Shown here: piece by piece, positions 1 to 64,000 of the stretch
How positions within the stretch are numbered: the stretch's first letter is position 1
Layout of the letters: every line of letters begins with the position of its first letter
DNA from: Coprinellus micaceus
Lineage: Eukaryota; Basidiomycota; Agaricomycetes; Agaricales; Psathyrellaceae
Reading direction: 5' to 3'
NCBI GenBank assembly: GCA_951394405.1
Contig: OX596343.1
Span: 1,116,001 to 1,180,000, forward strand
DNA length: 64,000 nucleotides
Made by a program: the position numbers and the translations under genes
Notes under the pieces: generated by a model
Seen by the model: only the letters and a program-made list of their open reading frames with translations
The model's database searches: none
Told to the model about the DNA's origin: nothing

Positions 1-648
1 CTATACAGTATCGGAAACCTCCTCGGGGAGAAGAAGGCGAAGCGTGCGGGGATTGCCGCGAACACCGCTATCGTCATGGCGTTGGCAATTTCCGTCTTCA
101 CTAGCTCGCTCTTCTTGGTCTTCCGCTATACTTGGGGCGAATTGTTCAACGATGACGCAGGTACGCTCGCTTCTATGCCCGCATTCCGTCCGCAGGTGCG
201 CTAACATAGGTGCCCGCATCTTTCAGAGGTCATCGCGCTCGTTGCCGACATCCTTCCCCTCGTCGCCCTCTTCCAAGTCTTTGACGGCAACTCCGCCGTA
301 ACCGCTGGCATCCTCCGCGCGCGAGGCATGCAATTCACCGGCGCCCTCCTGAACCTCTCCGCCTACTACTTCTTCGGTATCCCGCTCGGCGTCTGGCTGG
401 CCTTCTCCTGGCACCAAGGTCTCCATGGGCTGTGGTACGGCCTTACGTTTAGTCTCGTGTACTGCAGTTGCATCGGCACGTATATGTGCCTCACGGCGGA
501 CTGGAACAGGGAGGTGGAGAAGGTGAAGGTAAGGCTGGAGAGGGAGGATAAGCAGAGGAGGGAGGAGATGAGGGTGAAGGATGGTTTGGATGGTGGGGAG
601 GCGGCGCATGAGGCAGAAGAGGTTGCGACGAGTGCGGACAGGATATAG
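1..648 (+). CDS. MATE-family transporter, C-terminal part (cut by window edge)
   Basis: This is the 3' end of a multidrug and toxic compound extrusion (MATE) transporter, an integral membrane H+/Na+-coupled exporter. Exon 1 is open from base 1 to 160. The intron is 161-226 (gtacgc...tttcag, with a ctaac branch point), and exon 2 is 227-648. Splicing gives a continuous frame. Visible family features are the YSIGNLLGEKKAKRAG loop before a hydrophobic helix, the VADILPLVALFQVFDG segment, GILRARGMQFTGALLNL, and two further hydrophobic helices (YYFFGIPLGVWLAF and YGLTFSLVYCSCIGTYMCL). The charged cytoplasmic tail is rich in Lys, Arg and Glu and ends at the TAG at 646-648. The N-terminal two thirds lie outside the window. 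The family call rests on the order of these segments; substrate cannot be read from the sequence. Confidence 0.85.
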
Positions 649-1383
649 AGTGAGCCGTTGGTGGCTTGGTGACTAGAAGGTGGAAAGATGAGTTGATGCT
701 TGAAGTGACTATTCATGTTGTACGATCTTTGCTTAAAAGAATCTAGCGATTCGCTAGACCAGAGGATCCTGCCGTCCTCGAAGCTATACACAAACCAGGA
801 CTGTTGTATACTAAACGAATATTACGAGTTGTATGATGTTGAATGGTAGCAGGATGGGCACCGCGAACGAAATGCCAAGAAATGCATAGATTCAGCCTCC
901 TCATGCCAACCCTGGGGACTGACGGACTCGGGGTATGTCACATTCTCTTTTGTAGCGCGCAGTACTCTAACAAAAGTTCACCGCCACGATCAGGCGCCAA
1001 CCGGCTGCGGTCTGGGCGCTTAGCTGGTCCGAGCGAGCAGATACATGCCTATTTTGGGTGGACCTCAGGCAAAGCGTGCTCTGCATCGCCCCGCCGTACT
1101 CGGCTTGATACTCCTTTCGGAAGAGAAAGTCAAAGCCAGGCTTGTCATCCGAAATAACTAGGCAAAGCACTGTAAAGCTTTACTCTTCCAAAGTGAACAA
1201 AGCGAGGCTAGCATAGAAGAAAGAGTCCTATAAAATGGCGAATCTCAGCTGGATACTTCCCCAGTCCACCGTCTCGTCCCTCTCCACTGCTCAAGCTTCA
1301 CCGCCGCCCTCCATTCTTGACAATTTACCCCATAGTTTTTATTCACCCATTTTCCACTCGCATTCCGTCCCCAAGCAACAAAA
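649..1383. other. Intergenic, promoter of the zinc-finger gene
   Basis: No gene is supported here. Short ORFs on both strands lack splice support and family motifs. The right end carries a plausible core promoter for the gene starting at 1384. Confidence 0.5.
1228..1236 (+). promoter_or_regulatory. Candidate TATA box
   Basis: The sequence ctataaaat lies about 150 bp upstream of the ATG at 1384, followed by a pyrimidine-rich stretch that could hold the transcription start. It is the only good TATA match close to this gene. The call is inference from sequence and spacing. Confidence 0.4.
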
Positions 1384-2913
1384 ATGCCCCGAGTTGTGAG
1401 TGACACAGCGCGCCATATGTGCTAATTGTCCACTGACCAATTGTTCTCCGCCAGCCCAAGGCCAAATCTTCCCGGCCGTCACAGAGCGGAGGAGTAAAAG
1501 TAGAAGAGGACCTTCAACAGGACATTTTACAGACTCAAAAGCACCCTCTCCGCATCGTTGCTCGTACTTTCAAGGCCAAATCCGAAGGTGACGAAGGACA
1601 TATCCGCCCAGAATGCCCAGAATGCGGAAGATCGTTGAACCGTAAGGCCGACCTTCTCAGACACCAAAAGCAACATAATCCCGAGGCACAGTGAGTACTC
1701 AGTATACCCCGCGTTTATTTGGTCTAACTCTCGGTCATCCCTGTTGCATAGCCGCATCCATTGCCCCTACTGCTCCCACTCGACTTTGCAACAGTCCAAT
1801 ATGGACACACACATCCGATCGAGGCACACCGGGGAGGGGATCGTGTGCAATAAGTGTGGTGTTTATGAGCACACTGATAAGGCTATGATCAGCAGGCATC
1901 GCAAAAAGAACTGCGTCGGCATGAAAAGGGAAGATCATCAACTAGCCACTATACCTATTGCAGTCGCCGCCACCGTCTCTCCTGCGAAAAGACCGCGCCG
2001 CAATGCCCGTCCCACTGCCGTTGCAACCTCCGCCTTCGATGTGGCGGGTTGCTCTACTGGGAATATTCCCTTTACCCCTCCGAGGAGGTCGGCCCGACTG
2101 AAGCCCAAGATTGAAACCCCCTCTACGCCGAGTGGTCAGACCGCTATCCTCCCTACCACCCCGGTGAGGCGCTCGGACCGACTTAATGTCAGCCCTCGCG
2201 ATACGCCTCCTAAGCCCCCCACGGCTACGGTACCCACTGTCGTTCTCCCTGTCACTCCAAGGCGGTCAGTGAGGCTCCGTTCGGGCGCTCGGAGATCTCC
2301 TGGCTCTTCTGCAAAAGCGGCCATACTTCTCACCAAGCCTGCCACCGCTTTACCTTCCTCCCCGTTGAGGCGGTCGCCCAAAAAGCATGCCGGATCCGCC
2401 ACTCGTAGCTCTCCCCACACTGACAAAACAGGACCAGAGAACCCGCCCCTTGCCCAGTCTGAGAACGCCTTAAAAGTGTATCAAACGCCCGCAACTCCTC
2501 CTTCTTCTCCTGCAACGGCGACTACCGCTGCCAGAGTGCGAACTGAGCCTCTCTCCCCTTCTAGTGGTAGGATGCTGGGGGGCCTCTCCTCGGCTGAATT
2601 TGATCCTTTCCACATCGACGCTGAACTCGAGGATGTCATCATGGCCCGCATTGCTGAGCGAGGCTACGACCCTTATTCCGACCATGAAGATTCTGGTTCT
2701 CAACCGCTATTTCTCACCGTTTCTGACAACGCCAGAAGTGACCTCGTTCAAGCCAATTTGGATCTAAACGAATTCGGGCCAAGGTATATGACTGACTTGG
2801 AGTTAGGCATTAACCCGGAGAATCTCAAGTACTACCACGACGAGGACAAGGCGCTGCTGATGCCTGTCTTGCATGATGGCGTCGGTCCTCTACCAGCATG
2901 TTCATATAACTGA
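1384..2913 (+). CDS. C2H2 zinc-finger protein, putative nuclear transcription regulator
   Basis: Three exons are inferred: 1384-1395 (a four-codon first exon, MPRV), 1455-1690 and 1752-2913, joined in phase into 469 codons. Introns are 1396-1454 and 1691-1751. The N-terminal 130 residues hold three zinc fingers. The first is CPECGRSLNRKADLLRHQ... with two ligand His. The second is CPYCSHSTLQQSNMDTHIRS..., and its first His codon is made by the splice site just before it. The third is a CNKCGVYEHTDKAMISRH unit ending in Cys (C2HC form). The remaining 330 residues are low-complexity: repeated R-R/K-S-x-R-L and TPxR-like Pro/Ser/Arg motifs that look like DNA- or chromatin-contacting linkers, then an acidic C-terminus. 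The finger pattern is seen directly; a role in DNA binding is family knowledge; the target is unknown. Confidence 0.8.
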
Positions 2914-3400
2914 AGCTGCGCTGATCTAAGTAGTACCTTCCCTTTCTCTCTCAATCCTCTTAGAATGTTTTTCCTGGGTAGATTCTTGGGGCGTTTTTGA
3001 TAGTTCTTGAGCTATACATTCTTACCTTTCTTTGGCACCGGTACTTGATAGGTACTTTGCCATGGCCGGATGTGTATTGAACTTACCCAATAATGCATTG
3101 TTCTCGTTTATTTGCGAGCCATTGAAGAGCCGACGTTTTCAAGCGTAAACACGAGGATAATATGAGTCCATTACTCCGTAGTATGCGCATCTTCACCCCC
3201 GGGGAAGCGGACGGTTGTGGATTTGAAGTCGTAATGGAATTAGGCGCCCGTTGGCAGTCCCGTGACCGTGGGTTGCTGTGGACAGGGGAACGGCTGCAAG
3301 TGGGCAAGTTGGTCCCATCCTCACCTCCATCATCCTCTGCCATCCTCTCCTTGTATATTTCCCCCGAAACAACGTTCTAAAGAGCTGAAGCGTAGAGAAT
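2914..3400. other. Intergenic between the zinc-finger gene and SIN1
   Basis: Contains the 3' trailer of the zinc-finger gene (T-rich from about 2940) and the upstream region of SIN1. No additional gene is supported. Confidence 0.5.
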
Positions 3401-6400
3401 ATGTCCTTAATCAGCGACACAGAGTGCGCTAACCTCGTCTGTCCACTCATGACCTCATTGGCTTATCCTCCACAGCTACCTCATTCACTCGCTCCGCCTC
3501 TCCTACCTACGAGATGTCGAAGACCTATACGGCCCACGCATTCTGAGTCTCGACCCTTCATACCGCGCCAATCCATATATCCTTGCTTCAGGGCACGCTG
3601 ACACCGAACGATGGCCAGAGCTTAACATTCCGGCCAGCCCACCACTTTCTGAGGATGAAGGACAAGATGGGAGGGAGAACGCTTCAGGCTATCCTGGAGC
3701 CAGATTGAAGTACACCCAGACGATAATGGGGGGGAAGAGTGGGGGATTGGGAATAAGGGTGCACGGGAAGAGAATGTCGACGTCAAAACGGGGTTCATAT
3801 CTGCAGCGGAAGGCGGAAGCTGCGGGGGAGATCGCGAATGGCGTGCAGGCCAACCCAGCACCGGTTCCAGAAGCGCTCAGTACATCGGCCCCACCTGTAC
3901 CCGCAAGTGTCGCCAAACCAAATGGTGAGAGCTGGGTCAAGGTGGATGCCCCTGAAACGAAAGACAAACCCGCCGAGCCCTCGACCTCCGTCAATGTTCA
4001 AATCCAGCTCGCCACAGCGCCAGAAGAGGCACCCGTCCAGAAAGTTGTCCAATTCGTACCCAAGTTTTCGAAAGAGGTGGAGAAACGACGGCAGATGCGC
4101 ATGGCTGCACGACGTGGTCCCCCACCCCCACCCACCAAGCCATCCAAACCCCTGAGCTTCGACACGTCCTCTGAAGAGGAATCCGCCTCTGATCCCGAAT
4201 CGGCGTCGGCGTCGGAGGATGAAGAGCATTCGGATGGGATCTCAGAAGGATTCGGGGCAGATATGGCAGCGGACAGCAGCATGGATGAAGGCGACGAGTT
4301 CGACCCCGAGTTTGCAGCAACCCGGATGTCGTCAGGAGTCCTGGTCCACTCTGATAGCGACGTCTCGGGCAACTCCTCGATGGGCGTGCCGGATTCTGCG
4401 ATACAACCTCGTGACTATCATCGCACACGGCCGAGACTGAGCCCTGTGTCAGAGCAGCGGCAAGGGAAACAGCGTGCACACTCTCGGACGAGGGGCGAAC
4501 GACCACCGGAACTGAACCTAGCTCCTCCGTCCGCTGACGTTTCACATTCGAAGAAATCGGCACAGTCCATCGCACCACGGAAGAGCGACGCATCCATGCA
4601 TACACCTGCAGTCGCCCGAACACCCTCTCATACGTCCTCTCCGTCGCTTGGCGAATCGATATTTGCTCGCAAGAGGGTACCGTCCCTCAATTCTCAGAAA
4701 CCCGCGAAATCGGCGCTATCATCGATGCTGGCCCAGTCTTCTGGCTCCTCGAACCCCTTCTCCGAGTTGTACGCAGCCATATCGGGCAGAGGCCACCCAA
4801 CGAACTCGATGACCATCATTGTGTACTTCCCCCACTCCAAAGGCCCCAGAGGGCGCGGCGCGAAAGGGATGGAACTGAATGTGCGGAAGGACGCAAGTGT
4901 AGAGGAAGTTGTTGGGTATGCGCTATGGAACTATTGGGAGGGGGAGTGGGAGCCCAGGCTGGACGAAGGTTTGGATGGCGATGGGGAGGAGGTAGAGAGG
5001 AAACGGCGCAACAAGCTCAGTGCACTGGGTTGGGTACTGCGGATTGCCGAAGACGATGGAGAGCCAGATGACGACTTCCCTCGTACGTTGCATTTCTCAT
5101 TCCCATACCTGACGTGTGGTTCACGCCTTCCCTCTAGCACCGGATCGTATGGGTAAGATAGCCAAGTTCAACTCGGATGCGTACGCCATCCTCGAAGGCA
5201 CAGCCTCCCAAAGTACGTCATCTCCCTGTTGCCGCCCTGACCCACTCTGACAATTAAGCACTCCAACGCCCTAGTTGCGCAGAACGAAGTCCTGGAAGCC
5301 AAGATCCAACGCCGACCCAGCCGAATCATGAACTCGAAGAAGCCTCCTGCCCCCGCCCCCACCCTCACAGTACCGGCAGGTGGCCCCACCGCCCCCTCGA
5401 CTCACGGCACCATTGCTTCTGCTGCACCCAGTTCTTACGCTGGCTCATCACATGGTGGCGTGTTGGGTAGTGTGCCGCTAAGCACTAGCCTGGGTCCGAG
5501 CAGCAGCCATGGACCGCAGATCTTCTTGAGAGTTCGGGTTGGAGATGCATCCGACGATGTGCACGTTAGCACGACGATTCCTGTGTATGTATCCTCTCTC
5601 CCCTTTCAGCACCGTTTTGCGTCGACTCACGTCTTTCGCAGTTCCGCTGGCATGTACATGCAGGAGGCCCTAGAACTCGTCTGCAAGCGACGCAAGCTCT
5701 CCAATCCAAAGGACTATGCCCTTGTTCTTCGCCTGCCTAATACAAATATCATTGTGCCACTAGATAGGACTGTCGCGAGTTTACAAGGGAACAGGGAGCT
5801 GTATCTCTACAATAGAGCTCATCTGGCGAGCTTGGGCTTGCTTAGCAAGGAGATTAGGACGACAGATCCGAATGGTGAGCCTATCGAGTCTACGTTCCGA
5901 AGGGGTAGAGGAGACTGACGTTGTTGCGCGTTAGCCTCGATCTTCAAGCATATGAGCGAGACGCCCGAGCAGCAGTATTCTTCTGTGTTAGACTACACTG
6001 CTGCCTACAAGGTAATGTCGCAATGTGTCTTTCCTGTTATCACCCTAACTTTTTGCGCAATGTAGAAATACACCATCTATCGCAAGATGCCCATGCTGGT
6101 AACGAGGCAAGAGCGCCAACTCGCTATTGATGGTGTCTACATCCACGTCCGTCCTCTCCTCCCTACCTTTCATGAACCAATCTTTTGACTTCCATTTCCA
6201 GATCATGCCCTCTACGAACAAAGCCAAAGCCGTGTTCGACCACGGTGGCAAGACTGCGTCCTACCATATCAAGTCGATTGCCGACTGCCAGCAGTCCCAG
6301 AAGTCCAGCGCTCTGTTCAAACTCGTTCTGAACAGGGCGAGCGGGAATAAGCGATACGACTTTGAGGCCGAGAGTCCGAAACTTGCTGGTCCGTATCACT

Positions 6401-6542
6401 GTTTCCCCGTGCCTTCAGTATTTCTGACTAGCCGTTGATCTATTTGACAGCCGAAATTGTTCACACCATAAGGAGCTTGAAAACTGCCCTGGAGAGGTCG
6501 GGGACGGTGAATCGGTCAAGGAGAAGTCGGCAGGTGGGGTAA
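3401..6542 (+). CDS. SIN1: SIN1 orthologue, stress-activated MAPK-interacting / TORC2 subunit (AVO1 family)
   Basis: SIN1/AVO1 is a core TORC2 subunit that recruits AGC-kinase substrates and tethers the complex to membranes. Nine exons are inferred: 3401-3423, 3476-5082, 5138-5212, 5275-5584, 5642-5874, 5935-6011, 6066-6146, 6202-6388 and 6451-6542, giving 894 codons in phase. The start was chosen because the 23-nt first exon splices exactly into the conserved N-terminal block YLRDVEDLYGPRILSLDPSY. Domain order: N-terminal block (1-60); a long disordered Ser/acidic linker; CRIM domain about 430-560 (NPFSELYAAI, MTIIVYFPHS, YALWNYWEGEWEP); Ras-binding-like domain about 650-740 (FLRVRVGD, EALELVCKRRKL, NRAHLASLGLLSKEI); PH domain about 765-880 (YTIYRKMPMLVTRQER, LAIDGVYIHIMPS, SYHIKSIADC). 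All family domains are present without breaks. Three decayed copies of this gene lie downstream in the window. Confidence 0.93.
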
Positions 6543-6979
6543 GCCGAGGTACTGCCAGTGTCCCCCCTCCGGGCACCCCTTGTAATCCCTACCCTTCGCT
6601 ACGATTTCATCCCTGGGGTTTGTCGTGTTACTATTTACTGCGCGTTTGCCTTCCCGTAGTCGTCGGCTTGTCGTACGTAGAGTGCGAAGGCCAGAGTGGG
6701 ATGAAGGACTTACTCGTACGTTGTTCGTGAATAACTTTCTTCCTCCTGACCCTATCCCTGTTTCCATCGACATCCCCCTGTGATCCTCGGTGCACACTAT
6801 TTCGATTGGTGCACATTCCGAGTTCCTGGTGCCGGCCAGACCCAACTTTGGTGAGCCGGTTACCAAAATGTGACGCCAAATGTCGGGCACACATGTGTCG
6901 CGCCACGTGGTTTACTCCCTGACAAGGAAAGACATTAGACAAGGAAGCGGCAGTTGAACTTAACCATTGACCACCAACC
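6543..6979. other. Intergenic
   Basis: 3' flank of SIN1 and 5' flank of the small gene at 6980. No coding signal or repeat was recognised. Confidence 0.4.
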
Positions 6980-7570
6980 ATGTGGCCTCAGCATATCCTC
7001 CGCAAGTCTGACCGCCTGTTGGACACCGAGAACATCGAAAACAAGTTCTATCCCCTGTACGATGACATCCTCAACGAATGCTTTCCTCGCGATCGGTTCT
7101 CTATTTGCCCCCAGTATGCCACACCCATGGCCCAGTCAGGCGGTGTCGGCGCAATCAATTTCACGATCACCTACGTCATTGAGGCGCTGGACCTTGACAC
7201 TCTTGTCTTTATCCTCGAGATCAAACCCCCGACGCATCTTCCCGTTTTGTCAGCTCGCAAAGACGCGGATAATCAAATTCGCAAACGATTCGGGGAGATA
7301 TCGCATCTGATCAGGATCCCAAAACTTTACGCGATCAGTGCCATCGGAAGGCACCTCGCATACTACACCTACGAAAATGCCACTGGCCTTGTTGAACCTC
7401 CTCGAATCGATGATCCTGTCTCCGTCGTTCGAGACACAGCCCCCATTGAAAGATGGAATTCGAACGTCATGGAGGATGAGGGGTATGCCAAGTTCATTCG
7501 GATGGCCGAGGAGATTCGGACAATGACAGCCAATCTATGGTACGAATTTATCCTCTCCTCAGCCATATGA
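6980..7570 (+). CDS. Conserved basidiomycete protein with a PD-(D/E)XK nuclease-like motif
   Basis: A 196-codon ORF from ATG 6980. A donor-like site at 7540 (gtacga) and an acceptor ending at 7595 would splice two bases (TG) onto A and create an immediate stop after NL, giving a protein of about 186 aa; unspliced, it ends at 7570. The centre reads LDTLVFILEIKPPTHL, then SARKDADNQIRKRFGEI. A strand with E-x-K after an upstream acidic residue, followed by a basic helix, is the arrangement of PD-(D/E)XK-like folds found in many short basidiomycete hypothetical proteins. The N-terminal half (NKFYPLYDDILNECFP) may supply the first helix and acidic residue. Function is not established: the nuclease-like fold is inference, and catalysis is not claimed. 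Confidence 0.6.
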   Translation: MWPQHILRKSDRLLDTENIENKFYPLYDDILNECFPRDRFSICPQYATPMAQSGGVGAINFTITYVIEALDLDTLVFILEIKPPTHLPVLSARKDADNQIRKRFGEISHLIRIPKLYAISAIGRHLAYYTYENATGLVEPPRIDDPVSVVRDTAPIERWNSNVMEDEGYAKFIRMAEEIRTMTANLWYEFILSSAI

Positions 7571-8056
7571 CTACTGACATCTTTAACCAATGTAGATTTC
7601 ATTTGGCCCCTTCTTGTTCTTGTTTTCGTTGATCATACACCCAATTGGAAAGTAATCCCAGGTATAAGCTGGGACGAACATTCCCTTGCTTGTAGCGCCG
7701 CATTTCAACCGGGTTCACCTCGCCCGGCCTGCCTGTACCCGTCTGTGTACAAATAGTATGTTATTTGACCGCCCAAATCGATTTGGTAGCTGTTTCCTGG
7801 CGTGATTATCTACGATAATAATCCTGTTTTCATTGGCGATATTGAGATGGTAGTATGTCTATTGAGCTGGCTTCTATATGACGAGGCTAACTGCTATGCG
7901 CCCTACCTCATACCGGTTGGACCCCTCGACGCTGAATGTTCCAGGCACGGCACCCACTGAAACTTTGATCACAGATTCACTTCCAGAGTGTCGCGTTCTG
8001 GGTCTGGCTGGTATGTATAGGAGTGGCTAACATTCAGCCGAAATCTTCTAGCGAAA
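7571..8056. other. Intergenic
   Basis: No gene, RNA or repeat recognised. It ends where the first copy of the cassette repeat becomes alignable with the one at 29,051. Confidence 0.4.
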
Positions 8057-9660
8057 GACGTATAGCATGATCTCCATTTCGTTGGACTCGGCGTGAAGAC
8101 CCCAGCGTAGTAAGATTGAGGAACCCAAAGACAGCCGGAGAGCGACGTACTCTACGTTCAAAAGTCCCTTCCGCGTACCGTCAAAATCACCAGTCCTCCA
8201 GATAACACTGCGAGCAAACTCGATGCTCGGCGTCGTAACCGCGAGCTTCGCCTTTTCCAACGTCATCGCGTAGGTCCCGGGCTTCGAGGTTTCACCGGGC
8301 TTGTGAAGCCGTTGCTCAAGTCGGTGCGAGTTCTGCCACATTGGGAAAAATTTAGTGAGGGATACGTATCAGGGGGAAGACTGACCAGTATTGCGCCACG
8401 CCGTACTGGTGGCTCGGCTACGCCCTCCCTAGAGCATGATACTCTAGGTGGTAAAACCTCCCCAGAAATGAGCGCCTACAGATAATGACGGACGTTAGCA
8501 GCCGCCCATGAGAGGATTAACGCGAATTCAAAGGTGAGTAGGAGGAGTGAGTATTATAAAACTCGTCTTGTGACCTCACGTCGGGAAGTCCTTGAAATTC
8601 AAAGAAGAGGAAGGTGGATTCGGTGAGGAATGGAACGTACTGGTACCCGCAGAGGGCCGGGCTCCGGAGATGGGGTGCGGCTTGTAGGGTCCGTGGAGGT
8701 TCATTCGAAGGGTGGTCGAGTACGCAGTTGAGGGGTGTCCAAGGATCTGAGGAGGACTGCCTCCGGCGATCTGCAGTTTGGGTATGTTTAGAGTTGATAT
8801 CTAGATGGAATACTTCAGCGTCGGTGCCGCACCAAAATGGGGGACAGACATACAATCGCAAAGACGCCGTCGGGAGCCATCAGAAGGTCGATTCGTACGT
8901 CGCGCCAGGGGTGGTCATCCACGCTGCGAAGCCATTCTCCGACGCCCCATGAATCGCACCACCAGAGCGGAAGGTCAGAACCGGGGCCTCGTTGACATGA
9001 GACGTGGGTTCGTCGTGGGCCAGCTTGGGGGATATTTGTAGCTAGATGAGAAAGGGCCGAATTCAGGAACGAGGAGGAAAGGCTCACCCAATTGCGATAC
9101 CGTAGTCTATCAGACCTTAAGGACTCGTCGTCCTTCCCCACGTAGCCCCTACTACGCTTCTCGCTGATGCCGTTGCCAGAGTATTGTGGGCCTCCTTGCC
9201 TTCCTCGTCCCACATCTCGATCCCGTCGAACTTCAACGTCAACCTCGTCTCGCCGGCGCCTTGTCAACTGTGGAGATTGGACTGGCCTTGGTGCCTATGG
9301 TCGGGGAGTTCCGGGTCGAGGGGGAGGAATTATAGCGCTGTCCATGGTCGACAGCAGGACCGAAGCCAGAGAGGGAGAGGGAGAGCGCGTAGCTACACCA
9401 TCCCGAGGTTCGCTGCGGGAAGCCGCTTTGGAGAGGAAAGGCGTGGTCAGGGTCGGAGGTGCCGACTATGGAAAGAACGACGGGCGCACTCAATGGTGGA
9501 ATATACAGACCTGGCGCCTTCAGCGGGCAGAATGGCAGAGACCTCGAGTCGACGTGACTGAGGAAAGAGAAGGAACTGATGTCAACGATTGGACCCGAAC
9601 CTACGCCAATTGATTCGGCGCCTAAATGGGAGTTGAACCCGGCGATCACACTCTGGCTCT
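8057..9660 (-). pseudogene. Gene X remnant, copy 1 (unidentified multi-exon gene)
   Basis: I do not recognise the family. Segments on the minus strand read like true protein but cannot be joined without stops. They are LTLKFDGIEMWDEEGKEAHN (about 9,190-9,245), VLTFRSGGAIHGASENGF (about 8,930-9,000), a Pro/Ser-rich stretch with AYSTTLRMNLHGPYKPHP (about 8,680-8,730), and a C-terminal block GTYAMTLEKAKLAVTTPSIE followed by LNVEYVALRLSLGSSILLRW (about 8,070-8,280). Splice-like sites lie between them, for example gtgagcc...tctag and gtatgtc...ctgcag. In-frame stops and frame changes between blocks suggest decay. Copy 3 at 29,051-30,720 is nearly identical over long stretches; copy 2 at 18,842 is diverged. 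Confidence 0.45.
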
Positions 9661-9939
9661 TTGCTTGCTCTCTTCATCTTGCTTTCAAGGGCGAGATACT
9701 GCGATGGCGCTGCGACGTGTGATACAGGGTACGTCCGTCGTAGCTACAAATGGAAAGCATCGCTGACACGTCTTCCAACGCTTTCCTCGACACCCCACAT
9801 GTTGAAATCCCCGCACGTCACGAACCCCCATCCCTCGTGTTCTTACCGGCTGACCCTGCTTCCACCACCCTGTAAGATTGTGGGCCTGCCACTCCCAGCT
9901 CATCCGATGGGATTGCAGGGTTGCCTCTGTAGAAGTCGG

Positions 9940-10800
9940 TGAGTGCTGGAAACGATCCGAGCCGGGCTACACATTCTAAACAAGGAGTAGCGCCCGGCGC
10001 CCGGCCACTATCTCGCCCTTTCGTGTTGGGAATACCGAATCCACAGGGAAATCATTGCCCAGGTCCCCGCTCGGCCCCATCCGATCTCCAACTCCCGCCG
10101 ACGAAAGCAACCTCCCATCCGTACCGCCCCCACCACGCGAAACCTCTCCAAACCCCTTCATCTTTGCCAAGATCGCACGCGGGACCGACCTCCTCTCCCT
10201 TGCAAGCTCCCCACCAGCTCCCGGCACGTTTCCTTCAGGGCCAAGGAACGCGTCCGTTCCGTCGTGCAGCGCCGGACAAAGCTCTGAACCAAAAGCGGGG
10301 TCCCAACGCGAGTGTGGTGGCCCCGTTTGGCGCAGCGGGTATGCTGCATGTGAACCTGCGCTTGGAACGACGGTGAAGAGAAGTAAAGGGGCAACGTTCA
10401 CAACGGACTTTCAACGCGTACGACCTCGAGAGGGACGTGAAATTGCACGGGAGTAGCTTCAAGGGTCTGAAAGGCAGCAAAGCGCCTGTGAAGGTGAGTC
10501 GGGTTTATCGTATCTTTGCTATTCAACCTCGCTCAACGGTCGTTCAGGGAGCCCCTCCACAAAATAGAATGCGAATTCATATACCACCACACGCCAACAT
10601 CATCCCGGACCTCTCCCTCCATCCGCATCGCATCTGAGAAGACCCTCTCGGACAAGCAACCCCCACCCGTCCATCTACAATACCCGCGACGCCACGATGA
10701 ATGGAGTACACGTCAATCTCCCTGCGATCGAACGGTATGGCCCTCCCGTCGTGCAGGTCAAATCCTCAAGCCAGGACCCAGCTGGTGACGGGGCACTTCG
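9940..10800 (+). other. Degenerate plus-strand coding remnant between gene X and the SIN1 relic, copy 1
   Basis: Short readable blocks remain: NAYDLERDVKLHGSSFKG then LKGSKAPVK before a good donor (gtgagt, about 10,493), followed after an acceptor near 10,547 by YHHTPTSSRTSPSIRIASEK. The equivalent region of unit 3 (about 31,390-31,780) keeps the same donor position and a FHHPPNYEISPRHTRDLTLA block. This may be further SIN1-linked sequence or another gene. No family is recognised and stops are frequent. Confidence 0.3.
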
Positions 10801-10819
10801 ACGAACCTCATTCCCTCGT

Positions 10820-11850
10820 TATGCCGCCAGGTGGCCCCACTCCAAGCCCCCAACGAACAAGACGTTCACCTGTGCTGCGACTAGCTCGTACGCCGGGTCA
10901 CCTCGTGTTGGCATGTTGAATGGCCTATCCAAGTCGAGAGCGAGCCGATGTACGAGTTGTCGTCAATCGCTGCCGTCCTTGCCAGCGAATGACCGAGGAT
11001 GGGTGCGTACGCGGGGCCCATGCCACCAATCCCTTTCTGCCTCGTACCAATGACTCCCCCACCCGGGTCGGCGGGAGATGCTAGAAGCACTCGAGCTGGT
11101 TTGCAAGGGAAGGAAACCTCTTCGATTCCAAGAACCGCCCCATCGCCCTCGTCCTTCGCCCAAGTTCCGAGTACGAATATCATCGTCCCGCCGAACAGGA
11201 CCGGTACGATGCTACAATGGAACAGAGTGTCTTCTCGACGAGAGCGCACACTTGGCGAGCTTAGACCGACTGAGCGAGGAGATTAAGACACCAGATCCAA
11301 ACGGTGAGTTCTTTCGTGCTCTCTGACCCCGCGAAGGGTTGGGGAAACTGATGTGGAGTGCGCGATAGCCCTGATCTTCAAGGACACGAACCGGCCATCC
11401 AAGTAGCGACGTTCCTCTTTACTGAGTTTTGTCTTTGGTAACGAGGTAAGCACCTCGTCCTCCACACACCCATCTCGTCCAACAAATCGTTCGGTGCAGA
11501 AATAGACCATCAACCGCAAAATGCCCATGAATTGTGTACCTGACGAGACTGATAGTTCGCCATTGACGGCGTATACATCTGCCCGTTCTCGACCCACTGT
11601 TCACCAGTGGTCATTCCATTGACATTCCCTACTAGCCCACGCCGTCAACGAACACAGCCAAAGCCGTGTTCGACCACGCTGGCTAGACTGTGTCCTCCCA
11701 TCAAGTCCTTCGCCGACTGGCAGCCAACAGTCGCGCGCTGCTCTCCATCTTTTTGAACAAGGCAAGCCGGGACGAGCGGTGCAGCTTGGAGACGGAGAGC
11801 CGGAAGCTGGGAGTCGGGACGATGGATCGGTCGAGGAGGGTTCGTCGTCG
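10820..11850 (+). pseudogene. SIN1 relic 1
   Basis: A decayed copy of the SIN1 gene at 3401-6542, with remnants in the same order as the parent. PPGGPT and SSYAGS match the linker before the Ras-binding domain (10,830-10,920). MLEALELVCKGRK matches MQEALELVCKRRK (about 11,078-11,120). SAHLASLDRLSEEIKTPDPN matches the RAHLASLGL region (about 11,245-11,305), and it is followed by a donor-like gtgagt at the parent intron position. TAKAVFDHAG and then RDERCSLETESRKL match the PH domain (about 11,655-11,815). The frame changes several times and stops interrupt it, for example a TAG after DHAG. No full-length product is possible. CRIM and the N-terminal block are not recognisable. Confidence 0.8.
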
Positions 11851-11859
11851 CGCGACTTC

Positions 11860-12714
11860 GGAGCGTGGTTGTTGCTTCATCGTCCGCCCTTCTCAAATTT
11901 GTTCATTTCTGTTCTCGGCCTTCTCATGACACTTCCCGGTGTGTCGTTCATTGTATGCTCGGTGTAGAGCATATATAAAGATCGAGCTGTTCGTCCTCAT
12001 TCTCTCCTGTTTATATCGCCCAGACATTTGACCGAACGTGATGGCCAATGCGTAGCTGTGATACGAAGTATGTAGAATAGGCAGTCCTCTGCTTAGTAGA
12101 GGGAAGATAGGACCCAGAACATACCACCTTCATAGCCTTCAGGTCCCCAAAGGTCACGGGCGCTTAAAATAAGGCACTGATTCCGAGGCTCGCACATTCG
12201 GCACACTGGCACCCATCCAGGCGGATATATCTGTGGGTGATCTACAAGCCAATAACAGGCTTTAGGAAGGTCACGCCAAGGCCACAGGAAATTATTGCAA
12301 TCCAAGAGAGCATGTAGATGGAGCAAGGCTCGTGTCACGTTCAAGTTTGCATCCCCGTCCTTGCCGTATTGGCTCATTTAAATCGCCACCACGTACGTCG
12401 CGATGTCTACGTACATATGTTCATCCTATGTAAAAGCCCACAAAGTAACAGTTAGGTTCCAAAGGTTGGTACTAAAGACACGAGCACTCGCAACGAAGAT
12501 TGAGAGTACTACATCATACGAGGCGAGGGGACTGGTTCAAAAAAGGTAGTCAGCACAACAGGTAAGAAAAACGCAGACAGAGGACATAGAGATCTAGCTA
12601 ACTGGTAATTACGCATATTGTCCCAAAGAAGTGGGCCGAGTGCCGAAGGTAGAAAGGAGGAGTGTTCTATTTGAACGAACGGGAGTGGAAACGTGCGGAA
12701 GTAAAGAGTCAAGG
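11860..12714. other. Spacer between SIN1 relic 1 and receptor 1
   Basis: 3' flank of receptor 1. It includes stretches (about 12,160-12,320) with partial counterparts before receptor 2 (22,370-22,480) and receptor 3 (33,130-33,320), so it belongs to the duplicated cassette. No gene is supported. Confidence 0.4.
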
Positions 12715-15700
12715 TCATGGAGCATAGCATTTCTGCCACTGGTCACCGAGTGCGGCATTTGAAAGGTCGACGAAAGAACAGGGGTGCTCCCGAGTGATGG
12801 CGAGGCTGCATGGAGATCGGGGCAAGTGGGCATCGGGCGGCACATACATGAGGCGGTCATCAGGGTTGGAAGGGGAGAGAAGCCATCCTGTAAGTGTTTC
12901 GACACCGTCCTCGCTTTGGCTGACTTCGGAGGTGTAGGGGAGGGTTAAGTCCCACGCCCGTATTGACTCATCGTATGAGCCAGAGACAAGGCGCGTGCCA
13001 TCGTTTGAAAACGCAACTGAGTAAACAGGCGAAGTGTGACCTTTCAGCACTCTCTTCTCCTCGCCAGTCGCGGCATCCCACACACATACGGATCCGTCGT
13101 GTGAACCAGAGGCAATACATGCGCCATCACTCGAGACGGCAACTGCAGTAACTACTGCACCGGTATGCTCATCCAGTACTTTCTGTTCCCCCGCCGATCC
13201 CGAGACGATACGCGTGCCATCCCCCGAAAACGCAACTGACAAAACCAACCCAGAGTGGCCCTTCAGTACCTTCTGCTTCTCACCTGTCGCGGCGTCCCAT
13301 AGACATACAGAATGGTCGTATGAACCAGTGGCTATTTGCGTGCCATCGCTAGAGATTGCAATGGTCTTAACCTGGTCTGTGTGGCCCCACAGCTGCATCT
13401 GCTCCTCCCCTGTCACTGCATCCCACACACGGGCTGACGTGTCCACCGATCCAGAGACAATGCGGGTGCCATCAATTGAGAACGCGACTGAGTAAACCGT
13501 CCCAGTGTGGCCCTCCAGCACCTTCTTCTGCTCGCCTGACATAGCGTCCCATAGTCGGATTGAGCAGTCGTTGGATCCGGAGACAATGCACGTTCCGTCG
13601 TTTGAAAATGCGACTGACCAAATGGCCATGGTGTGTCCCACCAGCACCTTCTGCTGCTTTCCCGTCGTCGCGTCCCACACACGTATCGTCGTGTCGTCCG
13701 ATCCAGAAACTATCCTCGTACCATCACTTGAAAACGCGACCGAGTACACCGGGTGGGTATGGCCTTGCGATATTCCCTGTTCCTGGCCTCCCCCTGCCGC
13801 GTCCCACACACGAACTGAACCGTCTTCTGAACCAGAGACTATCAGGGTGCCATCGCCCAGAAAGCCAACAGACGTGACCGTGCCACTGTGGCCTTTCAGC
13901 ACCTCGGGGTCCTCATCTGTCAAGATATTCCACACCCGCACCAATGCTTTTTCGAACCCAGCAACAACCTGGGTACCATCAGGTGAGAAAGAAACGGAAT
14001 GAGGTGGGTTGGCGGCATCTTCGCTCTCCTTTCGCCATTGCTCCTCACCCGTCCCCGTGTTCCACACCACCACCGAGCCATAGAGGCCAGCAGCAATTCG
14101 ACATCCATCAGCTGAGAATGTAACAGAGCTGACATATGAGGGCCCCTCCAACACCTTCCGTATCTCTCCTGTCATGACGTCCCATATACGCACGGTCTTG
14201 TCCCGAGCGCCAGATACAATCATGGTGCCGTCCCTCGAGAATGCGACCGACCGAACAGGTCCAGCGTGCCCCTCCAGAACTCTCAATGCCTCCCCTGTTC
14301 TTCCGTCCCACACACGCACCAATGTGTCCTCAGAGCCAGACGCGATGCGTGCACCATCATTTGACAGAGCGACGGACCAAACCATGTCAGGGTGGACATA
14401 GAACAGTTCCTCCACTCCCGTCTCTGCATTCCACACGCACATGGCGCAGTCATCTGACCCCGACACGATCCGCGCCCCGTCACTTGAGGAGGCAACCGAT
14501 TGAACGTTCCCGGTGTGGGCCCATAACACCCGTTCCTCCTTGCCTGTCGCCAAAATCCACACCCGCACTGACCCATCCTCCAAGCCGGTAATAATCCGGG
14601 TACCATTGCATGCCAGTGCTATGGCGTAGACTTTGTGGCCCACTGGAATGCTCACCAACTGTGAAACCCCTGTTGCGCCCGTTATCGTAAAGTGAGGAAC
14701 CCCTGCAAAATGTTTCCTCCAGATTTCAAAAGGCTTGCCGTTGCGCCGCCAGGTTGCTAACGCGGATATGTAAAGGTGCGGGGTAGACAGTGCTGCTGGG
14801 CTTCCAGAGAAATATAGCGCAAAGGAAGCGACGTGGGTTAGCTGGTGAGCCAGTATTGCATGATGCTAATAGGGGTGTCAGTCTAGTACCGAATATAGAA
14901 TCGTTGGGTGAAGGAGACTTACTCCCACAGCCCATCGTCCGGCGGTTTGAAGCATTGCTTGACACTGACCACAGCATCCCAGGAGATTCATCGCCTCAAT
15001 CCAGAGCAGCACGTGGAGCTGGAGGAATTCCCCCAGGACCTTCGTGAGAGGGTCATCGGTGGTTGCCTTCGATGACAGTATGAGGTGGTGGCTCCAACTT
15101 CTGCAGGAGTAGTCCAAGATGGTGGGGATGCTCGCCTTAACGTCTTCCTTGAAGGCGTCATCGTCTCTGTCGAACGTAAAGGAGGTTGGTATATTCGCGA
15201 TGTTGAATCGAAGACCAGACGGCTTGGCGTTCATGATACGGAAGCATGATTCAGTGAGCCGTCGATGGTGTGCCGTTCCGTCACACCAGAATTCTTCCGG
15301 ACAGCGGTGTCGATCAAACATAAAGTCAGAAAAGGATTTGTGGTATGACAAGACATTCCGTTGCCCATCGGTGTACAGGACGGCGTGAAGGCGGCTGAGA
15401 ACAGCATCAGGTAGTTTGGTGGGTGCAGCAGGGGCAAGTTCGATCCTTGATGAATCTGCAGCTAGCAGATTACCCACAGTTGCTGTCGTGGTAGGCTCTG
15501 CGGTGCAGAGGAACGTGTAGAGTATATGGAGGCGTTTGGTACGGATGTCTCCTTCAAACTCCCCGAACGCTTCTGAGAGGATAGTTCGATAGAGCACATC
15601 GAGAAATGCGAAGTGCGCTCTGCGATCCCCCAGAGATTCAGATGGTTCTGCAGGACGGGTATGCGGAAGAAGTCTATTTATGATGTCGCTTTGTTCCTCT

Positions 15701-17873
15701 GGAAGGTGTGGCGAAAGATGCCTTGCCAGGGTTGCCGCACAGATGAAGAGGCCGTCTGCAAACCCGAGAAGCTTCTCCATTTCCTTGCGGCCCTGAAAGT
15801 GTGGGAACCCGACCTCCAAGTAGAGCTTGATGTCACGCTGCACATCCTCCTTCTCCACGTCTTGAAGGCGGAAAAGCTCTTTTCGATGGAAAGATTCAAC
15901 GTATTCAACAAGCTTCGGATCTGATCGGCTGGTGACCAAGAACTTGAGACCAGGCAGGTCATGTTCATTGAGCACAACAAGTAGAGCGCGAAGGAAGGTT
16001 GTCCCACCGTCGTTGATTAGCTCGTCGACAGCATCGACGAGAATCAGGTGCTGGTCATGAGAAGGGGTGGTGTCACTGGGGGTGGAACGCGATTCCTTCC
16101 AAGGGTTGACAAGGAGTCCGACTATTTGCGCGTCTACACCTTGATGGATGGCGTCGAACCTCCCAAAGCGCTCGAGAGCCAGGGCGAAGGGCTTGCACTT
16201 GAGGGAAAGCTGGTAAGCGATCGTGCGCACAATCTGGGATTCATGTCTTGCCCCTTCGAGCTGACGCGAGCAGAAGAAGTTACCTCCTAGCGCGATCCTA
16301 TCGTCCACGCCAACAGTCATTTCGAAGCGACGTGCGATGGTGTATGCGATGGTGCTCTTGCCGGAGCCAGCAGGGCCAAACAGCCAGAAAAGGCTTTCGC
16401 CATCCTCGCTATTTGCCCATTTGGTCATCTTATCCAGGATGGGAGCACGCGTCCCGGGAGTGCAGGGCACCCGAAGCAACTTCTCCTTCCCCGGCCCAAC
16501 ATATTTGTAGTCAGCCACGTCGGAGATTTCAAGGTCTTTCCTCAGCGATCTCTGCGATGGAAATGAGGGCCCGCCGCTGGATACACAATGGGTACAGGAG
16601 ACATACCTTAAGAGTGTTATCGATTGCATCCGCCATCTCGCACAATCTGATGCTACTGTCAAGCTGTGTTGCGACATTTAGTTGACAGAGAGAGGGAATT
16701 GAGATGTAGGACAGACCTCAAATCTCATTCTTGCGTCGTTAGCGCTCTCAAATATCTTTTCAATCTGATTCCGCTCACTCTTGTGATCTCTGACCACCTT
16801 TGCAGTTGCGCATTCCTGTAGCTGGCGTAGCTTCTCTGATGCGGAGCTCAGTGCGCTACACCCACAACATAGGTTAGTTGAGTTATCTTATGAAGTCATG
16901 TTCCACGACCTTTTGAACCCCTGCATCGGGGAGTTCTTCTGCCAACCGGCTCCCTCAGGCCATCGCTGCAGCGCTCTCTCTACGATCAACAGTTGGCCTG
17001 CCATCGACGCGATCCGTGTTTCGACAACATCCAATCCGCCTCGCAAATCCTGCGGTATTGGTTACGTTCTGAACAAAGACGCCGAAAGGGGCAGTTTGTG
17101 AAGGACAGACCTGGCTGATCTTGGTGACCATCTTGGCGATCTCAAGGATCACTTCCGCTGGGTCCCCTGCCTCCCCGAGGTCAGGCAGCCTCTTTAAAAG
17201 TGTCTCCGTGAAGGTTTGATTGATAGTCCCTTCATTAGGCGGGGGGGCATTGAGCTCTTTGTGCACAAATCGGTCCGCAAGACTCACCATGGTTGTCCCC
17301 GAGTATTGCGTTCCCGATGTGGTTGATGTGATAATGATTTGTCGTTTGAGCTGTCCAATGATTCGCCGTGTGAGCTCCCGTCGGAAAGCTACTCTTGGAA
17401 CGACGGGAAGGTAAAGTGAGTTGAAAGTGTACTTACCGATGGTAGTCTCTTCTGGTCTTTTGAAACTGGTCCTGGTGGTCTCGTCGATTGATATCGGAGA
17501 CAAGTGTCTGTAAGTCTAGGTTTCAGCATGATAAACATGAAATAACGGAGGACATCGCAACATACTCTTGGTCATGGAGCGGCGCCCCAGAATCAGATAC
17601 GCGTAGTTTCTTACTCGGACTGTAGCGAGGATACAACGATCAGTGAGCCGGGGCTCAATAGTGAAGCGTCGCAATGGCGTACGGTTTGGGGGCTTGGTCA
17701 GAGTTTTGTCTCTTGGGGGGCACGCAGAGGTAGGGTGTTGAGCCAATCGAATCGTCTTGTACCCTTTCCTCTCTTGGGGCATTCGAATGAGCTTCCTGTC
17801 CGCTGGAAGGATGCGGACGATGTCCTGATGATGAGGACCCGGGAGGGTACGCGATCTCGTCGAGCTGACCCAT
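12715..17873 (-). CDS. NLR-type receptor 1: N-terminal helical domain - NACHT - WD40
   Basis: STAND-class ATPases of this plan act in fungi as incompatibility/immune-type receptors: the repeats sense, NACHT oligomerises on ATP, the N-terminus signals. Ten exons (minus strand): 17683-17873, 17566-17619, 17437-17507, 17288-17350, 17111-17229, 16910-17049, 16717-16855, 16607-16663, 14923-16551, 12715-14865; 1,537 aa in phase. Residues 1-105 are Pro/Ser-rich; about 106-127 form a Gly/Asn/His-rich segment (NHYHINHIGNAILGDNHG); 128-280 are helical (INQTFTETLLKRLPDL, ASMAGQLLIVERAL, MADAIDNTLK). NACHT: Walker A GPAGSGKST near 337-345, Walker B LVDAVDEL near 449-456, sensor LKFLVTSRSD. From about 880 there are 14 WD40 repeats; number 12 lacks about 12 residues including its WD dipeptide. 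The start used by paralogues (ATG-TCC) is ATA here, at 17898-17900; I chose the next in-frame ATG. Confidence 0.88.
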
Positions 17874-18420
17874 GTAGGAGCCTATGCCTCCACCGTCGGG
17901 TATGACGAGGTCGTGGTACAGGTGAAAGCCTCACACCAGCCTCGTGTCGGCGTTGGCCAAATCCGTCCAGCACAGCCAGGCTGTCGTCGTTTATGAACGC
18001 CCCAATTCCCTCCTGGAAGATCACGCTCATATGTCAGGAACCAGTGGCAGTTCGAGAAACTTGAAGGGTTGGACCGTCGGATCACGAAGACGAGGATCGA
18101 GGAACTCGCGACTAAAACTCGAGGCGACCGCACGATGTTTTTCGGCAAAGCGCGCTTCAAATAGTTGGGGTTTTCATTGGCGAAGGTTAGGAGGCTTTGG
18201 GGGGGCCCGGGGACAACTTCTCGACGACCTTCGATGTGCCATTCACAGAAGGGACGAATGAACAGTGGCTGGCAAAAACTTGAAGCAAAGCAACTTTGCT
18301 CTCGGGATTGGATGAAACCCGGCCCGGACGTACACTCCGCCAACCGGTCATGTGCCCGGGCGCTTAAGTGCTCGTTGGTTTGTGAGCGAGGTCAGCCGCA
18401 TAGCAAGGAATAGACTATTA
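17874..18420 (-). promoter_or_regulatory. Conserved upstream region of receptor 1
   Basis: The first few hundred bp upstream align in blocks with the regions upstream of receptors 2 and 3, including a block reading like SLAVLDGFGQR in one frame. Stops and frame changes between the copies argue for a duplicated promoter/5' leader rather than an exon. A shared word gcgcttaagtgct lies at 18,360-18,372 and at 28,379-28,391, about 470-490 bp from the start in both units. No function is assigned. Confidence 0.35.
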
Positions 18421-18841
18421 GAGTGCCTCAAGCTGCGAGGGATTCTTGGGCTAAGGTAAATTGCACCCTTCGCACCGGGATTCGAATATTCACGGGGCAC
18501 TGGATCATGGCGAGGGTCCACGACTGGGGCGAGCTTTTCGCAAAATGCATTCTCAGTGTACATCGGGTCAACGAGCGGGGAGCAAACGCCGACATGCGCA
18601 ATCTGTGTACCGGGCGTTCTGCACAAGGAAGCTATGTGAAATACGCATAGCAAGAGGAAGAACAAGATATGCATGTTTTCCCTCCGAGTCCCACGAGCCA
18701 AACCATAAGAGCTAAGGTGAGACGGTGCATGCCGGAGGCTAGCGAGCGCGAATGTTCCGACCTCGACGTTCCTCGCATCGGCTAGTGTACGTACCCTCAA
18801 CCAATAGGGAGCGTCAAACGACTCGGAGAGTTCCCCCGCGT
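18421..18841. other. Spacer between receptor 1 and gene X copy 2
   Basis: No gene supported. A minus-strand ORF (18,348-18,845) overlaps the C-terminal end of gene X copy 2 and may include its last codons, but the rest has no counterpart in the other units. Confidence 0.3.
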
Positions 18842-20215
18842 TCAAAGGCCGTCTCGATGCGTCGTCGAACTTTCCAAATCGCCAGATGACACTGCGAGTC
18901 TATAAAAGTACGGTAGCATACCCCTCTGCAGATTGAATGCTGATGGCGCTAATACCATCGCTGTTAGGACATTCACCGACGGTTGAATTAGGGCAGAGGT
19001 TGCAGTACCTCCGTGTGTACCTTCTTCCGTTGACTGGTTTTTGCTAAGACGTGACTGCTTGAATATTTTAAGAAACAAGTGCACGAACTCCTGGATCCCG
19101 GCGACATCCAACGTCGGAAGCTCGATCGACCAGCCCCCCATTTCCACTTCCAAAGCTGTCGGACCTGTAATTCTCAAAACCACCTTGTCCTCCAGTATGA
19201 CCATGATATCCTCTTCGTTTCATCGCACAGCTTTAAAACAAACCAACTGGTGTCAAAACGTCCTCAGCAGACCCGACATTCGACTGGAGAGTCTAACTAG
19301 CCGACACCTCCCTTGCCAAACGTCCTGAAGAACGGCCCACAAGGCCTCGAATCATGCCCGCCACGATGGCATTCCCGACACCGACCATCCTTTCTTGAGG
19401 GGCATCGAACGTAGGAACGATCTCCCCGTTGGCGTACGAGAGGGACGGACTAGGTGGAGATGTGGACCCCGGGTTGTTGGATCGAATGTCGACGTACCTG
19501 CGAACGTCGACGATGAGAAGAGGCAATCGAAGAGGGTAATAAACTCACTGGGACTAGGTACCCGCGGTGCAGGTATTCTCGAACTAGCCGCTTCGCTCCC
19601 TGTCCTGCCCTTCGCCCCAATACCTCAGGTAATCTACTCTTCCTGCCGCCCTGACCTTGCTCCTCAATCCCAGTGAACCCAATCGATGTAGTGTTGTGGA
19701 TGGCTTTGTCGACTGTGAAGATTAGACCGGCGTTGCTAGGTGCTGCAGTGTGTAGTCGACCGGTCGTTGCTATACCCAGTGGGGTTGAATACAGCGACGA
19801 CTACATTGGCCAGCAGAATAGGCAGAAGACGGGGAAGGAGGGCGCATGAGCGAGCGCATCGCGAGCCTTCGTCATTCAGCGAGGTTAGGCAGGTGTTTTA
19901 CATTCCAGCTTCGGTGGCAAGCTTCGTTGTACTGGCTCACGGCTTCGACCGGGCAACGTTGACGCTCGTTGACGGCTCAGATTTGCTCATCGGGGGATTT
20001 GTGGAGCTAGCAGTACACGAACTTGAGGCGCCGAGTCGAGAGGGGCGAAGGACTCCATGGCGACGAGGGTCGTTGCGTCAGCGAGCTGATAACCGCCGCC
20101 GGGAGGGGTGCGTGGTAGGGCTGAGGGTATATGAGAGGAAAGCAGGGATACGATGGGGAGGGCGTCGTCGACGTTACAGAACAGCAGCGGAGAGGAAAAG
20201 ACGTGACTGAATTGA
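18842..20215 (-). pseudogene. Gene X remnant, copy 2 (diverged)
   Basis: Placed by position and by short matches to copies 1 and 3: the splice-flanking region around gatgacactgcgagt at 18,888-18,902 and the right-hand word gattcggcgtctaaa near 20,214. The best readable part is a 120-codon ORF at 18,842-19,204, which contains GGWSIELPTLDVAGIQEF and PSVNVLTAMVLAPSAFNLQR and ends in a typical acceptor-like sequence (tttatag). The surrounding sequence does not give one frame. This copy is far more diverged than copies 1 and 3 are from each other. Confidence 0.35.
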
Positions 20216-21029
20216 TTCGGCGTCTAAACCAACCGCTCGCCATCAACCCACGCTGGCCCCTGTTAGCTCGACCTTCAATCTTCCTCACCTTCAAGCCCTC
20301 CCTGTTGGGGAGACCCACTGGCTGGCCCAGATAGCATGCAACGTATATTCGCCTCCTCTACCCATTCGTCGCCTTGTTCATATCTCTCGCACTTACCACA
20401 TCCACTCCCTTTGTATCCCCTTTTACCTGCGGGATGCTGAGCCCTCGACTCCGTACCGACCCCCATGGGCTGCCACCTAGCTGTTCCAATTGCGCGCTCA
20501 AGGCGTAGAATCATTGCATCTGCCGTCCCCAGCTTGCTTGGAGGTTGTGAGGGGAGTATGAGCGTGCCGTCCCGCATTTGTAGGAGATGTATGGTGAGTG
20601 TTCCAGCGATCCGAACGACTGCAGACATTCTCAACAGGACATGTGTAGCTCGGTGGAAATCCTAAATTCTCAGTCGTTATATCGACTCTGCACCTTGAAA
20701 TAGCCAAATCCACACGCAAACCTTTCCCTGGGTTCCCGCTCGGCCCAATCCTCTCTCGACCCAGGAGACGCGAGCAACCTCGAATCCTTCTCCACGCCGG
20801 TTCCTTGCTTCCTTCTCCAACGATGACCTCCGGGAATCGACCCCTGACCCCCTTTCATCGCCATTAGAGTCACTCTCAAGGTGATGGCGCATGGCCAGTC
20901 CGCCTTGTGGAGCTCGACAGAGCTTGGAAGCGACGAGGGCAGCACCAATCCCAGTGCGCCAATCTGGAAGGTACCAACGCATCGCCTAGAGCGAAGACGA
21001 GTAGAATGGAGTGGACGTTGCCTCCCCCA
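20216..21029. other. Unit 2 spacer
   Basis: Equivalent in position to the degenerate coding region of units 1 and 3, but almost unalignable by eye. No gene supported. Confidence 0.3.
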
Positions 21030-21835
21030 CTCACGAGAGGCTTGGAGATGCTCGAGACCGTCAACGTGGATGAACTCGAGCGGGAAGCATACGCTCAAGT
21101 GGCCTTCGTCAGTGTGTATATTCGCTTCTGGTTGGAAATTTCACCCAAGGAACTCAAAAGTCCTCTAGGATGGAACGACCTCCACTAACTGAGCTACGAG
21201 GCTGTACGTCGCCCATTCGTAACCTCACACCAACGCCCCGCACCTTTCTCCAAGTGAACGAGAGGGCCCACTTGGTGAGCTTGGGCTTAGAGGGAGATTG
21301 GGATTGCGGATCCAAATGGTGTATTTTCGTGCGCATCTTATGAAGGTATGAAGAAGGCCAAGGACTGCGGCAGCCTCGATCTTCGAGCATGTGGACGAGA
21401 TTCCTAAGTGGCAGTACCCATCCATGTCGGACTATCCCGCCACTTACAAGGTAGGCCCCTCGTCTGCGCCATACTTGTCTCACCTATGAAATTGATATAC
21501 CAAACGGCTACCACACGATCCGCATGCCAGTTCCACCACAGACGCAGCAACTTGTCATTGACGGCACGTACGTCCACGTTCGTGATGAAGTGACCGTCCG
21601 ATCGACACTCATTTCCAGAAGTCACGCTCTCTATCTAGTGGTACGAGCAAAGCCACAGCCAAGGCCTTGTTCGACCACGGCGGCAAGACTTCAGCGCCTT
21701 CATCAAGCCCATTACCAACTGCCAATAACCGCAAGGGCCTGCCCGCTGTTCAAACCGGCTCTGAACAGAACAATCGGGAAGGAAGGATACAACTTTGAGG
21801 TGGGGAGTCCGAAGCTCGCTGGTCTACACTACTTC
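21030..21835 (+). pseudogene. SIN1 relic 2
   Basis: Decayed copy of the SIN1 C-terminal half. Readable remnants in parental order: a weak match to the EALELV region (about 21,045); QVNERAHLVSLGL matching LYNRAHLASLGL (about 21,255-21,293); HVDEIPKWQYPSMSDYPATY matching the pre-PH linker, followed by a donor (gtaggc) at the parent intron position (about 21,451); QLVIDGTYVHV matching LAIDGVYIHI (about 21,547-21,580); LFKPALNRTIGKEGYNFE then VGSPKLAG matching the end of the PH domain (about 21,750-21,820). Frames shift between blocks. The preserved intron position shows that the copy arose by DNA duplication and not from an mRNA. Confidence 0.8.
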
Positions 21836-22778
21836 TTTGGGTATGTAATATTTCTAGATTTCGTTGTCTGCATAAGCACCTGTTTCGTTATCTTATGCAC
21901 GCGATCTGGGGATGGAATTTGATGGAAGACCGTACTGGAGAGGTCGGAGATGATGAACCTGTGGCGGAGCAGGTGGCAGATTTCTTGCCCGGCGCATTGA
22001 CCACGGTGCCATCTAAACTCGGCCAGCCGTTTCACCAATATCTCTCGCCTTTTCATGGTCGATCTACCCTCCACCTCGCTGTTCTTGTTCTACTCCGTTC
22101 ATCAACTCTTCCTTTTTCTGTGTGGATCCTTCTCGTGATGCCTCCTGGTTTGCGTTCGAGAGGCCTGAGTTTTGCTTGATTCGATTGGGTGCTTCGTGTA
22201 ATCGGTCACCTTGGCTTCTTGGTGGATCTAGGATTACCTCCCTCGATTCCGGTCATAACACATCCTCATGGGCACGGTGGCGGTGTGAAAGCCTGGAGGA
22301 CGTGTCTTCGATCGTGTCTTGCGAGTGGGGAGTGCGATGTAGCGCGTTCAACACCCTGACGATCATGGGCCCTTAAAAGGGCCACTGGCTCCGAGGCTCG
22401 CACAATCAGGCACAATCGCGCACTGGCACATCCAGGCGGACGTGCATATCCATGAAGATCGACCACAATGTAGTAGTAGTGAATTCCCGGGAGTTCAACC
22501 CGATCGCACAAGCATTTTTCGTCGATGGAGACCATGAGAGTATGTCAGGCGAGAGACGTCGACATCGACGTTGACTTACCTTCACTGCCATGAATGGGTT
22601 AGCGTGAATCGTCACCCCTCGCGTGCCTCAAGAAACCGGAGGCAAATCTATGCGAAGCAGCCGCATTCGAGAAGTTGGTATTAGCGTTATAGACGCGCTC
22701 GCGACGCGCGAGAAGAGTGTAGAAACAAGTTCTGTTCCATCTAAAAGAATGGGAGTGGATGTACAATGTTACATAAGG
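21836..22778. other. Spacer between SIN1 relic 2 and receptor 2
   Basis: 3' flank of receptor 2. It shares words with the spacer of unit 1, for example around ggctccgaggctcgcac near 22,386. No gene supported. Confidence 0.4.
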
Positions 22779-25700
22779 TTATGGGGTATAACAGTTCTGC
22801 CACTGGTCACCAATTGCAGCATTTGCGAAATCGACGAAAGAACAAGGGCGCTTGCGGCCAATAACGCAAACGCACGGGGATTGGGGCAAGTGGTCATCGG
22901 GGGGCACATACATGAGGTAGTCATCTGGGTTGAAAGGGGAGAGAAGCCATCCCGTGGGTTCTCCGGATGAGCGGCCCTGGCTTCGAGTAACCTCCGACGT
23001 GTAGGAAAGGTTCAAGTCCCACACACGTATCGAATTGTCAGAAGACCCAGAGACAATGCGTGTGCCATCGTTTGAGAACGCGACCGAGTAGACTGTGCCA
23101 GTATGGCCCTTCAGCACCCTATGCTCCTCGCCTGTCGTAGCATCCCACACACGGATGGAATTTCCATATGAACCAAAGGCAATTAGCGTACCATCACTCG
23201 AGATTGCAATGTCATTGGCCGTGCCGGTATGACCCCGCAGTTGCATCTGCTCTTCCCCTGTCGCCACATCCCACACCCGTTTCGATCCATCACGCGATGC
23301 AGAGACAATGCGCATGCCATCGTTTGAGAACGCGACTGAGTAAACCGTGCCTGTGTGACCCTCCAGTACCTTCTCCTCCTCGTTTGTCACAGCGTCCCGC
23401 ACACGTATGCAGTGGTCATCTGAACCAGAGGCAATTCGCGCGCCATCGCTCGAGATTGTGATCCCACTGATAGTACGGCCCCACAGCTGCACCTGTTCCT
23501 CCCCTGTCGCCACATCCCACACGCGTACTGACTTGTCCCCCGATCGAGAGACAATGCGAGAGCCGTCATTCGAGAACGCGACTGAGAAAACCGTGCTAGT
23601 ATGGCCCTCAAGTACCTTCTCCTGCTTGCCTGACATGGCGTCCCATAATCTTATCGAGTTGTCTCCCGATCCAGAGACAATCCGCGTGCTGTTGTTTGAG
23701 AATGCGACTGAATGAATAAAGCCAGTGTGGCCCTTCAGTACGCTCTGCTGCTCCCCTGTTGTTGCGTGCCACACACAGATCGTCTTGTCCGCCGATCCAG
23801 AAGCAATGCGCATGCCGTCGTTCGAGAACGCGACTGAGAAGACCACTTCGGTGTGGCCCTGCAACGTTCGCTGACTCTCGCCCGCCCTTGCCGGATCCCA
23901 CACACGAACTCCATCATCCGAACCACAGACTATCTGGGTGCCATCGCCGAGAAAGGCGACAGAATTAACCGCATCGCCATCGCTGTTCAACACCTCCAGC
24001 TCCTCATCTGTCAAGATATTCCACACCCGCATCGATGCACCCACAAGGCCAGCGACAACCTGCACGCCATCAGCTGAGAAGGAGACAGAGCTGACGCCAT
24101 AGCGGCCAGGAGCCTCCCTTCGCCAGTGCTCCTCACCCGTCCCTGCGTTCCACATCACCACCGACCCAGAGCTGAAGCCAGCCACGATTCGGCTTCCGTC
24201 AGCTGAGAAAGCAATAGAGTTGACGCTTGACCTAGGTGGCCCCTCCAACACGTTCTGCACCTCCCCTGTGATGGCGTCCCATGTTCGCACCGCCCCGTCC
24301 CAAGTACCAGATGCGATTCCGGTGCCGTCCCTCGAGAATGCGACCGACTGAACATCGTGAACATCCAGCACCATCAACACCTCCCCTGTTCTTCCGTCCC
24401 ACACGCGCACCGCCGTGTCCCAGAGGCTGGCGGACACAATGCGTGTGCCATCGTTCGACAGATCGACAGAACAAACGGAGCCATGGTGGCCGCACATCCA
24501 TTCTTCCACTCCCGTTTCCGCATTCCACACGCGCATCGAGCAGTCGTCTGACCCCGACACGATTCGCACTCCGTCGCTTGAGGAAGCAACCGAGCGAACC
24601 TCCCCAGTGTGGCCCCGTAGCACCCGTTCCTCCTTGCTCGTTGTCAAACTCCATACGCGCACTGATCCATCCTCCAAGCCAATCAAGATTCGGGTACCAT
24701 TGCATGCCAGAGCAACGGCATGCACCTTCCAGCCCAGTGAGATGCTTAGCAACTGCGAAGCCCCTTTTTCGCCCGTTGTCGAAAAACGAGGGACCCCCGG
24801 AAGATGTTTCCTCCAGGTTTCGAAAGGCTCACCGCCGCGCCGCCAAGTTGCCAATGATGATATGTAGAGGTGCGGGGTAGACAATGCCGCTGGGCTTCCA
24901 GAAAAATATAGCGCAAAGGAAGTGACCTGGGTTAGTTGATGAGCCAGTAGTGTTGTATGATGCTAACAGGGATGTCAGCCCAGTCCTGAATCATTGGGTA
25001 AAGGATGCCTCACTCCTCCAGCCCATCGTCCAGCAGTTTGAAGCATTGCTTGGCACTGACCACGGCATCCCAGGAGATTCATCGCCTCAATCCAGAACAG
25101 CACGTGAAGCTGGAGGAATTCCGCCAGGACATTGTGGAGAGGGTCATCTGCGGTCACCTCCAACGACAGTATGAGGTGGTGACTCCAACTCCTGCAGGAG
25201 TAGTCCAAGACAGTGGGGATGCACGCTTTAACTTGTTGCTCGAAGGTATCGTCATCTCTGTCGAATGTGAAGGAGGTGGGTATATTTGCGATGTTGAATC
25301 GAAGGCCGGAGGGCTTGGCGTTCATGATGCGGAAGCAAGACTCGGTGAGCCGGCGATGGTGCACTGCCGTGTCACAGCAAAATCTTTTTGGGCAGCGGGT
25401 GGAATCAAACATGAAATCGGAAAACGACTTGTGGTATGAGAGGATGCGATGTTGGGTATCGGTATACAGGACCGCGTGAAGGCTTGACAGGACGGCAGCG
25501 GAAGAGTCAACGGATAGCAATCCGTCGACAGTGGCCGTAGTGGTGGGCTCCATGGCGCACAGGAAAGTGTAGAGAACATCCAGGCGTGTCGCCAGAATAT
25601 TTCCGCCATAATCTCCAAAGGCTTCTGAGACTATTGTGCTGTAGAGAGTATCAAGTGAGCCGGTGGCTTGACCATCCGATAGCTTCTGGACGATCTGAAC

Positions 25701-27901
25701 TTGTTCTCCTTCAGTGAATCGGGGTGGGTCGGGTGCTAGATATCTCGCAAGGGTCGCCGCGCATATGAACAGGCTGTCCGCAAAAGTGAGGAGTACTTTC
25801 ATCTCGCCACAGCCTACGAAATGGGGAAAGTGTTCTTCCAAGTACAGTTTGATGTCGCCTTGTACTTCCTCTTTCCCCACATTTTGAAGATGGTAAAGCT
25901 CCTTCCGATGGAAGGATTCGATGTGCCTCTCCAGCATTGGGTCTTGTCGACTGGTGATGAAGAACTTGAGGCCGGGCAAGTCCTCTTCCTTTATGACATC
26001 GAGCAGGTTGCGTAGAAACCTCGGGGCCCCGTTTTTCACTAGCTCGTCGACAGCGTCAATGATAATGAGGTAGTCGGAGCGGGAGGATGGCGCCTCATTG
26101 GGACTGGATCGAGACTCCTTCCATGGTCCAACCAGGAGCCCCTGGATCTGAGCACGGACGCTTTGATGGACGGTGTCAAATTTGCCCGAACGATCTAGGG
26201 CATCGGCAAAGGGCTTGCACTTGAGAGCCAGGTGGTATGCAATTGTGCGAATGATCTGGGATTCATGTCGGGCCTCTTTGACTTGACGCGAGCAGAAGAA
26301 ATTTCCTCCTAGCACGATGGTATCGTTGGTATCAGACGTGAGCTCGAAGCGGCGAGCGATGGTGTAGGCAATGGTGCTCTTCCCAGAGCCAGCAGGACCG
26401 AAAAGCCAGAAGATGCTCTGCCTTCCGTGATTGGCCCATTGTATGATCATGTCCAGAATGCGGACACGAGTCCCGCACGTGCAGGGCACGCGATAGAGTG
26501 TCTCCTGGTCCTCGCCGGCATATTTGTAGTCGGCAGCGTCGGACGCTTCGAGCTGGGTCTTGAGGTATCTCTGTCATAGGAATGAGCGCTGCAGAAATCT
26601 GGTCCATCTGCTACGCTAACCTTGAGTCTTTCCTCGATTGCGTATATCATGCTGTATAATCTAATACTAGTTTCCAGCTGGAAACAGCGAATAAGCTTGC
26701 GTATATGTGCGGAAAGAATGGTGCATACCTCGAATCGCATCCTCGCTTCGTTGACACGCTCGAAGATCCCCACCATCTGACTTTTCTCGGACTCATGGTT
26801 GACAAATTTCCCGACAGTGTGCTGGAGTTGGTAGAGATTCTTCACTTCGACTGCCAAAGCGCTAAATATCATGGGTGAATCACTTGCTCTCACTGAGAGG
26901 GTACATAAGCATTGTCACCTTTTAAACTGCTTCATACCCGGATTGTTTTCACCGGCATCAGGCCGCTCCTCAAGCGCCTGCTCTACAATCAGCAGTTGGG
27001 CGGCTGTTGATGCGATTCGTATTTCCACGGCGTCCATGTTGCGTTCCATATGCTGTGATGTTGGTTTCTGAGCCTGAGAATCCGAGGGATGAAGATTGAA
27101 AATGACAGACCTCTCTAATCTCAGTGACCACCTTCGCGATCTCGAGAATAGCCTTCACTGGGTCTCTCTCATCCTCCAAGTCGGGGAGCTTCCCCAGGAG
27201 CGTCTTCGTGAAGCTTTGATTTATGATGCCTTCGGAGGGCGCGTGACGTTGAGCATTTTGCAAACATGCAGGCGCATCCGGCTCACCGTAGCTATCTCCA
27301 AAGTTTGCGTTCCCTATGTTGCCAATGTGGAAATGATTCGCCGTTTCAGCTATCAAGCAAATTGTCGTGTGAGCGGCCACTTAGCCTTTGGAAACGGTGA
27401 TGGATGGGGTACATTAAAACCACACTTACAGACCCAAGTCTCCACCGGAACGTTCAAACTCGTCCTACTGGGAGTGTCATCAATTGACATCGGTGACAAG
27501 CGCCTGTAGTAGACGTTTCAGTGTTACAAGCATGTAAAGACAAAGGCCCGCAGCATACTCTTGGTTATCGTCGAGGGATGGCGCCTGAGGATTAGATACA
27601 GGAAGCGTCTTGCCCAGGCTGTGGTGGGCATGGCAATTGGTTCAGATTGAAGCCTTGTAAACGGGACAACGCACGATTTGGGAGCCTGGTCAGAGTTTTG
27701 TCTCTTTGGGACCTCGCAGAACGTGGGCGTTGGGGGAATCAAGGGGCCTTGTACTCCTTCCTGAGCCGGGGAATTGGGGTGAGCTTCCCATCCGGGGGAA
27801 GGAGGGTGCTGCAGACGATGCCGCAACGATGAGGACCCAGGAGGGTACGCGATCTCGTCGAGCTGGCCCATGTAGGAACCTATGCCTCCGGTGTGGGACA
27901 T
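22779..27901 (-). CDS. NLR-type receptor 2: N-terminal helical domain - NACHT - WD40
   Basis: Same ten-exon plan as receptors 1 and 3 (minus strand): 27675-27901, 27559-27618, 27430-27503, 27287-27349, 27111-27229, 26919-27052, 26729-26861, 26621-26677, 25014-26570, 22779-24962; 1,535 aa. The start is the ATG at 27,901, in the same place as in receptor 3. The Gly/Asn/His segment is NHFHIGNIGNANFGDSYG (about 123-140). The helical region contains ILEIAKVVTEIRE, STAAQLLIVEQALEERP and EARMRFE...SIRLYSMIYAIEE, a pattern like the MLKL/HeLo-type bundles seen in many basidiomycete receptors. NACHT: Walker A GPAGSGKST near 347-355, Walker B LIIIDAVDELV, sensor LKFFITSRQD. Fourteen WD40 repeats follow; repeat 11 ends VRDA instead of VWDA. 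The N-terminal exons differ most from receptors 1 and 3 (exons 6 and 7 are each 6 nt shorter). Confidence 0.9.
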
Positions 27902-28400
27902 GGCGAGGTCGTGGTGTGGGTCGAAGCTGTTCAGTTCAAAGCCGCATAATCTGCCTCGCGCTGGCCGAATCCGTCGAGCACAGCCAAGCTGTCGTTATTT
28001 GTGAACGCCACCGTATTCCACTCCTGGAAGACAGAGCGCTTACTTGCTGCGATGGCCATCATAGTCCAGTAGTGGCTTTTGAAGACCCATGAAGCCCTGG
28101 ATCGTCGAACCCTGAAGACGGGGTTCGAGGGACCTTGAGTTTGAAGTAACTCGGCGTTGATTTCTTCTTCGACAAAAAGCGCCTCATATCATTACTACGA
28201 GGCCCATCGGGGGAAAGTGGCAGAATTTGAGGGATCCTGAGCACAACCTCGCGACGATTCTGAGGCGACGAGAGACCTTGAAGCTGTGAGTGGATGGCAA
28301 AAGCTTGAACACGGAGTCGTGCTCTCACCGACGGTATTGAAACTCCGCAGCAAAACATTGTCACGTGCACGTACACGAGCGCTTAAGTGCTTTCCGAGCA
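27902..28400 (-). promoter_or_regulatory. Conserved upstream region of receptor 2
   Basis: Aligns in blocks with the upstream region of receptor 1, including gcgcttaagtgct at 28,379-28,391 at nearly the same distance from the start. In-frame stops rule out a continuous exon. Interpreted as a duplicated promoter and leader. Confidence 0.35.
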
Positions 28401-29050
28401 TAACTTCAACTTATTGCCTGTAGTCTGCGACAACGTGGCTGGACGCGGACCTAGAGTTTTACCTGGGAGTACGGATGGCCACCCTGCATAAGAACCGATG
28501 GCTATCCCGTACCAATCTGGCGAGAGGGCCGAAATGGTCGGTCGAGTGAACTTGCGCCTTTGTAAAAGGAGTTGTATTCTCCAGGCACTTGCCAACGACT
28601 CCAAATTCGCGTTAGAAACAATTTCATTCCTCCTTGACGCTGAAAAGTGTAAAGAAGCTACGGGTAGTACGCATTAGCTCAACGAGTAACGATGACAAGC
28701 GCCCTTGGACGGGAAATGAAGCTGGCCTCCAGACGCTACACGACTGGGCGCGGGGTGTTCTGTGCGCCGACTCCATCGAACCCAGAAAGCATTTATAACG
28801 GAGGAAATGCGGCGTATGGACGCCTTTTGTCCAGTCTGCACAAGTCCCACCACAAGATCTGGGCTGGAACCTGCGATAGCACATAGGGCGCGGGTCCTAC
28901 AGTTATTTACCTATGTCACCTCAGGCTGATGGGCATGGAGAACTATGCGCCGGCGTCGCCATCCCTGACAAAGATCCCAGAGGCTCGTACACACGTCGCT
29001 CGAACTATAGGAGTATGGGGATGATATTTAACGAAGGCGAATTGAGAGCA
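28401..29050. other. Spacer between receptor 2 and gene X copy 3
   Basis: No gene or repeat recognised. Confidence 0.35.
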
Positions 29051-30720
29051 ACGTACAGCATGGCCTCCATTCGCTGGACTCGGCGTGAAGACCCGAGCGT
29101 AGTAAGGTTGAGGAACCCAAAGACAGCCGGAGAGCGACGTACTCTACGTTCAAAAGTCCCTTCGGCGTACCGTCAAAATCACCAGTCCTCCAGATAACAA
29201 TGCGAGTCGGCGATATTCCCAGAACCGTTAACTCGTTCTCGATGGATGACGCTTACGTCCTTAGCAAACTCGATGCTCGGCGTCGTAACCGCGAGCTTCG
29301 CCTTTTCCAACGTGATCGCGTAGGTCCCGGGCTTCGAGGTTTCACCGGGCTTGTGAAGCCGTTGCTCAAGTCGGTGCGAGCTCTGCATTGGGAAAATTTT
29401 AGTGAGGGATGCGTATCAGGGGAAAGACTGACCAGTATTGCGCCACGCCGTAATACTGGTGGCTCGGCTACGCCCTCCCTAGAGCATGATACTCTAGGTG
29501 GTAAAACCTCCCCAGAAATGAGCGCCTACAGATAATGACGGACGTTAGCAGCCGCCCATGAGAGGATTAATGTGAAGACAAAGGTGAGGAGGGGGAGTGG
29601 GTATTATAGAACTCGTCTTGTGACCTCACGTAGAGAAGTCCTTGAAATTCAAAGAAGAGGAACGTAGGAATGGAATGTACTGGTACCCGGAGAGGGTCGG
29701 GCTCCGGAGATGAGGCCTGAGGTGCGGCTTGTAGGGTCCGTGCAGGTTCATTCGAAGGATAGTCGAGTACGCGGTTGAGAGGTGTCCAAGGATCCGACTT
29801 GAGGAGGACTGCCTCCGGCGATCTGTAGTTTAGGTGTGCGTTGAGAGTTCAGCATCACTGCTGTACCAAAACGGGGGTAGACATACAATCGCAAAGGCGC
29901 CGCCGAAACCCACCCTGTCTGTGGGGACGCCCATGAACGGCCCGCCAGACACGCAACCCATCCATTGTGCCAGGGGTGGTCGTCCACGCTGCGAAGCCAT
30001 CCCCGACGCCCCATGAATCCTACAACCAGAGCGGAAGGTCCGAACTAACGCGCCGTTGGCATGAGAGGTGGGTTAGTAGAGGGATAGGGGATATATCGGT
30101 ATTGTGCGAGGCCATCCCTGCCGCCTCGTTCCTGATGAGAAGGGGCCGAATTCAAGAACGAGGAGGAAAGGCTCACCAAAATCGCGATCCTGTCGTGGAC
30201 TCGACCTTAAGGACTCGTTGTCGTTCCCCACGCCACTTCTACCACACATCTCGCTGATGTCAGAGCGTTGTGGGCCTCCTTGCCTCCCTCGTCCCACAAC
30301 TCGATCCCATCGAACTTCAACGTCAACCTGGTGTCGCCGGCGCCTCGTCAACCGTGGAGATTGGACTGGCCTTGGGGCCTATGGTCGGGGAGTTCCGGGT
30401 CGAGGGGGGGGAATCATAACGCTGTCCATGGTCGACAGCAGGACCGAAGCCAAAGAGGGAGAGCACGTAGCTACTCCACCCTGAGGTTCGCTGTAGGAGG
30501 CCGGTTTGGAGGAAAGGCGTGGCCAGGGTCGGAGGTCCCACTGCTGGAGGAACACCGGGCACACTCAATGGAGGAGTATACAGACCTGGCACCGTCTGCG
30601 GGTAGAATGACAGAGCTCTCGAGTCGACATGACTGAGGAAAGAGAAGGAAGTGATGTCAGCGATTGGACCCGAACTGCCCGCCAATTGATTCGGCGTCTA
30701 AATGGGAATTCAATATTCAA
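29051..30720 (-). pseudogene. Gene X remnant, copy 3
   Basis: Nearly identical to copy 1 (8,057-9,660) over long stretches, including a run of about 110 bp without visible change around 29,457-29,566 against 8,408-8,517. Minus-strand blocks are the same (LTLKFDGIELWDEGGKEAHN near 30,310; GTYAITLEKAKLAVTTPSIE near 29,300). Copy 3 carries about 57 bp more at 29,208-29,264, with a donor-like gtaagcg and a gttaac branch-like word on the minus strand; copy 1 lacks it. This looks like an intron kept in copy 3 and deleted in copy 1. Stops prevent one continuous product. Family unknown. Confidence 0.45.
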
Positions 30721-31179
30721 CGCCGCGATCACATATGCTCTGCCTTCAAAACGCCGATGTTGCTTTCAGGGGCGAGGCACTGCGAGGACGCTGCCATGAC
30801 CCCAATCAGCGATGGTAGGTCCGTTGCGTCAACGAATGGAAAGCGTCCTGACTCGGACATGGCTTCCAGCCCTCGCCTTCCTCGTCTCTCCCACCCGCAA
30901 CTGTTGAAAACGCGCGATGACCCCCACGTTCCCAGCTTTCAGCTATCGTAACAACCGTCCTTTCCTTCACCACGCTGTACGATTGAGCCCCACTGCGTCT
31001 TCGGCACGTAGAGCCTTGCCATTGCTGCACCCAGCTCGCCCAGACGTGACGGGGAGCGTAAGGGGGGCTCACATTTGCAGAATTTGGTGAGCGCTAGAAA
31101 CGATTCTGGCTGGGGATTAGCGCCACTGAACCATTGAGGCTTGAAACGCTAGTCACCATCTTGACTTTGCGCGTCAATG

Positions 31180-31900
31180 CGTCAAGAACGCCAAATCGGC
31201 ATCCCACACGCCTCGTCCCTCTCCCCGACCTCCGCGGTAAAACCCACTGTACTCTCAAATCTCCCGCACCCTTGTCACAATGAAATTCTGGCTCTCCCTC
31301 GCCATCGGGGCCGCGCCAGGGATCGACCCTCCGTCACTTCCCATCCCCGCTGGCATGACTCCCAAGGCAGTCGAGCACTGCTAGCGCAGCGTGCAGATTA
31401 TTACGAGGCTCTGAAACAAGGAGGGTGCGACAATGCGACCACAACGGCTTCAAACGCGCTCAACGGACTGGAGACGCTGCATGGCAGAACGTTGAGCTTG
31501 GACCGGAAGGGGGAGGGGAATTTGACGCAGGCTGAGGTGTTTGGGTTCTCGGCGTGTATGACCTCGAGCGGGATTTGACGGGATGCAAATTACTTTGAGG
31601 GACGGGAAACCTTTGGGCTGTCTGTCAAGGTAGGTTTATACTTCGCATTATTTGACACTTGCTCAACGTTCGCGTAGGGATGCCCTCAGTGGGAACGATT
31701 TCCACCACCCCCCAAACTACGAAATCTCACCCCGCCACACCCGCGACCTGACACTAGCATCCACGACATTCCCCTTCATCTACACTGTCACGCCTAGCGA
31801 CAACGCCAAGCCACCGTCTTCCATCCCCTCACCTGCGGTACCCGCGACAACAAGATCTCTGTCACAGAGGTACACCGAACTTTTGGCGACCAAAATATAC
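31180..31900 (+). other. Degenerate plus-strand coding remnant, unit 3
   Basis: Equivalent of 9,940-10,800. It starts with ATG at 31,279 and a hydrophobic run (MKFWLSLAIGAAPG), then frame-shifted blocks such as YYEALKQGGCDNATTTASNA and FHHPPNYEISPRHTRDLTLA flanking a donor/acceptor pair (about 31,630 and 31,678). The N-terminal run resembles a signal peptide. No family recognised; stops are present. Confidence 0.3.
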
Positions 31901-31923
31901 GACTCGGTTGCGCATTCGACGGG

Positions 31924-32610
31924 GATCATGAAGCCAAGATCCATCGCCGGCCCAGCCGAATCACAAGTTCCTAGAAACTTCTGACCTCCGCCTTCACCCC
32001 CGCTGTGTCGCCAGTAGCCCCACTACCCCCACAATGCACGGCACCAGTCTAGATAGATCCTCTTGCGAGCGAAGATTTGGGATGCATAGGAGGAGGATCA
32101 AACGCATGTGAGCTCGACGATATTTGCAGATGGGCTCCTATATTATCCAAAATTTCTACGCCATACCCAGGACTAACCCCTTCTGCAGATTGACGGGCGT
32201 GTACATGCGAGAAGACATTGAATTCGTTTGAGTACGACGCTGTCTCTTCAACCCCAAGTAATACGAACCTCTCCTTCGCCCGTTCATTCAAACGTCGGTC
32301 GCCCCATTGGACAGGCTCATCGCGAACCTCAAAGGTATAGTGGGGTGTACCCCGACGAGCGATCCCACTCGCTATGCCTTTCGCTTCCTCACCCTAACTT
32401 CCTTGTGGGGCTTATACATACCCCATCTACCACCTACATCATAGCCGCAGAAGCTCACCGTCGACGGCATGTACCTCCGCCTTCGTCCTCCCCCCTCCTT
32501 TCCAATAGCTATTCTACCGTCATTCGCTCACAGGTTATGCAAGCTGTGAACAAAGCCAATAAGGACCATATCCGACCGCGTCGGCAGGACCTGGTGTCCC
32601 CGAAGTCCAA
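31924..32610 (+). pseudogene. SIN1 relic 3
   Basis: Decayed copy of SIN1. EAKIHRRPSRITSS matches EAKIQRRPSRIMNS of the parent (31,930-31,971). GVYMREDIEFV, stop, VRRCLFNPK, stop, then APLDRLIANLKG matches the Ras-binding domain from GMYMQEALELV to PLDRTVASLQG (32,199-32,338), with two in-frame stops. LTVDGMYLRLRP matches LAIDGVYIHV (about 32,457-32,490), followed by a retained intron-like stretch ending in acag and QAVNKANKDH, which matches PSTNKAKAVFDH (about 32,540-32,570). The remnant ends inside the PH domain. It retains different parts of the gene from relics 1 and 2, so decay was independent. Confidence 0.8.
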
Positions 32611-33648
32611 GGTGTTGGTCTCCCCGGTATCATAGCAGGAGTGACGGGGAAGGTCCGAGACTTACCAGCACGCATATTATCCATGTTCCGCACTCCAGAT
32701 CTATCTAACTCATTCTCCATTCACGAATGGCCGAACTTTGGGCGTGTAATCTAAAACCCGATGGTTGCGCTAGAACAGTCGGGCTTATCAGCACCCTATG
32801 GGATCCCAAGGTCGGGCCGGTCATTACCTCGAGCACATTCACTACACTCACGATTCGACGTCCCTGTTCGATTTCGTGTATTGTGTCTTTAAATTTCTCA
32901 TTCGCATTCTCCTCGCAATGCTTCTGTTTTGCTTTTACGACACTTGGTTTCATTCATATGATATGCCGCGATCCAATGATTCACCGTGGTTTCCTTGGTT
33001 TGGGTAGGTTATACACCGGCTCCCGGTGGTGATAATCATAACAGGATAGTTGGTTTGAAGGGCTGGGAACCGCCTATCCGATCGTGTCTTGCGGGAGGGG
33101 GGTGCAATGCGTCCTGTTCAGCGCCCTAAGAGGTACGGGCGCAAGTTAAAATACAGCCTGGACTCCCAGCCTTGCTCGTTGGCTGCTGCTCTGGCACACA
33201 TTCAAACGGACATCTGTGCATATCTGTGGGGGTCGTCGACAATCTAGCAGCGAAGTTTCGAAGATTTACTACGCCGATACCACAAACCTTGTCAAGGAAA
33301 CTCAAAAGAGCATGTGCAGCTGTATATGAATACGCCGATTCATCACGATCAGGAAAGGGTCGACGGCCTCGTGTCACACTTGTGCCCTCACTCATCGCTA
33401 CTTTGCCTATTTGCAATAGCCACCTCTACATCGACGTCAACACTAGTAAAGCAACTGGCAGGGACTGAATCAGTAAGTGGTTACAGCAAGACATGTGTTC
33501 GAAGGAGGACCGGGAGAGCACTACCCTACTGACTGTTCTACACAGTCCCGAACAACTGGTGCTGGTGACAAAGAAAAGAAAAAGCGGGCTGATTATGAAA
33601 CTGAAAACGCATCACCCTAAGAATGAGAGTCGACACAGAAGTACAAAG
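32611..33648. other. Spacer between SIN1 relic 3 and receptor 3
   Basis: 3' flank of receptor 3, partly matching the spacers of units 1 and 2 around 33,130-33,320. A plus-strand ORF at 32,727-33,032 has a hydrophobic run (FDFVYCVFKFLIRILLAMLL in one frame) but no supporting features. No gene called. Confidence 0.35.
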
Positions 33649-36600
33649 TCAAGGTATTGGAGTATAGCATTCCTGCCACTGGTTACCAACTCTAGCATCT
33701 GCAAAGTCGATGGAGGAGCAAGGTGGCTCGCGCATAATGGTGAGGCTGCATGGGGCCTGGGGCAAGTGTGGATCGGGCGGAACGTACATGAGGTACTCGC
33801 TTGGGTTGGAAGGGGAGAGAAGCCATCCAGTGGGGTAGCTGGAGGCGCCACCCTGGCTTTGGATGGCGTAAGGAAGGTTCACTGACAAGTCCCACACTCG
33901 TATTGACTGGTCCTTTGAGACAAAAACGATGCGTGTGTTGTTGTGAGAGAATGCAACCGACCAAATCCGAGATCTGTGGCCCTTCAGTACCCTCTGTTCC
34001 TTGCCGGTCGTGGCATCCCACACTCGTATGGAACCGTCATCCGAACCAGAGGCAATCCGTGTGCCATCACTCGAGATTGCGATGCTGTTCACATCGCCGG
34101 TATGGCCCCACAGTACTCCCCGCTCCTCCCCAGTCGTGGAATCCCAGACACGTATTGATTGGTCCGCCGAACCGGAGACAATGCGTGTGCCGTCCCCCGA
34201 AAACGCAACCGACCAAATGGAATCGGTGTGGCCCTTCAGTACCTTCTGCGCATCGCCGGTCGCGGCATCCCACACGCGTATGGAATGGTCGTCTGAACCA
34301 GAGGCAATTTGTGTGCCGTCACGTGAGATTGCAACAGCATTAACCTCATCGGTATGACCCCATAGCTGCATCTGCTCCTCCCCTGTCGCCACATCCCACA
34401 CGCGGGCTGACTTGTCGCGCGATCCAGAGACAATGCGAGCGCCGTCGCTTGAGAACGCCACTGAGCGAACCCCCCCAGTATGGCCCTTGGTAACCTCCTT
34501 CTGCTCGCTTGATATGCCATCCCATAGTCTTATTGAGTGGTCGTCGGATCCGGAGACAATACATGTTCCGTCGTTTGAAAATGCGACTGACCAAATGGCC
34601 ATGGTGTGTCCCTCCAGCACCTTCTGCAGCTTCCCTGTCGTCCCATTCCACACGCGTATAGACCCGTCCCCAGATCCGGACACAATCCTGGTGCCGTCAT
34701 TCGAAAATGCCGCTGAGCAGACCCGGTATGTGTGACCCTGCGGCTGTCCAGCCTGTCCTTGTGCCTGGCCTCCCCCCGCCGGATCCCACACGCAAACTGA
34801 ACCATCTTCCGAGCCGGAGACTATCTGGGGGCCATCACCGAGAAAGGCGACAGAACTGACCGCGTCACTGTGGCTGCTCAGTGTTTCCGGCCCCATATTT
34901 GTCGAGATATTCCACACCAGCACTGACGCATCCCCCAACCCAGCAACAACATGTGTGCCATCAGTTGAGAAAGCAATGGACTTCACCTGGCCGTTCCCTG
35001 CCAACCGCGTTCGCCGTTGCTCCTTACCCGTCCCTGCGTTCCACACTGCCACCAACCCATCGAAGCCAGCAGCAATCCTGCTTCCATCAGCTGAGAAAGC
35101 AACGCAGTTGACGCTTGGCGATGACGTAGATGCCCGCACCAACAGTTTCTGCCTCTTTCCTGTGATTGCATCCCATGTACGCACTGAACCGTCCCGAGAG
35201 CCAGACACGATCCTGGTGCTATCCCTCGAGAATGCGACTGATTGAATAGACTGATTGGTACCAGTGGGGCTCCCCACCTCCCTCAGCACCTCCCCTGTTC
35301 TTCCGTCCCACACACGAATCTGGCGCCCCGAGGTAGATGCAATGCGCGTGCCATCATTTGACAGAGCGACGAACCAGACGGTACCAGGGTGGGCATGCAT
35401 CCATTCCTCCACCCCCGTCTCTGCATTCCACACACGCATCGAGTGGTCGTCCGACCCTGACACGATTCGGACTCCGTCGCTTGAGGAGGATACCGAGCAA
35501 ACCTTCGCGGTGTGGCCCTTTAACACCTGTTTCTCCTTGCGCGTCGCCAAAATCCACACCCGCACCGAGCCGTCCTCCAAGCCCGTAATAACCCGGGTAC
35601 CATTGCATGCTAGGGCAATTGCATACACCTTGCAGCCCACTGCGATGTTCACCAATGGTGAAGCCCCTTTTGCACCCTTCATCGGCGTAGAATGAGGGAT
35701 CCCTGGAAAATGCATCCTCCAGTTTCTGAAAGGCTCGCAATCACGCCGCCAGGTTGCCAATGCAGATATGTAGAGGTGAGGGGTAGACACTGCGGCTGGG
35801 CTTCCAGAAAAGTATAGTGCAAAGGAAGCGACTTGCGCTAACTGGACAGCCAATATTGCATGCTGCTAACGTGGATGTCAGTCCAGCACAGATTCATCGC
35901 CTGAAGGGACACTCACCCCTGTGGCCCATCGATAAGCAGCTTGGAGCATTAGCGGACACTGGCCACGGCATCCAAGGAGGTTCATGGCCTCAATCCAGAA
36001 CAGTACACGAAGTTGAAGGAATTCCGCCAGGATCGGGCAGAGTAGGTCATCCGAGTCAGCGGTCGCCTCGGACACCACCAGTAAGAGGTGGCGACTCCAA
36101 CTTCTGCAGGAGTAGTCCAAGACGGGGGGGATGTTCACCTTGATGTCCTCCTTGAGGGTGTCATTGTCTCTGTCAAATGTGAAGGAGGTCGGTATATTTG
36201 CGATGTTGAATCGAAGACCGGAAGGCACGGCGTTCATGACGCGGAAGCAAGATTCAGTGAGCCGTCGATGATGCACCGCATTGTTAGGCCGAAATGGTTC
36301 CAGACAGCGCTTAGGGTCAAACATGAAATCGGAAAATGATTTGTGGTAGAAGAGGATGCAGTCTTGGGCGTCGGTATACAAAACCGCGTGGAGGCTGGAA
36401 AGGACAGCGGCGGGAATCGAGTCGACCGACAATAGAGCACCCACGGTGCCTGCCGTCGTGGGCTCCAGGGTGCAGAGGAAAGTGTGAAACACCTCGAGGC
36501 GTGTTGCCAGGATGTCACCGGCATACTTCTTGAAGGCTTCTGAGAGGATCGCACAATACAGGGCATCGAGAGACCCCGTTGCTTGGCTAGTTGCTTGATT

Positions 36601-38851
36601 GTCTGACAGCTTCTGGATGACGGCGCATTGCTCGCCTGGGGTGAATCGGCCGGATGCTGGTTCGAGATATCTCTCGAGAGTCGCCGCACAGATGAAGAGG
36701 CCATCTGCAAAGGTGAGGAGGATTTCCAACTCGTCACAATCCTTGAAATGGGGGAAACATTCTTCCAGATATAGTTTAATGTCTGCTTGGACCTGGTCCT
36801 TTCCCACATCTTGGAGGCGGAAAAGTTCTTTCTGCTCGAAGGAATCGACGTATTGGACAAGGTTCGCGTCCGACCGGCTGGTGACCAAGAATTTGAGACC
36901 AGGCAGATCGTGTTCGTTGAGGACGGTAAGTAGAGCACGAAGGAAGGTTGGGCCGCCGTCGTTAACTAGCTCGTCAACAGCGTCGATGACAAATAAGTAG
37001 TCATCCTGGGAGGGGGTGGTGCTTTTAGGAGCGGACCGTGATTCTCTCCAAGGTTCAACAAGCAATCCAACCAGTTGCGCGTCGACACTGTGGTAGATGG
37101 TATCGAACTTCCCGAAGCGCTCGAGAGCCAGTGCAAAGGGCTTGCACTTGAGGGCAAGGTGATAGACAATCGTGCGGACAATCTGGCATTCATCTCTAGC
37201 CCCTTCAAACTGACGCGAGCAGAAGAAGTTGCCACCCAGCAAGATTTTGTCGTCCGCGCCTACGGTCATCTCGAAGCGACGTGCGATCGTGTAAGCGATT
37301 GTGCTCTTGCCAGAGCCAGCGGGACCGAAAAGCCAGAATAGCTTTTCGCCATTGCCATTCGCCCATTTGATCATCGCGTCCAAGATGTGGACGCGAGTCT
37401 TTGGCGTGCATGGTACACGATGCAAACTTTCCTTGCCCTTGCCGACGTATTTGTAGTCGGCTACGTCGGACACTTCGAGATCTTTCCTCAGGGATCTCTG
37501 AAGCGGAAATGAGGATATATACGGTGTGCAGGTGAGGCGGGCAGACCTTGAGGGTGTTGTCAATGGCGTCCACCATGTAGTACAATCTAATGCTAGTGTC
37601 GAGCTGTATTGCAAGGCCGGGTCAAGGGACAAGTGAATGAGAGAAACGAGTAGATCACACCTCAAATTTCATTCTTGCGTCGCTAACGCTCTCAAATATC
37701 TTTTCGATCTCATTCCGCTCGCTCTCGGGATCTCCGGCCGTCTTCGCAGTTGCGCATTCCTGCAGCCGGCGTAGCCCCTTCAACGCGGAGCTCAGTGCAC
37801 TATGCCCATGACATGGATTAGTTAGGTTCTCCTATGAGGTCGAGGTCTACGACCTTTTAAACGCCTGTATCGGGGAGTCCTTCTGCCGACCCGCGCACTC
37901 AGGCGAGCGCTGCAGCGCTCTCTCCACGATCAACAGCTGAGCTGCCATCGACGCAATCCGTGTGTCGACGACACCCATGTCGCCTCGCAAATCCTGCGTT
38001 ATCTTAGACAAAGAGTCCGAAAGAGGGGGTTCGGAAACGACAGACCTGGCTGATCTTCGTGACCATCCTCGCGATCTCAAGGACCATTGTTGCTGGGTCG
38101 CTTCCCTCCCTGAGGTCAGGTAGCCTCTTCAAAAGTGTCTCCGTGAAGGTTTGATTGATGGTCCCTTTAGTGGGTGTGGGTATTGAGCTCTTGTATGCAC
38201 ATTGGTTGGTGCAACTCACCGTGGTTGTTTCCAAAGATCGCGTTCCCGACGTTTCCATCAATCTGGATCTGGACAGGACCACGACAATGAATCGTCGTCC
38301 CAGCTAGAAGGAAATTTCCATATCAGCGGCCATCGCATCGTCTTTCGAGGACCGAGGTAATGGGTGAGGGAAACTGGAACCACACTCACAGGCCCTGGAC
38401 TCTTCCCGTACATTGAAACTGGTCCTACTGGGGGTGCTATCAATTGGCACCTGGGACGAGAGCCTGAAGCAGAACCTTCAGCTCAAAGATATGTGAAGAC
38501 AAGGAACCGCAGCATACTCTTGGCCGCCGTCGAGGGTTGACACCCGAGAGTCAGACCCACGAAGTTTCTTGCTTGAGCTGCGGTGAGCATGGTAGTTAGC
38601 TTGCTGCGCCCAGATTGAAGTATTGTGACGACGTACGGTTGGGGATCCTGGTTGGAGTTTTGTCTCTTTGGCAGCTCGCGTGGCAGGTCTGCTGGATAGG
38701 GACCTTGTACTCCTCCTTCGGCTGGAGCGTCGGGCTGAGCATCCCACCCGCTGGAAGGAGGCTGCTGCGGCAAAGATGAGGACCCAAGAGGGTACGTGAC
38801 GTTGTCGAGCTGGTCTTCCGTGGAGGAGCCTGTGCCTACACCGTCGGACAT
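33649..38851 (-). CDS. NLR-type receptor 3: N-terminal helical domain - NACHT - WD40
   Basis: Ten exons (minus strand): 38637-38851, 38518-38577, 38390-38463, 38220-38303, 38046-38164, 37854-37993, 37661-37799, 37547-37603, 35917-37497, 33649-35865; 1,561 aa in phase. The start is the ATG at 38,851; an upstream in-frame ATG at 39,001 exists, but that stretch is not open in the paralogues. The Gly/Asn segment is 21 nt longer than in the others and reads VQIQIDGNVGNAIFGNNHG. NACHT: GPAGSGKST near 354-362, LFVIDAVDELV, LKFLVTSRSD. The WD40 part has 14 full repeats, most close to the VAFSxDGTRIVSGSxDxSIRVWD pattern, consistent with two seven-bladed propellers. The C-terminal tail GWLLSPSNPSEYLMYVPPD is shared by all three receptors. 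No break is seen. Confidence 0.9.
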
Positions 38852-39254
38852 GGCGAGGTCGTGGAACAGCTCCAAGCTGTTGAACTCAAAGCCGCAGAAT
38901 CCGCCTCGTGCCGGCATTGACCGAAATTCGAATTCGTCGAGCACAGCAGGAAGTCGATTTATGAACACCACACTAAATCCCGAAAGATAGCAGTCGTACA
39001 TGGTATGTTGATAACCGCATATTTCGAAGGAGCTCGCGTCGTTGGATAGCCGAGTCGTGAAGACAAGGTTCGAGGAGGTCGGAACTTGAGGTAACTGCGC
39101 GAGTTTTTCGACAATTGATGCCTCTTATCGACGAAAGCTGAGCATGTTCTCATGACAATCCTTCAGAAGAAACGGATGAATGAAGTGACGAGATTCCTCC
39201 AGGGCGGCTGTGGCCTTGAAAGCAACAGTCGACGTTTGAGCGTTGAAGCCTGTT
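38852..39254 (-). promoter_or_regulatory. Upstream region of receptor 3, truncated by a mobile element
   Basis: The first 200-250 bp align in blocks with the upstream regions of receptors 1 and 2. The match cannot be followed past the inverted-repeat element that starts at 39,255, so the distal promoter block with gcgcttaagtgct is missing here. Confidence 0.35.
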
Positions 39255-39928
39255 ACGAGTCTTTACGTACAGTAATACACCGGCCCGTGATACACCATGG
39301 GTCACTGATACAGCGCACCTTAGGGCGTTTTTTTCGATAACCGGAAGACCTATGGCTCCGATTCTTTTTGTGAGGGTGGTACTATGTTCTTTCTATCATA
39401 TTTACAGGATATCGCGTTTGTTTCTCAACTCATTGAAATTCCAGAAATCAAACTCGGTCGGTGGGACACCATTTTGATGGCACCAATTTAGCCCTTGTTT
39501 GGGCTCCAACGCTCGCGAGGCATACTCTTCCGCTGCAAAAAATACCGTGCATGACTGAAAGCAATGTCTTTTATTGCTTTAACACGTTTAAGAGGGCGGA
39601 ATGTGAGCGTGTCGCCGACGGATGAGGTGAACATACCGCCGTGAAACACCTGGTTGTCACGCGGTGTCACGCCCTCTCACCCAAATTTGGCGCAGTCACA
39701 CGCCGTCACGGGCGTATCAAGGAGCCGATTCTCGAGTGCATCGTCTGATACCGTGTATCCAGGAGTGCATAGTCTTCCCACTTCCCCTAAAATATTCATG
39801 TGCATGCCCAAGGAGCAGATCGTCAGCCTCAAAAAAACTCAGAGCCAATCGACGACGAATTGCTGCCTGCAGAACCCGATTACCGTGGACTGTATCACGG
39901 GCCGGTGTATTACTGTAAGTAAAGCTCG
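39255..39928. mobile_element. Small inverted-repeat element 1 (MITE-like)
   Basis: Terminal inverted repeats of about 38 bp: 39,255-39,293 and 39,891-39,928. They share the core cagtaatacaccggcccgtg plus flanking cgag-ctttac words, with one or two mismatches. Length is 674 bp and there is no ORF with a transposase motif, so it would be non-autonomous. I could not see a clear target-site duplication. The superfamily is not identified. Confidence 0.6.
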
Positions 39929-40065
39929 TTTTTTTAAACGCCAGCTTTCTCTTTGCCAAGAAATTGTACAGGCCCATTTGGCAATAAAATGATGGTGATG
40001 CTGTGTATCACTTGACACTGACAGCTCGGGCATGCTCGAGCCATGAGCTCTTGGGCGCACCTATC

Positions 40066-40871
40066 TAGGACCCCTGAGAATCCCGACAAAGGTCGGTTAT
40101 TCATCCACCCCAAAACGGCGCCGGAGGCGCCGAACCTCAGATATTCATCCACCCCAGAATGGCCCAAAACGGCAGATTTTGATGGCATCAGGGGTGGGGG
40201 TCGGTTACACAGTCCACCACTCTGTCCACTCCCTGGTACCATGTCGGTTACCATCCACCACCCAAGGCGCCTTCTCTGAAAACCACCCCCTCTTCCTTGG
40301 CACCTACCCTCCAACGCAAATTTTTGAACACTTGTATGGATGTCTAGGGCTCTTGCAAGCGGATAATGCACCACCAAATCACAGAGGCCTCGGCTGGTGA
40401 TGGCGGGGGAAGGACCGTGACTGCATGGAGCGGGGCAGGGTGATATCTGCGGAGATGGGAAATGCTTGGCCTGAGCTCTAGCTCACAAATATCTTGCTAA
40501 ATAGCTGCACTCTCAATATTCACTAAGTCTCTTCTCTTCACATGTCATTCCTCGAGGCACGCATGCTTGAACCACCCACATCCGATTCTCTTGGGTCTTG
40601 GATTGGGGAGGGCAAAGCAAGTGAAATTAGAAGTCTTTGTGCTGCTGTAGATAGGTACCAGGAGTGTATGGCATTTTTCTGGGATTTTTCTCTGATTTAC
40701 AACGAATTTTAGAGGTCAGTTAGTTAATCCACCACCTGAGCCCCTCCCTCGGAGGTTGGGTAGGCCATCCACCCCTCAATTTCCATATTAGGAAGGTACA
40801 TCATCCACCCCAGAATTGGGGGTTTTGGCCATTTTCCTAACCGACCTTTGCCGGGATTCTCAGGGGTCCTA
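40066..40871. mobile_element. Small inverted-repeat element 2 (MITE-like), with target duplication
   Basis: A 34-bp terminal inverted repeat starts taggacccctgagaatcccg at 40,066, and its complement ends at 40,871 with one mismatch. The element is 806 bp and is flanked on both sides by cctatc (40,060-40,065 and 40,872-40,877), a likely 6-bp target-site duplication. Internal words such as atccaccccagaa recur several times near both ends, as in elements with subterminal transposase-binding repeats. No coding capacity was seen. Confidence 0.7.
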
Positions 40872-41448
40872 CCTATCTTCTCCTTCCGCTTTCGTGCCTT
40901 TTGCAGAGGTATTATGACTCGCATCGGTAAAAGGCCGAACTGACTCGCATCCTCTTTCCTTCTTACCCTCAAATGTACCCGGCCGCTTTGTCTCGATGAC
41001 GTCGACCAGGTGATCCCATGCTTGCTGTACCTTATCTCTCGATCTTTCTGATATAGGCGCTCCCCACTGAGGGTGTTCTACTCGTCAGGCATGGCCCGCT
41101 TCCTGTAGGGGATTTGAAGCCCTTCCTCGCCCTAAGCTGCCTTGTACATCCTGCCTGACTCACCGAATGTGTGGTATGTTCTGATCCATTGATGCCCCTT
41201 TCATCGTGAGGTCGAACTGGGGAGGGAAGCCGCTCTTTTGACTCGCCTTTTCCATGTGCTTGCAGGGTGTGGTGATCATCTGAGGAGCGCGCTTCCGAGC
41301 AGTGGGCAGCACGTCGTCCTCATCTCTGATATTCATCAGTTCAGGACGTCCGCCACGCAATGTGGCGTGGAGCAACTAAACACGTGTTGTCCCTCAATAA
41401 AATGTCGGTGCGATGTGCTCACCCTCTTTTCACCTATACTCTACCATC
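40872..41448. other. Intergenic, possible gene fragment
   Basis: Minus-strand ORF pieces (41,160-41,375 and the part right of 40,872) read like a truncated gene cut by element 2, but no family is recognisable. Otherwise this is the upstream region of the small gene at 41,449. Confidence 0.3.
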
Positions 41449-41897
41449 ATGCCACCACCAATCCTGAGTTATGATTTTCACGAGCACGTCAAGTCTGCAC
41501 AGACTGTGGCTGAGAGCCGGCCGGTCGTCAACTTGGTGAATTTAATTATTTCTCCCTCGCGCCTCTACCTGACCGACGTCTGTAGGTGACGGCGAACTGG
41601 GACTACATTTACAATGTTGTTGCTTGGCACACTCGTGCCTTAAAGGAGCTCATGGTTTTAGATGCCAAGTTCCGAAGCGACCATATGTTGCTTTCAGATT
41701 CGTCGACCTTTGAGAAGGCCCAAGCTCCCCAAAACTTGGTGTATGCCAACGATGCTTATGACCACAGCTCATCTATAGTTGGTGAGCTCCATCGAGTCTT
41801 TGCCCTTGCAGGGCGGAAGGACCTCAGCAAGCTGCTTGACAAGGTTTTGAGCACCGGTACATATTCCATGCCTTTGAGTTTACAGGCATTAGGCTGA
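41449..41897 (+). CDS. Small hypothetical protein, 132 aa
   Basis: Two exons, 41449-41535 and 41586-41897, with a 50-nt intron (gtgaat...ctgtag) joined in phase 0. The product begins MPPPILSYDFHEHVKSAQTV and continues VTANWDYIYNVVAWHTRALK. It is mainly helical in appearance, without a signal peptide or membrane segment. I do not recognise the family. The splice sites, the in-phase join and the upstream pyrimidine-rich leader support a real gene, but it could also be a leftover fragment of a larger mobile or duplicated gene. Confidence 0.5.
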
Positions 41898-43553
41898 TGA
41901 TTTGCACAGTACCTTATGAGTTTCATGTCCACGTCCAGCTCATTTAAGTTTTAGGGCTATGTGCACTTGTACCTATGGCGGTTCGGCCTCTCTGTTTTTG
42001 TGTATTGCCTCTTGTGGGCTCTTTCTTTATTGTGTTTCGTTAATTTGGATTATTGTTACAAGGCGTCGCACTTTGTCACGCCCATGTGCACGCCCCTACG
42101 AAAGCATGAAAATTGTCCTGAAAGATGCGGCTGTATTTTCGGTGAGTGAAGCAGGAGTGTGTTTAAACCATGGCTTATACCCCCCGTGAGATGAAGCCGG
42201 GTGTCACACTTCGATTGAGATGCAGAGAATCTGCGTGCTGCGCGATGCCGTATCTTTTCGGCGGGAGGCAGGTCGACGCACAGTGATGGGCCGCCCCTTC
42301 CTCTGTTGGGAGACAGTGACGCTGTTACGTTGGGTCAATGGGTGAACCAAAAGTTTAGTTCCTAATACTGCTACAGACTTTCCCCCGTACAACTCGACTA
42401 GAAGGAGATGTTATTTTGCGGTCGGCACTATGGAACTTGGGGCATTTCTATGGTATCGAGCCGCGGGGACGTCGGCATGGCTTGGGTGAGGGGTAGGAAT
42501 ATCGTTGGGCGCCTGGGCGCCTTGAGGGCTGGGTCGTTAAGTAGAAAAGGTCGACTTGAGTGTGTGGTAGCCCTATTTCCAATATTAGACCGCTGTGTCA
42601 CCCCAGGTGCTGCCCGGCGTTGCTCCGCTGCTTGGTCGGGTATAGCAGCCCATAGCGGAAGAAGGACGGTGCGTACCTGGCTGTTGCTTCCTATAAATCG
42701 TGAGGGCACTCTTCAAAACTACTGCTGACCCCAACAACGCTCCCTTTGCCAACTCCCTTCGCTGGTTGCACCGATGTTGCGGGGGGGAGGATGATCGGTT
42801 CTAGGCCAGAGCTGCAAATACAGTATCATCTGATGAGCGCTCGTTTGAGGGGGTTAATGGCTTTTGCGGTCGTCGATAATATGCGTAGGGGTTGGTGATA
42901 ATGCTGTGAATTTAGTGCACCGAATGTCAGGTTAACTTCAGCACCTAAGGGAGTGCCATGAGTCTCTCTTTTGGAGCTGTTATGCCGCCTTGTATGTGCT
43001 CACCCAGCCCGTTACCCAGCTTAAATTCCCTCAACTGCCTTCTTCAGTATGTCGAACCCATCCCCACCCGGCCATAGGTGTCACAGACACGAGTTGACTC
43101 AATGCTATTGGCTCGGTGCTGAGTATGGGTGCTGCTCAGCATGGATTTCTTTGTTCGTCCGCTATGGGATGCGTGCCTGCTTGTCGATTATTTGCGCCGG
43201 TGAATTCGCAATAGATAGAGAAATATACTGTTGGGGCTCGGCTCACGCCTTTGTCTTACTGACGAGCCAGGAGTGTACGGGCGGTTTGTCCGGGGGCACC
43301 GGGGCGAGTGGGATGCAAATAAATGCAACCACAGATATTCGCCCATGTCATCAACCGTGGCTCTGCTTCGGTTCCCTCTGTCGCCCATTGTCTGCACGCA
43401 CTGCTGTACTAAAATTTTCTTCGGCCAGTCTACAAGATGGGATGCTCCGTCCCATCCAAGCTGTAAGTACATCTAACAAATGCTGCGCCTCCCGCCTTCT
43501 GACAGTAGGCCATATCCACCGCAGTGTCGTGACTCGTCAAGGACCCTCACCCC
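41898..43553. other. Intergenic, 1.65 kb
   Basis: No gene supported. A possible 5' leader of the gene at 43,554 exists: a good donor (gtaagt) at about 43,466 and an acceptor (ctgacag) at about 43,506, plus an ATG at 43,049. None joins convincingly to the frame that starts at 43,554. Confidence 0.35.
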
Positions 43554-44463
43554 ATGTGGGAATGCCTGGAGCTCGTTATCGAAATCCTTGCGTGGGTTAG
43601 TTGGGATGTGCTCAACGAGGCTTCAAAGGTCTCATCGTTCTGGAGGGAGGCCGCTTGGGTAGCCATACTCGAGAGGTTCTCTTTCATCGTTCAGGACGCC
43701 ATTACCGAGCCATCAAGAGCCCTTCGCCTACTGGAGTCAACCGGAGGCACGTTCGTTGGAGACGTTGCAAACAGACTAACGGCAGAAACCATCAAGGCTG
43801 TATATGAGCCCGTAATCGAAGCCTGCCTGCCGTCGCACTGCATATCCATCGTCGTTCCCGATGTCCTGAATATGAGGCGGTGGAAGTACTTTTTCAACCA
43901 CGAGAATGGGGACCGGAAAATTGTATGGATGGCTACTAGGGTGCTGGATGGTGAATTGAGTGGCGACTCATACCTACTCGTGGGCGCTACGTCTATTGAA
44001 AATTTGCGCAAGGTGAGTATTTGCAGACTTATGCGTATCTAGTAGCTGAGCAGCTGCCTTTTACTTTTTCGTTCCAGGGTCGTGCAATTACGATCACTTG
44101 TGGGCCTGAAGGCATCCAACAAAGTGTCCACCCATGCGTCTCCGTCGACCACGTCAGTATATTTACCCCCGCACGCATTTACAAGTCCCTTCCTCCAGGA
44201 TGGGACGTGCTGAGTGAACCTCAGGGAGGGCGCCGCTGCTTGCAGTGGACCCACAAGGTCAAACATGACCCACCTGGCTTCCGCTACCACGCTGTATGTG
44301 ATGGTCTGCGCTTTTGCCGCAGGCCTCATCGATGCTGGGACGAGAATTGCCCTGGATATTCCCTTCACTGCTATTACAAGGCTTTTGATATGCTGAAGGT
44401 ACGTGGCCTCTATTTTCGAGCTTAAACGAACGATTTACGTGGTAAATATTGCAGGCCAATTGA
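43554..44463 (+). CDS. Divergent F-box-like / nucleotidyltransferase-family relative 1
   Basis: Exons 43554-44012, 44078-44398 and 44455-44463; 262 aa in phase, ending LKAN. The N-terminus (ELVIEILAWVSWDVLNEASK, then SSFWREAAW) has the helix pattern of an F-box, the Skp1-binding motif of SCF ubiquitin ligases. The middle (LRLLESTGGTFVGDVANRL) occupies the place where the related protein at 44,835-46,730 has a nucleotidyltransferase GS...DIDIY signature, but the catalytic acids are missing here. The C-terminal third has a Cys/His cluster (HRCWDENCPGYSLHCYY) like the related genes. Function unknown. The three genes at 43.5-48.7 kb look like an old local family. Confidence 0.55.
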
Positions 44464-44834
44464 CCCATCACCTCCGAACGCATTGTAAGTGCGCTTATAC
44501 AATCCAGGCGGGTTTCCAAATCCATTTCGAGTTGTCGCGGGGTTCGTTTGAGTGCCGGAGGGTGTGTGTACGCTATGCAGAGAGTGTTAAATATTATCAA
44601 CATTGCAAATCACTAGATTGGTATACTGCGTAAGGGCGAGGTAAGGTGGCTGCACAGAATAAATACAGGCCGACGGTTCGACAGCATTGGTATAGGTGAG
44701 GTGAGGAGACTAACATATTACGAGGCGTGGGGCAGGAGGAACCTATTTAGGGATAAGTCCCTTGAGGGACTTGTCCTTGACGGTGGCTGGGTGGTGTGAG
44801 ATCAGTATCGTGCATACCAGCAGCGAAGGGGATG
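44464..44834. other. Intergenic between convergent genes
   Basis: 3' flanks of the genes at 43,554 (+) and 44,835 (-). Nothing else seen. Confidence 0.4.
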
Positions 44835-46730
44835 CTACGAACAGTGATAGAAGTCGTCACAGGCGATGAAGCTGTGCTTATTGTCTGTCGAAGACATGCA
44901 TGCGGGACCCGAGGATGACCTCCATTTAACAAGGCTCCCCTTGTTCAGGCGGTAGGTGGTGTTCATACCCGAGTGCTGTCCAGGGAACAGGAAGTGACCC
45001 ACATGGTCGTTGAATAGGCATCTTAACGTCTGGGGGCAGCCGGCAGATGACCCACAGGTGTGGACGTACTTGTTCCAGTGCCAAATCTTGAAACCTCGGA
45101 CGGCGTACTTGTCGAAGCATTGTTTGACGTGATCCGTAATCTTCTCGGGGAGGTAATTGGAGACGCCGACGCCCTGTATAGTCATGCGACCGTTCAGAAG
45201 AACTACGCCATGGTAGGCTATATAGTTCATGAGGAGAGTACTGTGGAAAAGAAGGATGGGAAGGATGGGCTTGCTGACGGATACAATCACGTTGATTTTC
45301 TTGTTTGAATCAGGGTGAGTGAGCTCAAAGATGGCGTGTACGCCCTCGGCACTGCCGAGGTAGTTATCCTTTCCCAGGTGGTCCACATATATGCTCTTCC
45401 CCCCGCTGTACCCGTGCTTCCAGAGAAAGTGCATCACTGCATGCTGGTAGGTCTTGCTGATATAGATATCGATATCGCCAGGCACGAATCGTCCTGGGAA
45501 CATGATCGCAAGGACGATGGAGCCGGAAAACAAGCATTCGGCAAACTTCATCATTGCGATCGTATCATTGCGAGTTAAGTGGAAGTTGGCGAGATGCATC
45601 GCGAACCGCTCAAAAAGGGTTGTAGAGATTGCGACGTCGGTTATGATCTTCCACAGCTTCAGCTCGATCAGGTCCTGGAGTGAGAGACGCATAAGCGCAG
45701 CTTGCTTTTCTGCACCCCAGAGGGACGAGATATGTTCTATCCGTGGTTAGAGAATTTTAGTATGAGCCTCACTGAGTAAGACAACCATGCTCACCAATCT
45801 CAATCTCGGTCAGATTGACTCTGTCAGTCCTCGCGATGGAGTGGCGGAGGAAGTCCAGGTTGATCTTCACCTCGAATACTGGGAGGTTCTTGGGGGACGG
45901 GGGCGGTGCCATTGGATGATCAGGACTATCCATTCTGGTGGCACGAATGTTGACGGGTGTTGCGGGTAGGGCGTTGTAGCTGCTCCCGCTGATGCCCATA
46001 TTGCCAACAGGTGGTTGCACGGGAGTGGGCATCGAGACATCGGTGTCGTTGCTGGAACTCGTTCTGCCACAGAGTCGAGGGGCGATGAATGGTGTCTTGA
46101 CGAGGGATTCAGGCCTCTTTAGGGACGCCATCGGTTCCTCCTCCGCGTCTCCATCTACGAAAGTTGAGAAGTTTGTCGCAGCATCTTCAATGCGACATCC
46201 TTACCTGGCGTTGCCCTAGTTCCAGATGGACCTGGAGTCGCGTTGTAGTGGATCCTGACCAGCACCGATAAGGCGTTGGCCTTGCCCTTGACAGTGGACG
46301 AACGAGTTAGACGGCGCTCTGTAAAGGTGAGGGCAGAGTCAAAACCTGGGTCCTGCAGCTTGAGATAAATATAGTGCGACTCATGTGTTAACGCTGAAGA
46401 AGCCGACATATCAGCATCCTCGGAGTGATGTCCAAGGAAGGGAGACATCAGTTTGGGATTGATCTCTTCTTTAATCGCTGCCACTACCCCATCAGCAAAG
46501 GTAGAGAGCATCACAGGAGTGTAAGTGAGCTTGTTACCTCTCTCATCCGGGCTCTGGAGCGGACTGGTGGCGGTGGACCCACTGCTGAGGGCGACAGACT
46601 GTTGAGTGCTGGGCACCGTCTGCAGGCATTTGTTGGTGGACCTGTTTGGCAGGGAAGGCGCCATACTTGGACGCGGCGTGGAGTCGCTGTTGCGCTGGCA
46701 TTTTGTCTTGGGAGGTAAGATGGGGCTCAT
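44835..46730 (-). CDS. Protein with nucleotidyltransferase-like domain, family member 2
   Basis: Three exons (minus strand): 46205-46730, 45795-46154 and 44835-45736; 595 aa in phase. Joins are at TRATP/DGDAEEEP and NLTEIEI/EHISSLWG. Residues 1-300 are Ser/Pro/Thr-rich with a structured stretch (VVAAIKEEINPKLMSPFLG, YIYLKLQDPGFDSALTFTER). The C-terminal part has CLFSGSIVLAIMFPGRF followed by VPGDIDIYIS, which is the GS-x(n)-DxD core of nucleotidyltransferase-fold proteins, then INVIVSVSKPILPILLFHST and LMNYIAYHGVVLLNGR. A Cys-rich tail (HTCGSSAGCPQTLRC) follows. Whether the enzyme is active, and on what, cannot be read. The fold assignment is motif-based inference. Confidence 0.65.
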
Positions 46731-47292
46731 TGACTAGTGTGTGGGATGGGGCTGAGGAGCTATGATAATATTTGCTTCTCAAGGAGGCGTACTTATAGGC
46801 TGCCGCCTTGTGCTGATTCAGCAACGACACGTTCAAGCGTCGTTGGCGTTGGCTCTGGCTTCCGATCTTGTATTGGACTTTGCTATCAAGCACACATCGT
46901 CACGTATGATTCTGATGGACACCGAGCAATGTGTCTTCCTGCCGTGATACTCCAGCAATTCCAGCAAAATCGGTTCCTCAATCACGTTTGGGGTGGCTCC
47001 CTCTATTTGGTTGTCATCTCCCGCTGGATGCGACGCCTGCTCCATATGGCATGCTCAAGGCTCTTCTGATCAGGGTCTTGTCGTGCAGGCCAGCAGGCCT
47101 CTAAGTCTGCCAACCAGGTCGCAAGGGTGTGTTGCTCACATGAGCACAAACTTACGACACTGATACGGTACGAAGCGTTTTTTCATATATCGAGGCGCCC
47201 TACTTTCCTTTCCCTGCAATCCACTTTGGGTACCTTCCCCCAATTCTGTTTCTTCAATCCCCCCTCGACTGCTTCAAAGAACTATTCGGACG
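46731..47292. other. Divergent promoter region
   Basis: 562 bp between the starts of the minus-strand gene at 46,730 and the plus-strand gene at 47,293. It is likely a shared bidirectional promoter. No TATA-like word stands out. Confidence 0.4.
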
Positions 47293-48733
47293 ATGTCTTT
47301 CCCTCCCACCATGTTGTCTTTCAGCTTCGTCCCTCCCAATGCCCCTTCAGTGGATCGTGCTGTTGTTCAGGCTCGCACCGGCGGAGGAAGCGGCCCCTTG
47401 AGCTCAATGGTGATCCCTAGTCGCTGCATATCCTGCTGTGAGAAACACAGTGAGTATTACCGGCAGTGCGTGTGCGCGTTTGTGTCGTTGATTTACCACC
47501 CTAGTCAACCCAACCGACCTCGCTTTGCTCGATCTGCCCTGCGAGATGCTCGACGAGATGATCCACAAGGTGGACAACCCTATCGACCTACAACGGTTGG
47601 CCAATACGTGTGAAAAGTTTCGCCTTATAATCACTTTCACGTTCTGGAGGCGCGTGTGCAACATTATTAGGGGCAGTGGCATCCCCGACACGCATCTGCT
47701 GCTCTGGATGTTGTGCCGGTTCAAGATATACCTCGCTGGGCCCGCCCTTTTGTCGGCCATCTATCCCACATTCGACTCCCCCGTCTACTCGAAGCGCTTG
47801 GAATTTCACGTTCCAAACATGCACAGCGCCGTCACTTGCCTCCTTGACTTCCTCTACAATTCCAGCTTCTGAAATGTCGGTTTGCGATTTGGTACTCATG
47901 CAGCTCGTGAGTACGCAGCCAATACTCTTGGCTACGAGTCATTCGGCAATACCATCTTGAAGATCATGCACCTCCGGAAGCACATTGGCAATGGCCAGTA
48001 TGCTGCGGCATTTGTATATGTTTCGAGGTCCAAGTCCACGGCATTGCTCTCGATCATGGAGTACCCCTCGACACTGTTCATGATCGCGGTCGACGGTATC
48101 AACCTCCACATTTTCTACCCTGGCCTCACCTGCTACCGTTGCAGCCTAGTCAACCAACCCCTTCCCCACAACCCCATCAGGCTGATGGCGATGCCCTCAT
48201 GCCTCCATCCCCTCATCCCTTTCTTCGACTTGAAGATGGAACTCAGCGACTGGCCAGAGTTGTCATTCCACATCTGCCATAACCATGTCAGCTGCCCGCT
48301 GCGCATGAGGTCGTCTGATGACAATCAGTCCGTTGTGATACCCTGCAACAAGGATGCCTTCAGTACACGCAGGCCTGCTACAACGGATCCACTCTGTCAA
48401 TATTGGGTCAGTCCCTCCGATCGCACGGCACAGCAGATTCCTTGGGTGGCTTGGATCCTCATGTGCTGTGGGTCTTGTGCCCATCGCACCCCGTTTGCAA
48501 ACCAGCAGATCTCGTATGAGGGTAAGTATTTTGCCCCAGATTTATACGTAGGTCCTTATCACTGCCTGCACGTTCACCACCCCATCTGACCATATTGTCT
48601 TGCAGTTCATTGCATGCTGCCATTGAATCGTGTAGATACTACTTTGAGAACACGGACTAGCTTGGCTGGCCTTGCAACCTCCCTTACAAACCTGCATCAG
48701 GGGAGCTGTGGCCCGGTTGCTTTTCTCGGTTGA
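47293..48733 (+). pseudogene. F-box-type gene, family member 3, interrupted by an in-frame TGA
   Basis: Exons 47293-47449, 47505-48521 and 48606-48733 join in phase. After a Gly/Ser-rich leader the F-box is clear: LALLDLPCEMLDEMIHKVDN, then PIDLQRLANTCEKFR. The frame then hits TGA at 47,870-47,872 (after YNSSF) but continues open in the same frame for another 216 codons with coherent family sequence (RFGTHAAREYAANTLGYES, SIMEYPSTLFMIAVDGINLH, FYPGLTCYRC). No intron that removes the TGA keeps the phase. Either the gene is inactive, or it makes a truncated F-box protein of about 175 aa, or the base is a sequencing error. The second half resembles the nucleotidyltransferase-like region of the gene at 44,835-46,730. 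Confidence 0.65.
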
Positions 48734-50619
48734 TCTCATCAGTAGCCGTCACTTTGATGTGCATTACACACAGAGGTCCCCGATTAACGCCACCTATCAG
48801 TGTCTCAGCAGAGTGCTCGATTCCACCATTCAGTGACCTGCCAACAAAGCCTTGATAATCCCTCGATCACCAATACTCCCCCTGCTCTCAGTACTCTATT
48901 GCGCGAGTGATGGCCCATCAACTGCCATGACATCATCAGCTCCTGTCCTTATGCCCTCACCTTGGCATGAGATGACCAAATAGGTCCACTGTGATAGCGG
49001 AATGGCCATTCAGTGGCCATCTCGTTATCAGACACCTACACAAATGTAGCCTTGGTCACCCCATATCCGAAGTTAGCTTGGGTGGACACGGTTAGTCGCT
49101 ATACCCCATCACGGTGTGCTTTGCAACTCAGTGGCGGCGATTGTCATCAAGCGCCAACCTGTTCGAGATTAGCAGGCTGATAGTATTTACCGATGGCGAC
49201 AACGATCAAGTTCCCTACTCGTCATACAAAAGTAATACAGACCCCGTGTACCATGGTAATAGTCTCAGCAAAGCCGGCACCTGGACGACGCCGCACGATC
49301 GAGACATACGAGACCAGAGGTAGCTTCAGCCGTGGCAGAAGGCGTATCACCAGGCACTGTCCAACAGCCAGGGAGGAGGATGACGGCGGCGGCGGCACCT
49401 GGCGCTGAGAGTCGACGGTACCGAATGCGGAGGTGCCAACAGTGACTCAAGCTGCGGAGACAAAGCATGAGGACTCAACGACTTCAAGGGTGAGCAAAAA
49501 TAGAATGCTGAACTCGCCTTCTCAGACTTGGAAGTGTTGGGCTCCGGGGCCACGTTGGAGAGGGCGAGGGTACCCAGCCCCTTGGACTCAGTGGCTCGCC
49601 AAGATTTCGCATAGTTAGACACAACCGTGACGTTGAACTATGGTTATCGAACAAGGCTACATTTTTTGGGTGGTTAGTAGTACTTAGGACGTGCACAGTG
49701 CGGAGAAATCTCTGTGTACAGTACCAGAGGTCATCAGAATTTGCACGGCGAATTGTCGCGACAGGTTCTTCCTGGGTTTCGGGGCAACTAACTTCTTGAG
49801 AAGCGAGTGGCGACACTCCGGCGATACGACGGGAAGCTGCTGCATAGTGCGGTGGTAAGTCTAAAGATTGGTGGTGGATGCTGGAGACGCTTTCAAAGCT
49901 GAACGTACCAGAAAGTTGGTCATCGCTTCATGAGGATACATCCACGGCTGGCACTGCGGCCGCAGAACGAACTCTAAATTCAACGCGCTTTGGACAAAGA
50001 GATGGATCCGGCAATTATGCAAAAATTGAAGCAGCGCAGTAGGACCGAACCCAAAGAGCTCGCATATGCTGAAGACGGACTCTGCAACAGGGATTGAGAC
50101 CCAAAACAGAGGACTTATGGGATGGGCATGATCTCGGACTCACCTAACTGACCGATCAAAATGAAGGAGGGTGGCTCAGGTACTACCCCGTAAACTCACA
50201 CTACGGCTGTGACAATAGTCGCTCCGACTCCTTGAAGTGCTACCACGGTCCCAAGTCGAAAATACGAAGCATCTTGGGTTTCTTGAGGTCAGATGAAGAG
50301 CCCCAAAGAGCTTCGGAGTGATAATAGTCGCAGACAATCGTAGTAACGTACCCAGCTCGTGCCCAGCGAAGACGATCGCTAATGGCCCTAAGCTATGCAA
50401 AGTATTGTGGCCTAATGGCAGGGACGTCTGCATGAGTTGGGGCATGCGAAGCGGGGCGGCGGTCGTGAGGCCGACTGTAGACATGAATGGCTCATCTTAT
50501 AGGATGGCAAGTTCATTCTACCGACAAGTAACCACCCTATGTGGTGGATAAATACCGGTGAGATTCGGGCTGTAGTAGGGCTGGGGGTGAGAAAAATATG
50601 AGTTACAGAGTCTACTTGT
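48734..50619. other. Intergenic, 1.9 kb, flank of the transposase
   Basis: No gene, RNA or repeat recognised. It should contain the left end of the Plavaka-type element, but I could not see an inverted repeat matching the other side. Confidence 0.35.
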
Positions 50620-53600
50620 TTACAGCAAAGCATCGCCATCGGAGGAATCTTCAGGGTCGCTCTCCAAGCCACCCGGATCGTCACTGTCAAGACCTTCAAC
50701 GGAGTCGCTCGAATCAGAATCGTCACCTTTCCAGCGATCGTATGAAGAATCGTCAGAATCAGTCCGGATCTCGCTGCCACCCATGCTCTCGTCACTATCC
50801 ATGTTCTCGTCGCTATCCGTATTCTCGTCGCCAGCCATGCCCCGGTCAACATCCATCGGCACTGCTGTTTGTTCAAGGCAAGTACGCCGTGGGCCTTGTG
50901 CACCATCGGCGTCCGACTCGGATTCGTCGCTATGGGGAGTGGCATCCGAGCCTGAGGGTGCTTTGGGGTGGGCATATGCGTGGCCAACCGCCATGCCCCA
51001 GTGGAATCTCATAAGCATGTCGCGATCTGCAAAACTGAATATATCATCAGCAGAGGCAGACATGAAGGTCAAGTAGCTCCAAGCGCAGGTTCCATTGTGA
51101 ACTCACACATTCATATAGTATTCGCTCTACTCGTCGCGGTCCCCAGCCCATTTGGAGAAGAGTCTAGACTGGTTGTCGTGGCCTTCGTAGCACTTTCCAG
51201 CTGAGAATCAAGGGATGATGTGAACGGCCCTCACTATGTCAGCAGGGTCGACGAAATCGCACGCCTCTGTGTCAGAGAGAGGCATGAGAGACAGTGTCTC
51301 CAGACGCCTGGTGGACCACAGGGCGGAGTCGGGAACGCTGGGCTGGGTTGGCTTGTACCATCGAACCCAGAGGAAGTCGAGTCTTCAAGGCCTGTGATCT
51401 AGCATCCCCGGACCTCCATACACGATGTTGGCGTGAAATACACCAAGCAGGCGGCCATATATGAACCTCCCTGGCGATGATGGAGTTTCCGAGGCAATGG
51501 CATCCGGGTCGTCCTTCCCAGTGGTCTCCGGGTCGGCAGCATCGTCCTTCTTAGCTTCGCCCTTGCGTAAGCACATGATATCCCTACGTGTCGTGGACGA
51601 GTTGAGCGTGTCTCGGTCTTGCCGGCAGTCATACGTCGTGTGGTTGATCTGAACGACGCTGTGCTGATAAATATGTTCTGAGTGGAAGTATATGTCGTTG
51701 AGCTGTCTGTCGACGAGTCCTTCGCGTTTACGAAGTTGTACGAGAACAGGTAGGGCGTTCGGATACTCTTCTGGCTCTTGCCGAGCTTCTCGGAGGAGTG
51801 CCTCCACGATGCGGGGGTGAGCATGTCGTTTGAGCTTAGGGATAAAGTCCTACACGATTCATGAATATGCATTCGTAAATCATGGCGAGGAGGAGGGACG
51901 CACCCTCACGGCGGGATCGCTTGAATGAACGAACATGAAGCGGGATAGCTGGATTGGGTTATTTTGCGACTTCCCGATGTGGTATGGTCCGTCATAAGAT
52001 TCATCCGGGGCACCCTCGTCAGGGGGTGGGGTGAGCATGTTGCGCAGCTTCTTTATCCTCCTTTGGCGGGTTTGTATGCGCGAGATTTGGTAGGCCGCCC
52101 TCTTTTTGTTCGTCCTCTTGTACCGCGCCTTGGGGAAACGATGGAACCGTTCAGACTAGTCGTATTGTAAGAGTCAGGAACCCCAAATGATTAATGTCAG
52201 ACTGTTGGGTTGGCTAGATGAGGGAGAGATTTTGACCTCACCAGCTGCGTCGAATACGAATCGGTAGTTCCGAACAAACGAATGTAGGAAACCACGTCGC
52301 CGAGGGAATGAAACTTGGGTGTGTCAATATTCCATGTTTTAGGCTTGCGTCCTGTTGTGACCCTCAGCGCTATCACTAAGTCGAGTGACTTGGCATGATA
52401 ATTACCATCTACAAGATAAGGAAATCATCACCAGAAGGGTCAGAACAGACCAGGGTATTACGTGGACTGATATACGTAAGAATCCAGACCGTTATTTTTT
52501 AAAACATTCGCTATCGGATAGTTAACTACTACTTAATGTTAAATACAGTGTTTAAATACAGTGTTTAACTACCAATTCACGTCGCTATTCTGACCTTTCT
52601 AGGCAGACAAGAACGAGTATTTAAACACCCATTTAAACACAGGACACGTGAGTTGACTGACGTGGCGAGCGATTGTGCAACTGGGGACGGGGACGGGCGC
52701 TTAACACGGTCCGCGCCGTAAGACGTGAGCGGCTTGTATTGGACGACCTGGTACATCTGTAAATACTAAAATATCACTAATTGGTACTAAAGGGGGCCGT
52801 TAACGGCGCCAAGCGAGGCGATTGGGACTGAAACCCGCCCAACCAGTGGGTATCTGGTCGAACGGACTTCAAAGACCGGCTATGGATAAGCCGGCAACCC
52901 CACCGCCCCTTGCCGATGGCCACGAGGGTCGAACACCTCCAAGTCCCTCTTCACCGCCCCGGATGGTGGTGGAAGAGGGAAGAGAGGTGTTGGGGCATTT
53001 TTGCAAAGAACCCTGGATTATATAGCCAGCACTTGTTTGGCTGCTAAACAACGCGGACGCGGCGGTCACGCGTTGATTGTTGGGCAGAGCCAAATAGAGC
53101 CAAAGGACCAGGCCTATATAACCCGAGGGTCAACGGAGCGAATCCCCCGCTTCTCTTTTCCTCTCTCCACCACCCCGGAAGTGGTGGAGTGAGGACTTGG
53201 AGATATCCGATGCTGTCGCCCATTAGGGGCGGTGGCATTGGCCAGTGTGATGTAAAGTGTGGTGCTTGAAGACCGGTTTAAATACCGGTGTTTAAACACC
53301 CCCGACTGACTTAAATACAACTTAAATACGAATGGCTGGGATTTCATTCAATACGAATGCTGTTACCACGACCAGCCTACTAGGTAACGCATAATGCATA
53401 AAGTGTATTCCCCTAGTGTATGGAACCAGCTTAACCACCAGGTGTTTAAACACCGTATTTAACATTAAGTAGTAGTTAACTATCCGATAGCAGATGTTTT
53501 AAAAAATAACGGTCTGGTTACAGTATACGTTATGGACGAACCTGAGGTTTCTGATTGATCAGCCTGAGTCGGCATCGTCTGCTCGTCGTCAGGTGTCCGG

Positions 53601-56600
53601 GATCGAGCGGCTTTCGAGGGACTTTTCTTCGACTTTTTCGAGGTCTTGCTTGCTCGAGCTTGCCTCCGCTTGCGGGCCTCGTATTCGCGTTTGAGCTCCA
53701 TAGTCTTGAACGCATCGCCCGTTTGCGAGGCAAAAGTCCTGCACTCCTCACCTAAGATAGTGGTCCAGTTGTCGAGGATCGACAGGGTGTCGTCAGTGTG
53801 TAGCCTCAGCTTTGCCAGGGCGTGCCAGTAGGCGAATACAAAGAGGAGGTTCATTAAACGATCACCGTGATCCTCGGGGAGTAAACCCTCAAACACCGGA
53901 ATTGCACACTCAGAGAAAGTTAGTCGATAATGGTCATTTCCTGAAATGATGAACCTATCAACCTACTTGGAGTATATCTTCATATTCTCGAGCAGCGAAC
54001 TGCTTCATTTCGGACACGTTACTCCCGAAGCGGCGAATGGTATCGTTTCCGAAGCCAGGCACTTGGCGGAACCTGTAAGGGTACGAGTCGGAGTGGCAGT
54101 GAGGAGGTGTGCGTACACATGCCAGAGGAATATTACCAACCTGGAGTTGAGGACGTTGATAAGCGACTTGTCGATCGATTCAAGGACTCGAAGGAGGTGA
54201 ATAAATAAGGCTTTCCAAACCCCAATTTCGACCTCATGCAAGATGTCGACCGCAATCATGCGAAACATATCAAAGCCCAGGGAGGAAAGTCGGTCTGAAA
54301 ACGCGTTCTATGCATCTATCTCAGGACCGCCGACTAGTGCCGATTTTAAGGTAAGTTGACTGACCTGAGTGGGTACCAGCGAAGTGGGCTTCAGCTCGGC
54401 TTCGACAGGGTCCGAATTGACGCTGTAGTGCCGCTTCCCGTAAATTGCTCCCCGTGCCTTCTGGATCTTCTTCTTCCGGCTTTCATCGTCTATGCGATGC
54501 TGCACGTTCCGAACGAGGCGGTCACCAACCGAGCCTAAGTTGTGTATATCACATGAGCTGACAAGGCATCTTGGACACGGGTGATCTCCATTGCTCCTGA
54601 CGCCAACCACCGACACCCTATAAAGATCATGGTTAAAGGTGCACAGTTGAACAATCAGCAAGGATACCAATCACGACCGTTGAACTGCTCACCGCTCTGG
54701 ATAGTCGGCTGAGTAAGTCATGATGCGGGGATAGAAACACCTACGGATCTCGTCAAAGCATGTAACGACAATACCATGGTTGTATGCCTCTACAAAGTCA
54801 TCATCCAGAAGGATCCTCCACTGAGCCTGGAATAACTCGCGGTTCAAGAAGGTATTCAACGGGACGCCGACATTGTTCTTTCCGGACAGCCTGAGGTACC
54901 AATCCTGAAACTGGTCCGGAAGCTGGAAAGACGAGACTAATCGTCAACAACCTAAGGCTTGAGGCGCTAAAACTTGAGGAGTGACGTACCGATTGAAAGT
55001 ATGCAACCTCCTCGAACAACTTCAAAGACACTTTCGAGCGTCGATGCTTCGATTCGTTGCCAAACAGCATATACAGAGGCCATATCTTCGCGCTCCCAAA
55101 GGAGGTCAGCATGGTCTGATCCAATGCGAACATCAACCCAACGACATAGCGAGGTAGATGATCCTCCGACTCCTCTGGCGGTAAGCTCTACGACCATCGT
55201 GAAGGATGTGTCCGTTGAGCAATTCTTTTGCCAAAAGGCGGTGATCAGGACGCACCTGGACCTCCTTGAAGGCATTGATAAACGCCGGCGAGTGGTATAA
55301 TTCACCGTATATCCGAACATCTGGACCCCCTTCATATGGCTGCCAGCGCAAATCCGCTGGCACGATGTGGAAATGCTCTCCTTTCCTAAAATCCTTCAAC
55401 CGTTCGGTGATGATGGGTACGAGTGGGCGGTAGCGAAAGTCCAGCACCTGATATTTGTGGGGGCCAGGAGCGAGGGATGTGCTGTTGAAGGGGACTTGGA
55501 GCGTAGTGATGGCGGATTGCCAGGACGTCCCATCACCAATCCAGTCAGGGTGTGTTTTTCCATGCTCGTCAAATTCAGACGTCGCCAGAGAAGAGTTTAT
55601 TTGATTCCAGTCAGCCGCCCGGATATCTTGTGGGTCAAACTCTTCGCCGGTGATGATAGTGAGTAGCTCTCGAAAAGACTCGCGACTCTTCTCGGGTCGA
55701 TCTCCCCAATACCATTCTCCCAGCAGGAAGGCATTCAAATTCGGAAAGGGATGCAGGGCGTCAAGAGGGTCCAATTCCGGGGGTCCAAGTGCACTATTGT
55801 GTGTTTCCTGCTGTAAATCCTCGGCAGAGACGTAGAAGTCAGGATCGTGAGGGTTCTTTTCGAAAGTCCAGTACTTCTTGAAAATGCTGAACGCATTTCT
55901 CGGAGTGTTCTTCCACGCCGCTTCATCGCGCACAACACTACGCGCAGCTTCTGGCTCTGTGGTGGGGCCATGGACAGTCGTGACATCATCAGTGTTTCCT
56001 GCAGAGTCATCGTCGGTGGCTGAGTCTTGATCCTGTTCGAGATCTTGCTCGGGGAGAGATGGTACGTTGAATGGGATCGCTGAGGTTAGAGCGAATTCTT
56101 TGAAATTTTGAACTGCCTTCCGCGTTCGAAGTCCTCGGCCATGCGTGGTTGGGTCGGGTTTGTAATTAACCAGCCATTCAACCTGTATGTCCAGATCGGG
56201 GCTGATTGTCCTTGCCGAGGCCACATCCTGCGTCAAACAGAACATCAGACAGAACGAATGAATGAATTCAAGGCGGATGGGGAGGCTTACGGGGAGGTTG
56301 GCGTGCTCAGGCTCGCCTTGACTAGGTCTCGTTGATTGAGATGGACCGGCCTGGGGGACCAGATCGACATCGAGGCCACCTTCACCAAACCAAGAAGACA
56401 AAGCTGCCATTCCCTTCTTTGTTTTCCCTTTCTTCTCCTTGAACCGGGCCCTAGCGCTTTTCAAGCTGGACCCCACTGTACCTTTATAAGCAGTGCAGCC
56501 ATTGATATGATTGGTATAGCTATTAGGTTGATAGAAATGGCGCCCGCAAGTACACTTGCGGGTCCATGAAGCACCCTCGTCAAATGTGCGCTCGTCGTCC

Positions 56601-56602
56601 AT
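50620..56602 (-). pseudogene. Plavaka-type (CACTA-like) transposase, core intact, C-terminus decayed
   Basis: Plavaka elements are cut-and-paste DNA transposons common in mushrooms. Minus-strand exons: 56291-56602, 55256-56227, 54990-55172, 54693-54922, 54365-54617, 54141-54307, 53967-54072, 53542-53908, 52242-52408, 51904-52155 and 51849 downwards, with a last acidic exon ending at 50,620. Family landmarks: N-terminal zinc-finger-like CTCGRHFYQPNSYTNHINGC; LLGEWYWGDRPEKSRESFRE; TMLTSFGSAKIWPLYMLFGN; DDDFVEAYNHGIVVTCFDEI with the acidic core residues; HPCPRCLV; VDILHEVEIGVWKALFIHLL; the FGTTDSYST block; ARYKRTNKK. In the exon below 51,849 the family pattern changes frame near 51,330-51,370, and there are stops at 51,208-51,210 (TGA) and 51,128-51,130 (TAG). 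The final DRDMLMRFHWGMAVGHAYAH block and the acidic tail remain. The C-terminal part is therefore damaged. Confidence 0.85.
52484..53517. mobile_element. Non-autonomous inverted-repeat element nested in a transposase intron
   Basis: Near-perfect terminal inverted repeats of about 73 bp (52,484-52,556 and 53,445-53,517), beginning ccagaccgttattttttaaa and continuing through atcggatagttaactactac. The element is 1,034 bp with no transposase motif. Many GTTTAAAC / GTATTTAA words lie inside both ends. It sits wholly inside the intron 52,409-53,541 of the Plavaka transposase; removing it leaves an intron of 99 bp. No clear target-site duplication was seen, although tatacgt-like words occur on both flanks. 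The superfamily is not identified. Confidence 0.8.
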
Positions 56603-57563
56603 ATCGCTGTGTCCTAGAAGGATGGAGGTTGGGCGAGTTAGTCAAAGAATGGCTAAGTGGGAGCTTCGGATGAGGTAGAAGAAGACGCGATGAGGAGCTG
56701 GGCTTGTCGAGGGTCGTCAAAAACCCGGACAAACCCCTCGAATTCCACCATGCTTCTTCCAAAGAGGCCCCCCTCCCACCCCCATGAGTTAGAGGTGGTG
56801 GAGCGCCTGAGTAACTTCACGGCGCCCCATTCGAACCAGGTGAACGTAAGAACCACTCCTTGGTAAATCCGAGTCGGGAAAATTCGCTCGTGGAACTTGG
56901 ATGCGTTGGTCGGGTGGGGTTCCTTCTCGGATCGAAGGCGCATAAGTCAACAGTGAGCTAGTATGGTGGGAAGTTCAGACGTCGGTTCAAGGGGTAGCCT
57001 AAATGAGGTAGGGATGGGAGGTATGCGACGTTGCTGAGCTGCTCCTTCTCGATTCGACTGAACAACGAAGATGAAGAGAGTAGTGTGCGGAGTGTGGCAG
57101 AGAAAGAATAGGCTTTGGAATTGGAAGAACTTGCTTGATCAATGTGGGCGGACGCCGGAGGGACCAAGTTGTTTGGACTTGCAACAGTCACGTTGATGAG
57201 CGTGTGAACACGCTCATCGGCCCCTGTCTTCGCTGCGCCACATCGCGACCACAAACTTCCAAAAGTTCTCCATTTACCATCTTACCTATCCCATCTTCGG
57301 TCTTCCTCTCCGTTTCTTACCTCCCTAATCCTGAATGCCTTTCCTCTCATTTCCTATACTGGGTTGCTCTAGTTCATCCAACACCGTCGTTTACTTGATT
57401 TTCAATCCGAGTCCAGGAACAAGTCGGTGACCTCATTTCTCGTCTCCTCCGTTCTGTCTCACAGACTAAGGAACAGGGAAGCCATCCCCGCCACCTGCAA
57501 GATCATCTCGAGGGATTTCTGGACCATATCATTCGGTTCAGCTCACCAAGCTCCTACGTTAAG
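56603..57563. other. Intergenic between the transposase and an F-box pseudogene
   Basis: No gene supported; minus-strand ORFs here lack motifs. It holds a 24-bp near-perfect palindrome at 57,195-57,218. Confidence 0.4.
57195..57218. repeat. Short perfect hairpin
   Basis: gatgagcgtgt and acacgctcatc form 11-bp arms around a 2-base centre (ga). It could be a protein-binding site or chance. No terminator-like T run follows. Confidence 0.4.
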
Positions 57564-59290
57564 ATGTCAACCTCTTTCTTCCCCCCACCCGACTCGATTC
57601 TCTTTACATCCCAGTCCACACGATCGGCGGAACTTTTCGCCACGCTCCCTCTCGAGATCGCCCATGTTATCGCGGAGTACGATGGGGCTTTGAAGCATCA
57701 AGAAGGTTGTCACTCTGTTGGATCCCACGACACAGACTTCGACGTTGGACTACCAGGCACATCTGCAAGAGAGACCTCCTGCGAGCTCGAACACTGTCCT
57801 CACGACGCGAGCCCGTCAGTTGCATATGTTCAGCTGAACCGGCATTGGCGCAAACTACTGGAATTCCATAGCATTTGGTCGACTGCTCGTCTCCAGGTCG
57901 ACATGGACTTCAGGACGGTTCAACATCCACACCACCTACGGGTCCTGAATATGGCTGAATACGCGCTGTGTGTTAGGTATGTCAGTACCCCTCGTTCTGT
58001 GTTTTCACTCATTGATGACTGCTTCAACCTAAACCAGGGCGTCGGGTACGCTCCCATTCAAGGTTTCAATCGGATGTGATGCAAGGCAGAGGGAAGATCT
58101 CGCAGGGGGGTGCCTCTCAGAAAGAGCAAGATGACGCTCAATATCGACGCAGTCATTGGTCGGTTAACGTCGATATGTTTCGATGGGAACATCGGGCGGC
58201 TGGTGATGGCAATGGGGGTGCTCGACGTGCGCACACTCACCAACATCTACATTGCCTCGGGCGCCTCCGATCTGTATCCTTCGAACATGACGCGCCTCCG
58301 AGATTCTAGGTTGTTCCAGTCACCGACTCTGGAGAAGGTCTATTGTTCGATGGATTTTAGCCTCTCAGCAAGCGGTGCGCCGTTGGTCTTTTCCTCCGGA
58401 TATAATTCATTCAAGATCCTCGACCTCTCGGGTGCAGGCCCATACCACGAAAGTGCCGTCGAATGCTTCCTCCACTACTGTAAGTCCTTGGAGGATTTCT
58501 GGATCACGGTTACCACTAGCAAACGATCCCACCTCGAAACATTCATCAATGGTTCCGATATCATCGGCAACACTATCACTACGATCGACCCTGACACCAC
58601 CGTTCGTCTTCCCCTCAAACATCTGCGCCTCACCCAGCGCACAAGCCTCGATAATGCCCCTCGTCTCGGCTGCCGTTCCTGTCCATGTTCTCCTTCCCCC
58701 ATCTCAAAGATCTAGTGGTCCTCCATCTCGATCCTGTTTGGCCGACTAATATCAGCTGGCTCTCCAGGGAGCCTTTCCCGTGTCTCACTTATGTACAGTT
58801 CGCTTGCGAGACGATCAATAGCGGCAACCTTCGAGCGATCCTCGAGCGGATGCCCGTCCTGCGCGAACTGTTTGGTTTTCTTCACGCACTCGCGGCTGTC
58901 CGTAACACACAACGTCTTTGTATTTCGTCTAATGGTAGCCTTGGTTTATGGTACGAACTTGGATTCACGGTAACGAGACAGTGATCGATAAAGGCCTATC
59001 GCCGCAGTGATGTCCCCTCGCCAACCGCCAATCCAACGGCTTCGTCCCAAGCCCCACTGAGCGTGGACCGACTCGGTAGAGCGTGTCATCACCTTTCCCC
59101 AGCTTGCACATCTGGACATCAATACGGACTAATGCCAGCACATGTTGGTATTTAACGCAACGAAAGGCTACATACAATACCACAACCGTATGCAGTCAGC
59201 CAAAGTCCCTAAGCGTACGCTCACAGGTTGATCGGGCATTGCTATTCCTCCAATCCTCGCTACTTTCAGAGCATCCGGCAGCTACCCTTG
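57564..59290 (+). pseudogene. F-box / leucine-rich-type protein, frameshifted
   Basis: Exon 1 57564-57976 encodes a Ser/Pro leader and an F-box-like segment (LFATLPLEIAHVIAEYDG, then VAYVQLNRHWRKLLEFHSIW). An intron 57977-58037 joins in phase to a second exon. There the frame is lost at a run of six G (58,104-58,109): one more G would restore the strong downstream frame NIDAVIGRLTSICFDGNIGR. That frame continues to about 58,650 (SLDNAP), where a second frame change leads to SMFSFPHLKDLVVLHLDP up to a stop at 58,979. Further family-like pieces (HLDINTD, FNATKGYIQYHNR) lie at 59,100-59,190 with stops. The alternating strand-loop-helix pattern with repeated Leu fits the F-box/LRR proteins abundant in Agaricomycetes. 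Two or more frameshifts make it a pseudogene unless the sequence is faulty. Confidence 0.65.
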
Positions 59291-60844
59291 ATTGAAGTGC
59301 GTTAGTTTGAGCGAGACAATGGGCGTGGTCGCCTCACCCCATACCGCAAAAGTACTGCACTCAAACCGTAGCCCCTCTCAACCAATCTTGAACAAAGAGG
59401 TATATGGGTGGCACGAGAGCAACCTGGGTTTCTTCAAGCGCGACAGGTCGATCGTAGTCAGTGCCCCCGTCGATTTTTGGATCTTGAACCTAAAGAACCT
59501 ACCAGCAATGCTTGAGAACGATACACGCCACGAGAAGTGGCTGCCTAGTTCCAAGCCCAAACTATATAACCTCGCGGGAGAACCTGAAACCCGCCCCAGA
59601 GGGTTAATTGGGACAACCCGTAGACTAGGAAACCCTGAAAGACTTACATTGGGTTGCCCGCACCTCCCTCCACGCGAGGGCGCTGACGAGAACGGTTGCC
59701 GCACCAATGGCGGTGTTGAGTGTGCCGCCAGTCAACCGTTCGTGAGCGATCTGCAACCTTGTCATGCTGTAGAACGCCCCCAAGTTCGTTAGGACCGTCG
59801 CAACAATGTTCTGGTCGCTCTCAACATCACTGTATATCAGGAAAGACTCTTTTGAATCCACGGGGACAATTTGTCGAACACCAAGAAGCTGGTCTTGGTT
59901 CTGCTTGATTTTCCGACCCTCTTCTTTGTTGATCAATAGTATATGTACTTCGGCCTGTCTCGAGAGGAGCTGAGCGACTGAAAATCGGCGAGGAGGCGGC
60001 CTCGCGGACTTGGACCTGCTTGAAATGGATGGGAGGCACATAAGGGGACTTGGCCCTCACTGGAGAGTGGAAGTGGGGCCACACACCTTGAAGTGCTTGC
60101 GTTTGGGCGTCGCATAATCCCAAGGCGTGGGAGATGGGATAGGGGAGATGATGGTAGGCGTTGTGGGGTTATGGGATCCCCTCAAACGCAAGCAGCTCCC
60201 GAGCTGGCAAATACGTGTCACCACGGTGACTCAGTGCCATAGTATCGGGCAAGTGCAGCGCTCCCCAGTACCGGATGGGAGCGCTTGATAAGTCGCCGGG
60301 AGGAGATTTGAGAATGAGGGTTTCTAACAACTTGAAAGAGAACGCCCACCAGCAACTTCCAGCCCTGATGGTATTAGTCAGCACACCGGGCGCCTGGGCC
60401 TTTCGTACTGGAACTATGGCCAGATGGGCAGCGGAAGAGGGCTCTAAGCTGAAGCATGCAAGGTAGCTTCGAACATTTTTGATTGTGGAGCCAATCTGAC
60501 TTCAAAAACATGTCAAGGGGACTCAGGACTCTCTGCACATCCGACAAGCGCCCTGAAAAACAAAGTCCGAACTCACTCGTTTGATAGAACGCCGGTAGAC
60601 ACTTCACCGGACTTTGCCAGTCAAAAATGAAGCCGCCATTCTCAAGATATGGGATCCTCTCCGGCTCCGGTATCGGGAAGTAAAGCTGATGAGCAGCCTT
60701 CGCAGAGCAGCCATGTCTGACAGGCAGTTCAATCCCGACACGACAGCTCAGATATAAATGCCAGGGGGAAACACCCACCTCTCAGCAGCTCCCATTTCCT
60801 CTTCTTGACGTCTGATCAACCTTGCCTCCTCCAAACTACGCAGT
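59291..60844. other. Intergenic or decayed sequence
   Basis: Several mid-length ORFs overlap on opposite strands, for example minus 59,625-60,041 with a hydrophobic stretch (TLNTAIGAATVLVSALAW). None has splice support or a recognised motif. No gene called. Confidence 0.3.
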
Positions 60845-61276
60845 ATGGACAATCTTACCGAAACCACGACTTACCCTGCGACTGCCGCTCCTGGCAGCGT
60901 CATGGGGACTGCTCCCTCTTTGCTTGTTATGCTGGGCGGCAGCGATCGTGTTCTCAGCTCCGAACTGTGGCCCTCGGTACCCTCTAGAAGCAGCCTGAGA
61001 GCACGTTCGTCGCTGGCTCTTTCCCCTGGGCGTGTGGTTGCGCCCTCAAACCGAAAGCCTCGCCCCCTGCGCTTGGCATCTCCTCCGCCCCGGCCTCTGT
61101 GGACATACGCCACTCCTCCTCGCAAGCAATCTAGGGTTGGCGGACCTTCCGAAATTGGAGCACATTTGGACCGACTCAGGCCCTCTGAGACCCAAATTCA
61201 CAAGACAAACGGTGTGCCATTTTGCCCCATCCGTATTGACGACCTGAGCAAACCAACACTATCCCACGATTTCTAG
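60845..61276 (+). CDS. Hypothetical ORF, 143 aa, doubtful
   Basis: An open frame starting MDNLTETTTYPATAAP, then an Arg/Pro/Ser-rich stretch and a short C-terminus (VPFCPIRIDDLSKPTLSH). Low complexity, no recognised domain, no clear introns. It may be a real small gene or chance. The antisense frame is almost as open. Confidence 0.25.
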   Translation: MDNLTETTTYPATAAPGSVMGTAPSLLVMLGGSDRVLSSELWPSVPSRSSLRARSSLALSPGRVVAPSNRKPRPLRLASPPPRPLWTYATPPRKQSRVGGPSEIGAHLDRLRPSETQIHKTNGVPFCPIRIDDLSKPTLSHDF

Positions 61277-61548
61277 ACCAGTCCAATGTTTTCAATCATA
61301 CGGAAGATTCGGTCTGTCCGTTGGGTCATGGTGCAGGTGCTTGCTACTAGACTGTCGTTTAATACCCTCGACTGAGTCGCCCCGACAGCTTCAATCGAAG
61401 ATCATATCCCCTTAACAGAAGGGGGAGGAGGTAGTCTCCTGGACGAATTGTTTGGTGAGCATCATCGCTCGGACTCGGGCTCGGGTCTTCCAGAGGAGAT
61501 GCCACAACCATCTTGTAAGTACCAGGTCCTCCGCATACTTGAAAATCA

Positions 61549-61998
61549 GTGGATTCGCTAACACACCCTGCTTTGGTAGTCCACTCCATTGATAGAGCAT
61601 TCATTTTACGTTGCAAGTTAGTGATGTTCAACCCCGCCTGCCCGACGATGACAAACTTCGACATCCTGTTTCGGTTCGGAGGCTTGTTTGGGGAGGGCAT
61701 TACTAGGACAGAGTTCAAGAAGATATTCCGGCAATGCCTGGACTGTGGGCATCTCTTGTATGCTGACAGACGGGAACATCATAAGTGCAATGGAGCGGTG
61801 CTGGACGTCAAGGTGGACGACTTCGATCTCGTACAAAGTCTCCTTGGGGTGGAAGCACACCGAGGGCTCAGCATCCAGGATTTCGTGTCGCTTGCCGTTA
61901 CTTGTGGTGATTGCAAGCGCCTTTGTCTTGCAACATCGGCCGATTTTCATGAATGCATTCGCCACCCCCAACTTCCCGTCCCTCGCTTCAGAGACTAA
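61549..61998 (+). CDS. Small protein with two Cys/His zinc-binding motifs
   Basis: A 149-codon ORF. After LFRFGGLFGEGITRTEFKKI it has CLDCGHLLYADRREHHKC and, about 60 residues later, CGDCKRLCLATSADFHEC. Both follow C-x2-C-x10-(H)H-x(1-2)-C, so they look like duplicated zinc-binding knuckles. Similar short modules occur in many basidiomycete hypothetical proteins of unknown role. The ATG at 61,624 (MFNPACPTMTNFD) is an alternative start, and an intron just before it is possible. The frame is unbroken. Confidence 0.5.
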   Translation: MDSLTHPALVVHSIDRAFILRCKLVMFNPACPTMTNFDILFRFGGLFGEGITRTEFKKIFRQCLDCGHLLYADRREHHKCNGAVLDVKVDDFDLVQSLLGVEAHRGLSIQDFVSLAVTCGDCKRLCLATSADFHECIRHPQLPVPRFRD

Positions 61999-62331
61999 GT
62001 ACTAAACCTTCGAGCTACGCAGCAGATGTTGCTATATTTACTTGACTGTGTCTCGCCGTAGAAATTCCTTTAATTTCCCTCATTAGTTTTATCACCCTCT
62101 GACTTCTCTAGCCAATTTCCTTGCCAATGGACTTGTCGTATTACCTCCCGAAATTCGAGAAGAAATCTCTCGTCTCTGTCTACTCAACGATTCATGGAAT
62201 CGTGGTGCTGGAGGGTCCAGTTTGCTCGGAAGGTATTGGTACACATGCTAATACATACTAATAGAACAACAAAGGGTGAGGAGCGCATGGGTAGATGAGG
62301 AAAACTTGAAACTGGGGATATCATACAAAGC

Positions 62332-62850
62332 TCAGGACACGAGCAATGAGGGAGGGGAAACAATCGGTGAAACATCTGGGCGCTTATCATCTGAATACCA
62401 CATTCGAAGAACAATCGGCTGTAACGCTGATGGATTACGGCTAAAGGCGTTGCCGATTTCCCGCAACTGGCCACGGGTGAGTGGAGTCGTCGTCGAGACT
62501 TGGGCGAGGTCCTGGATGGCTATTGTGCCTGGGGATCGTGGCGGATGAGCGACTGCTCTGTCCAGTTCATGGTGGAGCGTTGCGTGGACCGTGAGCTTGT
62601 TCAAACTGCATCGTGTCGGAGGAATCTCATCCCGAACTTCAAATCTGTCTTCGTTGAGAGAGACTAAGTCTCCAACCATGTCGAGGGCTTGGCAAATGAG
62701 GCGACCAATCTCGCACTTGACGGAGCTGCTCTCCGCAATGTTGGTGGACAACAATTGTAAATAAGGGTCTCCTAGCGGATTGGAAGTTCTGTTTCCAACG
62801 GCACGTGTGCTCTGCTGTTTGCAGGGATTAGAGATTTGACAACGGGCCAT
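62332..62850 (-). CDS. Hypothetical ORF, 172 aa, possibly the 3' exon of a larger gene
   Basis: An open minus-strand frame with a moderately protein-like centre (CEIGRLICQALDMVGDLVSL, NKLTVHATLHHELDRAVAHP). An acceptor-like sequence could join it to a Lys/Arg/Pro-rich stretch at 62,870-63,044, but no frame through both is convincing. No family recognised. Confidence 0.25.
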   Translation of the reverse strand: MARCQISNPCKQQSTRAVGNRTSNPLGDPYLQLLSTNIAESSSVKCEIGRLICQALDMVGDLVSLNEDRFEVRDEIPPTRCSLNKLTVHATLHHELDRAVAHPPRSPGTIAIQDLAQVSTTTPLTRGQLREIGNAFSRNPSALQPIVLRMWYSDDKRPDVSPIVSPPSLLVS

Positions 62851-64000
62851 TTGGCGTGCGTTTGACTTACCCCAGCTTTGAGGCCTCGAGTTTGGCCGAG
62901 GGGGCGGGCGGTTTCAACCGGGCTTCCCCCCAGGCCTCCCTTCTGGCGATTTACGCAATGACCGATAGGAGAGCCTGGGACTTTGCTTGAAGGGCGTCCA
63001 ACTCTTCGGAGGTTGCGGCTCGTTTGCCTTGGCTCAGGGGGCATGACGGGTCACTGAGGGGTTGACTACGGTAGACCGTGATGGGGGGAGGAACAAATTG
63101 AGTTGCTGGTTATTTGAGATTCGGAGTCTTGATATACACCGCTGACACAGGAAGAAGCTCCAGTTCCTGACAAAAACATACGGAGAATTGGGGATGTGAG
63201 CCTCATGAATTGGGGCTGTGCGATTAGGACCCACCTTTGCGTCGAAAAGTTGCTTCCTAGCAAGTTGGGGAGTACTGCGCTTCTGGGTCCGACGCAAGTT
63301 AGATGGGGCTCTACTAAAAGGTTTGGAGAGGCCACACTCGGCAGTACTCTCTGCCTGAGCATGGGTCCGAAGTTTCATGACGCTGGGTGGAAAATGCTGA
63401 CTCAGCAGTTACAGCCTCCTGGGCGGCCGCTTCAGCAAGCTTCAACATCCCCTCCATGTCTGATGAGCTTTGTGACCACAACCCTCATTAAGCATTTCCG
63501 CCAAAGTCGTCACTGCGGATGCCTCCTTTCGCTTTGCCTTGCCTCCTCCCAACTCTCTAGCACCGGCCTATCTCAGTGAGGCAACGTGTTTCCACGTTGC
63601 AAGTAGAAGGCAATCGCCGTTATCACACCACACCCTTACCGATAGGGCAAGTACGGACCAATTGTTTCTCCTCAGGTCACGTTCATAAGGTCATTTAGAA
63701 TGCCGGCACAACGAACAAAAGCGAAACCCTCATTCCAACTTTTGATGGAGCCGGCAGTCTAAGCGCCCTGGAGCTGGTCGCCTTCCCAGAGATTCTTGAA
63801 ATCAGGTGAGCAGTTGTGACAGATCTAAGAGGCTTCCATTCCTCATTCAGTGCTATTCGAGGCTTTCATTTCTGTCCTGTCCAGCATGATTAAGTTTCGT
63901 CTGAGGAAGAACACTCGTCCCTAATCGAGCGTCAAAGCCTTGCCGAAGCCTTGCCATAGCCTTGCGTAGGCTAGCCTATGCGAACGGAGCGTATCTCCCA
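62851..64000. other. No gene recognised to the window end
   Basis: Short ORFs on both strands without motifs. The end shows a small repeated word (gccttgccatagccttgcg), too short to classify. Confidence 0.3.

What the first reader, a model, noticed from the sequence alone, without database searches (positions are those of the whole stretch)
8057..38851. Threefold tandem expansion of an immune-type receptor together with a housekeeping-gene fragment
Three receptors of identical ten-exon plan, each preceded on the left by a dead SIN1 copy and a dead gene X, with periods near 10.1 and 10.9 kb. All three receptor frames are open over more than 1,500 codons, while every passenger copy is broken. 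That contrast suggests selection on the receptors (for example as allorecognition loci) and not neutral amplification.
Basis: partly seen in the sequence, partly recalled or inferred. Interest (0 to 1): 0.85.

Follow-up and report, generated by a model that had tools for sequence, protein, structure and literature searches.

The report
Fungal immune-receptor gene array
In a mushroom-type fungus, a family of large intracellular immune-type receptors has multiplied in place, dragging along broken parts of two household genes, and the receptors stay intact while the tips of their sensor propellers change fast; this is a well-built example of a known kind of receptor, not a new kind.

Summary
The window (C10:1116001-1180000 of a 50.3-Mb assembly) carries three NACHT-WD40 receptors; the contig carries six in about 166 kb. 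All six are open: 1,535-1,560 residues in five; R5 lacks recognisable exons 1-2. The passengers are parts of two genes that occur once in the genome: the front of SAM50 (Omp85) joined to the back of SIN1. This junction, found in six units, is best read as the footprint of one tandem duplication, amplified to at least seven receptor slots, five now filled. Selection is supported: median omega 0.15 in NACHT, 0.38 in WD40; in WD40 blades 8-14 the four fastest positions have the spacing of the four published as under positive selection in Podospora het-d/het-e. Third-position tests show exchange tracts. Allorecognition is neither shown nor excluded; with at least 154 NACHT-type matches in the genome, a general non-self repertoire is likelier. 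The output signal is open: an MLKL-like bundle is only hinted at by relatives. New member of a known kind.

The parts
3476..6550 (+). SIN1 (TORC2 subunit), the only full copy, left anchor of the array; both ends approximate
   Evidence: CRIM 6.3e-32, SIN1_PH 9.5e-18; one CRIM match in the genome; 3' exons read by eye, with a short intron near 5.9 kb assumed to avoid an in-frame stop
6980..7570 (+). Intact 196-residue ORF of unknown function where the first receptor slot would be
   Evidence: no Pfam match; 7 distant relatives in the genome, 25-38% identity
8016..9880 (.). X1: passenger block without codon periodicity
9907..10698 (+). Front part of SAM50, dead (unit U1)
10748..11808 (+). Back part of SIN1, dead (unit U1)
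12715..17873 (-). Receptor R1, NACHT-WD40, ten exons, start codon shifted by 10 codons
18043..20086 (.). X2 passenger block (matches in pieces)
20540..21252 (+). Front part of SAM50, dead (unit U2)
21258..21979 (+). Back part of SIN1, dead (unit U2)
22779..27901 (-). Receptor R2, NACHT-WD40, ten exons
28071..30985 (.). X3 passenger block (matches in pieces); part of it is about 96% identical to X1 8078-8615 outside gaps
31244..31881 (+). Front part of SAM50, dead (unit U3)
31907..32590 (+). Back part of SIN1, dead (unit U3)
33649..38851 (-). Receptor R3, NACHT-WD40, ten exons

Best explanation
A lineage-specific array of NLR-type non-self receptors under birth-and-death evolution. Founding step (inferred from the shared junction): in an ancestral order SIN1 -> <- receptor, X, SAM50 ->, one tandem duplication from within SIN1 to within SAM50 left the fusion SAM50-front|SIN1-back between the copies. 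Later unequal crossing-over between the long units (inferred) multiplied receptor, X and junction together and filled and emptied slots; exchange tracts shuffled segments between copies (shown by tract tests). Each receptor works, by inference from its domains, as a STAND switch: a WD40 array of about 14 blades, probably a double propeller, binds a variable ligand at its top face, NACHT exchanges nucleotide and oligomerises, and the N-terminal part (a helical bundle before NACHT, possibly MLKL-like, and a short motif) triggers a response such as regulated cell death. Purifying selection keeps the switch; diversifying selection works at about four positions per blade.
For: Domains: NACHT/NPHP3_N and WD40; Foldseek matches of a homologue's model to Apaf-1, CED-4, NRC1, Avs3 and NLRP3. 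Six open copies without internal stops, whereas 200 neutral simulations of the R2 coding sequence at 0.1 substitution per site gave a mean of 14 stops and a minimum of 5. Omega and blade positions. Top four positions with the spacing of Paoletti et al. 2007 (passages). Exchange tracts R3-R4, R4-R5, R1-R4, each p=0.001. SAM50|SIN1 junction in six units; SAM50 scores 93-142 against a maximum of 23 in 60 shuffles, SIN1 scores 29-104 against 25. CRIM and Omp85 match once each in the genome. The six form one clade, support 100/97, sister to a Coprinellus aureogranulatus protein. No receptor relics elsewhere in the 204 kb examined.
Against: Function is inferred from domains only; no expression, ligand or strain data. 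dS is high for several pairs. The 15 pairs are not independent and the likelihood code was my own. Held-out tests of the blade positions gave omega 1.00, 1.33, 1.35 and 1.23, the first no more than neutral. None of the five receptor N-termini scanned matched MLKL_N; only some homologue pieces did, below the cut-off where a score was shown. Foldseek and VIA-align also rank ORC and clamp-loader ATPases high, as any AAA+ core would. The breakpoint is blurred by decay: SIN1 matches begin at 5246 in two units and further in in the others, and in U2 the SIN1 score near the junction is only 29 against 25 (a longer match there is). The ancestral gene order was not seen in another species, and SAM50 now lies inverted on the left of SIN1, which needs a further rearrangement.
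Confidence: 0.73

Rival explanations
1. The array is an allorecognition (heterokaryon incompatibility) locus: alleles differ between strains and the WD40 tips detect variants of a partner protein of the same species, triggering cell death on fusion.
For: The four fastest blade positions have the spacing reported for het-d/het-e in Podospora; about 14 blades, and a double propeller was proposed for reactive Podospora alleles (passage).
Against: At least 154 NPHP3_N matches in the genome make it unlikely that any given cluster is an incompatibility locus; repeats are not near-identical within a gene (64-73% nucleotide identity in the within-copy matches of R1-R3); no polymorphism data; no HET domain in the N-termini of the five copies scanned.
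Confidence: 0.15
2. Neutral tandem amplification: copies persist by chance and look intact because they are young or are overwritten by exchange.
For: Exchange tracts exist, and truncated passengers are amplified with the receptors.
Against: Median dS is 0.80 and omega 0.31, with omega below 1 in 15 of 15 pairs; no stops in six coding sequences of 4.3-4.7 kb, where neutral change would give many.
Confidence: 0.05
3. The unit was assembled and spread by a rolling-circle (Helitron) element that captured pieces of SAM50 and SIN1.
For: Gene fragments are joined; a Helitron_like_N ORF lies at w108656-112900 in the same region.
Against: The fused pieces are the front of one gene and the back of another in the same direction, both full genes lie beside the array, and the close copies found are all on one contig: the expected footprint of a tandem duplication. 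Helitron ends were not looked for.
Confidence: 0.07

Closest known systems
Agaricales NACHT-WD40 proteins (Coprinellus, Candolleomyces, Ephemerocybe, Galerina, Psilocybe, Pholiota)
   Same: Full-length ones of similar length (many about 1,400-1,660 residues), pre-NACHT helical domain, NACHT, long WD40 array and a similar C-terminal tail; several species show their own multi-copy groups in the tree
   Different: Best match 53% identity; whether any carries SIN1/SAM50 passengers is unknown, as no genomic context was available
Podospora anserina HNWD genes (het-d, het-e, het-r)
   Same: NACHT plus WD40 with fast positions in the same two pairs per blade (codons 7, 9, 25, 27 there; 16, 18, 34, 36 in my numbering)
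   Different: No HET domain found in the five copies scanned; repeats not homogenised; about 14 blades in every copy, one of them shortened by 12 residues in R1; no pseudogene copies seen here, whereas the Podospora NWD family has two RIP-inactivated ones (passage)
NLR clusters of Sordariales (PMC12258605, passages)
   Same: NLR genes close together on a chromosome
   Different: There 16 of 272 clusters consisted of paralogous copies and clusters held two to five NLRs; here six paralogues on one contig
Basidiomycete MLKL-like (BaMLKL) NLR N-termini and HRAM-like motifs (PMC9815663)
   Same: Predicted helical bundle before NACHT in a homologue; short motif with a G[DN] pair in exon 4
   Different: No MLKL_N match in the five receptor N-termini scanned; the motif pattern was found only at the six receptors, so no partner effector was found

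Membership tests
NLR / STAND NACHT-WD40 receptor | NACHT-type NTPase with Walker A | tested here: met
   PF05729 30.2-41.6 bits, cut-off 26.7, and PF24883 62.7-72.2 bits, cut-off 24.8, in R1-R3; GPAGSGKST in all six
NLR / STAND NACHT-WD40 receptor | C-terminal superstructure-forming repeats | tested here: met
   WD40 E-values 1.7e-114 to 1.2e-133 in R1-R3; about 14 blades by eye, one shortened in R1
NLR / STAND NACHT-WD40 receptor | Nucleotide-dependent oligomerisation and downstream response | not testable with these tools
   Needs biochemistry
HNWD (het-d/het-e type) | N-terminal HET domain | tested here: not met
   No HET match at E up to 1 in the spliced N-termini of R0-R4, 5 of 6 copies; R5 not scanned
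HNWD (het-d/het-e type) | Over 80% identity among WD40 repeats within a gene | tested here: not met
   Within-copy matches in R1-R3 64-73% identical in DNA; the figure of 80% is from PMC12222747 (passage)
HNWD (het-d/het-e type) | Diversifying selection at two pairs of positions per blade | tested here: met
   Top four positions 16, 36, 34, 18; same spacing as codons 7, 9, 25, 27 (passage); held-out omega 1.00-1.35 for the five positions chosen in each split
HNWD (het-d/het-e type) | Allelic incompatibility | not testable with these tools
   No strains
BaMLKL-type N-terminal domain | Four-helix bundle related to MLKL | tested here: inconclusive
   For: helices 128-150, 155-199, 210-231, 241-284 in the model of homologue P0004; MLKL_N matched by 4 of 11 pieces at E up to 1, best 0.00043. 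Against: 0 of 5 receptor N-termini matched; ribonuclease 3 chains (0.0003) outrank MLKL chains (about 0.15) in the PDB sequence search; the structural second look was filled by the NACHT part
HRAM-like amyloid signalling motif | Same motif in a partner effector of the genome | tested here: inconclusive
   One degenerate 24-base pattern, no mismatch allowed, found only the six receptors; reversed control 1

The most novel reading that the evidence does not exclude
This array is an allorecognition locus of a mushroom-forming fungus whose receptors read partner variants through the same two residue pairs per WD40 blade as Podospora het-d/het-e, although the two lie in different phyla and the N-terminal parts differ. 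That would make a basidiomycete incompatibility receptor directly testable.
Probability: 0.15. Interest if true: 0.75.

Novelty: new member of a known kind. Interest (0 to 1): 0.48.

Why it matters
Fungal NLR repertoires are large and, in basidiomycetes, still poorly described (PMC9815663, passages). Here the way one cluster grew can be read from the DNA (a junction between two household genes), and six copies of one receptor give enough divergence to map selection position by position. The match of the fast positions to those of het-d/het-e suggests that the same propeller face is used for recognition across two fungal phyla, and it names the residues to compare among strains in a search for the ligand.

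Tried and rejected
Rejected: assembly artefact (copies differ by about 20-33% overall); neutral amplification. 'Gene X' as a protein-coding gene: no consistent codon periodicity in the ungapped blocks of three pairs of copies; one short block (8078-8214) has all 5 of its differences in one phase, too few to weigh. What X is remains unknown. Receptor relics in the two empty slots: none found by tblastn (E up to 0.1) or blastn (E up to 0.01) in the 204 kb with the six copies masked. A partner effector sharing the N-terminal motif: none found with one pattern. In the VIA-align second look MLKL was not among the 50 listed rows, which mostly covered NACHT; this excludes nothing. The two C9 stretches examined proved to hold a separate group of about 40% identity. 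One search's identities of the SIN1 pieces (72-79%) and its indel counts come from gap-permissive alignment and are not used; BLAST gives 58.6-79.5% in pieces, the highest over 44 bases only.

Mechanical failures: one search aligned one wrong stretch (row y, inside a receptor) and was discarded. The gene predictor made wrong choices at the 5' exons of several copies and at the 3' end of R4; models were corrected from the alignment. Only part was used in places: one search scored the 7,991 candidates sharing most words; one search scored 150 of 425 candidates; one search's tree holds 62 of 100 available rows (six receptors and 56 of P0001-P0057).

Literature: PMC9815663 (passages and one section), PMC4986451, PMC12258605, PMC12222747, PMC1805685 and PMC2873952 (passages). 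Other papers were seen only in listings. No paper on a SIN1/SAM50-linked NLR array turned up: a search with those words returned none.
Full report
What is there. The window is C10:1116001-1180000 of a 50.3-Mb assembly in 17 contigs. Window coordinates are written w; w plus 1,116,000 is the contig position. Three receptors lie on the minus strand: R1 w12715-17873, R2 w22779-27901, R3 w33649-38851. Their large exons match NACHT/NPHP3_N and WD40. A DNA search of the whole genome found further close copies on the same contig: R0 w-16287 to -11100 on the plus strand, R4 about w134412-139602 and R5 w145283 to about 150071 on the minus strand. Six copies thus lie in about 166 kb. Two C9 stretches found by the same searches hold another group, about 40% identical in protein.

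Gene plan. A 5' alignment of the six copies gives ten exons with shared splice positions in R0-R4. R5 has no recognisable exons 1 and 2 and may start at an ATG at w150071. The plan is a prediction: there are no transcripts, the acceptor of intron 4 is AAG, and in R2 and R5 that intron is also open when read through. R1 has lost the common start codon and has another 10 codons on. The coding sequences give 1,537 (R1), 1,535 (R2), 1,560 (R3), 1,545 (R4) and 1,544 (R0) residues, and 1,442 in the part of R5 that was aligned, without internal stops (the one stop counted in R4 is its true end, followed there by a few extra bases). I count about 14 WD40 blades in each; R1 lacks 12 residues of one.

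Passengers. Left of each receptor in the array lies the back part of SIN1, and left of that the front part of SAM50. I recognised the second from an Omp85 match at w-6969 to -5926, in the place where the cassette block matched. The SAM50 model has 504 codons including the stop, in four exons, at w-7030 to -5351, minus strand. CRIM (SIN1) and Omp85 (SAM50) each match once in the genome. In six units the SAM50 match breaks off at -6307 to -6464, that is some 60% into the gene, and SIN1 follows from about 5246, after the CRIM domain. Local scores are 93-142 for SAM50 and 29-104 for SIN1, against maxima of 23 and 25 in 60 shuffles of one stretch; the weakest is SIN1 in unit U2, 29, where one search has a longer match at 3e-44. 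The exact base of the break cannot be read: SIN1 matches begin at 5246 in two units and further in in the others, as expected if the same junction has decayed. The front of one gene followed by the back of another, in the same direction, is what a tandem duplication from within SIN1 to within SAM50 leaves. The ancestral order would be SIN1, receptor, X, SAM50. Six junctions mean seven receptor slots; five are filled (R1-R5). The slot after full SIN1 (about w6.55-8.0 kb) and the one at about w129.1 kb are empty, and no relics were found there or elsewhere in the 204 kb examined. R0 lies outside the array, tail to tail with full SAM50; the present inverted place of SAM50 needs a later rearrangement that I did not resolve. 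Between R3 and the next X lie about 81 kb holding, among other things, a Ty3-type integrase and a Helitron-type ORF.

X itself. In ungapped blocks X1 and X3 are about 96% alike over w8078-8615 (21 differences in 535 positions, my sum) and less alike to the right, a sign of recent exchange.

Selection. Pairwise codon likelihood (own GY94 code): median omega 0.15 in NACHT, 0.23 after NACHT, 0.34 before NACHT, 0.38 in WD40, 0.40 in the tail, 0.49 in the N-terminus, 0.31 overall with median dS 0.80. Omega was below 1 with likelihood ratio above 3.84 in 15 of 15 pairs for pre-NACHT, NACHT, post-NACHT, WD40 and the whole, in 11 of 15 for the tail and 8 of 15 for the N-terminus. Two N-terminal pairs gave runaway dS values and are meaningless. 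A neutral simulation of R2 at 0.1 substitution per site gave 14 stops on average and never fewer than 5 in 200 runs. So the receptors are kept.

The sensor. In blades 8-14 the pN/pS ratio by position peaks at 16 (1.35), 36 (1.21), 34 (1.17), 18 (1.14), then 15 (0.91); GH is 12-13 and WD is 41-42. Blades 1-7, with more gaps, were not analysed this way. A joint model gave omega above 1 at positions 15, 16, 18, 34, 36 in 15 of 15 pairs (median 2.31; likelihood ratio above 3.84 in 11 of 15) against a median of 0.24 elsewhere. Those positions were picked from the same data. With choice and test on different blades or copies, the five chosen positions were the same set in two of four splits and shared four with it in the other two; omega there was 1.00, 1.33, 1.35 and 1.23, and 0.23-0.26 elsewhere. 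Paoletti et al. 2007 report codons 7, 9, 25 and 27 of the Podospora WD40 repeat under strong positive selection, each pair around a site under purifying selection (passages). My top four have the same spacing (+2, +16, +2), around V17 and D35, which change little (pN/pS 0.38 and 0.12). For a random choice of 4 of 42 positions this would happen in 42 of 111,930 cases (arithmetic). The seven high dN/dS positions used in PMC12222747 (passage) fit best at one cyclic offset; 11 of 20,000 permutations reach that fit. I could not check the two papers' numbering against a printed repeat, so the match rests on spacing.

Exchange. On polymorphic third positions present in all six copies (1,082 sites), R3-R4 share a tract at R1 residues 314-495 (86% against 63% outside), R4-R5 at 722-842 (94% against 63%) and R1-R4 at 152-224 (87% against 52%), each p=0.001, the smallest value that 1,000 shuffles allow; R1-R2 (0.007) and R1-R3 (0.011) are weaker and the other ten pairs are above 0.05; p-values are per pair, not corrected for 15 pairs.

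Kinship. Of 98 homologues, the nearest is a Coprinellus aureogranulatus protein at 53% identity. In a tree of 62 rows the six receptors form one clade (100/97) with that protein as sister (100/100). The genome has at least 154 NPHP3_N matches; only 150 of 425 candidates were scored and I saw no C10 place among the rows listed, so the number is a lower bound. In Sordariales, by contrast, 16 of 272 clusters were of paralogous copies (PMC12258605, passage).

N-terminus. A model of homologue P0004 (mean pLDDT 73.5) shows a helical stretch at 128-284 before NACHT. For the core, Foldseek lists Apaf-1, CED-4, NRC1, NRC2, Avs3 and NLRP3, along with ORC and clamp-loader ATPases; VIA-align puts ORC chains first. 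For the bundle, Pfam MLKL_N was the most frequent match among 11 pieces of family members (4 of 11, best 0.00043); the scores I saw, 18.6 and 12.8 bits, are below the cut-off of 27. None of the five receptor N-termini R0-R4 matched it, and MLKL chains come at E about 0.15, behind ribonuclease 3 at 0.0003. PMC9815663 (passages and one section) describes MLKL-like domains as common in basidiomycete NLRs and HRAM-like motifs with a G[DN] pair. Exon 4 of each receptor here carries a motif of that look (such as NYYHIQHVGNANFGDNYG in R5); a 24-base pattern for it occurs only in the six receptors. These are leads, not demonstrations.

Verdict. A real, well-preserved NLR array of an agaric-type fungus, best explained by tandem duplication and exchange, with purifying selection on the switch and fast change on the sensor face. 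Allorecognition stays a hypothesis.

Noticed in passing
G000:C7:943765-964150: Six NPHP3_N matches within about 20 kb: another dense receptor cluster in the same genome.
   Followed up: no
G000:C9:1385631 and 1405386 (L023, L024): A second group of similar receptors, about 40% identical in protein to the C10 six, with a further match at C9:1426977.
   Followed up: partly
window:6980-7570: Intact 196-residue single-exon ORF in the empty first receptor slot; seven distant relatives (25-38%) scattered in the genome.
   Followed up: partly
L015:805-2112 and L016:4656-8900 (w94805-96112, w108656-112900): Ty3-type integrase with chromodomain and a Helitron-type ORF in the roughly 81-kb stretch that separates R3 from the rest of the array.
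   Followed up: no
window:8078-8615 and about 29070-29666: Two X copies about 96% identical (gaps left out) on the left and less alike on the right: probable recent exchange in a non-coding block.
   Followed up: partly
L009:3653-5173: A 507-residue ORF left of R0 with a sub-threshold match to Abi_alpha (E 0.00052, 20.5 bits against a cut-off of 29).
   Followed up: no
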